From the NCBI GenBank assembly GCA_014885115.2, contig WKLE02000557.1, forward strand, positions 4,450 through 68,449: a stretch of DNA of 64,000 nucleotides, in the 5' to 3' direction. Positions 1 to 64,000 of this stretch are shown piece after piece. The translations under genes were made by a program, and so were the position numbers. Source of the DNA: Asterionellopsis glacialis (lineage: Eukaryota > Bacillariophyta > Plagiogrammaphyceae > Rhaphoneidales > Asterionellopsidaceae). Below the pieces are notes generated by a model that saw only the letters and a program-made list of their open reading frames with translations, made no database searches and had not been told where the DNA came from. Each line of letters opens with the position of its first letter. Positions within the stretch are counted from its first letter, which is position 1.

Positions 1-342
1 TTTCTAAGAGGTGGACTCCCGTGAGTTGATACACATCTTATATTATTTTAATTTTTACATGCATCAACAAAGTCTTGTCGAAGTCTTATCGTCCATCACT
101 TTTCCCTTGCCTCATTGCGAATAAGTAATACTATATATACCATTTGGAAAAGATCGCAGCCTCTCTAGAGCATTAACTTTTTCTTATTCTACTGCATCAA
201 CGTCGGTGCGATATACCTCGTATTGCTCAAACAGGACGCTACCTACTCCGACGCATCTATAATCCATAAACATCCTTGCACTCTTTGTGTGTGCATGTAT
301 ACTGTAATCGTTTGATTGACAAACAAGAACAAGAACAACAAG
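1..342. other. 5' flank of the DOCK-family gene
   Basis: This AT-rich stretch precedes the ATG at 343. It should hold the promoter and 5' UTR of the DOCK gene. A CAACAAG context directly before the ATG is a good diatom start context. I see no GTACCWGGTAC motif, repeat or RNA gene here. Confidence 0.4.
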
Positions 343-3300
343 ATGGTATCCAATACTACTAAGAATCAAGAGGAACTCGACAAGGATGCTGCTCGACGAC
401 AAGAAGAAATGAGTTTATTCGCCGCAATGGCTGCAGGAGGTGGAAGCTTTCATATGGATACGTCACCACCCACAAAGTCAACAACTCGAAATAACAGTGA
501 CGACGACGACAAAAAAATAGAGAATCAAACGTCCGTTCCTCCGCAAGACTCATCGGCTGTCCAATTTGCAGAAGCAGCTTCCGCTGTAGTGAATACAGGA
601 ACCTTTGCTATGGCACCGGATACATCCCAATCGGGTGTGCCTAATTCTAATTTAGAAGCTGCCGCTGCAGCATTGGCAGATGGGGACAATACTAATTCCA
701 ACAACCATAGCAGCAACGATACTAATAATGCTAATTTGAACTCGACAAAATTGCACCATGGGAACTTGCCGTACCAAAATAAAGTCCGACCTAGAACAAA
801 GCAAACGTCCATGTATGCAGAAAAAGTTTTACTACCTCGTCCTCTTTTCTTTGGCCCTGTCTTACCACCACGAGTGATTAAGGAAGCTAGAAAGGCTATT
901 GCAGACGCCATGGAGGAAGAAGAACTTTCTTTGTCCATAACGCAACAACAACAACAGCAACAAACAGAATCACTACAACGACCACGATTGAGTTCGTTAC
1001 CTGCTGAAATAAGAAATCTTGTAGGTACGATTGAGGCATTTGGATTTGGTTTATCCGCATTTCCATCACCTGATACAGACAACATCGATTCCAGTGAAAC
1101 AAATGACGACAACCATGTTATGGATGAAAATGATCCATCCTATTGGATGGGGAATCCGTATGTTTCGACTTATCAACCTGTATGGGGTGATGTGGCAAGA
1201 GCAGAACGGGAGGAACGAAGACGTGCCAAACAAACCACTACAGCAACAAAGCCATTTTCCGAAGTATCCAAGAATGGTAGTAGTAATAGTGTGAATAAGA
1301 ACACAAGTCCTAAATCTGTTCCAGCGGGGGAAGCAACTGTAGAGAAAAATGATGCTTCACCTGAAACCAAAGCGGGACAGGCAACTTCCGATGAAGCTCA
1401 AAATAATGACTCTAATCCTCAACCACTTGAACGAGAATTATTTGCCAAGTGGGCTCAAGGTGATGGTGGTGCTGGTAGTAATGACGACGACGACGACAAC
1501 GACAATGATAGCTGGGGTGGTGGAAACGATGATGTACCACCTAGTCATTTCTTTGGTGGCGACAATGATGACGATGACTCCATTGTAGAAGTGAAAAAAG
1601 AAGACGCAGAAGACACCACGACGACCACAACCGCTACAAAAGAAACCACGGAAGATCCGGATGACTCCCTAAACCTGGAAGAAAAAGCCAAGATTGCTGC
1701 TAATGATTTGTCCGAACGAAATTTGTTTTCTCAATGGGCTAGAGGTGAAGATAATACATTTGACACAGCCGCTAATAGTGGTACAATGGTAATGAAGGAC
1801 TCTACTACTACCACTGACACCAATACTACTACCGCTACGACCACCACCGAAAATACAACTGCATCCACCATTCCAGCAATTGCTGGATCAAACAGCGTCA
1901 TTTTTACCAATGGCCGAAGTGCGCTAGATACATCGCTAGATAACGATGATGACGACGGCTCTATCGTAGGTAGTGAAATGAAGAAAAAGGTTGGTATGAA
2001 TGAACATTTGAATGCGGCATTGGCTTCACTATTCGATGATGATGCCAAATCAAATGCTGCAACAGCAACGGAGAGTATTTCTAATGCAGAATCACAAGCC
2101 CTGCTGTCGCAATTATGTCCGACCACTCGAGGAGGTCGTCCCCTGTCCAACTTGGAAGTTACCAATGGATGTGTACCCCTGTACAGCTGTGATGATATGC
2201 CCCTCCCCATTGAAGCCGATCTGGGCATTTTTGAAACTCGCGAAGATCAACTACGGGATACCGAACGGACTAGGTCTCAAGAAATCATTAAAGAACATGC
2301 CGCACCCAATATTTTTGGACCTGTTGCATGTCCCAATCCAGCACTAGGACCAGACGACAGTCAAAGTTGGAATTCCAGAACAAAACCCACTCAACGACTC
2401 ACTGGTGTTCCACCAGCCGCTGCCTCTGCGGTAGCTGCAGAAAGTCCCCAATCACAACGAAAGTCCGTCGGAGGTGGTGGTCGTGCATCTCCATCCACAA
2501 TTGGAAATTCTACAGCCGCGTCTGGGAACCATGGTCGTTTCCAAGCACCACCACCAATAGTTACGAGACAAAATAGTACCGGTGGCGGAACACCTCGTTC
2601 TGCTGGAGTCCACAGGGAACGCTTTCATGATGGTGCATCCACCACGGCAAATTCTATAACATCTGGAACTGGTTCCAAATCCAATGGTCAACGAAACATA
2701 TCTGCAAGATTTGGTGCAGCAGGATCAAACACACGGTTTGGATGGTGGCTTGTAGAAGACGATGGAGTTACCGCATCTGCTATTGCCAAGGACGAAGTTA
2801 AGAGTCCACTGTCCTTGGAACCATCAACACCAGAAAGTAAGGCCGCACAAGACAATGATGACATTATGAATCCTGAACTTCAAATGGCACCAGTTGATCA
2901 TGCGTCAGGATCTCTTCATGTTAGTACTCGACTCACACCCACTCCCGAAAAGCTACGCGAAGAAAACTTCCCATTAACACATTTGCATTCTGCATCATCG
3001 ACAGCAGAAGCTTTGCCTTACCTATCCGATCGGTCACCAAGCTATCGGTATTTACAGATTGATACACAAGCTGTGGGTTTCCCTCCCTTGGGAGGTGAGG
3101 TCGAACCTTTGTTTTGCTCTCTCGCCATTTATCATGTGGAAACCATGTCTGTGGGCGGTAACAACCCTGGAACAGCTCCTGTCCCTGACTTGCAAAGGTG
3201 TGGACGTATCACAGAAATCTTGAATTTTGACATTGTAAGCGATGCAGATGTTGAGGCAAAGTGTGCGTCGGCGTTGTATCCGTACGCTTCCGTAGCTGCT

Positions 3301-6300
3301 GGCAGCAACCACGATAGTGAGACTGCCACTACGTACGATGATGAAAATGATCAAACACAGGGTACTCGATGCGGAGTCTTCCCACTTCCTTCGAATCTTA
3401 ACATAGCAAATTTGTACGCTGTCTTAATTGTGCACAAGGTCTTCGCAAGCGAAGATGACATTGGTATTTACATGAAAAAGGAAGAGACGGCAGGCGAAGC
3501 TGGCGATATTGGAACACTTCGAAGCATGGCAGAATCAGCATCTGAGCGCAATGGTCAGTTTATAACCCCGTTTGCATTTGGTGTAGCACCATTGTTACAA
3601 GTAATCGGGACTGAAGTTCCGACAGTCCCTAGCAGTCGGGCAGTTCAGATTCCTCTGTTCCGTATGACGGCGGGACAGGGCGAACGTCCTATTATTGATC
3701 ATATTATGGTGATGCTATATCCAAGGTAAGGATAAAAACTCATACCTTCGTCGAACATTTTTAATGCAGGCTCGTCGATATTGTGCTCACTCGGTTGCAA
3801 TGTATGTTCTTGTTTATCTTATATAGAGCTGACCACGGCAATGCTAATGTTGGGGAGGTCACAAATGGAGGCACAGCCGTTCTTATTGTGCGAAATTTTG
3901 GATATTTAGGATTGCATTCGGTCATTCATAGCAAGAGCTCTCTCGCTCGTGACAGATTGGTCGACTTTACTGGCGAATTGCAGATACGCAGACGAATGGA
4001 AAATGACAGGGTACACGTACCCGTGGTGGCCGATGACGAATCAAAAGAAGATTTCCCTACCTACATAGTTCCTCCATGGCGTCCACAGTTTGTTGCTGAG
4101 CCCACCGTTAATGGAGGGCGAAACGTTCCCATGAAGAAGGGTTCTGATAAGGACCTCTCAGTGTCAGCAGTGGAAGGACCCGTTTCTCGTTCTCAGCTTT
4201 ATGCGCAAGAGCTAGCTTCTGTTCCACTATTACTGACACCTTCAATCGGTCGGTCTCTACCGACTCCTCCTCGCATACGGCTAAAACAAAACAGTCGTTC
4301 TGGTACACAGTGTGTCGATCTTGAGCCCTCATTTCACACGGCCTTCTGCAATGAATTACTTTGTCATCCTCGGCTTTTGCATAACTGCGGCGAGAAGAAC
4401 ATCGTTTTGAAAGTCGAGCTCCGAGAAGTTGAATGGAGCGAAGACTATGGCGCTTTCCTGGCATACCCTCCACAATCGGGACCTTCTATGCACAACACAC
4501 GTCGTGGACCCTTCCTTGTCCAAGAGGTTTTTACGTCTTGTGCTTTTGAAACTCTAGATCCGCATTTTTTGGACGAATTCAAGGTAAAACTCCCATTAAT
4601 TTTACCGCAACAGAGCATCGGTGGCGGCGCATCGGCCGGACCACTATGTTTGGTTTTTACGGCATACAATATTAATCTCCAAGGTACTATGAAGGAACAG
4701 GAACGAACAGAACAGAAACAGAGGAAGATATTTGGTATGAAAAGGGGTTTTAAACATAGTTCCTCTGGCTCAAGTAGCGATGGTAATGCTGGTTCACAAA
4801 ACATCAATGACGACTTTTCTGTGGATATGCTTGCAAGTGGATTTTTGCCTCTTACTTCTGATGGCGATGTGCTTTGCTTAATTGAAAATGGATTGCACGA
4901 TGTGCAGCTTTTGTATAAAGCAAGAGCATCTTCAACTTCACCCTTGGCCACGGAATTTTTGCCCCGAGGTACTTTAATCCTTGAAGGGTCCACTGTTGCT
5001 AAATCGGTTTCTCCAATGAGTGCTAGAAATAACATGGAAGATTCTTCCATAGGACGGGGAATGATAGATGTCGACGATGTTGACACGAGTGATTCAACAC
5101 CCACAGAGCCCTTACAGGTTGACGCAGACCAACTTTTTCTCCAGGTAAGATGCCATCTTTGCTATCGAAAAGGAATTTATAAGCACCACACTTGAATGTT
5201 AGCCTCAAGAAATGCTATTTTTGTATTTGCTTTCCGATCTTCCACAGGTACGAATCGTGGTACATTCATCTGTGCACCCACAGAACGCTACCCTCAGCAA
5301 ATTTCTTAATCAGTCACCAGACCAGCCACTCCCTTTGACGCAAGCGGCAGCAGAAAAACCTGGTGCTCCTTGGTGTTTGCAAAGAGAACAGTTGGTTACG
5401 CGTGTCAAATCAGCCGGAGAGCAACGAAAAAGTTACAATATGAATCTCGATGAAAGGACTCTAATTTCAACTACGGTAGGTGTGTCGAAGGCGTCTCGGT
5501 GCCCCACATCACATAGTTCTCTGCACATTATTCGTGCTTTAAATCATTTATGGAGAACCGCTGTTACTGGAAGAGGAGAACCTTCGCTTGAATGGGCGAA
5601 CCCAGCTTCCCTGATATCACTTAGACTGCAGTCTTTTGCATCTTTGTTACACATGCTAAACTCCGTAACTACATATTTGCTGAAAAATGGGATGACGCAA
5701 TTAGATGGCAAAGGAAAATTTAATATGACAGCGTTATCTCGGCTCTTAGCGATGCTATTTGACGAAGGAAAAATGTTTGGGGATGCTTCGACTGACGAGG
5801 TGTGCGATCTCCAGGAACTTTTTAATATGACGAAACAGTCGAATCCTGCGGAGCATTCAGCATCGAACGTGGGACCCAAAAGTCCTTCTCGTATCTCAAT
5901 GAACCAACGAGCCCGCTCTTTTCCGGGAAGCACAACTGGTACAAGGAAGAAACACACACGATCTACCCACGACAACACCTGGTTCTCATCCAGAGAGCCA
6001 ACTAAGGTAGATAACCAGGAAACTTCGGTTTTACATGACAAATCTGCATCTCCAGAAGATTTGGACGATTTTTTTTCTAGCTTACAACTTAGCAACGACG
6101 GCGGTGCGTCATTTGAAGACAAGGACCTTGTATTTTCGGATTCTATTACGGACAAACAAAAAGCTAGCCGGTGGAACCAAACTAAATCCACCGAAGTAGC
6201 TGGTGATAAAGAAAGTACCAATTCCATAAGTTCCAGTACCAGTACTACAAGTGAAGGAAGCATCATACTTAACACAACAGAGGATTTCTTAAAAGCAGTG

Positions 6301-9300
6301 AATGCATCTGCGAATACGTCCGTGGATGATTTCTCATTACCAGTTTCAAACTCAAGTAGTGGAAGTAGCAAGGCGTTGGACATGATCAATGCTTTCAGTG
6401 GTATGGGCAATAGCAACAGGCGGAGATTTATGACTGCACCATCTTCGACACTTGCAACGATTCGAGAAGATTTGGATGCTGGAGATAGCAAGTTTATCTC
6501 AGACGAGGATTCCCCACCGAAGCAGAAGAGAGAGACCAGCGATGCATTAGACACTGAAATAATAATTCGTGGGACCAAAAAGCCATCCAAACAAATGCGA
6601 GTGCCTCGGGTGAAGAAAGCAGCTATCACTGCTTCTTCGAAAATTGATCAATCTAGTACAGAGCCACCTCAACCACCCCCATCATCTACTTTTGAAAGCG
6701 TTTCTACCGCGGCAACACAGCAATCCTTGCCAACCTCTGATGAAGAGATCGAAAGCGCCGGAACTGCTTTTCTTGATTTGATTGGAAAACATCTTGGTTC
6801 TAAGTACGTTCACTCTCCTTATTCTCATTTGTTTATAAATAGCTATATTCTCTTACCCTTGTTCCTTTTTTTGGTTTGATGGTTTGTTAGCAGAAGTGGA
6901 AAGGGAGACACGAGTGGCGAAGACCGTAGGGTAGGGTATGCTCATCATCGCAAAACCCGTAGTAGGTGCAGTATCGACTGGACTTTGCCAGAAACCGATA
7001 ATCTCATGGAAAATCAACAACAGTTAGAGCATAGAAGACAACGTAGTGGCAGGGGCGATGACGCATCAAAGACCGAAACTGTCAAAGCTGGCGGTACTTT
7101 TGACCAGCTGTTCAGCATTGAAGCTGACGGTACTTCTTCTGCTCCCATAAGTTCTGACTCAGATGGCCAAAAGAAAGCTCCACCAAATGTGTGTGATTTC
7201 GAAAACAAAATGGGGTCTCTAGCTGAGGAAGACAAGAACTCAATACGATTACCTGGATTTATCGACAGAATTTTAAAGGTAGGAAAGGAACGAGGGAGAG
7301 GACGTTGGTTCCCTTATGTTTATGAAGTTATAATATTTCAGTGGGCTGCGTTACTGATCGAGCAGCAGCAATCCGGAGGAAAAGCGAGCAGTGCACACCT
7401 AAAAACAGACAACGTTGGAACTCCGGGTTCAGATTCGGGTTCAGTGGCATCAGGTAGAGATCACATCCCGGGTCAAAGTCTCAGTCACGCAGCGAACAGG
7501 TCGCGTGGTGCTGCGATATCGTGCGCTCCAGTCCTGTTTGAAATTATAAAGAAAAGCTTGGGGTTCAGGATCAACGGCCTGGTTCGCCGCGCAAAAGATG
7601 CTGGGGTGGCAGTAAGCTGCGCCCCTCTTGTGGCACTTGATGATACCCTTCTCACTACCATAGAAAGGCTTGTTTCAATGCTTACTGATGCTTGCATAGA
7701 CAGTCGTAATTTCGACTCTTGGGAGTTCCGGCAGATCAGCATTGATGTCAACGATTCAATCATCCACTTCTTAAGGGACTTGTTCGCATTTCTGGAACCA
7801 AAACGTGTTCACCGGCTAATTATGGCTTACTTTGCTCGCTATGTTGTAAAGGATGGAAAACATTGGCAAGATCGTACTTCTAGTATCGGGTTGAGATGTT
7901 CATGGGAAGTATGCAGGCTGCGATTGAACGCAATATCAACTTTTATACGCTTTCCTGAGTTTGTAAGGGTTTGTTCTCCGCAGATGAATTCATGGGGAAA
8001 TTGGGAACTCACTGCACCATCGAGCGCAACTCGTGATTTTTTTGATGCTGCACTTGAACACTTCAGGAGTCTGAATCTTTCAAGATTTACAGGTACCGAA
8101 GTTCCCGCAGAAAAGTCAGGAGTTGAAATTCCTTCAATGACACCGCACTGGCTTGCAGAGCTTGCTATGGATATCTGCCTAGCCGGGACAGAGCACGTTG
8201 ACCATCAAATCCAACAACGTGCGGCATCTTTGCTTTATGAGCTCTTCTGGTCTCACAGCCAAGAGGGCCGTATCAATGGTGTCTCATCAGCGATAGCAAG
8301 TATGTATGTTCCATTTATTGTGAAAGTACTTGGGCATATAAATTATATATCAAGTTTCCCTGCCAAGTGCCCGTTACGAAAAGATCTTTTACCTTGTTTA
8401 GTTTTTATAATGCAATCTGCCCCTGTGGGCCTTCTTCGGGCCCTTTGGAGAAAGCTTTGTGCTCGTGTGGTTGGTAAGGGATTAGACGAAGAAAAATACG
8501 GTGCAGTTGGTGGGTCTCACATTTCTTTCGCGCAGGAGGATGTAACACGCGGTGAAACCAACCCGAAAGCATCTGACTCACTGAAGGAAGGGCACGATCC
8601 TGACATATTTGATGTGTTTAGGTAAGATTCGTTGTATTCCCCCCCCCCCCATTGATATAAATTGAACATCCACTCACACAAACCCATACTATTCATTAAT
8701 ACGGCAGTCTTCTCAATCTAGCCATGAGCACATTCGAATATGAGGGATGCGATGAAAATGTCGAAGCAGAAAATGATGTAGACTGCCACGATCAAATCGC
8801 TGTGTGGCAGCGAGAATTTCTTTTGGCCGTGAACGAAGATGGCTACGAAACGGTATCATCTAGGTTTCCCAAGGGCGCTCGGAGTTACATCAGGAACCAG
8901 CAAAAGCCGCAACTTTTTTCCACTTCTAGCAGTCGAAAATGGCACGGTAACGATGGATCGATTGTTATCATTAACACAAGCAGGCAAATTGTCAGAGAAA
9001 TGCTGATTATGCTGCGTCCATCCACAGAGAAATCGGGCATTTTTCATTTGCCAAAACATATCGATAATTTTGTCGAGTCCAGTGGTGAACGATCACCCAC
9101 CCAGAAAACAAAAGACCTCAAGTTCTCTTTTGAAGATACCGTCATCTTTGTCCGAGCTGCAACATCTCTTTATCTCCATTCGCTCGCTATTAATCAAAGT
9201 GATGTGGCCATTGTAAAGACCCTCAATGCGTCTGTAGAAGTCGTGAAGATATTTGGGATCAAGATATTCATGGCAGCTGTAGGCGAAACACTGCAACATT

Positions 9301-12300
9301 GGATGCGAGTTATTCTGTTGCATTGCGGTGCGAGACGGTCTGCTGTCCGTGTGCAAGCTCTGGAGTTTCTTGCCCTTATCCTAAGACTAGCCTGGGATAC
9401 ATATGGTAGTTTCTTACGTATCAGACTTCCAGTATTAGCTGTGCAGACAGAAGTGATGGAAAGAATTGTCGCAACAGCAACAGCACGCAATTACCGGGAA
9501 CAGCGTAGACTTGGAACTACGATGCAGGGCTTGGCAAATGATAGTGCGGAGGCAAGTCTCGCACCACTGTGGCGGACACTTGATCGCCTGCATCATTCTT
9601 CTGCCAGCCAGAATATTGCTTTTCGAAGTGCCCTTGTTCGTTTAGCCGAAAAGATGAAGAAACTTTTTCGTGCATATATTGCAGCCCATGCTTTGGCTAT
9701 TTTGAATAGGGCTAGATCTCCAATATCACCGACAAATAATCTTCTGGATACTGATTCCCCAAGCGAGGCAAGTGTTCTTTTGCAAAGAAGCCGAGTTAGT
9801 GTACACCGTATCGTTGGAGCATGTGCAGGGTTCAGTAAACAATTTCTTGGTAAACATGAAGACGACCCAGTTGCTCACAATGAAGCTGTCGAAGATGCAT
9901 TTCTTGCAGCTGCTGATGTCTTTTCTTCAACGGAACTTCCATCTCATCGAGTGGCTTGGCTAAGAAAGCTTGCCGAATTTCATGCTTCAAGGTCGAAATT
10001 TGCGGAGGAAGCTACATGCCGGTTTCACGTTCACATCACCTTTCGTCAAGCTGCCAGGCTTCACAAATGTCTTTGGTCAAGCACACCATTTCTTCCATGG
10101 ACCAATGACGTTTCAGAAGGTGTGCATGGCGAAGGACCAGCAGGTGAGCCTGGAGAATACTACGATGCTGACTACGACATGGAAGATCTTACTGTTGATG
10201 AATACGGATTGCTTGAGACTGAATCTGGTAAACGAATAGAAAAAACCAATTCATTTCGTCGGATCTTTTATCGGGTCGCAAACAGCGTACGGATGCGCAC
10301 AGGAGAGTGGGACATCAGCGGCAACAAGAATTTGTTTTACAGTGTAACTTTTGCTTTTGAATATGGTACAATCACACCTTGGACAACTTTGAGAGAAATG
10401 GAGGAAGACATGGTAGACGAGGCCGAGATTGCAGGGGATTTATACTTAAAAGCTGGTATCGTAGAGAGTAGTAGGTATTCGTGGAATCTTGCTACACAAC
10501 TTTACGCAGAAAATTTTAACTATGCAAGGTTGGCTTATGTTTACAGAAGGCTTGCAACCGTTGTTTTGTCGCAGGTTCCGGTAATCGACACAAGCAACCC
10601 CTCGGGCAATCCTATTGAGCTTTCTTCTTCGCTTGGAAGGTTTTATCGTGTTTGGTTTCACGGAGGTGCCCCTGACGAGCTCATCGGAGCTGAATTCGTT
10701 TATCGAGCAGCTGGCTCCGTTAAGTTGGAGCAATTTGGAAAAGAGCTTCGCGATGTACTCAGAAGCGTTCTCCCGGACAAGAATCAGCAGATAGATTTAG
10801 TGCTTGATGACGGTAGACCCGAAGAATCTTCACGGCGAGGTAAGAATCAGAGGAGACCACTCGGGTCGGCTACGATGGAGCCCGTGAAGGTAAAGGTAAC
10901 CCCATTACGCCCTCTCTTAAAGCGAGCAAGCAATATCAGGGGGACCCCGGAATGGTTCAATTGTTACACGGACATGATGTTTTCAGGAACGGCACCAAAA
11001 TCGAATGGACAGCTTGGTGATAGATTCATGAAGCGAAGAGATAGCACTGGAATCAATACCGATCGTAACGAGAATGGCGATTCTAGCGACCGACGCCATG
11101 CTCATTCAAACTCTTTTAGCGCTTCAGTTTTTGCATCTGGTAATTTATCGATCGGCGGACGCTCATTAGGAGGAACGTCTGCAGCAATACCTCACAAGGG
11201 ACCTGTTAATAATGCTGCGAAAGGTGGTGGAGAGCTCATTGACGTTGATATGTTCTCTTTCATGCAACCAATGGACAAGAATCGATATCGGCAGACTAGA
11301 GATTGGCTGAAAGCTTCGTCAGGTGACTTGAGAGAAAAATGTCTCAGAGTTACTCAACTTCAAGTCGAGCAGAGTTTTCCATCTTGCGTTTCGCGGCATG
11401 CAGTAGTCCATAGAAAAGTTTTCACTCAAAGCCCGCTTGAAACAGGTGTAGACGCTGTGTGCAGTTGGTGTGCAGTGTTGTTCAGAACAGCAGTTGCGAC
11501 AAATGGGCAATCAGTGCTAGGTAAGTCTCCGGTGTTATGCATCTACTGAAACTTCCAGTTCGAAGTAAATCTCAACTGTTTGCTTTCTTATCTTTACACA
11601 GGTGCCCAATCAGATCCGGGGATCGGGACCGCAGCGGCAAAAGTTGTTGCCGACTGTATCCATTCAAGCCGTGTGAGGGAAATGGGCCAATCTCTCTTAC
11701 AAAGGAGTGGCTATACTTCCGAAGAGGGTGGCCGACGCGATGGGACTATGATCATGATGTATTCCATGCTCAGCGACGAAGAGTTTTCTCGTCTCCAGAT
11801 GAAACTAGCTCGATCCATAGTGGTATTCATGGAACTGTTACACCTGCTTATTGTTCGTAATCGAGACTTGCTTCTCGCCGTTGTCGAAGCTCGAAAGCGC
11901 AGGGATGGTACGAGTACTATGGCCGGAAATAGTGCCAGTGTAATTACTCGTCGTCCTGATGGTGCTCAGGATATTCACACGATAGCCTCAAGCCCAGAGA
12001 GTACAACACGTCGTTTGAGGCGCAATGTCGCTACATCAGTGAGAAGCGCGAATTCGTCGTCCATTCACGAAAGGTCGTATGATGGGATCGGTGGTGTCTT
12101 TAGACCCAGTGAAGATTTGGGAGCGAATATTACAAGCAACGCTAGTGTTGCTAGCAGCGCATTTGCAAATGATAGAACCGACTCTGCAATAGCTGTCCAG
12201 AGTGAGCTCCAACGTGCTTTTGTTTCCATGTCTAAGGCCCTCCACCCTGTTGTCTCAGGCGTACTTGAAAACGATACGCCCAAGTGGTTCAAATTGTGCT

Positions 12301-12551
12301 GTCAAAGCAACTATTTTTCTTCTTATGCTTACCGACAGACGAGGATTTCAATTGGTGAGGAACTTTTCTTTTCCGGCGGAGATATGTCGGAACAATCTGA
12401 GAAAACAGGATCGCACCAGGATGTCCCTTTATCATTCGTCAACTCTTTTGTGTCTCCTTCCGACCAAGGCACAGCTGTCCCCGGTGAATCACCGAACGGA
12501 AGTTTGTGTGAAAGTTCGACTGGGAAAGGGTCCCAGAAGTCTTTTCGATGA
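343..12551 (+). CDS. DOCK-family (zizimin-like) Rho guanine-nucleotide exchange factor, six exons
   Basis: Proposed exons are 343-3725, 3827-5144, 5248-6803, 6891-8621, 8708-11520 and 11602-12551. All junctions are GT-AG and in phase, giving 11,751 nt and about 3,916 residues. Residues 1-900 are low complexity (poly-Q, poly-D, S/T/N runs). The segment EPLFCSLAIYHVE near residue 920 and a C2-like DHR-1 at about 1278-1412 (ending FKVKLPLILP...LCLVFTAYN) match DOCK proteins. The middle helical part contains LEPKRVHRLIMAYFARY. DHR-2, the GEF lobe, spans about 3058-3810 and includes RKLAEFHASRSKFAEEATCR and FYRVWFHGG. DOCK proteins activate Rac/Cdc42-type GTPases at membranes. The protein is nearly twice the usual ~2,000 residues because of its N-terminus. 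The open frame also runs back to a TTG at 316, but 343 is the first ATG. Two exon edges are ambiguous: an AG at 3769 is also in phase, and 6890/6893 is a tandem acceptor. Intron 4 starts with 12 C's nearby (8639-8650). Confidence 0.85.
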
Positions 12552-12694
12552 AGAAATGATAAACATTTTATTCTGAACAAAAAGTAAACACACTTTTGCT
12601 CTATTGACAACAAGACTTTAACTTGTAGCTATAATTTAGATCCATTTTTGCATTTGTTTTTCTCGTCTAAATAGTGTGTTTAAAAAGTGATAAT

Positions 12695-15007
12695 CTAATC
12701 ATCGTCATCGTCGTCGTCCCATTGTAAAGCATTTTTGGGCTTTGCTTCCTTCTTTTGTTGTGGCAAGATTTCTAATGATCCATCGCTTTCTTCTCCGTCT
12801 GTCTTTTTCAACATTTGTTCGTCACTTTCAGAATCAATGATATCATCATCCGAGTCGTTATCATCATCCATAATTACTTTTTTGGATTTGCTTGCATTCG
12901 TGTATTCGAATTCTTCCTCATCGGAGTCTTCTTCATCGTCTAATACATTGCCACGCATACTTTTCAACCTCTTTTTCTTAGTTTCATCGGATGAATCTTC
13001 TTTGTCCATCTCATCATTCTTGTTGTTGTTGTTGTTGTTGTTGTTGCCTGAATCAGCAAGAGATGCTTCTTTAAATTCATAACCTTCAATACCAACAGAG
13101 GAAAAATTAGCAGTATTGGCACATTCTTTACATATCCAATCTCCGGGAGGAACTTCGTTACGATTGATACAGCTAACATGAAAATACCGTCCACATCCAT
13201 CTAAATGATCTCCTCCATCACAAGCAATAAGTTCCCCTCCATCTTGACACAAACAGCACACATCCTCGGTAGAATCTTGATCGTTATCATCATCATCATC
13301 ATTGCTCATGATGTATTCTTCTTCATGTACATGTTCATTGTTGACAACAAATCCATCATCCTCAAACTCATTTACATCAATACTTCGTCCTTCTTCATCT
13401 ACATAGTCAACAGCGTCATCATCATGATCTTCATCATTGACAAATTTCCTACCAGAATCAATTGCATCAATTCTGTTACGTACTCCATCAACCCAGGTAC
13501 GTGAATTGTGCCCTTCTGTTGTTGTTGCTGCTACTCCTGTGCCTTTTGGTGGGTAAACTTTTAATTCCAATTGAGCACCTGTTTCTTCATGACGAAATGA
13601 AAGTACATTAGCTTGATTTGGTTCTTCTTGGGATGTAAGAAAGTCTTCCTCAATATGGAATTGTACTATACCAGATACCATGGTAAGACGAGCTACTGGC
13701 ATTTCGGTGGTTACGGATGGTGTAGAACTAGTACTAGTACCAAAGGTAGATTTGGCGGGACTACGTTTGGCAATGGCTTCTACAAAGCATTGGAATCGTT
13801 CTTCATGCGTGCAAATAAAATGATCATCACCTTCCTCTTGTTTCAGAATGAATGGGAAACCATTCTCCGCCGTAACTTCATCTTCTTCCATGGTTAATAA
13901 ACAAAGCCCTACATGTAATACTCCATTTTGAATTGTAATGCCCGTCTCACTAATGGCTAATGCCAATTGCATCCTTTGATCTTGTTCGTCGAGTACAATG
14001 GATCGTTTCACCATACATGTAAGCCGTGCGTTGTGGTTGCGGTTGCCACGAGCATGAGAGGAAGTTGGAATGCGTATCCAACTTTCATCTTGCAAGGTAG
14101 TTAGTATTTCGTATCCTCCATAATGTATACCACCATTTTCACCCTTGGTTGCTTTTTTTAGAGCCTGTTGTTCTTGCTTTTCACGTATTCTAGTTTCTTT
14201 TGGAAATAGGGAACTTACACAAGCTCGTAAGGCTGTATTCACCTTGAAGGATGTTCCTTCACAGATAAGATTGGTTCGACATGTAGGACAATTTCCAAAT
14301 GATGATGATGATGAATTTTGTTGTTGTTGTTGTTGTTGCGAATGATCGAGCCACCAATGTAAGCATTGCGTACAAAAGGAATGACCACATGGAAGTGATA
14401 GTGGTTGATAGAATGGTTCATAACATATAGTACAACTTAAATCTTGTTTCAATGCAGCTGACACTGTCTTTTGTATAACAGGTGTCATTTCGTTAGCAAG
14501 TCTATTGTGACTCGTAACGGCAGAATCACCATGGTGCTGGTCAGGATCTGAAACATCATGGCTTGTCTGTATTTGTCGTCCAAGTACTTTTTGTTTAATG
14601 GCATCTAATGAAACTTCCATTGTATCACTTTCATCATCATCATTATCATCATCTTGTTCGTGGTCATTATTATTTTCATCATTATCAATTCCATTTCTGT
14701 TATTTTGCATTTCCTTCTCCATGTCACTGTTAAAACTGCTACGACTCGCAACTTCTACGGATTCACCATCGGAAAAATAAAAGCGATCATTGGTAGATGA
14801 CGATGATTCGATTGTTGTATTTTGGTTGGAGGATGGTGTTGGACGTGGTTTCATGTTGGCAATAAGTGATGAAGTTGATGATGATGCTGTCTTGTTGACT
14901 TTCCTATCATTATTATCATTATTTGTTTCGTCCATGGTGGTTTCTTCATTATTTTCACGAAGCCGTTTTTTGGGACAACGTGGAATTGTAGAAGAGCCGG
15001 AGCTCAT
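12695..15007 (-). CDS. RING-finger and PHD-finger protein, probable E3 ubiquitin ligase / chromatin reader
   Basis: A single-exon, 770-residue protein starting at the ATG at 15007. A C3HC4 RING lies at about residues 190-245: CTICYEPF, CGHSFCTQCLHWW, then CPTCR. A PHD finger lies at about 580-635: CCLCQDGGELIACDGG, CGRYFHVSCI, then GDWICKEC. The RING suggests E2-dependent ubiquitin transfer. The PHD suggests histone-tail binding, so a nuclear role is likely. The N-terminus, the linker and the tail hold long Asn, Asp/Glu and Gln tracts, including a poly-N run near 13020 and an acidic C-terminus ending in Asp repeats. The family match is clear. The exact target is unknown, and no SRA domain typical of UHRF proteins was recognised. 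It converges on the DOCK gene with only about 140 bp between stop codons. Confidence 0.85.
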   Translation of the reverse strand: MSSGSSTIPRCPKKRLRENNEETTMDETNNDNNDRKVNKTASSSTSSLIANMKPRPTPSSNQNTTIESSSSTNDRFYFSDGESVEVASRSSFNSDMEKEMQNNRNGIDNDENNNDHEQDDDNDDDESDTMEVSLDAIKQKVLGRQIQTSHDVSDPDQHHGDSAVTSHNRLANEMTPVIQKTVSAALKQDLSCTICYEPFYQPLSLPCGHSFCTQCLHWWLDHSQQQQQQQNSSSSSFGNCPTCRTNLICEGTSFKVNTALRACVSSLFPKETRIREKQEQQALKKATKGENGGIHYGGYEILTTLQDESWIRIPTSSHARGNRNHNARLTCMVKRSIVLDEQDQRMQLALAISETGITIQNGVLHVGLCLLTMEEDEVTAENGFPFILKQEEGDDHFICTHEERFQCFVEAIAKRSPAKSTFGTSTSSTPSVTTEMPVARLTMVSGIVQFHIEEDFLTSQEEPNQANVLSFRHEETGAQLELKVYPPKGTGVAATTTEGHNSRTWVDGVRNRIDAIDSGRKFVNDEDHDDDAVDYVDEEGRSIDVNEFEDDGFVVNNEHVHEEEYIMSNDDDDDNDQDSTEDVCCLCQDGGELIACDGGDHLDGCGRYFHVSCINRNEVPPGDWICKECANTANFSSVGIEGYEFKEASLADSGNNNNNNNNKNDEMDKEDSSDETKKKRLKSMRGNVLDDEEDSDEEEFEYTNASKSKKVIMDDDNDSDDDIIDSESDEQMLKKTDGEESDGSLEILPQQKKEAKPKNALQWDDDDDDD

Positions 15008-15426
15008 TGTTTTTTTTCAAAAGAACGGATCAACTTCTACGAAAGTCAACTCAAAAATGAGCAGGAATTGATAGCACAATTCTATGACAATGATAAAAGA
15101 TGAGAGAATGATGGGTGGTGTTGTCGAAGTCAAAGCTCAAGACATAACACAAAGGGATTGATGTGGTGTCAAAACAGCAAAAGTAAAATGCTGCCGGCGG
15201 CGGGTTGGTGTGAATGAAATCAAGGTGAAATGATGGCGAGTGGACTTGATTCGACTTTTTTGGAATGGAGACTTGTTTTGATTGGACTTTTGAATGAACA
15301 TCTTACAAACGTAACAAATATATGATATTTGTACTTGCGTTAAAATATGAGTTAAAATTATACCAATAATTGTGTTGGTAGATATCTCACGTACAAATTG
15401 TACCTACATGTGTGCTTTATAGAGGT

Positions 15427-15437
15427 GTACCAGGTAC
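15427..15437. repeat. GTACCAGGTAC motif copy, 420 bp upstream of the RING/PHD gene
   Basis: Exact match to the dispersed odd palindrome GTACCWGGTAC described in the findings. Confidence 0.6.
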
Positions 15438-15918
15438 AACGGGGGGTGACCAAGGCAGATATTATGACATCATTGTTTTCGTTTCCGCTGGAACCTTAAA
15501 AAAAACTCAAGAGAAGACACCCTTCTTTTTTTCTTCTGAAAGGCATATCCAAGTACCGGTATGGACTCGTCACGATACCTTAGCATTCTGCTGCAAGAAA
15601 GAACACTCTACCAGGTATGATACTTGCTACAATGGTGGGAGACACGCAAATTTAAAAATTCTATTTTGTTGTTAACCTTTTTTCTAAATTACTACATCAT
15701 ACACCTACACTTCTTTTCGCCATTGTTTCATGTTTGCTGACACGAGAATTACTGTTATTTGCTATTGCATTACGGCAATGAAAAGGAAAAAGAGGAAATG
15801 CTGTGCTATATATTTATACTACAAAACCGAGAAAAGTGACAAAAAAAGAAGAAAAAAATTGAAAGCTGTTAATGATACAATCATAAATCACAACAAACAG
15901 CATGGGGGAGGTGTAATC

Positions 15919-15940
15919 TGCTGCTGCTGCAGCAGCAGCA
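15919..15940. repeat. 22-bp perfect CTG/CAG palindrome
   Basis: Eleven bases of TGC repeats ending in TG are followed by their exact reverse complement, centred on CTGCAG. It could form a hairpin or simply be a trinucleotide repeat that inverts. Confidence 0.6.
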
Positions 15941-17312
15941 TTCTCAGAACTCGAAAACTGTCAGAACATTCCATTTTGAATTACATGCAGATTGGTGCTA
16001 CAATACAAGTATTCCCTCCTAGATATCAGCCATCACATTAAACCCTGAAAGTGATTGTACGAAAGGTCCAATGATAAAAAAAGTAAGTAAATACATTGAA
16101 CACTCAAAATCTATGGCACTCTCATGAAAGATGAAATCCAAAAAGTGAAACGCGGATCATGCCCGGGCGGGGCAGCAAGGACAAACAAAATCCTTGACCT
16201 GGCAGTTTACTTAAATTATCATCCTCATCCTCTACCAGGTAGGACTAGTCCGAGTCCTCGAAGTATGACCTATTACGTAGGCCCTAGAGCAGAGGTGCGA
16301 GTAGTCTAAAGGCAGTCCTACGAAACCGTGCGTCCAATTGTCCTGTTAAGTTGTTTTCCAGTGTTTTCCCCAGCTGCCAGGTCGTAAAAAAATCCACTAC
16401 ATCACTGTACGAGTACAGGTACACCGACTTGTAAGTCATTTTCCATGTTTAAGTGTATGGAATAGTGATGTGGCCAAAGGGAGTCACTACTTGGTACTTA
16501 TCGAACGTATCTTGATCAATTTCCATATCCAATTCTGTGGAATGCTAATGTGACAAATGACACCTCTTCGAAGCTATTTTGATCAAGGAAATAGTATTGA
16601 GAGGGTTAAAAGACACTTTTATAAAACACTACAGGCAGTAAACTAACTAATACAGTACCCTTGCAGTGCTAATATTTATTGTTCTGTAAATCAAAAATGA
16701 AAAAAAATTCCCTTCTACTGTACAGTACCTCTTTACTCTTTAACCTTTTAATTTTTGACACCCATTACCTCTAGGACCTATTACTCCTTGTATCGCGTGA
16801 ATCAAACTGAAATCAATCAACAACCCCATTCATATTGAACTTGAAGATATTCGTACTTTATACATTATATTGAAAGCTATCGGGGTAATACCACGTACAG
16901 TCAGTGTCCATACTAAAGGTCGTGGAATGTATCGTGACACACATCATGCTATGTTACATTACAGATCCTAAGCAGCCAGAATTCATCTACAATGCTTCCT
17001 TTTTTGGAAATTTTAGTACATGGACCAATCTATTTTTTAATACGATTGTCGACGAATGCAAAACAGCTTTTAGGGTCAAGTCTTTCCCAATGATCCGTCG
17101 TTGGTCTGTATCATCGAATCATTCTCCTTTGTTATATCGCCCCTTAGACTTCAACCAAGAAATTATGATACCGAAAATAAAAAAATGCATTAATTAGTGA
17201 ACTCATTTATTGTTTTTGTTACCTCCAAGAACCAAAATTGCAGTTCTATATTTTTCGTGAAAATCTACTTTTGTAACATAACTGAACCCAGGATCACCCG
17301 TCAAAAACAAAA

Positions 17313-17645
17313 ATGTTTTCTGATTACCAACAAGAACCCCGAAGCTTGCTCTCCATCTTAATATCTACGGATGCACCATTCCTCCCAACTGACGAAAATG
17401 AGAATGAGATTGACCTACCATTTGCAGAGGAGCAATCTCACATCGATATTCCATTGGAGTCAATTCTGACTACAGTTCTTGACATATTAAATGCCGATCA
17501 CCAAGAAGGAGAATTAGCCGAAACGCCGAGATCAATTGCCAAAAGTTCTGAAAAGATTCCTAATACGAAGGGTTCGAATGCGGAATCTCCTCAACTTAGT
17601 ACCACACCAAAAAAAGCAGAAGCAAAGCAAGCTTTGGGAGCTTGA
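17313..17645 (+). CDS. Hypothetical 110-residue protein
   Basis: An ATG in AAAATGT context opens a 110-residue frame beginning MFSDYQQEPRSLLSILIST. It is acidic in the middle (DENENEIDLPFAEE) and rich in Ser, Lys and Ala at the end. No domain, signal peptide or membrane segment is visible. It lies alone between the RING/PHD and PPR genes, just before a (TTTA)7 tract. The composition is protein-like but the length alone is weak evidence. It may be a short real gene or a chance frame. Confidence 0.35.
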   Translation: MFSDYQQEPRSLLSILISTDAPFLPTDENENEIDLPFAEEQSHIDIPLESILTTVLDILNADHQEGELAETPRSIAKSSEKIPNTKGSNAESPQLSTTPKKAEAKQALGA

Positions 17646-18196
17646 TTTCCACACTTGATAGAAGTCTCCACATTCATAATGTCGTTTATTTATTTATTTA
17701 TTTATTTATTTATTAATTAGAACTATTTTACAGCTGATTTCTGTACCTGCTATAAAGTATGAATACCTATGCCTCTTAGTATTTTGAATTTCACTTGATT
17801 CTACTTGTCTTGGTTAGACTACTGTACACGAATTTTGCGACTTTGAAAGAATCTAGACGTAAAGCACCCAAGCCAAAGTTTGCTTCCATGCTTTAAGCAT
17901 TGACTTTGTGTCAATGGATGGTACTCTTCTTGGTAGGCAGTTCGCTATTCATAGGAGGGGCTAAACACACCTATTTAGTATCTGAAAAAGATACACTTTT
18001 TGAATCTCTGTTAACAAGTAAGTCCGAAAAACCGTTTCGTGGACCGACAAAAAATCCACAACCCATTCAAAATGATAGAGCTACCAAGATCAATGAATCA
18101 TTTCGAGTTGATCCATCCACATATCTATATGTGTTTATACAAAAATCGAAAGTATTTCAAAATTTGAATTATTATTGGTCTAGTAATAGCGATAAT
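17646..18196. other. Intergenic region with one doubtful ORF
   Basis: This holds a (TTTA)7 microsatellite and an ATG frame at 17918-18247 that starts with a hydrophobic stretch (MVLFLVGSSLFIGG). That frame overlaps the 3' end of the PPR gene on the other strand and shows no homology, so it is not called as a gene. Confidence 0.4.
17685..17712. repeat. (TTTA)7 microsatellite
   Basis: Seven uninterrupted TTTA units. Confidence 0.9.
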
Positions 18197-20806
18197 TCAC
18201 CACGAACTTGCAATTTTCAGTGCTTTTTGTGTAGCTCTATCTCTTGACATAAAGCCCTCATACAAACATTCAAGAGAGGCAATAGATTTACCCGTATCAC
18301 GCATAAGTGCTTGTTTCTCTAAGTCACCAGTACTATAAAAGGCATTTTCCAACAAAACAACTGCACGTAACACTAGGAGCATAGTGCGTTTATTTTCGTG
18401 TAACTTATTTCCATCAATCAAATCAGCTCCCATCTTTTCATTACCCTCCAGAATGTCTTCGTACATGGAGACAACTTTCTCATACATGCGAAGTCTTTGG
18501 AGTTTGTCTTTTTGAGGATCAAATGACGCGGCATGGCGTATATATGCAGATACCAAAGCACCGAATGACTCAACACTAGGTTTCCATCTGACAGGTTGTT
18601 TGTGTTCGTCATTTGATCCACGATAGTCCAATGCAGACTCCCATATTGATTCTGCAACATCACTTCTTCGAGCTTTCCCAGCCGTTCTGATCATTTCCCT
18701 CCAAGACCTGTCATTTGGATCTAAGTCATTAGATCTTATTTGATCCATGACATCCTGTGCACGATTAATGTCCCCAGCACGTGCACAAGCACGGAGAAGA
18801 GCATTGTAACATGCTATATCGGGTTTGGCTCCTGCTGCAGTCATTTCTTGATAAATCAAGAATACCTTAAACAAAAGAGTTGTAGACTCTTCTTCATCTC
18901 CCTTGGAAATCCACTTCGTCGTGTGCTTCTGGGGTACTTCTTTAGATGACGAGCCAACATGTGCTGTTGTCCGTCTTGGTGTTCCTCTCATAAGGCTTTT
19001 CATGAGCTCCGTGTAGACTTTGATTGCTTTGTCCTCACCGTAGTTAGTAGTCAAACCAATTTCAGTGCTGTTCGCTCTTTTCATATCTTGTTCGTCAATG
19101 GTTGTTGTGGCTTTAGTTTTTTGTTCACGCAAACGCCGTTCATATTGCCACATTTTCTTGTTTTCAAGTTCTACCAATTTACCTGCACTTGTCATCAAGC
19201 TAGTGTACATGAATTCACTTGGTGCAATACCTTGATATTCCATGTATTGAAGAACATCCAAAGTGTCAGATACCTTACCATTTCGTAACAAACAATCTGT
19301 CAAACATCCACATGTAATTGTATTTGGTTCAACACCAAAGTTGGCCATTGAATTGAATAATTTAACAGCTGTTTCAATCCTACCTGCTTTGCCACATGCA
19401 TCAATTGCTGCTGTCCATGCACCAACCTCGTTGGATAGTGAATATTGTTGCTCCTCCAGTTGTTGTGTCCCACTTTTAAGTTCCGCTTCTTCCTTTTGTT
19501 TTTGTCGCAGCATGATAAGTAATCCATTGATGGCTAAATCACTTCGTTTGCACCGTCCACAAACATCAATAAGAGCACAATATGTCTTCCCATTTGGTCG
19601 GACGTGTTTACCATGCATTTCTCTAAGCAACGAAAACGCCAATGTAGGATCTTTGGCGCCATAACGATTATCATTTTTCCTTGCTACAGTTGCAATCAGA
19701 GTTGTATACGTGCGTGCATCTGGTGTTATTCCATTTTGTAACAAAAGTTCTTTAGCTTCCAATGCCTTGTTCAAGTCTTGTGCCTTATGGCATGCATCAA
19801 GGAAAGTATTGTATGTAACGAGATTGGGCGTCGTTGCAGGTACATCATCGCCATTCCCCGTTAACATTTGGCATAAAAGATCTTCTGCTTTCCGTACATC
19901 TGCAAGTTTCGCATAGGCATTCATAAGAATATTGGCAGCCTTTACATCAGGAACAATAATAACTTCAGATGTTATACCTGCTATCGGAGTAACTTTTGGC
20001 TTTTGTAGACGAAACCCGGCTTGGTTTTTCATGAGTAACCATAATCGTACAGCAACTAAAGGCTTGCCAGCACTCACTGCTCTAGACATGAGTGTTGAAT
20101 ATGTGACTAGTGTAGGTGCGGGAACTAACCAAAGCGTGTTGTACTTTTCTTGTGCAAATTGAGCAAGATATGCAGCCTTTCTCATTTTGGCAAATAATCG
20201 CAATGCTCGCAAAAGTTCACCTCTATCCCCAAATGTGGCCAAGGCTGCATTGCATTCACGTACTGAAGGGAATAACATCGCAATTGATCTGGTATAGTCA
20301 GACCTCATTTGATCAAGACCAACATTAATTCGTTCCTCCACATCTATAGCAGCTTGCCATCGTGCCTCAAAACTATTTTTGTCGTCTTTACCACTACTGC
20401 TTGACTTAATCTTGTTACTGGACCGTCGTTGTTTTCGATTATTTTGGTTTTTTATTCTTCTATACTGATTTTTGTTATTACTATTGCCACTTGTAACATG
20501 CAAATTTGTTTTGGGGGCTGATGTGCCTTGACCTGCTGTATCACGAGCTGGATCTGTCGCTACGAAAAGAACAAAATCTCTTCCACTAATTAGCCGATGC
20601 TGTGGTTTTTGTTCTGAAATGCCGTGGAAAATAAATGATGACACTGGATTTTCAGGATAATGTTTTAGCCCTTGTAAATGGTTGAAATTTGATATTCCAC
20701 AAGGTATTTTTAGTGTACTCCTTGTGAGAAAACCCTGACAAGATGAAACAGAGCCGACAAAGACGAACGCAATAATCATGTTTCTTCTAGAACAACACTC
20801 AATCAT
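18197..20806 (-). CDS. Pentatricopeptide-repeat (PPR) protein, probably plastid-targeted
   Basis: Single exon. About nine PPR-like helical repeats are visible, such as LVTYNTFLDACHKAQDLNKA, ARTYTTLIATVARK, KTYCALIDVCGRCKRSD and IACYNALLRACARAGDINRA. PPR proteins bind organelle RNA and act in its processing or translation. The start at 20806 (MIECCSRRNMIIAFVFVG) gives 869 residues. It places a hydrophobic signal peptide at the N-terminus, followed by SSCQ-GF, an ASAF-like motif for import into the secondary plastid. The next upstream in-frame ATG is 20878 (893 residues); the frame continues to a GTG at 21166. A long basic Asn/Lys/Arg linker precedes the first repeat. The exact RNA target cannot be told from the sequence. 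Confidence 0.85.
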   Translation of the reverse strand: MIECCSRRNMIIAFVFVGSVSSCQGFLTRSTLKIPCGISNFNHLQGLKHYPENPVSSFIFHGISEQKPQHRLISGRDFVLFVATDPARDTAGQGTSAPKTNLHVTSGNSNNKNQYRRIKNQNNRKQRRSSNKIKSSSSGKDDKNSFEARWQAAIDVEERINVGLDQMRSDYTRSIAMLFPSVRECNAALATFGDRGELLRALRLFAKMRKAAYLAQFAQEKYNTLWLVPAPTLVTYSTLMSRAVSAGKPLVAVRLWLLMKNQAGFRLQKPKVTPIAGITSEVIIVPDVKAANILMNAYAKLADVRKAEDLLCQMLTGNGDDVPATTPNLVTYNTFLDACHKAQDLNKALEAKELLLQNGITPDARTYTTLIATVARKNDNRYGAKDPTLAFSLLREMHGKHVRPNGKTYCALIDVCGRCKRSDLAINGLLIMLRQKQKEEAELKSGTQQLEEQQYSLSNEVGAWTAAIDACGKAGRIETAVKLFNSMANFGVEPNTITCGCLTDCLLRNGKVSDTLDVLQYMEYQGIAPSEFMYTSLMTSAGKLVELENKKMWQYERRLREQKTKATTTIDEQDMKRANSTEIGLTTNYGEDKAIKVYTELMKSLMRGTPRRTTAHVGSSSKEVPQKHTTKWISKGDEEESTTLLFKVFLIYQEMTAAGAKPDIACYNALLRACARAGDINRAQDVMDQIRSNDLDPNDRSWREMIRTAGKARRSDVAESIWESALDYRGSNDEHKQPVRWKPSVESFGALVSAYIRHAASFDPQKDKLQRLRMYEKVVSMYEDILEGNEKMGADLIDGNKLHENKRTMLLVLRAVVLLENAFYSTGDLEKQALMRDTGKSIASLECLYEGFMSRDRATQKALKIASSW

Positions 20807-21239
20807 ATTTGACCAATGCTTTCGCCTGTGATGACCATTTTCTTGGTGCGGTTGTGAACTAACTTTCGCTCTCTTCATATCATCTGCGTTATAACTGAGA
20901 TTCGCCCAAAATTCTTTCTCGTGTACCGTTATGCGTGGGTTTCGTCTATCTTGCGAATTGTTCTGTTTTTTTTTTCTTTCATGATGGCAATCAGAAAACT
21001 GGGTCAATGGCCAGAACCTTGCTGTCGTGGTCGGTCGTGCGTCTGTTGCGTCGCTCAAGCTCAAATTATGGCTCCAGGACCGATGAAGAAACTCCAGGGA
21101 GTTGTCTGAAAATCGAAATTTACGTGGAATTACGCAGATCAACCGGAGTCTTGGCCGTACAGGCACTGTACTACTGTTTATTCTTTACTAAACCTTGTAC
21201 CAAGGTACCGGTTGTTCTTTATCTGAGTTACCAGGTACT

Positions 21240-21250
21240 GTACCAGGTAC
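21240..21250. repeat. GTACCAGGTAC motif copy, upstream of the PPR gene
   Basis: Exact copy, 434 bp from the chosen PPR start; a partial inverse copy follows at 21260. Confidence 0.6.
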
Positions 21251-21308
21251 GGTAGTGAGGTACCTGGTAGCTTACACTAAAAAGATTTAGGAAAAACTGG
21301 AAATACAG

Positions 21309-21319
21309 GTACCAGGTAC
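21309..21319. repeat. GTACCAGGTAC motif copy, upstream of the PPR gene
   Basis: Exact copy, about 500 bp from the chosen PPR start. Confidence 0.6.
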
Positions 21320-22079
21320 TACTACTGTACAAAAGATTTCTCAGGAAGTTTTATTTCACCAGTTCCGATTAATCCTTAGGACAGTACAAAAAAATTTCGA
21401 TTTTCAGACAACTCCCAGAGTGGGAAGAGAAGAAGTGGCGTTCTCACTAAAAATAGAGTTATTTGACCAGGTATTGGAAGGCAACGAATTGAACCGTTGA
21501 GGCATCCAGGACCTTCGGGGTTTCCAAAAATCGCACAGACTGTACGAACGTCGTGACCCCAAGAAAACAGCCCACCAATTCAGAAAACAAAGCATACTGG
21601 GTGCAGACGGTAAGTGTACAAGTACCAAAACGAAGGTCGATTTAGGGGGTGGGTTTCAAAATTATTTCTTTTATCTCAGTTTGAAGTTTGATAAATAATA
21701 TACACTGAACACTGAACACATAAAAAGCTGAATACGCATAGCTTTAGAAAAAAATGGGCTACTTATTATAACATGCATGTTGTATCTCCCCATGATATCT
21801 CGGAATTTCGGAAGAGACATTTTTATCCGTCGAAAGACGATGCCTATGAATGTTCAGCAAAGTTTCCTATTTGGGCATTCTATACTTGTTTTACGAGAAG
21901 ATTTAAGAAAGTCCTTTAAAATGAATAAATTTAATTATATAATGCTATTGAAGAAAACCAAATGATCGAGTTTCAGGATGAAGAAAGTCATTCAATTGCA
22001 AGAAAATGGAGAAAGAAAAGTTTCAAGTTTTTGAACGACAGTAAAGATAAAATTAATATTTTTTAGGAGCTGTTACAAG

Positions 22080-22331
22080 TTAAGAACAGCAAGTCTGAAA
22101 CATTGGCATAGGTATTGCTGGCATGTTGTCGTCGAAATGAGGAGAACCATCTTCATTCAGAAGATCTGCATACTGAAGAAGCGTTGCCGTACCAGCCTGC
22201 TCCTGTAATAAGCTCCTTCCCTCACTTATCTCGCCTTTACCTTGTTCCTGCAGATGATCTACTTGTAGTTGTCTAAGGAACGCCGATATATCATCTTGTC
22301 CTAGTGATAATTTGTCGCCGTCGCCCCTCAT
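22080..22331 (-). CDS. Probable C-terminal part of the DUF6824 protein, in a shifted frame
   Basis: An 83-residue open frame (MRGDGDKLSLGQDDISAFLR...) begins at an ATG overlapping the stop of the DUF6824 ORF by the four bases ATGA. Its acidic, Gln/Leu-rich composition resembles the C-terminal tails of transcription-factor-like proteins. A one-base shift within about 25 nt upstream of the stop would fuse both frames, and no intron consensus spans the junction. It is either the real tail of a gene broken by a frameshift or sequencing error, or a chance frame. Confidence 0.4.
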   Translation of the reverse strand: MRGDGDKLSLGQDDISAFLRQLQVDHLQEQGKGEISEGRSLLQEQAGTATLLQYADLLNEDGSPHFDDNMPAIPMPMFQTCCS

Positions 22332-22837
22332 TCTGACGGGGTCTTTAACTGTATCACAATATCACAAATAGTATCTTCTAAGGAATCCTCTTCTTCCGCG
22401 CAATGCTGGTTCTGAATATCCGAGGACAATAGGTCACAAAAGATTTGTTGTTGACGGAGTAGAAGTTCTTCTTGAGGCTGCAGAATGTTAGATGCAGAAA
22501 AATTTCTTCTGCAGTTCATTGTCTCTCGCAAAGCATGGCTAACCTTGGCAAATGCGCGTTTACCCGGAACTTCGATGAAGTCTTTGGTAGAGGTATCAAG
22601 CTGGAGAAAACGACCATCCATTGATTTCATGATGTTCATCACTTTATGTACAATATCTGCTTTTTCTCGTCTTGAGGTCACTAGATATTCTTCACGATGG
22701 AGATCCACAATCATTCGGAATCGTTTATTACCGTTTCGATCCATACACCCCTTGCCACGTCCAAAGAGAATGTCGTTATCTGTAGGTTCGACGACGGCTT
22801 CAGATTTTTCGCCAGAATACTGTGTGTCGGTGTTCAT
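22328..22837 (-). CDS. DUF6824-domain protein
   Basis: A 169-residue protein starting at the ATG at 22837. The domain at about residues 18-110 reads DNDILFGRGKGCMDRNGNKR, then VDLHREEY, GRFLQLD and KVSHALRET. This is the order seen in DUF6824: a TDxDVLFGRG opening, a GNxRFR step, a Lys-rich helix, a GRFL strand and an A..KVSQALRE end. The family is common in diatoms and thought to be nuclear or regulatory; its biochemical role is not established. This copy is more diverged from the two copies at 40 and 44 kb than they are from each other. A possible C-terminal extension lies in another frame just downstream. Confidence 0.75.
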   Translation of the reverse strand: MNTDTQYSGEKSEAVVEPTDNDILFGRGKGCMDRNGNKRFRMIVDLHREEYLVTSRREKADIVHKVMNIMKSMDGRFLQLDTSTKDFIEVPGKRAFAKVSHALRETMNCRRNFSASNILQPQEELLLRQQQIFCDLLSSDIQNQHCAEEEDSLEDTICDIVIQLKTPSE

Positions 22838-23646
22838 GCTTGAATTTTTTTCCCGAAAAAATTTTGTTGCTGATGATGATGTCGTTTTGTAACGTATTTG
22901 AAATCAATCCAGGTGACAAAACTGCAAAAAAGAGCACCTGTTGTCTTCGATATTAAGGAGGATATTTTTCTTATGACATCTTCATGGCGGACAAGGCTTG
23001 AACCACTGTCGAGAGAATTTGAACATCAAAATCGCTTCAAAAACATTCTTTTTTACTTCCTAATCGCGGTTAGTTAGTAGTCACGACGGAAGTTAGCAGT
23101 TTTGGAATACTATTATATTTGTGTGTGACGTTTCATTGATTTTATATAAGTACTTGTATGCTATTTACAGTACCTTATGTACGGTATTTTTCAATATGTT
23201 GGTACCTGGTACTACAGTTTACGTTGCTGCTGGTACTTTCTGCTAATTTGGGTACCAGCATGTACTGGTACTGTATTTCAACCATCCTACGTAGTCCTAC
23301 ATACCAGGTATATTGTACTTTGATCAAAACCTTGCTGTGTCCTAGAGAGTACGGGGACTACGAGTACTGTAGTCTAATGCGAATTCTTGTAACATATACA
23401 TCACGACCAAACCAAGACTGGAAAAAAAACGGTGATCGTAATAGCGTGAGAACTGAACGTCCAGCACAGGAGCCAGAAAATCCCAGCCTAGGGTCGAATC
23501 GGCCAGTGGAACAAGAACCCAAAGGAGAGGTCGTGCGCGTTCAACTTGCGTGCGAGTGAAAGGAATACGAAGATACGCTTCGCAAATTCTGACACCAGCC
23601 GTTGACTGCTCTCTTTAGCAGGAGCAAGAAAGAAGAAATTAAGACG
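22838..23646. other. Intergenic region before the retroelement
   Basis: No gene is seen. It holds an exact GTACCTGGTAC at 23202 and a cluster of related GTAC-rich words at 23160-23310. The left end of the retroelement probably lies between about 23400 and 23640, but no terminal repeat was identified. Confidence 0.4.
23202..23212. repeat. GTACCTGGTAC motif copy, 365 bp upstream of a DUF6824 gene
   Basis: Exact copy in the inverse reading of the palindrome, among other GTAC words. Confidence 0.6.
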
Positions 23647-25965
23647 ATGAGCAACGACGCCACCGTTCCGGTTCCACAACTCAACGACCCTCCTGCTGAC
23701 CCTGCGGATGATACGATCGGAGAGGATAGAGGAGGAAACCCTCCTCTAGTCACCACTCCACCAGGTCGGCGAGCAACGAGAGTCGAAATGGGATCAAGGG
23801 AACCCGGAGTCCCCGCTGGTGCCAGAGATACTGCTCCTACCAGAGGGGGCGTCACTGCTGCCCAACCTTTTGCACTCCCGTTTGAGGCAAAGGAGGGCAC
23901 CCTTACATTAGAGATGTTATCCTCAACTGCGGGTCCAACAAATGCCGAGATCACGGAATCCGTGACCAAAGCATTCAAAGTTATAGAGGATGCACTCAAT
24001 CCTGAAGATGCCCTAATGGAATTACTTGCTGCGGACGAGTTAAGTGCATTTTTGACAGTGCTACCTGTGTCACAGTTAGTGACAGTGGGATACTGCATAC
24101 GCCAATTCCAAGTGGGTTTTGGAGTTCCAAACGAGTTTAATGGAAAGATATTTGCGCGGCTTGGGGATGTCGATGAGGGCCAGCTGCCTCAATTCTTACT
24201 GCCCCCTGGTGATTCCATACTGGGCACTGCCAAAATCTTGTTTGGTGTTGATACTTATATTAGGGCAAAGGAAGCAGATTTGGAAGCTGCATTTGGTGCT
24301 AATTCTGACCTTCTCTTAGCCCCTTACGTAGTTTGCATTCAGGCGAATACTCATGCTGCTGATACAGTTAAACTCTGCAAGCTGGTGTACATGCTGCTAG
24401 AATGGGCCCTGTATTTTTTAGAACTGCTTCTGCCCTATAAGGCTCTGCAGGTTGTAAAGTGGCTTGTGGGCTCACTGAAAAATGAACAACACTACCAGGA
24501 AGTAGGTTCATTAGTGGAATGGGCCCGGATCGCTTGTACAAAAGCAGCAGGGGCGGGTCCATCACGCTGTGATAGCAAGATGATGGTCAATTGGACTGGA
24601 GTAATACCAAATCAAAAATTGACAAGATGGGGAGCCAAGGTTATCCATAATGTGTTAGGTAGCAATGCCCCTCTGACTTCCCCTGATGCAGGGGGAGGAG
24701 TCTTGGATGCCCAAGTGGCGTATGGACAAGCTCTGGAGACAGTGAAGGCAGTCTCTGCTCGACTGACTGAATCCAAGATGAAGAAATCCTACTCTGACTC
24801 AGAGAAGTTACACATCCGAGCAGCGTGTAGTTTGGGCAAAGGGGGTGACCCCCCAGTATTACTGTCAGCAATTGCTTAGGATGGGCGCACTAGTGAGGCA
24901 GTGGAACGACAACTACGCCGTAGACTGAAAGTGTTGCCTGATGCAGACAGCCCAGTGAGAATCTTCGTATCCCCGAGTTTGGTAAAGGACGTGAAGGCTC
25001 TAAACTTTGGGCATGATGGAGAAGCCGAATTTGACAAATGTCAAAGAGGGCTCTCACCGTTTGCTGTACCCTTTACAGCACTGGCCACTTAACGGGTCCA
25101 GCGTAAGAAGAATGATGCAATAAAGCAAGCCACAAGCATCACTCCGAGTGACATGCTGGAAGTAGCTAGTGACGTAAAGGTGATTCCTCTGCAGGATTAC
25201 ACCGGTCTGATGCGAATACTGGCAAACTACCACAAGTTGCTCCGGGAGGTCGTAGGATAGGAGTGTCACCATTAAAAGGAGATTGTTGAGTTGCAGCGAG
25301 CATTGAGAGTGAAGGTGGATGTCTATGACAACATCAGTCCTCACAAAATAATACACATCTTGTGGGCGGTGCTGCATGACTCCAGACAATTCTTCACGGA
25401 AGCAGTGCAGTGGGAGTTAGGGCAACCGCTACCAAGGTCACGGTTAACCTACACCACCACATTCTTACAGAATGGGACAATCCTGGAGACGGAACACTGC
25501 CCTGTGGAGAGATTCTACCCTGTGGCAGAGCTGCCTCCACCCCCACCAGCCCCTTACGGGAGAGGAGGGGTGAGAGGTGGGCACATTGACAACTTATTTC
25601 AGCAGGCCCCCTATGGAGGATCAGGAGGAGCAACAGAAAGAAACAAAGTCTTCAAAGCAAGCATTCACCCTCTCATTGAGAAGGTAACAGGACCTCTGAA
25701 GAACGTGCACCCTCAGCTAACCATTGGTGTGTCAATGAGCGCAATGGACCCACCAATAAAATATTCCGACCTGAGAATAGGAACAAAGGGGACTTGTCTC
25801 GAGATGAATTTGTTTGGAGTATGCTGCAATAACTGATGCATGTATCAGCACCTGGAAGCCAAGCCCACCCATTCGAGGGCCTAGGCCATAGCCAATACTG
25901 TACAGCAGGCTGCAGAAGCATATGAAAGAAAAATATCAATGAAGAGGAAGCGAGGGTCATCATGA
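23647..25965 (+). pseudogene. Retroelement gag-like gene with in-frame stops
   Basis: The frame runs from the ATG at 23647 to the TGA at 25963-25965 without a frameshift. It is broken by stops at 24877-24879, 25090-25092, 25258-25260, about 25273, 25834-25836 and one near 25888. Near the end is a zinc-knuckle-like pattern with the stop inside it (GTCLEMNLFGVCCNN, stop, CMYQH). The N-terminus is Pro- and Thr-rich. Several of the stops (TAA, TAG, TGA) are one C-to-T change from CAA, CAG or CGA. The gag assignment rests on position and the Cys/His pattern; no capsid fold is recognised from the sequence alone. Confidence 0.6.
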
Positions 25966-28125
25966 CTGGTGGTCCCCCGCACGAAGAACAAAACGCTCCC
26001 AAAACGGGAGCAGTCGGACCTAACGGTGGAAAGGGGCAAACTGTTAGAGCTGTCCCAGTTATTCCTAGGGGTTCGGCAACATCCTTCAAGGGGAGGACCG
26101 AAGCCTAGGTCCAAAAAGGACCAGGCAGACCAAAAGGAGTTTCATGATAACGCCCGTGGACTTGCCAGCAGAAAAAGTGAGAGGTAAGGCACATTGGCCT
26201 CCAAAAGGGAAAAGCCTAATGCGACTGTTGGCCCTTGCAGACTTACATCCTTTCTCAGAGATGCTACATGAGTGGGAACAAGGAGTTCCGGTTGATTTTG
26301 GTAAGCCTTGGTCTAGGGAGACCATTGAGGCAGCTCTTGCTAAGGGGGTGCATGTTAGTGCCCTTACCAAAGAGAGCATTGACTTAATCCACGAGGATAT
26401 TGCTTACCAAGAAAAAGCCAGGTTTTCATCGGTGGTACTGTGGGACGACATCAAGGACCACCTGCCAGTAAACTTCAAATTGTCCCTTCTTGCAGTAGTC
26501 CCTCAAGAAGATAGGAGGGGTCGGATGATTCTCAACTTGTCATTTCCAGTTTATAAATGATGCAAGCCACGGAACAAAAAGGAAAGGAAAAACCAAAAGC
26601 AGGTGGTGATACAGGAGTCCGTAAATGGCACCACCAAAAAGCTCGCCCCCCAGATTCTGGTAAAGCTACTTGGACAGGTCTTGCCCTGCATATTCCAATA
26701 CATGGATGCGGTACCAGCAGAGGCAGACATTCATTTTAGCAAGATCAATCTGTTGGATGGGTTTTGGAGGATGATTGTTGATGATAAAGAAAAATGGAAC
26801 TTCTGTTACGTACTACCACAACACGACGACCAAGCCCCACTAAAGATTGTAGTCCCATCTGCGCTTCAAATGGGATGGACGGAAAGCCCACCATACTTCT
26901 CTGCAACTACCAAAACATGCCAAGATATCATTGATGTGGTGTTGAAAGAAGGAAGGGATCTGTCACCTCATCCCATGGAACAATTCTTGCTACCAACAAG
27001 ACCGGCAAAGAGACACGAATTGAAGCCAGGGTTGCAGTCGGTGTCAAACGTTTCTGTTGACAATTTCTGTCTAGCAGCAGTGGAAACTGAAGATGACCAA
27101 GGGTTTTACTATGCTATGCACGGGCAGCCCTACATTCAATTCATGACATTTTTTCACCTCCTTTGGTACTCGAGCATGAGGGAGGCAAGAATAGTGTGTA
27201 AGAAAAGAAACTGCAACGTGGAGATGCCCGGTGGGACCCCAAGAAAGAAATACTTGGTTTCTTATGGAATGGTCAAGCCAAAACGGCTCAGTTACCGGCA
27301 GCAAAGGTGGATAAAATCATAAAGGAACTCAGGAGAGTCTTAAAGCAAAAGAAAGTGCGCAGACTGCAGTACCAAAAGATAGTAGGCAAACTACACCATG
27401 CGACAGGTATCCTCCCAGTGGCAAGGGGGTTGTACACACCAGTCAACCAAGCCCTCCGAGGGTAGCCCAAGGACATTGGGCTGGGGAAGACAAGCAAGGT
27501 CCGTGCAAATCTCTTAGACTTGGGAGTTCTCATGAAAGACCTTGCTGCACGCCCCACCCACGTCCGGGAGCTTGTCCCGGGGCAGCCGGATCTCATTGGT
27601 TACTGTGATGCATGTGCCACTGGAGCAGGAGGCGTCTGGTTCCAATCAGATAAGTCAATGAGACCAATTGTGTGGCGCATCCCCTTCTCTCCGGAGATAT
27701 CCAACCAGGTGGTCTCTGACACGAACCCAAAAGGGGCCATCACCAACTCTGATCTGGAACTAGCCGGAATTACCCTGCATTATCTGGCCTTAGAGAAGGC
27801 CATGAACATAAGACACCAATGTATAGGTATCCTGTGTGATAATAAGCCATCGGTCGCCTGGATAACCAAAATGGCTTCCAAGGCAGAATCTCTGATTTCT
27901 GGCAGATTGTTACGTGGCCTCTTCTTGCAGCAGAGGGTAACCTGAGCAGCTCCAATCATGGTTAACTATGTGCAGGGCAAAGAGAACCAAATGGCTGACT
28001 TTGTGTCTCGTTCGTACAACCAAGCTGTGTTTCCACACACTCATGATGACTCACGTTTTCTCGCCCGTTTCAATACAAAATTTCCATTTTTACAGAATTT
28101 GTCTTGGCGCTTTGTGCGCCCATGA
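25962..28125 (+). pseudogene. Retroelement pol: reverse transcriptase and RNase H, frameshifted
   Basis: The first ATG overlaps the gag stop as ATGA (25962-25965). RT begins in another frame near 26144 and continues through a TGA at 26558-26560 to about 27200. It shows LSLLAVVPQEDRRGRMILNL, FSKINLLDGFWRM and VPSALQMGWTESPPYF. The expected YVDD catalytic box reads VSVDNF (27050-27067), so the second Asp is Asn. A frameshift between about 27160 and 27228 leads into the connection and RNase H part, with a TAG at 27463-27465. RNase H keeps YCDACATGAGGVWF, NSDLELAG and CDNKPSVAW, and so its acidic residues. The tail (ENQMADFVSRSY) is also typical of this algal family. A TGA at 27943-27945 interrupts it. 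Confidence 0.75.
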
Positions 28126-28204
28126 CATCGCTCATATTCTCAACCTTGCTAGGACAGCGATTGCCACTGCAACGGTGGATGAAGAACAGCGGGCCTGTCA
28201 CTAG

Positions 28205-29215
28205 CACCACTGGTGTGAACACTGCAGTGGCTGCAGAGTCAACCCCTACCTTTGCCACCTCAACAAACCAGTGCAGCAAGAAATTCTCTTATCCTTTGCT
28301 GCTAGGCTCAGGGAAGGTTATGCAGGACAAGGTCAAAAAGTGGGGAGTCAGTCAGTGGCCACAGGCCTCCGGCATGTGGCCCAGGCAGCGGTTTTGGCCG
28401 GATACCCCAATCCACGCCGCTCCTATGGCTCAAAGGAATTAGATCTGCCATTTGACACTTACGAAGATGAAGATCCCGTGCCAAAACCTCAATTGGCACT
28501 TCCAGTCCATGCAATCCAACTTACCTGTCAGATGTATTGGGCGGACAACACCGCCCGATCACAGGCAACGGCAGACCTTATTGTAGTAGCCTTCTTCTTT
28601 TAATTGAGAGTGGGGGAATATACTTTCCCAACAACTCAAAAGAAAAGGAGAATGACTCAATTTTGTCTAAAGGATATCATACTGCAGAAACAGGGCACAA
28701 TCCTTCGTCAAAATGCGTCATTAGCAGAAGTGCAAACAGCAGATAGTGTCACTATGACCATCGATTGCCAGAAAAATGGTCAAAAAGGCGCAACAATTCA
28801 TCATCAAGCCACAGGCACCCCCTTTTGCCCAGTTCTCGCAATAGTTTGCCAAATTTATAATATCCGGCAACATACTCAGGACGAAAATATGCCCATAAGC
28901 TTTGTTTACAGGCTTCCAACTGGTGTGCATTCACATATTCATGACAATGATATCACAATAGCGCTCCGCTGTGGCGCAGCCAAGGCTGGCTTACTTCAGC
29001 GCAGGTACAAACTCGCACAAATCAGCAGCCACTTGCTTTGCGCCTCCGGAGCCATGGCCCTCAAACTTGCAGGCGCTGATGACACAGTGATCCAAAAACT
29101 GGGCCGATGGTCCTCCCGAACATTCCTAATGTACATTCACACACAAATTGCGGCCTACTTGGCCGGCTGGGCAGCCAAAATGGCTGCCCCCATCGATTTT
29201 ATCTACGTAGGCTGA
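28205..29215 (+). pseudogene. Retroelement tyrosine recombinase, inactivated
   Basis: One frame from 28205 to the TGA at 29213-29215, with a stop at 28601-28603. The N-terminal core-binding part includes FAARLREGYAGQG and LRHVAQAAVLAGYPNPRRSY. The C-terminal catalytic part has SSHLLCASGAMALKLAGADD, KLGRWSSRTF and the Tyr in LMYIHTQ (codon 29132-29134). The conserved HxxR box reads HLLC: the Arg codon is TGC at 29039-29041, one transition from CGC. This enzyme family inserts the DNA copy of the element by a cut-and-rejoin reaction through the Tyr. The changed Arg and the stop should abolish activity. Confidence 0.8.
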
Positions 29216-30305
29216 CTTCAAAATTGTCCACGGTGGACGACATCTCAGCGTGCACCTCCCTCCCTAATTTGTGGGTTCATAAATTTTTATTTTTTTTTGG
29301 TTTCAAGGGTTCCCAGTCAACATGACAAATACAGGGCGCGAACAGGGGGGGCATCAGAACTCACTCCACTGGCCCCCCTTTTACTTCATTTCTCCAATGG
29401 GCCGATTCTTAGTCCCCCGTAGACCGTGAAGAACAAACCAGAGACGGATCAAGTGCACACTCACTACAGGAGCCACGATGGGTGGTACTGCCGAACGGGT
29501 CGGGTAACCAGCTTAGCTGTAGCTTAATCCTTCGATTAATAGTATCCTTTTATTGGCATCCGAATTAAGTAGTAAAATCGTGAGCGCAGTATTCGAAGTA
29601 GTGAGGCTTTCAAGAGAGCGTAGCAAGTTGCCGACCCAAGGGTCAACCCAAGGCAGTACTAGGCTGGAACAGGCGAGCAGACCAGGGGCCACCAGGAGGA
29701 GATTCCTGACCACCCCTGGAATGCAAGTGAGGGACAACAAGGAGCACAGCTGGCTATCTCCGATAGCGGTAGTTGTTTGGGCTTGGATAGTTTCTCTCTA
29801 GAGTAGAGGACCGAGGTTACACTCTCTCTGGAGAGAAATTAAAGTTAGAAATAAAAATAACGAGAGGAGTGGATGGTACGCCTAACGTGGCATAAGAACC
29901 ATCATGCCCATTTTGGACAAAGAAAACACAATTGATTATACTGCAGACAATAATTACGGCTCTCATTTGCATAGCATGTATTTTATTCCAAGGTCTCATA
30001 AATGAAACTATTGTTCAATAGAGTTTACATTGAAAAGGATGGTTAACTGAAAGGAGAGGTAAACCAATGGTGCAAACTCGCAAGAGGGGGGGGGCTTTGT
30101 TCAACTCAAAATCTACTGGTATCAATTGAAGCAAGTAGTGCCTCTAAATAAGATGCGATAAGAGATGTAGTCCATCAGGGTGTACATTCGGGAAAAAATT
30201 TCTAGAGAACAATGTTAGGAATCGCTGATACATTCTACTGTAGAGGACTAGAGAAATGAACAAGTGTTTCAAATGTACGGTGCTATTCATCGGAATGGTT
30301 TTCAT
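29216..30305. other. Retroelement 3' flank and intergenic DNA
   Basis: No gene is seen. The right end of the retroelement should lie somewhere in 29240-29800, since base composition stays retroelement-like to about 29500. A G9 run lies near 30085. No LTR or tRNA was identified. Confidence 0.4.
29226..29238. repeat. 13-bp odd palindrome GTCCACGGTGGAC just after the recombinase stop
   Basis: Six-base perfect arms around a central G, 11 bp past the recombinase stop codon. It may be a transcript-end hairpin or chance. Confidence 0.4.
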
Positions 30306-32732
30306 TTAAAGAAACCCCGTACTACCCGGGAAGGGTGCAAGTGCAAGTAGCGACAACAATAAAGATATTGTATAGAAACCAAACCGAAAATCATCTACCT
30401 CCGTAATTTCATTTCGAAGAGGAATATCTGGTTGTCGTTGAAAGAGCTGCGAGTCACCCACCAAAAAAATACATACACAAAAAAATGTTTATAAAGGTGT
30501 AAGATTCATGGAAAAAATAGTCCTGCCGAAACTGATGTACGTTAACTAGTTCGTCAGACTTACCACAACTAATGCACCCCAGAATATTGCAATAGTTGAA
30601 CTCCCCGTAATTGACAAGATTGCCATCAAGGACAGGGTCAACAATGACATTAAAGAATTGAATCGTGATCCAAATACTGCAGTACAAGCCCTTCCTCCGT
30701 CTAGTCTACCGATTGGTAACAAATTTAGAGCTGAAGATATTAGTCCCGCAAAGCCAACTACAAAGGCAGGATGGATTGGTATTGGTTGTGAAAGGGGCAC
30801 CATCATTGTTTTGGGTGCTAGCATAGACATGATTGATCCCGTCAAAAAACTACATTTCAAAAGTGCTGCTGGGATGACAGGAAAGTACGACAATTGCTGA
30901 GCAGTAGCATGCAATGTTCCAGAGATGCCGCCGACCATGAGTAAAATCGAAAGAGATAGTGTTGCCATTGGCCCACTGAGAGCCAAATCCAATAACGACG
31001 ATCTGTCTGGGGGGAATGATCGTAATGGGGTGATGCTGCCAAACGTTCCCAATTGTAGCGATGGGAGAAGGACAGGAAGACCAATATTTATACCGGATTT
31101 CTTTGCAACCAAATAATGCGCAAGTTCATGTATTGCCTGGACTCCTAATGTCCCCAAGAATACTGGAATACATGCTAACAACACTGAAAAATCATTTTGA
31201 TTCACGACCGATTCAAAAAATCGAGGATTGAGAGCGTAACAAGCAACTGCGTAGGCAAAGGCAGTGAATACCGTTACAATGGACGAAATTCCAGTAACAC
31301 CCTTAATCAATTTTCCTCTTTCACTTGCTTGTTCTGGCTTAATAGACTTGGGGAGTGCCAATATGACAGGCTTGGGTTCCGCTTCTCGTGTATCCATGTT
31401 TGGACGCCATTCCGGATCTGGTATGAAAAAAAGTTGCACACGATCTGCCATTCCACGTAACGCAAGTCGTTGCTGTACATTTTGAAAGAAGAGAGCAGTT
31501 TGATTACGTTCCTCGGCTGGACTAAGATCCCCACTTCCTGTCTTTTGAGGTCGGAAGTTGCCTCTATACACCGCAGCAGCTGGAATATTTTCCCATTTCG
31601 TACAGAAAAAATCAGTTCCTGTCAAAACCTTGTCACGAATTGACTTTGCATCGTCTGGATCTAACTTTTCCTTTGCTATCAGAATAAATGGCAAAAAGGA
31701 ACTTGGAATCCACATGGGAATCATGGGTAATAGTTCCATAATTTCTGTAATATTCATTTCTCGATCGTTGGGAGAGTTAGATGAGGATGATGACCCGAGC
31801 GTTTGTTGTGTGTAACCTTGAACAATATCTGATGAGTTGTTGTCAGCATTATTCAGAGAAGATGATCTAGAATACTTTCGTTCAAATGTCTTTTGATCAG
31901 ACCGTTGCAATTCCTTTAGTCTTGTACTGAGAGCTATTCCAGCACGACCATCCCACCGACCATTGTTGTCATCACCTGTCTCATCGTAGTTTTTATCTAA
32001 AATAAAAGCTGATTCTACAAGAGTTTGTATCAATGCATCCATGTTTTGCCATTCTGTACTATTTACAACGGCAGCAGCGTTTCTGACATCCCCAATTTGA
32101 AATCCATTGTAATCGCTTTTCTCAGTTCCACTATTTGAAGATGGTGCAAAGCTGCCAAGTGCTACTGATCGTCTTTCGTGTAATCGTTCTGTGGCAGCAA
32201 GAAGTTGTTCTTGAGACCAACGTTCTTGAATAATGTTGGCGGCAATCTCTGGTGGTGTACAATTATACGTATCAAATAGTTCTTCGATAAATGCATCCGT
32301 GTCAGATGTTTGTCGCTGTTTTTGTTTCGACCGTGATTCTTTTAATTCTATTTCGGCTGCGTTTGCTTCTGCCAATATTTGTTGTGCTCTTTGACGAAGT
32401 TCTGCAGCTTCCCGTTGAGCTTTGTCTAGCAGTGATTCTCTAGATGTTGGAGGTGATGATGCAGACGATGATTCCTCACTGCCATCACGGGTTGCATAAT
32501 ATAACAATGGTGATGGTGATGTAGAGGAAAATTTTGACGAGAACACCCTTCCCTGTTTTCCATTATTCTTATTATAATTATATTTGATCCATGATGAAGG
32601 AAATTTTCGTGGACTGTTACTTTCAGGTGATTGAAAATTGACTGTTACCAAGTTATGTCTATAAAGAGGCGTTGTGAATCCAGCTTGAGCTACAGTAACT
32701 ATCTGACATATCACTAGAAGGTTGAGTATCAT
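30306..32732 (-). CDS. EGY-like plastid site-2 metalloprotease (family M50), two exons
   Basis: Exons are 30564-32732 and 30306-30446 on the minus strand, with a 117-bp GT-AG intron, giving 769 residues. The zinc motif HELAH is at about 535-539. The third ligand box NLLPIGRLDGGRA has its Asp at about 678. At least seven hydrophobic segments surround them. This is an intramembrane protease related to plant EGY1-3, acting in plastid membranes. The first exon alone reads to a stop at 30546, but it runs past a GTAAGT donor. The last exon (LFQRQPDIPLRNEITEVDDF, then a membrane helix) is typical of the EGY C-terminus. The start at 32732 puts a signal peptide and AQA-GF cleavage site (MILNLLVICQIVTVAQAGF) at the N-terminus. 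An ATG at 32822 would add 30 residues and hide it. Confidence 0.9.
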
Positions 32733-32736
32733 CGTC

Positions 32737-32753
32737 CTCTCTCTCTCTCTCTC
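32737..32753. repeat. CT/GA dinucleotide tract
   Basis: Seventeen bases of alternating CT lie directly upstream of the preferred EGY start, in its 5' UTR. Confidence 0.85.
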
Positions 32754-32938
32754 AACGTTGCAATCTTGACAAGAAAGAGAACGTGTGACAACATGACATG
32801 TTGTGATGAAGAAATTCGGCATGTCTCTGTGTCAACTTGAAGGACGCGTTGGTCTCCGCGCGGTACCGTACTCTGGCGGATTCTGCAGATTTCGGGTTTC
32901 GACAGCTTCAATGTGGTTCGACATCTACTGGCCGCTGA

Positions 32939-32971
32939 NNNNNNNNNNNNNNNNNNNNNNNNNNNNNNNNN
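32939..32971. other. Assembly gap (33 N)
   Basis: A run of N between two intergenic sequences; the true length is unknown. Confidence 0.99.
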
Positions 32972-33234
32972 GGTCACGACATAATAATAATATTATTATG
33001 ATTTGCACTTCTTCCAGATAGACCGACACTAACTCATCAAAATATCCCTAACTCTAATCATGACTTACCTTTCTATTACTCACTCCCATTATTTTTTGTT
33101 GACGCAACATTTATCAACTTTTTGCTATGCAAACAACAACAAAAACAACTGCAAATATCCACATTGTCTCGCACTCTGTTTTACATTATCTCCTTCTATG
33201 TTTATATTAATTAATTATATTCACTACATTGTTT

Positions 33235-34269
33235 TTACATATAATCTGTACCTTCTCCAATATCATCCTCATCCATTTCTTCTTGAACAAACAATTCTTG
33301 TTTATTTAATACTTGTGCTTTATCTATTAACCAAACACCATTGACTCTTCGAAGTGTAAATTGTACAATGGATGGTTCTAATCCATTCCCAAAAAATAAA
33401 GCAGCATTTACAAATGCCAAGGATGGCACAGTAGCATCTATGGCTGTTGTTGTACTACTAGTAGTACTAGATGTCTGTTTCTTTTTGTTTTGGTTTTGTT
33501 TCTTCTTGTTGGAAGATGACGAGGATGAATGCAATGTAGCACCTTCTGTCACATCTATGGATTTCCAATCCAACAAGGTGGAAAATTCAGATGCGCGTAT
33601 CCGTCTTGCCAACATACTAGGTGTAATGGCACCACGTATGACTTCCTTCCATGGATCACAGGTTGTCCCACCACCCCAACGTTCGGCTCGTGTGAGGGGA
33701 ACATTGAATCTCATTAGGACAGCCGCACCATGGGAGGGATGCGGTTCGTCCATTTGTCGTATAGATTGTAATACAAGTTCAATAGTTTTACCAGGTGTTA
33801 ATCCAGGATAGGGAGATGGTGCATCCTCGGCGAATTCACGATCATATTCACCGCGTAAAAACGAATCTATAGATGCTTCCAAGGAATCGTTCCCACCATC
33901 ATTATTATTCGCATAAGACAAATTGTCAATATCATTATCATTATTGAATTGATCTTTTTCATTTTCTTTATTTTTGTTCTTTTTCCAAGTCCCATTGTCA
34001 GAAGATGTATCATCATCATCATCATTGTTCTTCTTGTTGTTCAAAGATGACCATGGTGGTTTCCTTGTCATGAAACATCGGGAATGCTGTGAATTATATT
34101 GAGTGAGTCTACTGGACTCGTGGTAGCCCTTACACCACGGAAGAATTTTCCATTTTACTCTTTCGTGGAGTGTCCTCGGTGTGATACCACGAAAACCCTG
34201 TGACTGTTGTAAAGTCAATGCAACAGCCAAAAGTAGTAGAAATAGTAGCTTATCACTTATTTTGATCAT
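33235..34269 (-). CDS. Conserved-looking plastid-type protein of unknown function
   Basis: Single exon of 344 residues from the ATG at 34269. The N-terminus (MIKISDKLLFLLLLAVALTL) is a signal peptide followed by QQSQ-GF, an ASAF-like site, and a basic transit region. A low-complexity Asn/Asp/Lys stretch follows. The likely folded core, about residues 150-330, contains YPGLTPGKTIELVLQSIRQM, VLMRFNVPLTRAERWGG, WKEVIRGAITPSMLARRIR and SIVQFTLRRVNGVWLIDKAQ. The core is split by a Ser/Lys/Gln/Thr insert. It is reminiscent of small plastid proteins with a ketosteroid-isomerase-like or DUF4864-like fold, but I do not recognise a family with confidence. Confidence 0.75.
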   Translation of the reverse strand: MIKISDKLLFLLLLAVALTLQQSQGFRGITPRTLHERVKWKILPWCKGYHESSRLTQYNSQHSRCFMTRKPPWSSLNNKKNNDDDDDTSSDNGTWKKNKNKENEKDQFNNDNDIDNLSYANNNDGGNDSLEASIDSFLRGEYDREFAEDAPSPYPGLTPGKTIELVLQSIRQMDEPHPSHGAAVLMRFNVPLTRAERWGGGTTCDPWKEVIRGAITPSMLARRIRASEFSTLLDWKSIDVTEGATLHSSSSSSNKKKQNQNKKKQTSSTTSSTTTAIDATVPSLAFVNAALFFGNGLEPSIVQFTLRRVNGVWLIDKAQVLNKQELFVQEEMDEDDIGEGTDYM

Positions 34270-34928
34270 CTCATGTTCTGGTTCTTGGGGTGTAGGTGGG
34301 TGTCTGAATTGTTGCCGTTTCTAACTAGTCGTGAGTGTTGTTGGCCGATATTGTGTTCCCTCACAAACAACACAATGAACCGTGATGTGTATGTGTGTTT
34401 TGTGGAATCATTTCCTTGTCGGAGGCCAGCGAGACCTTGCGGATTGGATCGAAAACGAGGGGTTTATCAAAGAGCTATTTCTGTAGTCTAGACTACGTCC
34501 ATATTAGTAATATTCTAACACATGCCGATTTCGTACACTGGTTCAACAGAACTGAGTCTTGATTGAATGACTCGACTAAAACCACTACTTCCATAGAGAT
34601 CTCGACCTGTCTTGCATGCAGTGACGCTGGCGAGCGTTATAAAAATTCATGGAGTTGGTTGGCGCCGATCGAGATCGATACATGCACGTAGAGTAGAGTA
34701 CCGTACACACAGTACCAGGTACAGGTTATCTACCATACTTCGTAGCTAGCGAGGCAAGCTTGAGCTTGAAAGCAATGCAGACCGACAAGCTACTGTCGGT
34801 AGAAGACAACAAAGACAAGTAAAAGTTGTGAACGGTCACTGTGTGTGCGACCCTGCTTCGATTGATACTCCTAGTCCTATATTGTTAGAGTTGTCAGTCA
34901 CCACTGCAACAGCATAAAGGGAGTCACG
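34270..34928. other. Divergent promoter region between the plastid-type protein and dynamitin
   Basis: No ORF is supported. It holds an exact GTACCAGGTAC at 34712 about 207 bp before the dynamitin ATG. Confidence 0.5.
34712..34722. repeat. GTACCAGGTAC motif copy between divergent genes
   Basis: Exact copy, 207 bp upstream of dynamitin and 443 bp from the divergent plastid-type gene. Confidence 0.6.
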
Positions 34929-36277
34929 ATGAGTTCCAACAAAACGGATGCTGCGGATGAAGCAGGTGGAGAAGCAATTTTTTCAAGTGACGGTTTAGAC
35001 ACGGTTCCTGTTCCCACCAAACCAGTTTTTACGTCACAGCCACAACGAGATGATGGAGATGAGGATGTGTTGGACTCGGGTGATGTTGTCGCACCTACAG
35101 AAGCCTTTGAATTGTTTTCTGGTAAATTGTACAAAACATCGACAGCCATGACAATCAAGGCATCGTCGAATACCACAGAGACACCATTGGAAAAATTATC
35201 AAGATTGCAACGAGATGTAGCAGAACTGGAACGTGACCTTCAAGGTGAATCGACATTGTCAACAAAGGGACCTGAACATGAAGAACTAACCAAACTTGCA
35301 TCCAGCTTGTCGGCTCGACTTCAGGCGGCATCGTCGTATAGTCATACGGCGCAACAAGATAAGTTAACATCACTCTTACAAAGTCATTTTCAAAATGCAA
35401 CGAAAGCATCCACTTCGGCTGTAGCCACAGCAACTCCTGCTACGGATGGTCCTGCACCTGTTATTTATGAGCTCTATAGCAGCAGTGATGGTGGTGGTGA
35501 TGGTAGTGCATCTGCAGCTCGTGGTGGATCTACGTCTACGTCAAGGAGTGTACCAACTTCGAATTTGGAAGAACGTCTTTTAAATTTGGAACGTTCCATC
35601 GGTTCCTCTACAACCATTAATAAAAGTGTGATGGAACGTTTGGCTGAATTTGAAAAGGTAATTAGTGGTGTGGATAAGAAATCATTAGAACAAACAACTG
35701 CACGTGCCAAAGTTATTCGGTAAGTTACTTACAGTACTTGGATGACTTTAGTCAGTTTGAGTTCGATTGGTGTAAATTGGTTGGATGAAGATCGTATTAT
35801 CCATGATGGTGCCCATTCATTCTGTTGTTTGTCTGTTGTTGTGTCTCATTCTTTTTCTTTTTGCTACTGTTTTCCCACACTCTATATACCTATCCTTCGA
35901 CTCTTAATTCTATGTTTTGCAGTGCTGATATGGAGGCCGCTAGTAAGGCACGTACAAAGTTGGATTTGAGTTCGAATAGTACAGAAGCGAAAAAAATTAA
36001 TGAATTATATGTCTTGATGGAACAATTGGAGTCAGTCCAAAGTCATTTACCTGCCTTGGTACAACGTTTACAACAACTTTCAGTCTTACACAATCAAACT
36101 GCAACGTTTTCGTCGAGATTGACGGCGGCGGAACAATCCTTGGCGGTGAGTTCTCAAAAGTTGGGAAGTGTACAAGAAACATTATCCAAATTAGAAACTG
36201 GCATGGTAACAAATGTCAAGGTGATTGAAGAAAATATGAATGTATTGGATGAACGAATGAAAAAGTTATCTTCCTAA
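34929..36277 (+). CDS. DCTN2: Dynactin subunit 2 (dynamitin), two exons
   Basis: Exons 34929-35719 and 35923-36277 (203-bp GT-AG intron, in phase) give 381 residues. The N-terminus is acidic (DDGDEDVLDSGDVV). A coiled coil follows, with TPLEKLSRLQRDVAELERDL. The C-terminal half aligns by eye with dynamitin throughout: LEERLLNLERSIGSS, MERLAEFEKVISGVDKKSLE, NELYVLMEQLESVQSHLPAL, VQRLQQLSVLHNQ and IEENMNVLDERMKKL. Length fits the family (about 400). Dynamitin forms the shoulder of dynactin and links the p150 arm to the Arp1 filament for cytoplasmic dynein transport. It converges on the kinase gene with 220 bp between stops. Confidence 0.9.
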
Positions 36278-36497
36278 AGAATAAACAAAGGGAAAGATAC
36301 GACACAATAGCTGAAATAATGAATGAATGAATGCAGTGAGGAGAGTACACTACAAATTCTTTTGAAAAAAACATTTTTTAAAATAATACGAATTGAAGAA
36401 ATATTGAAAACTTGAATACAGTCTCTTTACAGTACGAGTAACTATACGTATATCTAGAGGATTCTTTGTTTCTCTATTTTTATTGTCTACGATTGAG

Positions 36498-38082
36498 TTA
36501 ATTTTTGGAAAAGACACCGTGAAGACTTCTTGCGGAACGATCTAACATGTGTATGGTACGATTTTGAACAGACGAATCTGCTGTTAGTCCATTCAAATCA
36601 CCACGAACAATATTCGCAATCCTTTCAAAGGAAGGTCGGACCTTGAGGTTAGTAGCCCAACATTCTTCAATAAGTTTGGAAGTAAAGGGTGGGACAGATT
36701 TAGGTAACTTTTCACGTTTACCACCCTTGATCACCTTGTCTACAAATTCTAGTTTCGTCATTCCCCTGAAGGGAATGGTGAAGGTAAAGATTTCATACAA
36801 TAGCATCCCATACGAATAGACATCCGCACTTTGATTGTAGGGTTGGTTCAAAACTACCTCAGGTGCAATGTACGGTCGACTTCCAGTTTGTGATGTCAAT
36901 TTGAATAATCCATCCTTGGTTTTAAATTTGGGATTCATATCCTTACATAAACCAAAATCAAATACTTTCACATCACCACGAATATCAAATCCAATATTTT
37001 CTGGTTTAATATCGCGGTACACCAAACTTTTGACGGGACATGTACCAAATAGTATACAAGGAAGGAAGGAAAGAAGGAAACACACACAAAATATATGCAA
37101 AATCAGAAAAAGCACATTGCATACCATTCCACCAACATGTGTAGAACAGACACCGCCACACAATAGTATGGTACACTTACTTCTGCTCGTGCATGTATCG
37201 AAACGCAGCAGCAAGGTCATATGCTACAGTTAATTGATCGATCATTAGCTCTTGTAAGTCGTTCTTATTCTTCTTCATGCCTAAAAATCCTTTCGCCTTT
37301 TTCTTCACTTCCTTCCATTCATCAATTTTATCCAACAAGATACCAAAAAGACGATCCAATATTAAAAAATAACTTTCACTCATTGGATCACCTGCTGCAA
37401 CACCTCTCATTTTCACAATGTTAGGGTGCGATAAACTGCTTAAAAACTTGGTTTCGATCGCTAAGTCAATTCGGCCTCTTGCTTTTTCAAGCTCCGTCAA
37501 GTCATTACGGAGTTTTTTCACTGCATACCGAGCACTACCATTCCGTAAACAATACTTGGACATAAAGCTACGAGCTGTAGATACCTCTAGATGCTTTTCA
37601 TTTTCTTCGGCACCGTCGTCATGAAATTCACCATCATGTTTATTGTTACTCCCATTTTCTATTTGGCTTTCGTGTCCATTTTCAACATTTGTTTTCAACC
37701 GCATCCCAAGTACTTCACGTACGACACAGAACCCCCCGACACCAAGAATTGGTCCCAAACCAAGTTCTTGAAGAGAAAGGAAATTGAATTGAATTATGGA
37801 CACAGGAGAGGAACGAAGAACAACAATAATATCAGTTGCATTGGAATACATCCATGGAGTGGGAAAAGTAGGGGAAAGGGAAAAGCTTTCAATTGCCAAT
37901 AACACTTTTATGATAAATCAGTGACACGTACCATCACGGTCGAATGTTGGAAATTCACGTGGAGTGACGTTTTTGAAAATAACTGATTCATCAACTTCTT
38001 CAAGAATATCCTTGGCGTCACTGAGTAATTCTTCCGGTGTCGGTAGCTTCTTCTTTTTGGTTTCTTTTTTATCTTTCGCCAT
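36498..38082 (-). CDS. Protein kinase, TKL-like, three exons
   Basis: Exons on the minus strand are 37932-38082, 37181-37766 and 36498-37026, separated by introns of 165 and 154 bp. All phases agree, giving 421 residues. A basic N-terminus (MAKDKKETKKKKLP) is followed by a Gly-rich loop LGVGGFCVV (58-66). A 60-residue polar insert separates it from the ATP lysine in YAVKKL (K134). The catalytic loop is VYRDIKPEN (D251), with Tyr instead of His in HRD. DFG is at 269-271 and APE at 300-302. Key catalytic residues are therefore intact. SADVYSYGMLLYEIF is typical of tyrosine-kinase-like Ser/Thr kinases. The substrate is unknown. The first exon is not apparent unless the intron is removed. Confidence 0.88.
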
Positions 38083-39295
38083 ACTTATTTTGTGTTACCG
38101 AGTCAAATTTTAATTTTTTTGTTAGTTGCGTCGTTGAATTGACGAAAGCTCCGCAAGATCCCTACCGATACACGACCAACCTCGAGTCTGTGTTCTGTGC
38201 TCTAGCTTTTGATTTCTTTTTTAAAAATATGTGTGGTTGCTCTTTGAGCTTGATACACACCGCAGGACCAATCTAAATAGTTTACCGTTGCAGGTAGGAC
38301 TGGCAGTAGGACTATTTTGGAATGATGGTACTAATTACCCTCTCTCTCTAGAGGGCCTTTGGTGTCTGTCTACCTGTACTCTACCAGGTACTGTAGAGTC
38401 TCTAGAGAGGAGATGTAGAGAGAGTATTCAAAAAGAGTGGTTTATAGAAACCGGGGCAGCTTGAAGCTTGTGAGAGTTGGGTACTCAGTAGCAGCATCCC
38501 ATTCGTTGGCATAAGATACACAGTAAGTAGGAGCTGGGCGGTTACAATTTTTTAGAACTGCAAGTATAATATATTATTTTTTTATTTATAATATCATTAT
38601 AATAGCTGTAATATAATATAATATACAAGGTAGTTACGCCCTATTATCCTCAACAAACCTTATGATGGCGAGTGTCACATCTTGCTACTGACATCTTGAA
38701 GAATCGACACACATCAATATTCAATTTAGATTCAGCATCCTATTTACATTATACTGTATTATTTTTAAAAAAATAGTAAAGGTTCCTCTACTACTGTAGA
38801 CTGGTCCTACATCATGTACCAGGTACCTGTACCTGTACCGGGTATGAACCGAATGTACCAGTTCACATTCATGCAAACCATCTAGGACGTAGTAATATAC
38901 ATAGGACACTTTATGGGGTCCTACCGTACTTTAGCTGTTTCGTTGTGAAGGATGACCTCTCGGATCCTCGATCGTGCCACTGCTTGCTCCAGCCTCTGCA
39001 CTCCCTAGATGGTTACGGTACTCTACATAACGCTTCACAGATTTGATGTCTTCTTTTTCATCATCATATTTTTTTTTCTGTTCTTCGGTTCAAAGTTCGG
39101 GTTGCAGACAGTATCGCAACTCACAACACCACAAGTACCCAACAATTAATTGCACTTATTTGCAAACAAAAAGTCTTAATCTACTCATGTTTAGTAGCTG
39201 GTACAAAGCTCTGGCTAAAGAAAATACAGCACGACGCTAGAGAAAATGGTAAGTTCATCAATTTGATATTCAGTGCTTTGTGGGCGTTGTACGGT
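38083..39295. other. Divergent intergenic region between kinase and F-box genes
   Basis: No gene is supported. Exact GTACCAGGTAC at 38816 and partial at 38382; the latter lies in a dense block of CTCTAGAG words (38340-38410) that can fold back. An AT-rich stretch lies at 38560-38630. Confidence 0.5.
38816..38826. repeat. GTACCAGGTAC motif copy between divergent genes
   Basis: Exact copy, 470 bp before the F-box gene and 734 bp before the kinase; followed directly by further GTACC words. Confidence 0.6.
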
Positions 39296-40000
39296 ATGAA
39301 TGAGCGGCAGTATCATATTATGACATCGGGGTCTAGAAAGATTTTCTCACTTCTGCATCTTTTGCCATTTCACTCCAAGGATACAATTCCAGATGCTATT
39401 CTTGTAGAAATCTTTTCATTTCTTCCAAAATCATACTTTCTTCCAATAGCTCATGTATCTAAGAAATTCCGATCTTCGTGGCTAATTACCAAAAGGGTAC
39501 ACAGAAGTTCTTCCGATAAACGAGGCGGTAATTATGTTGGCAGTGTATTCTCAAACGAAAAAACAGAAGAAAATAGTGGAGACGATGCATTTAAAACAAT
39601 ACCTTTACAGATTGGGAATTTATTTGATACGCCTTGGAACAAAAAGAATGCAACACCGCTTCATAGGAACTTGTTGGAATATTACGTATCTTGTGGTTGG
39701 AATTGTCCATGGGAGAAAGTTATGCAGGGATTAGCTGCAAGAGGTGATATTGAAGGCATGGACTTATTGATGGTTCGAGGTTGGGTGACTGTTGACAATG
39801 TAGACTATTGTGCAACTGCTGCTGCCGCGGGTCATATTAAAGCACTACGATGGTTACGAGAGACAAAACACTGCCCTTGGGACTCTGTTGAGGTATATCA
39901 GGAAGCATCTGAAAACTTACATCTCGATGTAATGAAGTATGTTGAGATTCATAGTGACGAAGATCTACGCCCTTGTTGGGGTCAACCGTGGCAAAGTTAA
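39296..40000 (+). CDS. F-box and ankyrin-like repeat protein
   Basis: A 234-residue protein from the first ATG at 39296; the open frame starts with TTG at 39263, so that extension is not used. An F-box-like segment reads DAILVEIFSFLPKSYFLPIA and continues with VSKKFRSSW. The C-terminal half has ankyrin-like units of the algal type, such as ATAAAAGHIKALRWLRETKH followed by CPWD. Each such unit predicts a change of neighbour residues for protein binding. F-box proteins recruit targets to SCF ubiquitin ligases; here the partner is unknown. A GTAAGT follows an ATG at 39246, but the enclosed 25-base stretch to the next AG is too short to be an intron. Confidence 0.65.
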   Translation: MNERQYHIMTSGSRKIFSLLHLLPFHSKDTIPDAILVEIFSFLPKSYFLPIAHVSKKFRSSWLITKRVHRSSSDKRGGNYVGSVFSNEKTEENSGDDAFKTIPLQIGNLFDTPWNKKNATPLHRNLLEYYVSCGWNCPWEKVMQGLAARGDIEGMDLLMVRGWVTVDNVDYCATAAAAGHIKALRWLRETKHCPWDSVEVYQEASENLHLDVMKYVEIHSDEDLRPCWGQPWQS

Positions 40001-40290
40001 GCTACTTGTACTACATATCATATCAAGAGTAAAATAATTTTAAATACTTTTGAACTTATAGAAAACTTGTAATAGTAGCATGAAATGAGAAATATACATT
40101 TTCCGATAGGCCTCCTTTCAAAGATGTTAATCATAGATTGCAAAGTCAATCAATGGCGCATAAAAGCTGCTCGAGTCGATGTGTACCTCGTGTAGTGAAC
40201 CCCCCTCACTTGTGTAGTCCTTCAACATTATTTGGAATTGTATTTGACTTGAGATGCTCGTTCCTTCTCTTCAAACATACACAAACGTCT

Positions 40291-41157
40291 TTATTGACAT
40301 TGCATTGGAACTAAGTTGTTCATCATTTCATGACTGAAATCATTGAAACAATCGGTTCTGAAATCCATTGGCTCGTCCAACTGAAATATTGACTCTTGAG
40401 GAGCAGAGATGTTAATCGATCCACTGCTGGAATCATTACTAAAATTGGTTGTAGAATTGATTGGCTCTTCTACCTGGAGTATTGTTTTGTTGCATGCTGA
40501 AACGATTGAGATGCTATCACACGATGGGACTCCAAGCTTCACCATTACATGCATTTCCTTCATTAAATCCGAGTTAATCTTATTGAACATTTCTACCAGA
40601 TTCTCTTCGGAATCCACCAAAGCAACAGCATCTGCAAGTTGTTGAATCTTGGATGTGATTACTTTCTTAGACTCTGACAGATCTATTTGGCAACATGTTT
40701 TTGTTTTCTTAGCTTTGATTGCTCTCCTCTTCTTCTTTTTCGATGCAGTGCTTGATCTGTATTTTGTATGGAGGGCATCTCGGAATGCTTGTCCAACTTT
40801 CTCACGAGCCAAATGATCACCAACTTCATGCCATATTCCTGACGACTCATCGAATTTGACAAAGCCTCCGTCCGGACTGTTTTCTCGCACTGTATCGACT
40901 ATTGTTGAAACCAAGAGAGACTTTTCCAGTTTCGTAGTTGCAGCTGAATATTTTTGAAGATGGCTATTGACAATATCACGAAAGCGTTTGTTGCCTGTAT
41001 GATTGAAATTCTTTTTCCCCCTGCCGCAAATACAATCATTATCGCCAGGGACGAACTTTGGCGACAAAGGTGTCATTTCATCTATTGGATCACTTCCTTT
41101 GACCAACTGAGTAAGGAAAGTCAAGTCTCTATTAACATCTTCTACAAGAGGTACCAT
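40291..41157 (-). CDS. DUF6824-domain protein (paralogue 1 of a pair)
   Basis: A 288-residue protein from the ATG at 41157. The domain at about residues 37-130 reads DNDCICGRGKKNFNHTGNKR, VNSHLQKYSAATTKLEKSLL, GGFVKFDESSG and REKVGQAFRDALH. A basic Lys/Arg block (KKKKRRAIKAKK), a likely nuclear localisation signal, follows. The tail is rich in Ser and Asn. It shares the phrases TKLEKSLLV, DHLAREKVGQA and CGRGK with the gene at 43617, so the two probably arose by duplication. Function unknown; a regulatory nuclear role is inferred. Confidence 0.78.
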   Translation of the reverse strand: MVPLVEDVNRDLTFLTQLVKGSDPIDEMTPLSPKFVPGDNDCICGRGKKNFNHTGNKRFRDIVNSHLQKYSAATTKLEKSLLVSTIVDTVRENSPDGGFVKFDESSGIWHEVGDHLAREKVGQAFRDALHTKYRSSTASKKKKRRAIKAKKTKTCCQIDLSESKKVITSKIQQLADAVALVDSEENLVEMFNKINSDLMKEMHVMVKLGVPSCDSISIVSACNKTILQVEEPINSTTNFSNDSSSGSINISAPQESIFQLDEPMDFRTDCFNDFSHEMMNNLVPMQCQ

Positions 41158-41282
41158 AGTTAAGTCTTTTTGTTTCTTGGCGATGCGGTTAACGTTGAAA
41201 ATTTCTGACTACGAGCTTAAATTGTGTGCAAAAGGATTCAGAAAACAGCGGATCTCTTTGTGATGATTTTGCAAACTAGTGA

Positions 41283-41293
41283 GTACCAGGTAC
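41283..41293. repeat. GTACCAGGTAC motif copy, 126 bp upstream of a DUF6824 gene
   Basis: Exact copy and the closest to a start codon of all copies. Confidence 0.6.
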
Positions 41294-41430
41294 GGTTTTT
41301 ATAATAATGTTTTGTTCAGTCTATTCCTACCGAGTTGTTTCCTCACTCGAGTTTTGACTGGTCCAGTCCATTTTGTCCTGTGTACGAAGGTATATGGAAC
41401 GGCCGGTTTTCCAGAAAGAACACGATCTGA

Positions 41431-41530
41431 GAAATTCACTTCTTAACGTTCTAAAATTTCTTTTTTAGTATTCGATACACGTAGCGAGTTGGTTTAGAGT
41501 CATGATTGGGAAATGGATGTTCTAGAACGT
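41431..41530. repeat. Direct repeat, copy A (heat-shock-element-like end)
   Basis: Shares GAAATTCACTTCTTAACGTT, then TGATTGGGAAATGGATG and GTTCTAGAAC with copy B about 203 bp downstream. Its end (TTCTAGAA, 5 bp, TTCCAGAA) contains two TTCnnGAA units. Confidence 0.7.
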
Positions 41531-41633
41531 TGTTCCAGAACACCAAGATTTTACCTGTAGTCGATTAACGAATGTCTTGAGTACATGGTATGAAGGTACA
41601 GGTACTGTATACATTAGAATGTTTGAGACGAAG

Positions 41634-41732
41634 GAAATTCACTTCTTAACGTTCTAAAATTTCTTTTTCAGTACGTAATACCAGTAACTATTCGTGTTTA
41701 ATAATGATTGGGAAATGGATGTTCTAGAACAG
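41634..41732. repeat. Direct repeat, copy B
   Basis: The diverged second copy of the same block. Start and end words are conserved but the middle differs. It also ends in GTTCTAGAAC. Confidence 0.7.
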
Positions 41733-43616
41733 TGTTCTAAAAAAAAAAGAACAGGCGGAGTGGAAGCTTGAGAAACAAGATTCAGATTTTTAGGCTACAA
41801 GATACTGTACCTAGCTAGAGGATATCAAAGCACCATAGATAGAGTTACCTGGGTAAAGTCTGTACCAAGTACCAGTTATAACCTATCTTGTACAATACAC
41901 TCTTTACTCTTCAGTGACACTCTCCAGAGTCCTAGAGTGTACACTTTCCTGAAAGTTTTTTTTTAAAGCAGTCCTACCTTAGGACTAGTACTCTAGAGTG
42001 CTTACCTCTACCTGATCATCTACAATAGGACTATGTTACAGGTCACAGCATGAAACATGAAGTCAAAATGTGTGGTTAGTTAATTAGGTCCTAGTTAGTT
42101 AGGCTAGTTACCGGTAGTTAGTAGTTGCAATGTTTCCTTTTTTTCCCACATGACTATTTTTTTAAATTAAACAATTATATCCCGCGGTTTAATAGTGCAC
42201 TTGGTGAATTCCCAACTCACAGCAATATCTTTATGTGGCACTGACTGTATCACAAGGTAAGGTAAGTAAAAACCTGTCACTAATGATGAATAGGATGTAG
42301 GAGTATCTGATAGAAAGTCTGCATCCAAAACGATATTTATCCAAAGACATGTTAGTCCAGTGATGGCTGGATTATTTTGAACACGACTTTCTGGTTAATT
42401 GCAGCTTTTGACTGGAATGTTTCATTCCCACAAGTTTTGACTGGATTGTTTTAATCCCTCCAACTGGACAAACGCAAAAAACTGTCAAGCTCTAGGTTCA
42501 TTCTTGCTTCCACAACCTCTACTGATTCATAAAATACTAGTCTGAAACTAAGTTTCTGTGCATATTCATTGATAAATTATTTGGATACAAGAGAGACACT
42601 CTTTAGAAAGTGTGGAGACTGTTCTAGTATGAAGATGTGCTAGTCTGGTTTTGACGGATTCTTTTCAATAGGACTATAAGGTCAAAAACTGGACGACGTC
42701 ATTGTAGGATGAATAAAAACACTCAACCTCTTTTAGGCATGCAATATTTTACACTGTTGCTGGTGCAAGTGTAGTTTTGAACTTGGCAGCAGTTTTACCA
42801 TCGAAAAAAGAGGTGAGCTCAAATTGATTTCATCACCCTAGGAGATTTCATAAGTCCTCTCGAGATTAACATCCTACGAGAAACTATAAAATTGTTTTGC
42901 CAAAGGGTGCTGAGATGGAGCGTCGTCTTGCATCATTTTTTCAAAGTTCTGCACTTACTTTTAGCAGTGCATCAAAGGTAGAGGCCTTTTTTTTACGTTT
43001 AGGAGCATAAAATACGGTAAAACTTGAACCGATTTTTCTACGACTAGGACAGAGTGTCTGAATGTTAATTTCTTTAGTCTCTCAAGTAGAGTGTCTCAAT
43101 ATGTAGTAATACCGGTTCTGTATGTTAGGCGCAAGTGCAATACGAGGCGACACATGGCGATGTGTTACGGTTTAATATACAGTGAATATGTTCATTACTA
43201 GGAGCCAAGCTTTATTATAAGACAATCAGACACTCAACTTTAAGAAATAATTCTCTGACGGGGCATCAAATGGTCTTCTCGTGAGAACCCTGCCATTCCT
43301 CTGCACCCTTTCTTTAGAAATCGTAGTTGAAGTAACAGGGTAAGAAATACTGCAAAGTTCTGTTTTATTTGCTCACCGAGCAAAGGCGAATGTCGATTAG
43401 CAAATTCTCCTCAAGAATAATGAACGAACTCAGGGTGCTTCGGAGTAACCCCACTTGAAAGCAAAGTAACGATGGACAATCATATATTAATCAGAAAATG
43501 ATTTACTTTAAAAAGTAACTATGAAATTAAAAAATGTAGTACATGTTGATTCAACCAGTGCCTTAGAAATAGAATGTATTCGATGACAAATGATTGAGAA
43601 TAACCCCGGAAACAAA

Positions 43617-44309
43617 CTATGCAGCCCGGTTGGAAAAAGTTTGTGGTCTTGCATTCTGGATCGTCTTGATTGGCCTGGGCATGAAATCGTCTCCCTTGAA
43701 TAACTGCTGTAATAGTTCGTCCTGTGAGAGGTAGGACATGAAGTCTTTGTCGGTGAACAATTTTGAAACGACATAATCCTTTGCAGCGTCTTCTTGCACG
43801 ATGGTAGACGATTGCACCTTCTCAACAACAACTGGAGATAACTTGGTTGAAGCATGGATCTTGGTAACTTGTGTTCGCTTCTGTTTTTTTGCTTTCCTTT
43901 CTGGATCCTTCGAGCTCAGGGCTTCTCGTAGTGCCTGACCTACTTTTTCTCGTGCCAAGTGGTCGCCAACTTCGTACCATCGAGCGGTGCGGACAACATG
44001 TTTGACAAACCCACCTCGTGGGCTGTTATCGCGAACCATGTCTACAATGGACATTACAATCAATGACTTCTCAAGCTTTGACGATGCAGCGGCATACCGT
44101 GCCAAGTTCATATCGATTGTGACACGGAACCTCCTGTTCCCAATGTGATTGAAGCAAGACTTTCCCCTTCCGCAAATGACATCGTAGTTGGATGGCTTGA
44201 AGTCTTCCGGGAGCGGTGTCATCTTCTCCACGGGTGCGTGAGCGAGTATCCTCTCATCCACCAACCCAATATTCTTATTGTTCATGTCGAGACAACCGCG
44301 GTCTACCAT
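43617..44309 (-). CDS. DUF6824-domain protein (paralogue 2 of a pair)
   Basis: A 230-residue protein starting at the ATG at 44309; the open frame runs further to a TTG at 44387, which is not used. The domain reads SNYDVICGRGKSCFNHIGNR, MNLARYAAASSKLEKSLI, GGFVKHV, WYEVGDHLAREKVGQALREA. A basic block (ERKAKKQKRTQ) follows. It lies 2.5 kb from the related gene at 40291 on the same strand. The C-terminus (LSQDELLQQLFKGDDFMPRP) is not shared. A short ORF at 43508 in another frame is a shadow. Confidence 0.78.
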   Translation of the reverse strand: MVDRGCLDMNNKNIGLVDERILAHAPVEKMTPLPEDFKPSNYDVICGRGKSCFNHIGNRRFRVTIDMNLARYAAASSKLEKSLIVMSIVDMVRDNSPRGGFVKHVVRTARWYEVGDHLAREKVGQALREALSSKDPERKAKKQKRTQVTKIHASTKLSPVVVEKVQSSTIVQEDAAKDYVVSKLFTDKDFMSYLSQDELLQQLFKGDDFMPRPIKTIQNARPQTFSNRAA

Positions 44310-44507
44310 TGTATTAATTTTTGTGGTTGATAAGTTTATATCTTGTCCAGTCGATTTGTTTAGTGTTCTCGATGAGACAAAGGACAAAGCACCAGTGCAA
44401 TACCTTCTTTATACGATTAGAATGAGATAAATGTATCGAGGCAGTCACAGCACAAATATTGGCAAACTGGGGGTGTTCTTCAAACTCACTGGACGACCTA
44501 CGCCTTT

Positions 44508-44529
44508 AGGACCTCTCAAGAGAGGTCCT
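44508..44529. repeat. 22-bp palindrome upstream of a DUF6824 gene
   Basis: Arms AGGACCTCTC and GAGAGGTCCT are exact reverse complements with AA between, about 199 bp before the start codon at 44309. Confidence 0.6.
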
Positions 44530-45621
44530 TGTCTAGGAGTGCTTCTTCGTAGATTCTTAGTACCAGGTGTTCAACTGTGACTCGTACCTGGTATGGGGAA
44601 AAGTGCATTCGAAGTCACAGCTTCATCAGAAGTTCTGACCGGTATTCGTTCATGAATTATAGGCCTTTTTTTAATAGGTAGATTATGATTATATAAATAC
44701 TTACAGGAACCTCATATAAGGGTGAGAAGAAACAATATTATGTTTGTACATAGTAATGACCGTGACCAAATAAATTCATATTCAAGTAATGGAGAGGACC
44801 GTGGAGAAATTGTCCCTTAAATATTAATCGCATACGTATGCAAGTACACAAGATTCCATAGAAGTCCGGGAAAACATTTCTCCGCTCTTCAAATAAAATA
44901 GATTCCCCGAAGAATGTCAGAACGGTATTTCACATTTGGCAATTGTTCCTTGATTGTTCTCCAAAAATTTTCACTGTGCTCGTTCTTGTTTGTGATGGTT
45001 GTGTTCCTTTTCCGTTAAATAGGATAATTATGGGCGTATGTATTCTTTCACGACTAGATCTTCTAGCTTTTTTCATTTCTGTTTGAGCTGCTCAGAAATC
45101 TAAGATTATTATTGCCATTTGAAGTTGTATTTGAAGTGCAGGTTATTATAAAAGGATAAATAATGTTCAATATCATTTCAATCTTCTTATAATCAGGATA
45201 ATTCTTCGGATTTTCTACGAAATAATTCGGATTTTCAATGACATACGTACTGTATGATTACCACACAAAAACAATTCTTTAAAACAAATTTGGGCTTTCT
45301 AATTTAACTAAAGACGACCTATAATAGCTGTAAAAAGGAAAAGAAAATACCTGTACCCAAATTTAGGCTTCCTAATTCTGTAAAAAGAAGAATGTAATAC
45401 AGAACTGCTCCTTGATTGGCGGTGAATGTCTCTTGGAGCTGGAAAACAAGAAATGAATGGCCGATAGAAGATAATAAGCAGCACACATACAGACAGACAG
45501 TAACAGTAGTCCGTTGCCAAGGTTTCGGAACGCTTCTTCCGGTGATTAACCTTATTCAAAAAGGGGTATCTCCGGTGATTTGGTACTGGAAGAAGGCATT
45601 ATGACAATCTCTTTCAATGAG

Positions 45622-46982
45622 AAAAACGAGCACCTTTTAGTGCTCGTTTTGTGCACCTGATGATGATGTCAATCAAGCATGGAATTACCCAATCATTTGT
45701 CAGCATTACATATATACATGGCACCTTGAAAGTTCAAGGTGCATAATAATGACCTAGTCAAAAAAATAACATCATGAAATTTATTGTAAATCAACAACCA
45801 GCTCCAAACCGATGAAATAAAGCATATGAAATTTAAGCAATCACAACCATCTTGCAGAATAATATATAAATATTAGAATTATAACTTATTCTGTTCTTGT
45901 TGGCCTGTTGGTTGTCGAGTTGGTTATGGTTTTGTATATCTTGTATTTGTTTTGTTTTACTTCCAAATTTATTTCTATTGTTCTTGTTATTCTGTTCTGG
46001 CTTCCACTAATGTACAATTATCAAATACACCAACAGATCCTTCTATGTCATATATTCTGGTTAGATAGTTTGGTTGAAAGGATGCTTTTGAAAGGATGAG
46101 TGTTGATTTTTTATTTGTAGTACACTATGTACAGTAGTAGGGTTCAAACTAGAAAAATATTTTTTTCTAACTCCACGTAAGTTCAAGGTTTGCATATCAA
46201 CAACAAACTCAAAATCTTCAGATTTTTTCACAATCTCCAATTTCTTATTTCCAAACTTTGATTCTTGATTCTTGAGGAAGGTTGGAAATTCTGCTGTCCC
46301 ACAAAAGTAAAATTGCACCAAAGTAAAATCTTGAAATCCCAGTCCCTTTTCATAACAGAGGATGCAATTTTTTCATGTTTAGGGGCATCCCCATGGATGA
46401 TTTTTACAGATTAGAAGCAGATTCTCTGGCATTCAAAAATAAAATTTAGAGAATAAAAAAGAAGAATAGTTAGAGAAACAAAAAATTGTGATGAAAAGAT
46501 ATTGGCCCAGCACTCACGAACACTCAAAATCATTATAAAAACAAGTTTCATCAAATGCAGCACAACAGCATCCCAAATTTATGTACAAGACATGCTCAAA
46601 ACAAAACAACCTATCATCATCATTTCATACTATCAATAAATGCGCAGCAGCAATAAGGGTGCATCAAAGTGCTTTGCTGCGTTGCTACTGTGCATTGTGA
46701 TGCCATTGTCCATGGTGTGCAATGACAAGTGAATTCTATGCAGAGCAGCGCAAACAAGGAGTTATAAAGCAGGCACACAAAAAAAGAAGAGGTATAAAGT
46801 ATAAGCTAGATACTGACAAGTAAACATAGGAAATGACATAGCTGAGACAAAAAAAGTAGCAAGCACTAAAAGGTGCTTGTTTTTCCAGCCAAAAGTGATA
46901 TCTCTCATAGGTCTGTACCAAATTGTACAGCAGAGATATCATTGCATACCAGGAAAACGAGCACTAAAAGGTGCTTGTTTTT
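45622..46982. mobile_element. Putative 1.36-kb foldback element bounded by hairpin-like inverted repeats
   Basis: The left end 45622-45650 and right end 46954-46982 are inverted copies with one mismatch over 29 bp. Each end is itself a hairpin (ACGAGCAC ... GTGCTCGT). A further copy of the right end sits at 46858-46886. The interior has no transposase. It resembles a foldback or non-autonomous DNA transposon; relation to the neighbouring mariner is unproved. Confidence 0.4.
46858..46886. repeat. Extra copy of the foldback end repeat
   Basis: AAGCACTAAAAGGTGCTT hairpin, the same orientation as the repeat at 46954. Confidence 0.6.
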
Positions 46983-47271
46983 TGCTCTCAGGAGCCAATA
47001 AAAGTGCTTATTTTTCTGGACAATCATAAACTTTCTCCATTTGGTAGAAACTTTAAGTGGAATTTGTTTGGTACTAAAAGTTTATGATCCATCACAACTA
47101 CCATCTTCCAGTGTCAGATCACTGGAGATTGCATAGAAATATCCAGTTGATTTTGTACCATAGATCAAGCTACATTGTCATTTGTCATCAAAAAAATCTG
47201 TTCTGGAAAGCTGCGGAACAGATCACAACCCAAAAATTGATTACCAGTACTGCAGGACTAGAGTCCTACCT

Positions 47272-47282
47272 GTACCTGGTAC
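47272..47282. repeat. GTACCTGGTAC motif copy near the mariner remnant
   Basis: Exact copy inside a block of GTACC and CTAGTAC words, 315 bp before the transposase remnant. It is the only exact copy not placed upstream of a host gene. Confidence 0.6.
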
Positions 47283-47596
47283 TAGTTCCTTAGGTCCTAC
47301 CTACCTACTAGGGTACCAGTACTAGGGTTCATACAGCATGCTAGTTCCTAGTACCTTTTAGGTAAAATGAGATTCCACCTGCCAGGAGTTCTGTATAATT
47401 TTTGTATGTACAAATGCTGTAGGATTCAGTATCAAGTGGCATTTCTGACATTTCAGAACACAGTGTTGAGTCAAATCAAATTAGATGCACAGAAGCAATT
47501 TCTCTTGTGTTTTGATCAATCAATGATGGTCAAAACTCAATGGTCATTGCAGGGTGGGGATGGGTCCCCCATTGATCCCAAGAAACATAAGGTAGA

Positions 47597-50123
47597 TTGG
47601 TCTGTAATGAGTTTACATTCAAAAGCAATCAACAAGGTATGCATAAATCCGGCATTTTTAAGTTGTTAAAGCAGCATCTTTGGTCTTGTATTTTGCCACT
47701 TACTTCATTTCTCAATGCAAGGGATGAGATACAAAAAGCAACTGGGGTTGATTGGCAATATTTACTTCCATTGTTGTGCATTAGTGGCTTGATACATGTA
47801 AAAGTGACCTCAGATGTTAGAGAGATAAATGTTTGTAGGATGCAATGGGATGAACTTTGTGCTGGACTCTCAAAATATGTATGTATGCAAATTACATGCT
47901 GTTGTTTGAAGCCCCCTGGGCAGGAGCAAAGTAAGAACACTACAGCTATGCAATATTTTTTTTGTGTTGGAAAACCTTTGTTCCCTTCTCCTTATAAACA
48001 GATGGATCATAATAAGAATGGGCAGAAGACAATGACACCTACAACAACAAAAACAATTGCAACGCAAATTATATACAATGGTATTTATCAACGTGTGATG
48101 GGAAAAGATGTAGACCATAGTAGAAGAAAAAAAGGGAGGAGGAGGAGGAACACAAGTGAACAAGAACAATAACAAAAAGCAGGAGACAATGACACACAAG
48201 AACAAGCAGATACTGCAGTGACAGTTGTGGCCAAAAGAATAAAAAATCAGATCAATTTTGGATTGGCATTGGACTTAGTAAGAAGGCCAAGGCAAACCCA
48301 TTTGGATGGAGCCCTGGTTCCAATTAGAGACAACCTTCAAGCAGATGAATGTACAAGACACTTGGCAGTATACACAGCACAGTTGTGGGGTTGGAATGAT
48401 CCTTACTTGACAAAAAAAGAGAGAACAAGAATTGCAATGTTGGCCTGTAATCAGGTGGCATATGATTTGGGCTATAACCATCCTTTAGCATACACAAGCT
48501 TACCTCAGTGGTTTTCAAAGTTAAATAAGATGGTTGCTACAGGGGAAGGTGCTATCAATCCGTTGTTGCCATCATATGCAGGAACCAAGAAATATATGAC
48601 AACAATTGAAGAACAGTGTTCTGGCTACCTCCATGAATAATTCAGATGTGCTCAGTTGGTGAAAGGGTCTCTTGCAACATATACAGAACTTCTTGAGGCA
48701 ATGAATGAAAAGAGTGCAGTACCTGGAGAGGAACAACAACTGTCAATTACAATTTCAAAGTGGCACTTGGTAGATTAGTTTAAAAAGAATGGTGGTGCAG
48801 AGAAGAGTCCAATTGAGAAACCGCTTCTGACCAAAGAACATAAGGAGAAGAGAATCTTAGCAGCAAGGAAATGGTTTAAGAAACTTACAGATCCAGAGAT
48901 GCCAGTAGCTTACTTAGACAAAAAATGGTTCTACACAACAAATAGGAGAAGGGTGATGAAAATACTTCTAAAGGGAGAGAATGAGATCAAAATACCTGAA
49001 TACCATAGACCAAAGATCAGATCACGAAGATATCCTGTAAAGGTAATGTATATGGGAGCAGTTGCGGCACCAAATGCACCAAGAGATTTTGATGGTAGAG
49101 GATATATTTGAAAAGGGTCAGTACTGAAAAGGGTCAGTACAAAGAAGAAGCAGGGACGGGTGTCACATAACAAACAATTTTCTCCAGAGTTGCAAGTTAA
49201 TGAAGAGTTGTCAAATGGAGGTTGGCATTGATTGCTACTTGATGATGGAGACATTACTGCAAGAGAGGCATTGAATACACTTATTGATGCTTATTATGTA
49301 GATGATTTTGTTGCAGACAACATATTGGAATTTTATTTTATTACTCATGCAGGGCACAACTTGAAACCACAGAATAAGAAGATAATGGATACACAACATT
49401 TAAATGAATTGGGAATACATAAAGAAGAGGAAGGAGAACAGCAGAATATCAATTTGGATGATGTACAAGCTTGTGTTCACCTACAGAAGAATGACAAAGT
49501 CAAAGAAGATTGTTCATGTGATAGTACCTTTATGAAGAAATGAATACCAATGTTGGTAGGGCAATGCAAGAGGCATATCATTGGATTGGTGAGAATGAAA
49601 AGTTATATTCAGTGATGGATAATGTGGGTGGGCATGGAACCAACAATGCTAAAATTATATATACAAACATGCTGAGAGAGTTTAATATTGAAACAATATG
49701 GCAGATATACCAAGATCTCCAGAAGCAAACATGCTTGACTTAGGAGTTTGGATGTTGATACAGGCAGCAGTGATGAGAGTGTACCATATACAGAGATGTC
49801 ATTATGATGCATTGGCAAAGAGTGTCGAAGATGCTTGGAATGGGAACCTGTCAACTCAAGCATTTTATAATGTGTTTAGGAGGTTAAGCGTGGTGTTACA
49901 ATTGATAATAAAGGACGAGGGAGGCAACAGGCTAGTCGAACAGCATATGGGGAAGCTTTTCCAAGATGCAAATATTATTGATCTCACATCTACAGATTAT
50001 GAGAACCTCAATGAAATATAAGTTGACACTGAAGTTAATGATGCTGATGATGTATCAGTTGTTGACCTAATGCAAGAAGAGGATTATGATATAGAAATAG
50101 AACTACATTTTTGGCGTCTTTAA
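47597..50123 (+). pseudogene. Decayed mariner-like transposase (DD39D type)
   Basis: One frame runs from about 47597 with stops at 48170, 48638, near 48776, 49109 and near 49229. It shifts frame near 49540 and again near 49690, and reads to TAA at 50121-50123 through one more stop at 50019-50021. Catalytic motifs remain: VAYLDKKWFYTTNRRR (Asp codon 48917), VKVMYMGAVAAP, SVMDNVGGHG (Asp codon 49618) and PRSPEANMLDLGVW (Asp codon 49737). The last two Asp codons are 119 nt apart. With one deleted base restored this is 39 intervening residues, the spacing of plant-type mariner transposases. Such enzymes cut and paste at TA sites. Terminal repeats were not found. It is no longer functional. Confidence 0.75.
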
Positions 50124-52165
50124 TGAAATAGCTTTGTATGAGATTTAAAATGGTAAGACAACACAACATTTCACATTTTCTTGTTGTTTTGAAGTAGCTT
50201 GCTGAATTGTACTTAAAAAATGCATGTTTCTATTAATTTCCCTAATAATCTACCATTGTCCTGTCTTTATTTGTTTTAATTTGAAATTATTATGGCAGAA
50301 TTGAAGCCTGCAATGGAAGGGAGGTGTACTACGGTAGTGCCAGTTACTTCCAATCATTTTTTTTTTGGTAGAAGAATGGTGGACAAACAACAATCAATCA
50401 GAGTCGCCTATTTGTGACAATTTATGTCATGCTGTGGTTTACAGGTTGTTCTGTACTTTTTATTATTTAAAGTTGATTGTTGTGTGTGAATTATCAAGGG
50501 GGGGCTTGATAAAAACGATCTTATTAGTGAGTAGAGTACTAAGTTTTTTGGATTTTAATTGCTTTGTCATGCAATAATCTACACTTTAACACAACAACCA
50601 ATCAGTATGATATCACACCATATATTACTTTTCCTTGTTTTTATTTGGTTGATTGTGTTTTTTAAGAAACAAATAAGAGTGTTCAGAGGAAATATTGGAA
50701 CCATTGTTGACTACAAAAAAAGTACCAAAAAATGTTTTTAGATCCAATTTTACATGTTGACAACAAGCAACCTTCTAGATCATATTTTTCAAAAAATCAT
50801 AATTAATCTGACCATCTGAAACATAATTTTAATATTAGGATGATAGTTGTAATGATCTCCTTGTCATCATTTGTAAGCTACTGCTTCATCTTGTCATGTT
50901 ATTTTTCAACAAGACTGCAACTTCAAAAATAATATTTTTTGTTCTTTGTTCATCTTCGTCATTTGGGGTGTCAATGCGCACCTGAAATGAGTGCACACTT
51001 GCTCTACTCAATTTTCTATGTCAAATGGACTACCAATATCTCCAGTGATGCATCACCAGAAAATTCTTGTGTGACCAGGAATGTACCAGGTTCCTTTCAA
51101 ATAGTAAGAAAGACAACTTGTACTACTCTCTAGGACTTTTCATTATATGGGTTGTCATATTAGCTAGTATGCTGTATGATTGGTTTCATGATGGACCACC
51201 TTTTGTGTCAAATCAGTTTCTTTCTACCAGAAACCCATTCAAATGCACACACAATTTTTTGTATAATCAGCAGCAGACACATCATCAACTCCTAAGTAAT
51301 GTAACTTTACTTAACAATGAACATAGAATCCTAGGTATCATCGGGGGGCTTGCATTCCTGTAACACTTCTTTTCTATGGAATATTTTTAGAAATAGCAGC
51401 GTAGGACTGTTCAGCAGGAAAAAGGAAGAATAACTCAAATCGTTTTCAACATTGCCGATATTCTGTACTTGAATATGAGACTACATTGTAAATTTATTTT
51501 TCGTTGAAGACGTCCCTTTACCGGAACCCCGCTGGGTCGACACATTACCAGGTACGTACTGCACGTTGTCATCCCTTTATTTCCGGTCCTTTTGACGGGG
51601 AAGACAGAAAGGACCATAATATCGCACCAGATAAAGTATTGTTGTTCAATATATGATTACACGTAATCATTGTTAAATACCAATAATTTTAGTAGAGACT
51701 AATTATAAAATAGTTGAATAAATACTCATGCATACAAAAGTCGAGTTAATCAGAGAATAATAGTAGTTTGAACTTGAAAGAATTCCACGTATGTTTATTA
51801 CCAGCAGCTGCAGTATTTTTTGGTGATACTGTTCAGGTAAGTCTTTCATGCATACTGATAAATATTATTATCTGTTTGAAAAAAGTAGCGTTTTTAGGAT
51901 TAAAAAATGCAAGACAAATATCATTTATTATAACGAAAAATTAATTAAAAAGGATGGTACGACGAGCGACTGATTCAGCGCGATTTTAAGAAATTGCTAT
52001 AGGTCCTACATCAGCCCGACACAAATACGAACCCACCCAAAAAAAAAGGAATCTAGCTAGACCTATCGCAATTCATTCCTCTATTTGCAACATACGTTAC
52101 AGCAAGGAGCAAAAAGTTTCAATCTTGAAATCGTCAAAGCATTCCTCAAAAGAAAATTAGCAACC
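50124..52165. other. Intergenic region after the mariner remnant
   Basis: AT-rich. Short ORFs (50365, 50559, 51067) have no recognisable domains. A near-match TACCAGGTAC at 51546 lies about 610 bp upstream of the DHHC gene. Probably includes the lost 3' part of the transposon and the DHHC promoter. Confidence 0.45.
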
Positions 52166-53427
52166 ATGAGAATGCCTCAACGAAGATACCTCGATACAGC
52201 CAAAGCACAAGAAACAAACAAATTTCATGATACTGCAACAACAGCTGAAGATTCAATCCGGTACTCAAAGAACTCGTTTGCTATGAATTCCGTGATTCGT
52301 GAAGAGCATGATAGTGGCACCTTCGATACGCGTATGAAGCAAATTGACCAATATCTCTCAGATCGTATTCAAATGTTTGTTTACGTGTTTATAGTATACG
52401 GCTCGTGGTGGATTATATTCAAGGAGTGTTATCCTCTGATAAGCCAAAGTGACAATGTGCCAGATTATCACAAATCTGTTGGTTACATAGTTTTCTTTAT
52501 GTGCGTCACCAGCTGGCGGTTGGCATGCACAATTCAACCAGGAAACATTACGAAGGACACAATCCGAAGGTTTGACAACTATCCATATGACAACCTAATA
52601 TACAAGGAAAGAATATGCCCTACACTCCAGATACGTAAACTCCCTCGGAGCAAATTCAACCGCAAAACAGGGCTCCACGTTCCACGCTTTGATCATCACT
52701 GCGGTAAGTTTGTCGAACATTGGCATTAACTAGCATTCGCTTTGCCGTTTCTGTTTATCAAGAAGTATTTCTGCTAAACTGCTTCCGAATTCGTCTTTTT
52801 GCATACAACTTAAAAATCTTGACTGACTTGAATTTGTTTACACCAGGCTGGTTGCAGCAGTCGATAGGAGAAGAGAATTATAGATATTTTGTCTTGTTTT
52901 TGATAGTTCATACTGGAATGTGTTGGTACGGTTCTTTTGTCACCAGCAACCTCTTGTGGGGTGAAATATACGGAACCGGATTGATGACTATTTCGTTTAC
53001 TCGACGTCTAATTGCTTTTGCATATGTGCTTTCCAGCCACATTTGCCTTACTGGAGCTCTTCTGGTAATGTCCATCATGTCGATTGTCTTATGTGGCTTT
53101 CTAGGCTTCCACCTTTACATAATGTCTATTGGTATGACAACAAATGAATTCATGAAATGGAGAGCGCTTAAGGAATGTTATGCAAATGAATCAGCCAATT
53201 GTTGTAGTGATCAGATTGTATCATGTACGCTTTCTGGTAGGGAAGATGAAGTTTCAACTAAAAAAAAGGTTCCTTCTAAAATTGGTTTGTTCCCCAAAAA
53301 TATTTACGACCAAGGTATTTTGTCAAATTTTAGCGAGGTTATCTTTCCTCATTCTCTGAGGAATTACAGAAATTCAAATTCACCAGAGGTCTTGGATTTG
53401 GAACTAGAGAGTTTCAAGACAAAGTAA
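52166..53427 (+). CDS. DHHC-type protein S-acyltransferase with degenerate cysteine-rich domain, two exons
   Basis: Exons 52166-52703 and 52847-53427 with a 143-bp intron, 372 residues. The intron splits the active domain: exon 1 ends ...RFDHHC, and exon 2 begins WLQQSIGEENYRYF, matching the family order DHHCxW..NCVG..NYRYF. At least four membrane segments are visible: VYVFIVYGSWWIIF, VGYIVFFMCVT, YFVLFLIVHTGMCW and LLVMSIMSIVLCGFLGF. The enzyme would transfer palmitate to cysteines of target proteins at endomembranes. The catalytic DHHC Cys is present, but most zinc-binding Cys/His of the domain are replaced, e.g. CPTLQ for CxxC and KFNRK for HCxxC. The open frame starts with TTG at 52085; the first ATG is 52166. 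An upstream exon is possible. Confidence 0.85.
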
Positions 53428-53495
53428 TGTTTAGAAACCCATGGATGTATCCGTATCCGAATACTTTCTTTCATTCGCGAATGTTACTTGAATGC

Positions 53496-55526
53496 CTATC
53501 TTTTTCCTGGGAGTTGGATCTCGTCTGCATCCACCAAGCCCTTGTACTTGTATCGCATCAACTGGCTTACTACTCCTTCTAAGCCTCCGCTGTGTACATA
53601 CATTAATTCTCGACCAGCGATAGGACTTGATTTATCACTATCAGATTGTCTCCAATGTCTCAAAAGAATAGTCCAAGCAGGTGCGCCATATAACAAGTCG
53701 AGAGACACTCCCTCTGCTTTCATTTCACGAAAAGTCTCCAAAATTGAAGCGTGAGGTTCACCAAAATTGAAGTAACCAAGTTTCTTCTTACTTGAGTCTC
53801 CAACATAGTACCTATCAGGAATCGGCGTAAGAACATCCGGGATATCATCTTGGCTGCCATTTCCTCCGGTTTCTACACTCAGAGCCATCATTTGCCGCCT
53901 TGCATATGTATCATCTCCCACACACGGTATTACAACAACCCGAATGTCAAGCTTTTTGTACTCCATATTTTTCGCTTGAAGAGCCCGAATTTCACGATGA
54001 AGCAGCAAGGCTGTAGAGCATGTTCCTCCGGGTACAAGCACAGCTAGAGATCGGCGGTCACCCTGTTGCAACCAAAATGAAACAATTTCTTCGGCCAGTA
54101 TCCGTCCTCCGAGAAGTGCAACTCCGCATGCGCCACCTTGAGGTATCTAGCAATTAAAATGATACAAATGAAGTGTTAGAAGTTTGAAGTAGTAGATGAA
54201 AGAATAACTGTAGTGACCGTGGGAATGTCATATTTGACCTCCAAGGCATGCTCTTACCCACAAAGAACCCCCTGGGACAGGAGGAGCTAGACCCTGAGGT
54301 GCTTCCGGGCGTCCACCTGTTTCACTCCCAAACAAATCTTTGTATTCTTCGTGTGTTAATTCAATAATGTCCATCCCCAGTGTTAGTGCACGAAATAAGT
54401 TTCCATTGGGTTGGTTCCTTAAGAAGCGAGGTAATTTTTTGGTGTAGTACACAAAACGTTTCTTTTTGGTTGGCATGTGTTCGCTGCTTGATTTCACAGT
54501 TGATGCCTTTTCTTCTTTAGTCTTTTGTGTGTTGTCGTTGTTTGGGAAATCATCAAGAGATAATGTGTGTGTTTTGTAATCCTCTTCATACGTTGTTTCT
54601 CTATTATATGAAGGCTTATCAAAGCTGTAATCATGAGCATCGCCCTTTTCAAGTAGTTCCATATTTTTGGAATGAACAATAGCTGCTAGTGCGACCATGG
54701 CATTACTTTGAGGTCCACCATAACTTACAATACAATCGGGAAAGTCTGACGCTGGTATTTGGTTCAGGGAATACATTTTACGTGCTTTATTACCACTTAC
54801 ATGAGATCCCTCCAATCGCAATAAGTCATCTCTTTTAATATAAACAATTCGATCCCGAACAAAGACAGCTTCGACAGGTGAAGGTTTGTCACTACCTGTC
54901 AGATGACGTAAATCTTGTCGGCGAGTAAGACTATAATCGTTGGATAGTGGTGATGATGATGGTGTCGAAATTCCTTCAGATTCTGGTTTAGGTGAAGTAA
55001 TGGAACTCCAATCCAAGGTTACCCATCCATTCTTGGTGTTTTTGTCGATGCCTGGAGAATTGTCCTTGCCGATTGCTTGGTTTTGTGAAATGTCGATTTC
55101 TTTGGAGGATGTTAGTTCTGCAAGAAGATTTTCCACGTCACCCATTAAGCTATCTAACTCGTCATTTGTATTCTTGTTGTTTTTACTTATGTTGTTACTG
55201 GAAGTACTACTCGAATTATTTTTTCTTCTGTTACTGTTGTCATTTTTACTTTCCATGTTGGCATTACGACCTGCATTCATGGACAACGTGGTACTTGTTG
55301 AATATTGATATTGTCGTGGTGATGATAATGATAATAATGGCAACACCATTGAAGGGATATGGATGTGCCGTATGGTTCGTCCATCTCTGAAATTGTGAGA
55401 GATTGTAGACGTGGATCTAATTCCTTTCGATATTGAACAATGATGATGATGTGAAAGGAAAGAGGACGTTGCAGTGGAAGATCGGATTACGAAACTTCGG
55501 GACAAGGTGACAAACCAAGATGCCAT
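53496..55526 (-). CDS. PLP-dependent enzyme, ACC deaminase / D-cysteine desulfhydrase family, two exons
   Basis: Exons 54258-55526 and 53496-54146 with a 111-bp intron give 639 residues. The fold type II core is clear: IKRDDLLRLEGSHVSGNKAR with the PLP lysine at about 247, IVSYGGPQSNAMVALAA, PPVPGGSLW joined across the intron to IPQGGACGVALLGGR, and VPGGTCSTA. These enzymes break ACC or D-cysteine to ammonia and an alpha-keto acid; which one cannot be decided here. The length exceeds the usual ~350-400 because of a Ser/Asn-rich N-terminus and a polar insert after NMELLEKGDAHDYSF. The start at 55526 gives a mitochondrial-like presequence (MASWFVTLSRSFVIRSSTAT); an ATG at 55592 is also in frame. 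Confidence 0.85.
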
Positions 55527-56048
55527 GATTACAAACACTAGCGTATCTCGTACCCTGACTTGAAACCTGCAATTAGTTGTCCCAGTAACCATTTCCGACG
55601 TAGTCTCATTGAAAATATTATAATGTACGTGGGTGTGGGTGCGATGGCGACAAACTTGAAAACTCAAAACAAGCACCTTTTTGATGTTACTCTAGTCTAC
55701 TGTATCAATCGTGGTTATCAATGCATTGTCGCCAGCTAACCGCAAAGGAGAGAAAAAATAATGAGGGGATCAAACGCGTAAGACGCGACACGCTTGGAAG
55801 TGAACTACAGTAGATCGTGACGAACAGACCATTTTAATTTATAAAGGTTAGGGTCATGGTTCTGGAAGTTTCTGTCAGATTTCGATCTTTTGGGGGGGGG
55901 GGTTCGGCTCTCCCGTCGGTCTCCGTGTTTTGTCGGGCGCTAATGTCGATGGTGACTGTTCCTGTCAACAGACAAGAACAAGAAGAGAAGAGAAGCAAAA
56001 ACACATTCGTCGCATTCTTGGTGATCATCCCCGCATCCTTACAGTACC
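55527..56048. other. Divergent promoter of the PLP enzyme and CSN1 genes
   Basis: A short shared upstream region. It contains an 11-base G run near 55892. No GTACCWGGTAC copy was found here. Confidence 0.5.
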
Positions 56049-57864
56049 ATGGCGGCACCAGAAGTATCATTGTCAACGTCAGAAACTACAGAGACACAAC
56101 AGGCTTCAGTGGCGGCAGCGTTCGATTTGGAAGCATACATTAGTCGATACCATCCCACTTCGGAAACTCGACTGCAGCGTTTACTATTTATTGGCGAGCA
56201 TGCACCGGATCCAGGTGTATCAAGTCTAGCATGGGACCTTGCCGAGCGGCAATTGAGAGAATGTGCCAATGTTCGCCAATACAGAAAAGTTTTTTCTTCT
56301 CGTCCATCATTCGATTCGGAATGGGCAGACGAAACAGACGCTGCTGCACAACAACAGCTAGAAGTGTTGGAGGGACGTCTTGCGGCTGCTCAGTCTCACC
56401 TCAACAAGGAAGCTATTCGGGCGGCCTACCTTGCTCTCGGAGACTTTCACAGGAGACGTGGAGAACTGCGAGATGCCATGAGGGTAGTCTTGAGGAGCAG
56501 AGAGTACTGTACCAATCGGGGACAGACAGGCCATGTATGTTTGTTGGTCATGGAAATGGCTATTGATCTTCGTAAGTTTGAGTTGATGAGTTGTAGCTTT
56601 CATTATGGAATTGGCAGTCTAACGACTTGTTGTTTGATTTGTTTTACTCTGTTCTGCCTGTTTCTTGCATTGATTTTTCGGCCACGCGTCTGCTCTTTAA
56701 TTTACATCCGGTCAGGGAACTATTCACGCGTGCGGGAATACGTGTCCAAGGCAGAGCATACATCGATTCCCAATGATGTGAACTTCCCTAGTAAATTAAG
56801 AGTGGCATCAGGATTGGCGTGTCTAGCGGAGGGTCGGTATCACGAGGCTGCACAAAAATTCATTTCGGTGGCAGGCCCACCCCTTGATGATTTTAATTCC
56901 GTTGTTAGCACAGAAGATGTTGTTCTGTATGGATCCTTGTTGGCACTTGCTACTTTTGATAGGTCAGATTTATGCCGCATGCTGGAACCACGATCTACAG
57001 GAAGTGCGACATCCAACGACGGTGGGTCCATCAATGCTGCTGCCACCCCCATAAATGGAGGCTTGGAACGCATGGCAGCAGGTTTAGAATTGTTACCTCC
57101 GATCCGTGATGCTCTTCGACACTTCACTCGTGCTGAATATCGATCGTGTCTGAATCTGTTGGAATCCTTGAAACCGCAACTTGATCTTGATTTGCATTTG
57201 GCTCCTCATGTGACTATTCTCTATGAACAAATTCGTGACAAGTGCTTGGAACATTATTTACGACCCTACTGTCATCTCCAGTTGGACGGAATGGCGCAAG
57301 ATTTTGGTTTGGATTCTCGGACTTTGCAATCCATATTGGCCAAGTTAATTGGACAGGGGCGTATTGGAGGTAATGCTCGAATTGATTGCCGTACTCAGAC
57401 GCTGGCAACACAACAAGATGAAAAAAAGATGGAACTTGACCAAGAAAGACAAACCAAACTCCGTATTTCTCGGCTTAGTCAACACGTCTTGAATGAAGCA
57501 TATTCCATGATTATTCGTAAGTCTAGGTAATCTGATGTTGCTTTGCTTTTAGTGTGTTTTGATCATGAACTAATTTTTTTTTGTTTGCACTCTCATTGCA
57601 TGTATATCATATGAATCAGGTTTAGCCTGTGTGGAACATGATATGGTAGTGATGAATGACAATAAGCGTGGATCCGGGGGAGCATCTTCTGGTGGCGGTA
57701 CTGGTGGTGGAAGTGGATATTGGAGTGGAAACAGGGCTGGTATGGATGCCGAAGGGCTTGAAGAAATATATGATGGCGATGAAAGCAGTGATGATGGTGA
57801 TACACCCATGGTAGATCTGGTGTCTGGTGATTTTGACATGGGGAACCCTGAGGATTTGCATTAA
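56049..57864 (+). CDS. CSN1: COP9 signalosome subunit 1, three exons
   Basis: Exons 56049-56571, 56716-57516 and 57620-57864 (introns of 144 and 103 bp) give 522 residues. The ACCATGG start context is ideal. The N-terminal part (FDLEAYISRYHPTSETRLQR) and helical repeats (AYLALGDFHRRRGELRDAMR, REYVSKAEHTSIP, ATFDRSDLCRML) match CSN1. The PCI domain at about 320-450 includes LAPHVTILYEQIRDKCLEHY and LDSRTLQSILAKLIGQGRI. CSN1 is a scaffold of the signalosome that removes Nedd8 from cullins. Exon 3 ends in a Gly/Ser/Asp-rich tail. The first intron is a multiple of three and has no in-frame stop, so an unspliced ORF is possible but would break the conserved helix LRNYSRVREY. Confidence 0.92.
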
Positions 57865-58266
57865 ACTTTGTAACAAAACCCATGGACATTTTTTATTTTA
57901 CTTCCTCTTGTTGCCTTTGGCACTATTTTTGTTTGGTTTGCCCCTTTAGTGACTTCTTATTATTATTTGAACTATTATACATCTTGGATGGTGCACCTTT
58001 TCATTGGAGGCATTTTTCACCGTAGACATGCACGTACCAGGTACTAGTAGTACAAATCAGCAGTAGACTTTGTACCAGTTGCATAAACCTTGCTTATCCC
58101 TCCATGTTGCAACTATCGCGGGATGTCCAACACATGAGATTGATATTTCACAACCATCAGTGCCGAGCATTCAACAAAGGCACATTTGTACCGACCTTGG
58201 ATCCATAAGTCTCTTTCACCTGAAAGAAATTATAGGAAAGTTAGACAATAACAGGCTTTCGACAAA
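57865..58266. other. Intergenic region, promoter of the small secreted protein
   Basis: No other gene. One exact GTACCAGGTAC at 58034. Confidence 0.5.
58034..58044. repeat. GTACCAGGTAC motif copy, 223 bp upstream of the secreted-protein gene
   Basis: Exact copy followed by CTAGTAGTAC. Confidence 0.6.
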
Positions 58267-58860
58267 ATGACATTTTCAACGGGAAATTTAATTGTAACTA
58301 TTGCAGTTTTCGTCTGCTTAGTTGTTTCTTCCATTGATGCAGGATACGCTTCTAACAAAGCACCAGATCTACCCAAAGATGTGAGAATGGTTATACAATG
58401 AATGTCAAGCGGGTGTTTTCGTTTCCCGTGTCTCACCATGTCTTTCCTGTTTCGGCACTGTTATATATTTTTGATAGTTCTGTCCACAAGAAACTGGCGA
58501 CATCACTGCAACAACAGGAGGTAAGATGAACAAAAAGTGGATTTGCACCAACATAAATTTACCTTCTATTCTTTTGGGATCAAGGCATGGAAATATTTGT
58601 TTGAACTTTCTATTTTTTTTAGAAAAAATTTGATAATGGTCAGACCTGTTCAGGTATAGCCATAATCCTTGTTGAAATATCCCATCTCATATTTGAATTT
58701 TTATGAAATATTTGATTTGTTATTCTTGGCAGAATGCATGTGCCATTGGCAGCATAAAGATGGCTGCGTTGGGTCCGGATGTCAATTTCAATACGGTTTG
58801 AGCTGGTATCATTATAGTTGTGAAGACTGTCGTTGTGTGGCAAAACCAAAGAAAAACTAG
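58267..58860 (+). CDS. Small secreted eight-cysteine protein, three exons
   Basis: Exons are 58267-58380, 58478-58520 and 58733-58860. The introns are 97 and 212 bp with GTGAG/GATAG and GTAAG/GGCAG ends. Phases agree and total 285 nt, so 94 residues plus stop. The N-terminus (MTFSTGNLIVTIAVFVCLVV) is a signal peptide, probably cut after the SSIDA or GYA. The mature part carries eight Cys with spacing C-x13-C-x-C-x7-C-x4-C-x12-C-x2-C-x-C and ends in a basic KPKKN. Such a pattern suggests four disulfides and an extracellular or vacuolar location. I do not recognise the family. No exon exceeds 43 codons, so ordinary ORF scans miss it. Confidence rests on phase agreement, canonical splice ends, the signal peptide and the Cys pattern together. 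Confidence 0.72.
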
Positions 58861-59179
58861 AGGCTTTATAATAACCAATCCTTTCTGCAACTCTTCCCTC
58901 AAATCTCGTTCCTAGATAGCATTCAGCGGTGGCAATCATTATGCGTATTGCTTTCTTATTGCAATTAAAGCACTCGTAGGTACTACCTACTGCTTCAATG
59001 TTTTACAAATTAGTAAGAAATTGTATCTAGAAATGAACAAAATTGTTTCCAAAAATAAATATTGATATTTACAGTATTTTTACTTGTAGATGCACAATTA
59101 GCATGATATGCACATATTCTAAGGGTCTAGTATAGCGGCTTATAGCGTTCAAAAATTCAATGGATGTCTGTCGAAGTCC
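58861..59179. other. Convergent intergenic region
   Basis: The 319 bp between the secreted-protein stop and the unknown gene's stop on the other strand are AT-rich. No feature is seen. Confidence 0.5.
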
Positions 59180-59914
59180 TTACCATTCAAGGGCATCTTC
59201 TTGGGATTCATCTTCCGTCTCTTCAAGAGTATCAAGTTTTTCCATTTGAAAAGCAGGCCCAAGAAATCCAACATTCTCCTCCTTGTGCTCCTCTACGAAC
59301 TCTGCGAAATGTCCCCATTGGTCGCAAGACTGGTCTTCAGCTTCAACTGGCTTGACAGTTGCAGGTGATAGAAGTTCTCTTGAGCCAAATTCTCCACTGG
59401 ATCTTCGCCATTTATTTTTGTCCTCGTCAGTTAAATATGTGGACGGCACGTCATTGTCTTCCTTATCAATGGGTTCAACTATGATATCCTGGATAATCTG
59501 GATTTTTTCAAGATAAGGAAAGTGATAAATGCATTGTTCCACCAATGACGTAACCTTTTCCACTAAATTATCGATGCGTAGAGTTAGCAAAATGACTAGT
59601 AGAAATTGAATCCACGGTTGGGATCTACCAGAGTCAAGAATCATTCTTTCTACTTCGGGCCAAAGCTTAGAATTGAATCCACTCCATTCATTGGTTTCTT
59701 CAGCTTCTCGTGCTAGATTACACTGAAGTTTAGCATAGGTGGATATCGATCCATGTTGAACTTTCACAGGGTAGGAAAGGCGTTCTGGACTGGGAGCTTG
59801 TATCGGGGTTGAGGAAGAATTCTGAGAAGAAGCCGATGAACAAGGCGTCAATGATCCCAGTGATTTTTGGCTCCGCAGTGCAAAACGACCGATGCTCTGC
59901 TTCGTTGCTAACAT
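59180..59914 (-). CDS. Unknown protein with one membrane segment, possibly mitochondrial
   Basis: Single exon of 244 residues from the ATG at 59914. The N-terminus (MLATKQSIGRFALRSQKSLG) is basic and Ser-rich with few acidic residues, resembling a mitochondrial presequence. A hydrophobic stretch PWIQFLLVILLTLRI at about 99-113 could span a membrane. The C-terminal third is strongly acidic (ETEDESQEDALEW). I recognise no family. The frame is long relative to the surroundings and base use is coding-like. Confidence 0.65.
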   Translation of the reverse strand: MLATKQSIGRFALRSQKSLGSLTPCSSASSQNSSSTPIQAPSPERLSYPVKVQHGSISTYAKLQCNLAREAEETNEWSGFNSKLWPEVERMILDSGRSQPWIQFLLVILLTLRIDNLVEKVTSLVEQCIYHFPYLEKIQIIQDIIVEPIDKEDNDVPSTYLTDEDKNKWRRSSGEFGSRELLSPATVKPVEAEDQSCDQWGHFAEFVEEHKEENVGFLGPAFQMEKLDTLEETEDESQEDALEW

Positions 59915-61201
59915 TGTTCAGAGTGCAAAAACCTCTCGAACACGCCGGGGAAGTTTGCGCACAAAATTAGCAGTGAGGCAAAAACGAGGGGCCAAAAATG
60001 AGCTTAACCGGTTAACCGGTTTTGAAATTTCATAACTCAAATACGGTAGGACTGCCAAAAAAATACCTGTGGAGGTACCTTTGGCAACAACCCAGGTACT
60101 GTCTTATACACGCAGTACACGTAGGCTTGGATGGTAACTGGGGTTGAATTACTATCTTGAAACAAGGACCGCGAAAGGCGAAAAACGTGGCGGTTCGCTA
60201 CTCCGCTCCTGAAGTAAAAGTTCCTCGGAATTGTTGGACATCCGACTATAAGTTATTGTGTACTTGTTGACAGCAAAGCAAGAATCGCACTTCGTAAGAG
60301 TTGACACCTCTCTTACGTAAGCGAGTTCGTTCCTGCGTTAAAAATGTCAATAGCTGCCTGACGTCAGTTTATCGCTTCATTGCATTGGTAATAAGAATGC
60401 GTTCGAGAAGCTTCCACTGGGAAATTCCCAGTTTGAGATAGGCTCGGGTAAATATGTCAGAAAACGTATTGCATATCACATAAAAAAATTACACAATTGC
60501 AGTACTTGGAGAATACTTCTATTGAAGTTATACAAAAGACCTTATGAGGTAGAACTATTTATGGTTCATCTACCCATCTTCAATTTTTACTGTTCATTCA
60601 TATAGTACAATATCTTCATCTCAGCAGTACCCCACGAATTACATACAAGTCATTGTTTTTCGTCCTTAATTTTTGGTTGTACTGGTACTGCAGGTTTTCG
60701 ACAGCTTACGACAAGAAGCAAAGTAAGACCTATCTTGGCTTCCCTACCCAAGACTGTTCCTTGGAACATGAAAGATATTGCTAAATGCTCTAGGAACTAA
60801 TATGCATTTAATATTTTAAAAGACTGGCGACAGATAGAGGTATTGAAAAGTATCCTGGATTAGATTTAGGATTAGATGAATGAAATCAAGAATCTTTGTG
60901 CAACAGAATATTTTGATAACAATTTTTCCTTATTTTACATTGCTAACTCGGCGTTGTCAATGTCGACATCAAAACAACTGACGTCAATAAAAATAGAATT
61001 GATTATTTTAAAAATGCAGTAGCTCGATCTCGTCTCTACGTGTGGTGGTGATGCTGCTTGAACTCGAAATTCTTCTTCACGTTTCAAATGTTGAGTGAAT
61101 AAGCATAAAATTCTATGTAAACAATATGGGCAAGGTGGTATTTTTCCAGCAACCTAATCATGCGTGTGAAAACTTGTGTGCTTTTCTGGTGCGCAAGTAA
61201 G
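59915..61201. other. Intergenic region with a perfect 16-bp palindrome
   Basis: No gene is supported over 1.29 kb. It has the palindrome at 60006 and a CTTACGTAAG palindrome at about 60313, both possible regulatory sites. 60440-61000 is AT-rich. Confidence 0.5.
60006..60021. promoter_or_regulatory. Perfect palindrome AACCGGTTAACCGGTT
   Basis: Two AACCGGTT half-sites, a 16-bp perfect palindrome about 92 bp upstream of the start at 59914. AACCGGTT-type sites are bound by Myb and Grainyhead-type factors in other eukaryotes; here the role is inferred from position only. Confidence 0.4.
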
Positions 61202-62473
61202 TTATCGCTTTCCTTGTAATTTTGAGGTATTCGAATTCACAGATGCCCCTGTCAAAGGAGCAGCAGCAACTCGATGCGTCGAAAGCTGGCCCGCGGCAGG
61301 CGCAAGCGGGTTCGAAGCAACTAATGCTTGGCCCAGGACGTTGCGGATGTGGGTTGAGCTGAGAGCACTACCAGCTAAGAAACCAGCTGCAAACTGAGCG
61401 TTGGCCGCGGCTTGGGCTTGCAACGCTTGTTGTGCAGCAACAGCAGCTTGTGGGATGACGGGTGCTGCAATTGGAAAGGCGAGCTTATCGCCTGTATTGC
61501 CCTCAACTTGTGTAACCTGTGATGCAGGTTTCTCCAGAGGCAATGAAGAAGGTTTTCCTGATAGGGACTGTGCTTGCTGTTGCGTCGTTGTCGTCGTTAG
61601 TTGCATACGCATATGGCTAACGCCAGAGCTTGCATTAGTATTCGTGTTGAATTCCAATGCAGGGGGGGCAGCTGACTGCGCTACTTGGGGGATAAATGAC
61701 CCAGCGTAGACTGGCATTCGAGCCTTGGGACCTCCAACAAGAGTGCATCTGAGCATGATGGAGTCGTCATCAGAGGTCTGCTTTTCCGGTACAGGGTGCT
61801 CTTCACTTATCTTATAAAAGTCTGGTTCATGCTCGGTATCAGCTGCAGCTTTCTCTGCAACTCCGGGACGTCGCATTTCCTTGCAAAGATGGGGAAGACC
61901 TCTAAGGAACAGTTCATGGTAGTAAGAGTTACGGTCACGCCCTTGAGTAACACGTCGGAAGCCCCAGCCATTCGCTTGCCTAATGAACGACGAAAATTTG
62001 GAATGCTCAAAATATGTTGGGATCACACGAATTTCGAATTCTCGGGGCTTGAGCACACGCCAAGATCGACCGTGAGGCATCCATGCAACAACATCAGCAA
62101 GGTCGGGACGACAAAGAATTGCATGCATTTTCGCAGGAAAGTTGGGTACCCTACCGGGAGGGGTCAGCGGTGTCAGGGGATCATGATCTGGGACCTCGGA
62201 ATGATCCTTGTAATAAAAATAAGGGGCGGGTTGAAGCGCCTTCTCAAGTGCAGCTGGTGGAGCGTGCATCGGAACATTACCCACCACAGGCCCAAACACA
62301 GGAGTTTGAGCAGGTACCAACGGTGTAGGAGGAGCCAGTCTTTGCATCTTCGCCGGCTTGCTACTTTCAGTCTCAATAGAACTTTCAGGTGTGCGCTTGA
62401 ATCCATTGGTGCTGAGAGCTGCAACTGCAGAAGCTGCCGCTTTTTCTTCAAGACTATGACCAGCGTTCATCAT
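61202..62473 (-). CDS. Heat-shock transcription factor (HSF)
   Basis: Single exon, 423 residues from the ATG at 62473 (a second Met follows). The HSF DNA-binding domain lies at about 107-201: VPNFPAKMHAILCRP, VAWMPHGRSWRVLKPREFEI, FEHSKFSSFIRQANGWGFRR, then DRNSYYHELFLRGLPHLCKE. These are the winged helix-turn-helix core residues. HSFs bind arrays of nGAAn to activate stress genes; diatoms have large HSF families. The N-terminus is Pro/Ala-rich. The C-terminus has Gln/Ala-rich stretches (TTTTQQQAQSL, AVAAQQALQAQAAANAQF), typical activation or flexible regions. No obvious leucine-zipper trimerisation region could be picked out. Confidence 0.92.
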   Translation of the reverse strand: MMNAGHSLEEKAAASAVAALSTNGFKRTPESSIETESSKPAKMQRLAPPTPLVPAQTPVFGPVVGNVPMHAPPAALEKALQPAPYFYYKDHSEVPDHDPLTPLTPPGRVPNFPAKMHAILCRPDLADVVAWMPHGRSWRVLKPREFEIRVIPTYFEHSKFSSFIRQANGWGFRRVTQGRDRNSYYHELFLRGLPHLCKEMRRPGVAEKAAADTEHEPDFYKISEEHPVPEKQTSDDDSIMLRCTLVGGPKARMPVYAGSFIPQVAQSAAPPALEFNTNTNASSGVSHMRMQLTTTTTQQQAQSLSGKPSSLPLEKPASQVTQVEGNTGDKLAFPIAAPVIPQAAVAAQQALQAQAAANAQFAAGFLAGSALSSTHIRNVLGQALVASNPLAPAAGQLSTHRVAAAPLTGASVNSNTSKLQGKR

Positions 62474-62630
62474 GGGAGCTCGGTTCGGGTTAGTCTCGGG
62501 ATATATATCTTGTACACTCTCTGAACGGGTGAAAACATTTGCGGAAAAATTAAAAAAGAGAAAGCAGAGAACAAATACGTCAGTTGCGAATAGATTATAT
62601 AAGTGCTTGAAGAAAATACTATAAGTACAA

Positions 62631-62690
62631 TTGCCGTCATCATTTCGTCACAAGAAAACAGTAGCACCGTTGTTTCGTGGCTTTCGTTCG
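62631..62690. repeat. 60-bp direct repeat, copy A, upstream of HSF
   Basis: Shares CGTCAT, TTTCGTCACA, GAAAACAGT and GTTGTTTCGTGGCTTTCGTT with copy B 87 bp further. Confidence 0.75.
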
Positions 62691-62717
62691 ATCCGCGCGA
62701 TCCAAAAAGAATAATAA

Positions 62718-62777
62718 TTGTCGTCATCGTTTCGTCACATGAAAACAGTGGCCTCGTTGTTTCGTGGCTTTCGTTCG
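62718..62777. repeat. 60-bp direct repeat, copy B, upstream of HSF
   Basis: The second copy, with a handful of substitutions. Confidence 0.75.
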
Positions 62778-63072
62778 GTACCACGAGCCATGCCTCATGG
62801 CGTCCACCGTTCGGAAGAAAATGCGGCGTCTTAAAACCACCAATATCTGCACCTTGCGTATAAATCCCTCTTATTCACTAAAACACTTCGTGCATGATCC
62901 ATTTCAGAACTCACTTACAGAGAAGAATAGAGTTGCAACCAAGGTCGCAACTGCCAACGGCAAGAGCGTTCGTTCCTTTGATGATAGCAGCCGACAAAGT
63001 GCTATTTCGCTGTTGTTCGTTGTCGATTCCCGTTCAAGAGAGCTTCACGTACTTTTTCAATATGGAACGCAC

Positions 63073-63083
63073 GTACCAGGTAC
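63073..63083. repeat. GTACCAGGTAC motif copy, about 600 bp upstream of HSF
   Basis: Exact copy overlapping an inverse partial copy (GTACCTGGTA at 63080). Confidence 0.6.
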
Positions 63084-63156
63084 CTGGTAAATCCCTGCTG
63101 CATAGCCATTCCTTGACCAGTTCCTTCACCGTATGTAACCTTGTCTAGAAATCGAC

Positions 63157-63167
63157 GTACCTGGTAC
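63157..63167. repeat. GTACCTGGTAC motif copy, about 684 bp upstream of HSF
   Basis: Exact inverse copy. Confidence 0.6.
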
Positions 63168-63586
63168 ATGTAAATGGTAATTTCGCCATATTGTGTACCT
63201 TACATACTTACTGGTACTCGCAACAACTTACCAGGACTTTGAGTAAAATCTACACAGATTCTCTGCTGACTGTACATCGTTATATATTACATTTTACAAG
63301 GGGCAAAGTATTTTAGAATTTCAATATATCATAAACTTATCCATTAAATAATAAAAGCTCCGTACCATATTTCTGAGAATATGTTTTTGATTAGGTAAAT
63401 CAAGGTCAAGTAGATATGCTGCTGACGCTGCTTTGCGAATAAGAGACGTCACAATCACATTCCTTCACCTTATTCGCATTCTTGGTTGGACGGAAAAGAA
63501 TTCTGATTTTATTTCAGGCCCGATGTGTCAGTTTCCTGGTAGGTCCTAGTTGGTATTTATTAGGTCCAGCATTAGTCTAGAGTACA

Positions 63587-63597
63587 GTACCAGGTAC
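63587..63597. repeat. GTACCAGGTAC motif copy, about 1.1 kb upstream of HSF
   Basis: Exact copy following AGTACA. Confidence 0.6.
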
Positions 63598-64000
63598 GTT
63601 GTACTTGTACCAAATACAAGTTCTGCACAAAATTAGGTCGAAGGCTTATCGAGAGCCCGTTGACGTGTCAAAACACTCCACATGCCCCCAAACGTGAACA
63701 GGACTACCAGGTAAACCAGGACCGCTACTTCGGAATATATCATGCATAGATAATGCATGGATTTAAAATGAGTAGGGTTATCAGACGATAAATAACCAAT
63801 ACCCGGCCTATAAATTTGTTTAGTTCTTAGAAGGGTTTGTACACGACTTTCATCTTGATCTAGAAGTTTGTTTCTGCCTTCCGTGTGTGTCCCATTATAG
63901 AAATTTAGAGGCAGTCGAAAACCAACACTCTATAAGAGACACGAAGAAAAGTATAGTCGTTGGAAGATAAGGAAGGCTGAGAGTTTACAATCAATAAGAA

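Follow-up and report, generated by a model that had tools for sequence, protein, structure and literature searches.

The window, which is the whole stretch of 64 kb analysed here, carries a RING/PHD segment, a PPR gene, DUF6824 genes, a dynamitin gene and an HSF gene. The palindrome GTACCWGGTAC occurs in it as 12 exact copies, and its 9-bp core TACCWGGTA occurs 22 times, including four copies with both outer bases changed. The core sites are listed below without strand; strand is given for the genes.

15427..15437, exact site, centre A, 418 bp off the start side of the RING/PHD segment 12698-15013(-)
15609..15617, 9-bp core, both outer bases different, in the divergent gap shared with 15427
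16233..16241, 9-bp core, both outer bases different, also in the divergent gap of 15427
21228..21238, core with one mismatched outer base, PPR-gene upstream cluster (gene at 18200-21184(-))
21240..21250, exact site, centre A, PPR-gene upstream cluster
21260..21270, core with one outer mismatch, PPR-gene upstream cluster
21309..21319, exact site, centre A, PPR-gene upstream cluster
23202..23212, exact site, centre T, in the divergent gap between DUF6824 22331-22837(-) and gene 23647-24876(+)
23302..23310, 9-bp core, both outer bases different, in the divergent gap shared with 23202
34712..34722, exact site, centre A, in the divergent gap between gene 33238-34269(-) and dynamitin 34929-35720(+)
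38381..38391, core with one outer mismatch, in a divergent gap
38816..38826, exact site, centre A, in the divergent gap shared with 38381, upstream of 39296-39997(+)
41283..41293, exact site, centre A, 130 bp upstream of the DUF6824 gene 40294-41157(-)
44584..44594, core with one outer mismatch, approximately 180 bp past the start side of the DUF6824 frame 43620-44408(-)
47272..47282, exact site, centre T, within a broad divergent gap, the nearest called segments being 2-3 kb off
51545..51555, core with one mismatched outer base, convergent gap, counted among the sample's three convergent clusters
58034..58044, exact site, centre A, flanked by the two 3' ends of convergent genes, unlike the other 11
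63073..63083, exact site, centre A, HSF-gene upstream gap (gene at 61205-62647(-)); a second core overlaps it at a 7-bp offset
63080..63090, core with one outer mismatch, centre T, overlapping 63073, 7 bp on
63157..63167, exact site, centre T, HSF-gene upstream gap
63587..63597, exact site, centre A, HSF-gene upstream gap
63705..63713, 9-bp core, both outer bases different, in the HSF-gene upstream gap shared with 63587

The exact-match scan of the 64 kb recovered all 12 exact copies at the coordinates given by the first-pass annotation. With up to one mismatch, 21 matches were obtained; 100 dinucleotide shuffles of the window gave a mean of 0.39 and a largest number of 3. The four partial copies claimed earlier are all real, and two of them (38381, 51545) begin one base before the claimed position when read as 11-mers. 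Further one-mismatch copies were found at 21228, 39194, 41862, 51083 and 63080.

A genome-wide count, proposed in the first-pass annotation, showed that GTACCWGGTAC is strongly over-represented in the 40.3 Mb assembly (2,982 exact copies vs. 33 for the reversed control). The numbers were 9,345 vs. 857 when up to one mismatch was allowed and 8,772 vs. 598 for the core, which amounts to approximately one core per 4.6 kb. The exact-copy density of the window (12 in 64 kb) was approximately 2.5 times that of the genome (1 per 13.5 kb). The S-centred 11-mer was present 144 times across the assembly (19 for its control). This over-representation goes beyond base composition, as expected of a promoter cis-element.

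Single outer-base mismatches were present at 2,105 and 2,094 sites genome-wide. By subtraction, approximately 2,020 mismatch sites fall on the eight inner positions, i.e., approximately 250 per position, vs. approximately 2,100 at each outer position. The mismatch distribution is a tolerance profile and not an even decay. The outer G and C vary independently: their frequencies predict approximately 2,944 exact copies, and 2,982 were observed. Inverted TACC half-sites occurred 93 times at a spacing of 1 and 4-19 times at each other spacing from 0 to 15. In the noncoding part of the sampled DNA, TACC-W ranked first among the W-, S-, 0-, 2- and 3-spaced palindromes of all 4-base half-sites (81 observed, 1.65 expected). 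The element is one defined site: its half-sites are 1 bp apart, its centre is A/T, its inner bases are strict and its outer G/C are optional. Fixed half-site spacing and position-specific tolerance are expected of a transcription-factor site, and both were found.

GTAC duplicated on either side of a short core also looks like a footprint, and the first-pass annotation had offered the footprint of a tiny mobile repeat as one option. Such a repeat, or a mobile element with GTAC as its target and GTAC-CWG-GTAC as its excision product, would agree with the copies that overlap at 7 bp and with the over-representation of the shorter GTAC-CT/AG-GTAC and GTAC-N-GTAC (GTACCTGTAC, 823 + 846 vs. 92 + 97). 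The 42 motif-masked, non-overlapping flanks showed no similarity at E 1e-3 and are therefore evidence against a transposon; the sequence beyond the motif that transposon or MITE copies have in common was not found. The genome-wide mismatches, which sit mainly at the outer G/C and are not evenly spread, and the independence of the outer positions also disfavour this option. We consider it very unlikely, and the mobile-element footprint was rejected on the unrelated flanks and the mismatch profile.

Pairs of copies overlapping at exactly 7 bp numbered 540 genome-wide, approximately ten times the average of spacings 9-39 (31 spacings, 1,604 pairs in total). No pattern of helical phasing among neighbouring sites was seen by eye in the spacing listing. 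Some arrays have four units at a 7-bp period, such as C72 with three consecutive A-centred pairs. These arrays, and the equal centres in 5 of the 9 local 7-bp pairs, would suit an origin of noncoding (CWGGTAC)n arrays by microsatellite-like slippage. Against slippage, 28 of the 44 clusters in the sample are single-copy and few sites lie in convergent gaps. Of the first 50 7-bp pairs listed for the genome, 31 combine an A centre with a T centre in either order, which counts against slippage because copying a 7-bp unit would not yield different centres. Slippage as the main source was rejected on these unequal centres, the local sample having 4 of 9 unequal, and we judge it highly improbable.

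The location of the sites was determined in a sample of approximately 230-240 kb, in which genes were called by a simple hexamer score and ten stretches (L005-L014) were picked because they carry sites. The first-pass annotation had seen no copy in a coding exon and 11 of the 12 upstream of starts. No exact copy fell within any called coding segment, and 11 of the 12 are intergenic and face the start of one or more called gene segments, with 58034 as the exception. The 81 core copies were distributed over tandem gaps (30), divergent gaps (36), convergent gaps (3), sequence ends (12) and coding segments (0). Among the 39 clusters in gene-bounded gaps, 36 were tandem or divergent vs. 3 convergent (P = 0.006), and one of these three is an exact window copy. 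GTAC alone was mildly enriched (1.5-fold in tandem and 1.7-fold in divergent gaps). A comparison of upstream density with other intergenic DNA, set beforehand as a test of the element, was run on this sample and did not refute it.

Nearly half of the upstream site-gene pairings (36/74) lie 300-600 bp from called start codons, and 3/74 lie within the first 200 bp. The cluster-gene pairs showed the same tendency, with 21/43 at 250-650 bp (permutation P = 0.0025). At the cluster level, the shortage of sites less than 150 bp from the start was not significant (2 vs. 5.4 expected, P = 0.07). Since the gene calling was a simple hexamer score, it may overlook first exons and 5'UTRs, and the real distance between the peak and the transcription starts may differ from 300-600 bp. 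Within these crude gene calls on 230-240 kb, both the promoter-side preference and the distance peak expected of a promoter cis-element were found. A core site was present upstream of 27 of the 65 called gene starts; for these 65, the S-centred control gave 3 upstream sites. Of the 21 gene starts in stretches chosen on grounds other than core sites, 4 had a core within 1.5 kb, which would put the site upstream of roughly a fifth of genes.

The sites showed no strand preference relative to the downstream gene (sense-strand centre T in 32 and A in 29). CAG|GTA is similar to a splice donor, so an RNA-level signal, such as a splice-donor-like CAG|GTAC or a 5'UTR hairpin, was weighed. It was rejected on the strand symmetry and we take it to be extremely unlikely; the few pairings within 200 bp before start codons also speak against it, as do, weakly, the 16 short same-strand intron-like gaps with 0 clusters, which cover 2.0 kb.

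The prominence of DUF6824 among the neighbouring genes, as described by the first-pass annotation, does not generalise. A core site was upstream of 3/3 genes scanned in the window but 0/3 scanned outside it, and therefore a special DUF6824 association is unsupported; the overall 3/6 is no more than the 27/65 of all called gene starts. No functional theme was evident downstream: a Pfam family was found for 12 of the 27 site-bearing genes vs. 25 of the other 38, which is not clearly different. The impression that housekeeping genes do without the site was not established by this comparison.

The lack of a functional theme, the very large number of sites (one core in every few kb) and their clustering would be compatible with a chromatin, insulator or replication-origin signal read by an architectural protein and not by a gene-specific transcription factor. 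The 300-600 bp peak and the scarcity between convergent genes suit promoter use instead, and the low proportion of gene starts with a core in the unpicked stretches also argues against it. A replication or chromatin signal gained no specific support, and we consider the architectural reading improbable; an architectural promoter factor is possible.

Taken from the sequence, (G)TACC-W-GGTA(C) is very probably a site at which a sequence-specific protein would bind, as a symmetric dimer, in many proximal promoters of this diatom. By extrapolation, the genes concerned probably number thousands. The promoter-side position, positional peak, fixed dimer spacing and position-specific tolerance support the binding-site option among those first proposed. 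We infer that a protein binds the element, that this protein may be a transcription factor, and that the factor would alter the transcription of the neighbouring gene. We speculate that the factor is of the leucine-zipper type, whose two half-sites meet at one central base pair with a similar geometry, or that it belongs to the HSF family, which has 64 domain matches in the genome. Copies overlapping at 7 bp would give one dimer several registers or fit a higher oligomer. A bolder proposal, which we find rather unlikely, is that the element marks a very large, new regulon of this diatom lineage, with thousands of sites and about a fifth of the genes. Its reader would be a dimeric factor specific to the lineage, perhaps of a novel DNA-binding type and able to assemble on the 7-bp self-overlaps as a graded or cooperative promoter code.

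The own-genome search with the HSF promoter matched only itself, and no alternative haplotype was found for that one promoter. The IMG/VR pattern scan yielded 9 stretches, a number that a rough estimate puts no higher than chance; 8 had no cores beyond the two of the matched pair and 1 had three. One protein scan found no relative. A description of the element was absent from the titles and abstract openings of the open-access papers listed, and papers with the same letters look unrelated.

Diatoms are major primary producers, and to our knowledge few diatom promoter elements are known. A strict, promoter-side element in thousands of copies can serve as bait for a factor pull-down, with the GTACCAGGTAC form vs. 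the GTACCCGGTAC form. It also offers a one-step definition of the regulon and a test of its sharing across diatoms. The 7-bp self-overlap is a specific, testable architectural rule.

Odd-spaced leucine-zipper sites include TGASTCA of the bZIP proteins AP-1/GCN4 and CAATWATTG of plant HD-Zip I. As in the element, their symmetric half-sites meet at one central base pair, and HD-Zip I also favours an A/T centre; we know of HD-Zip from the plant lineage only. The half-site letters differ, being GTACC here and not the TGAC, TTAC or ACGT core of familiar bZIP half-sites. The Grainyhead/CP2 site AACCGGTT and the STAT site TTCCNGGAA have a similar inverted layout, but their spacing or outer bases differ. 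The CP2 domain had no match in the genome, which is weak evidence, as the control genomes also had none. The copper-response sites of SBP/CRR1 share the GTAC core with the element; the SBP domain matched neither this genome nor the control genomes. Aureochrome targets are an example of bZIP-regulated promoters in a diatom, and their TGACGT-type core differs from the element. Neither GGTAC nor TGACGT occurs as text in an aureochrome paper (PMC10967249). The nTTCn/nGAAn pattern of HSF sites was not found, as the element has no TTC or GAA unit. The main text of a report on another stramenopile, Phytophthora infestans, figure logos aside, does not contain TACC or ACCTGGT (PMC11267843). According to the same text, its HSF sites include the 1-nt-gapped inverted TTCNGAA, and its bZIPs bind the diverse palindromes GTAATTAC, GTTCGAAC and CATCGATG (PMC11267843). 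Because such unusual stramenopile bZIP palindromes exist, the element may still be bound in a bZIP-like manner.

All 12 exact copies of the palindrome GTACCWGGTAC (W, A or T) that the first-pass annotation listed in the window were confirmed at their positions. With up to one mismatch, the window held 21 matches compared with 0.39 expected from dinucleotide shuffles. The exact 11-mer occurred 2,982 times in the whole assembly (40.3 Mb, 1,503 contigs), compared with 33 for the control, the same pattern written backwards. The 9-bp core TACCWGGTA was found 8,772 times genome-wide (control 598), and matches with at most one mismatch numbered 9,345 (control 857).

Inverted TACC half-sites occurred 93 times with a 1-base spacing and 4–19 times at every other spacing from 0 to 15. 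The G/C-centred 11-mer was found 144 times genome-wide compared with 2,982 for the W-centred form, indicating an A/T centre. Relative to the nearest downstream gene, the centre base was T in 32 cases and A in 29, which gives no strand preference. An outer G or C is favoured but dispensable: genome-wide, one of them was missing in 4,199 sites and both in 1,591 (by subtraction). The outer G frequency was 0.58, and independence of the outer positions predicts about 2,944 exact copies, with 2,982 observed. Mismatches affected approximately 2,100 sites at each outer position and approximately 2,020 at the eight inner positions together (by subtraction from 9,345), or about 250 per position. This unevenness looks like a binding preference; decay of copies would strike all positions equally. 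Flank information was low outside the 11 bases: the outer base had 0.85 bits, and the offset three bases beyond it had 0.22 bits, which may reflect the copies that overlap at 7-bp spacing. All remaining offsets, out to 15, stayed below 0.08 bits.

A hexamer score served to call coding segments. In a sample of about 230 kb, core copies numbered 0 in coding DNA (about 99 kb), 30 in tandem gaps, 36 in divergent gaps, 3 in convergent gaps and 12 at sequence ends. As about 0.7 copies were expected in coding DNA, the zero means no enrichment there, not purging. After merging neighbours, tandem and divergent gaps (58.3 kb) contained 36 clusters, compared with 3 for convergent gaps (21.0 kb; P = 0.006). 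For the 65 gene starts called in 240.5 kb, upstream core density was 0.16/kb in the first 100 bp, peaked at 2.97/kb at 400–500 bp, was below 0.9/kb at 600–1000 bp, and rose to a lesser 1.21/kb at 1000–1300 bp. Cluster–gene pairs at 250–650 bp were 21 of 43, compared with 12.1 under uniform placement in the same spacers (P = 0.0025); a cluster in a divergent gap may count for both flanking genes. Cluster depletion within 150 bp of the gene start was not significant (2 vs. 5.4, P = 0.07). Ten sampled stretches (L005–L014) were selected for carrying sites. The 11 stretches not selected for core sites (74.5 kb, including L027, picked near an HSF match and a G/C-centred site) contained 4 exact and 11 core copies, with a core within 1.5 kb at 4 of 21 gene starts and 5 of 10 core-to-start distances at 309–380 bp.

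Genes with upstream sites included RING/PHD, PPR, DUF6824, dynamitin, CRAL-TRIO, bestrophin, acyltransferase, mitochondrial carrier and HSF genes; the 65 called starts leave out the PPR gene, the window HSF gene and one DUF6824 gene. Genes without a site included helicase, TFIIE, YL1, RPN7-like, L19e, transporter and three DUF6824 genes. Among the called starts, 12 of the 27 that have a site and 25 of the 38 that lack one were assigned a Pfam family, from which we draw no conclusion. The core lay upstream of 3/3 DUF6824 genes in the window and 0/3 outside. DUF6824 proteins are frequent in the genome: the scanned frames included six, with an adjacent pair in L010.

DUF6824 genes in the window and in the sampled stretches L010 and L013
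Window 22331–22837, DUF6824
Window 40294–41157, DUF6824
Window 43620–44408, DUF6824
L010:1108–1911, DUF6824
L010:3604–4350, DUF6824
L013:3372–4025, DUF6824

Between convergent called genes, 5.7 kb of the window (24877–30557) had only weak coding segments, higher G+C (0.486 at 24–28 kb) and no core site. The proteins identify the organism as a diatom. A cystathionine gamma-synthase-like protein matched a transcriptome cluster (92%), Attheya septentrionalis (85%), Seminavis robusta (81%), and entries with names starting Synedr- and Minuto- (82% and 81%). A proteasome/PCI protein had a 90% match from a JGI contig and only about 35% identity to the two matches with organism-like names.

The 81 core copies formed 44 clusters, of which 28 were single and the largest had nine copies. 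The most frequent spacing was 7 bp, at which neighbours have GTAC in common. Genome-wide, 540 such overlapping pairs were found, compared with 1,604 over the 31 spacings of 9–39 (about 52 each on average), and controls gave 0. Plain duplication of a 7-bp unit is not the main source of these overlaps, because the centre bases differed in 31 of the first 50 listed genomic pairs and in 4 of 9 pairs of the local sample.

A form one base shorter, GTACCTGTAC, occurred 823 + 846 = 1,669 times genome-wide on both strands (control 92 + 97 = 189). Its core TACCTGTAC was densest 400–600 bp upstream of gene starts, and this shorter relative may be a weaker site for the same or a related putative factor. 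A second palindrome, CTCTAGAG, had 5 window copies compared with 0.56 expected and was also enriched in the sampled stretches; 8 of its 17 upstream pairings lay within 300 bp of gene starts, and convergent gaps were not poor in copies. In sampled noncoding DNA, TAGGWCCTA, a further odd palindrome with an A/T centre, occurred 13 times (0.66 expected), and TACCGGTA, which is the main element with no spacer, 11 times (1.2 expected).

Related palindromes
Assembly location G000 C13 ~11701–11850 (= sampled stretch L011 1701–1850), GTACCTGTAC example
Window 163, 29796, 38346, 38400 and 41991, CTCTAGAG, 8 bp each

The best reading of the element is a putative promoter element for dimer binding: a protein dimer would bind it in promoters, and the element would thereby alter transcription. 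Leucine-zipper dimers produce sites of such geometry. The HSF DNA-binding domain had 64 matches in the assembly, indicating a large family. Two HSF genes had upstream sites, namely window 61205–62647 with three exact sites and L014:6147–7472 with a site at 1,092 bp; two are too few to mean HSF autoregulation. SBP and CP2 domains had no match in the genome, and the control genomes likewise had none.

Unusual palindromes have been described for bZIPs and HSFs of P. infestans, including an HSF site with a 1-nt gap, and no half-site in the available passages of that article matches the GTACC of the diatom element (PMC11267843). In a full-text literature search, no title or abstract opening among the matches listed describes the element. 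Palindromic promoter elements are a known kind; as far as the literature could be surveyed, this sequence, how abundant it is and its 7-bp overlap seem not to have been described.
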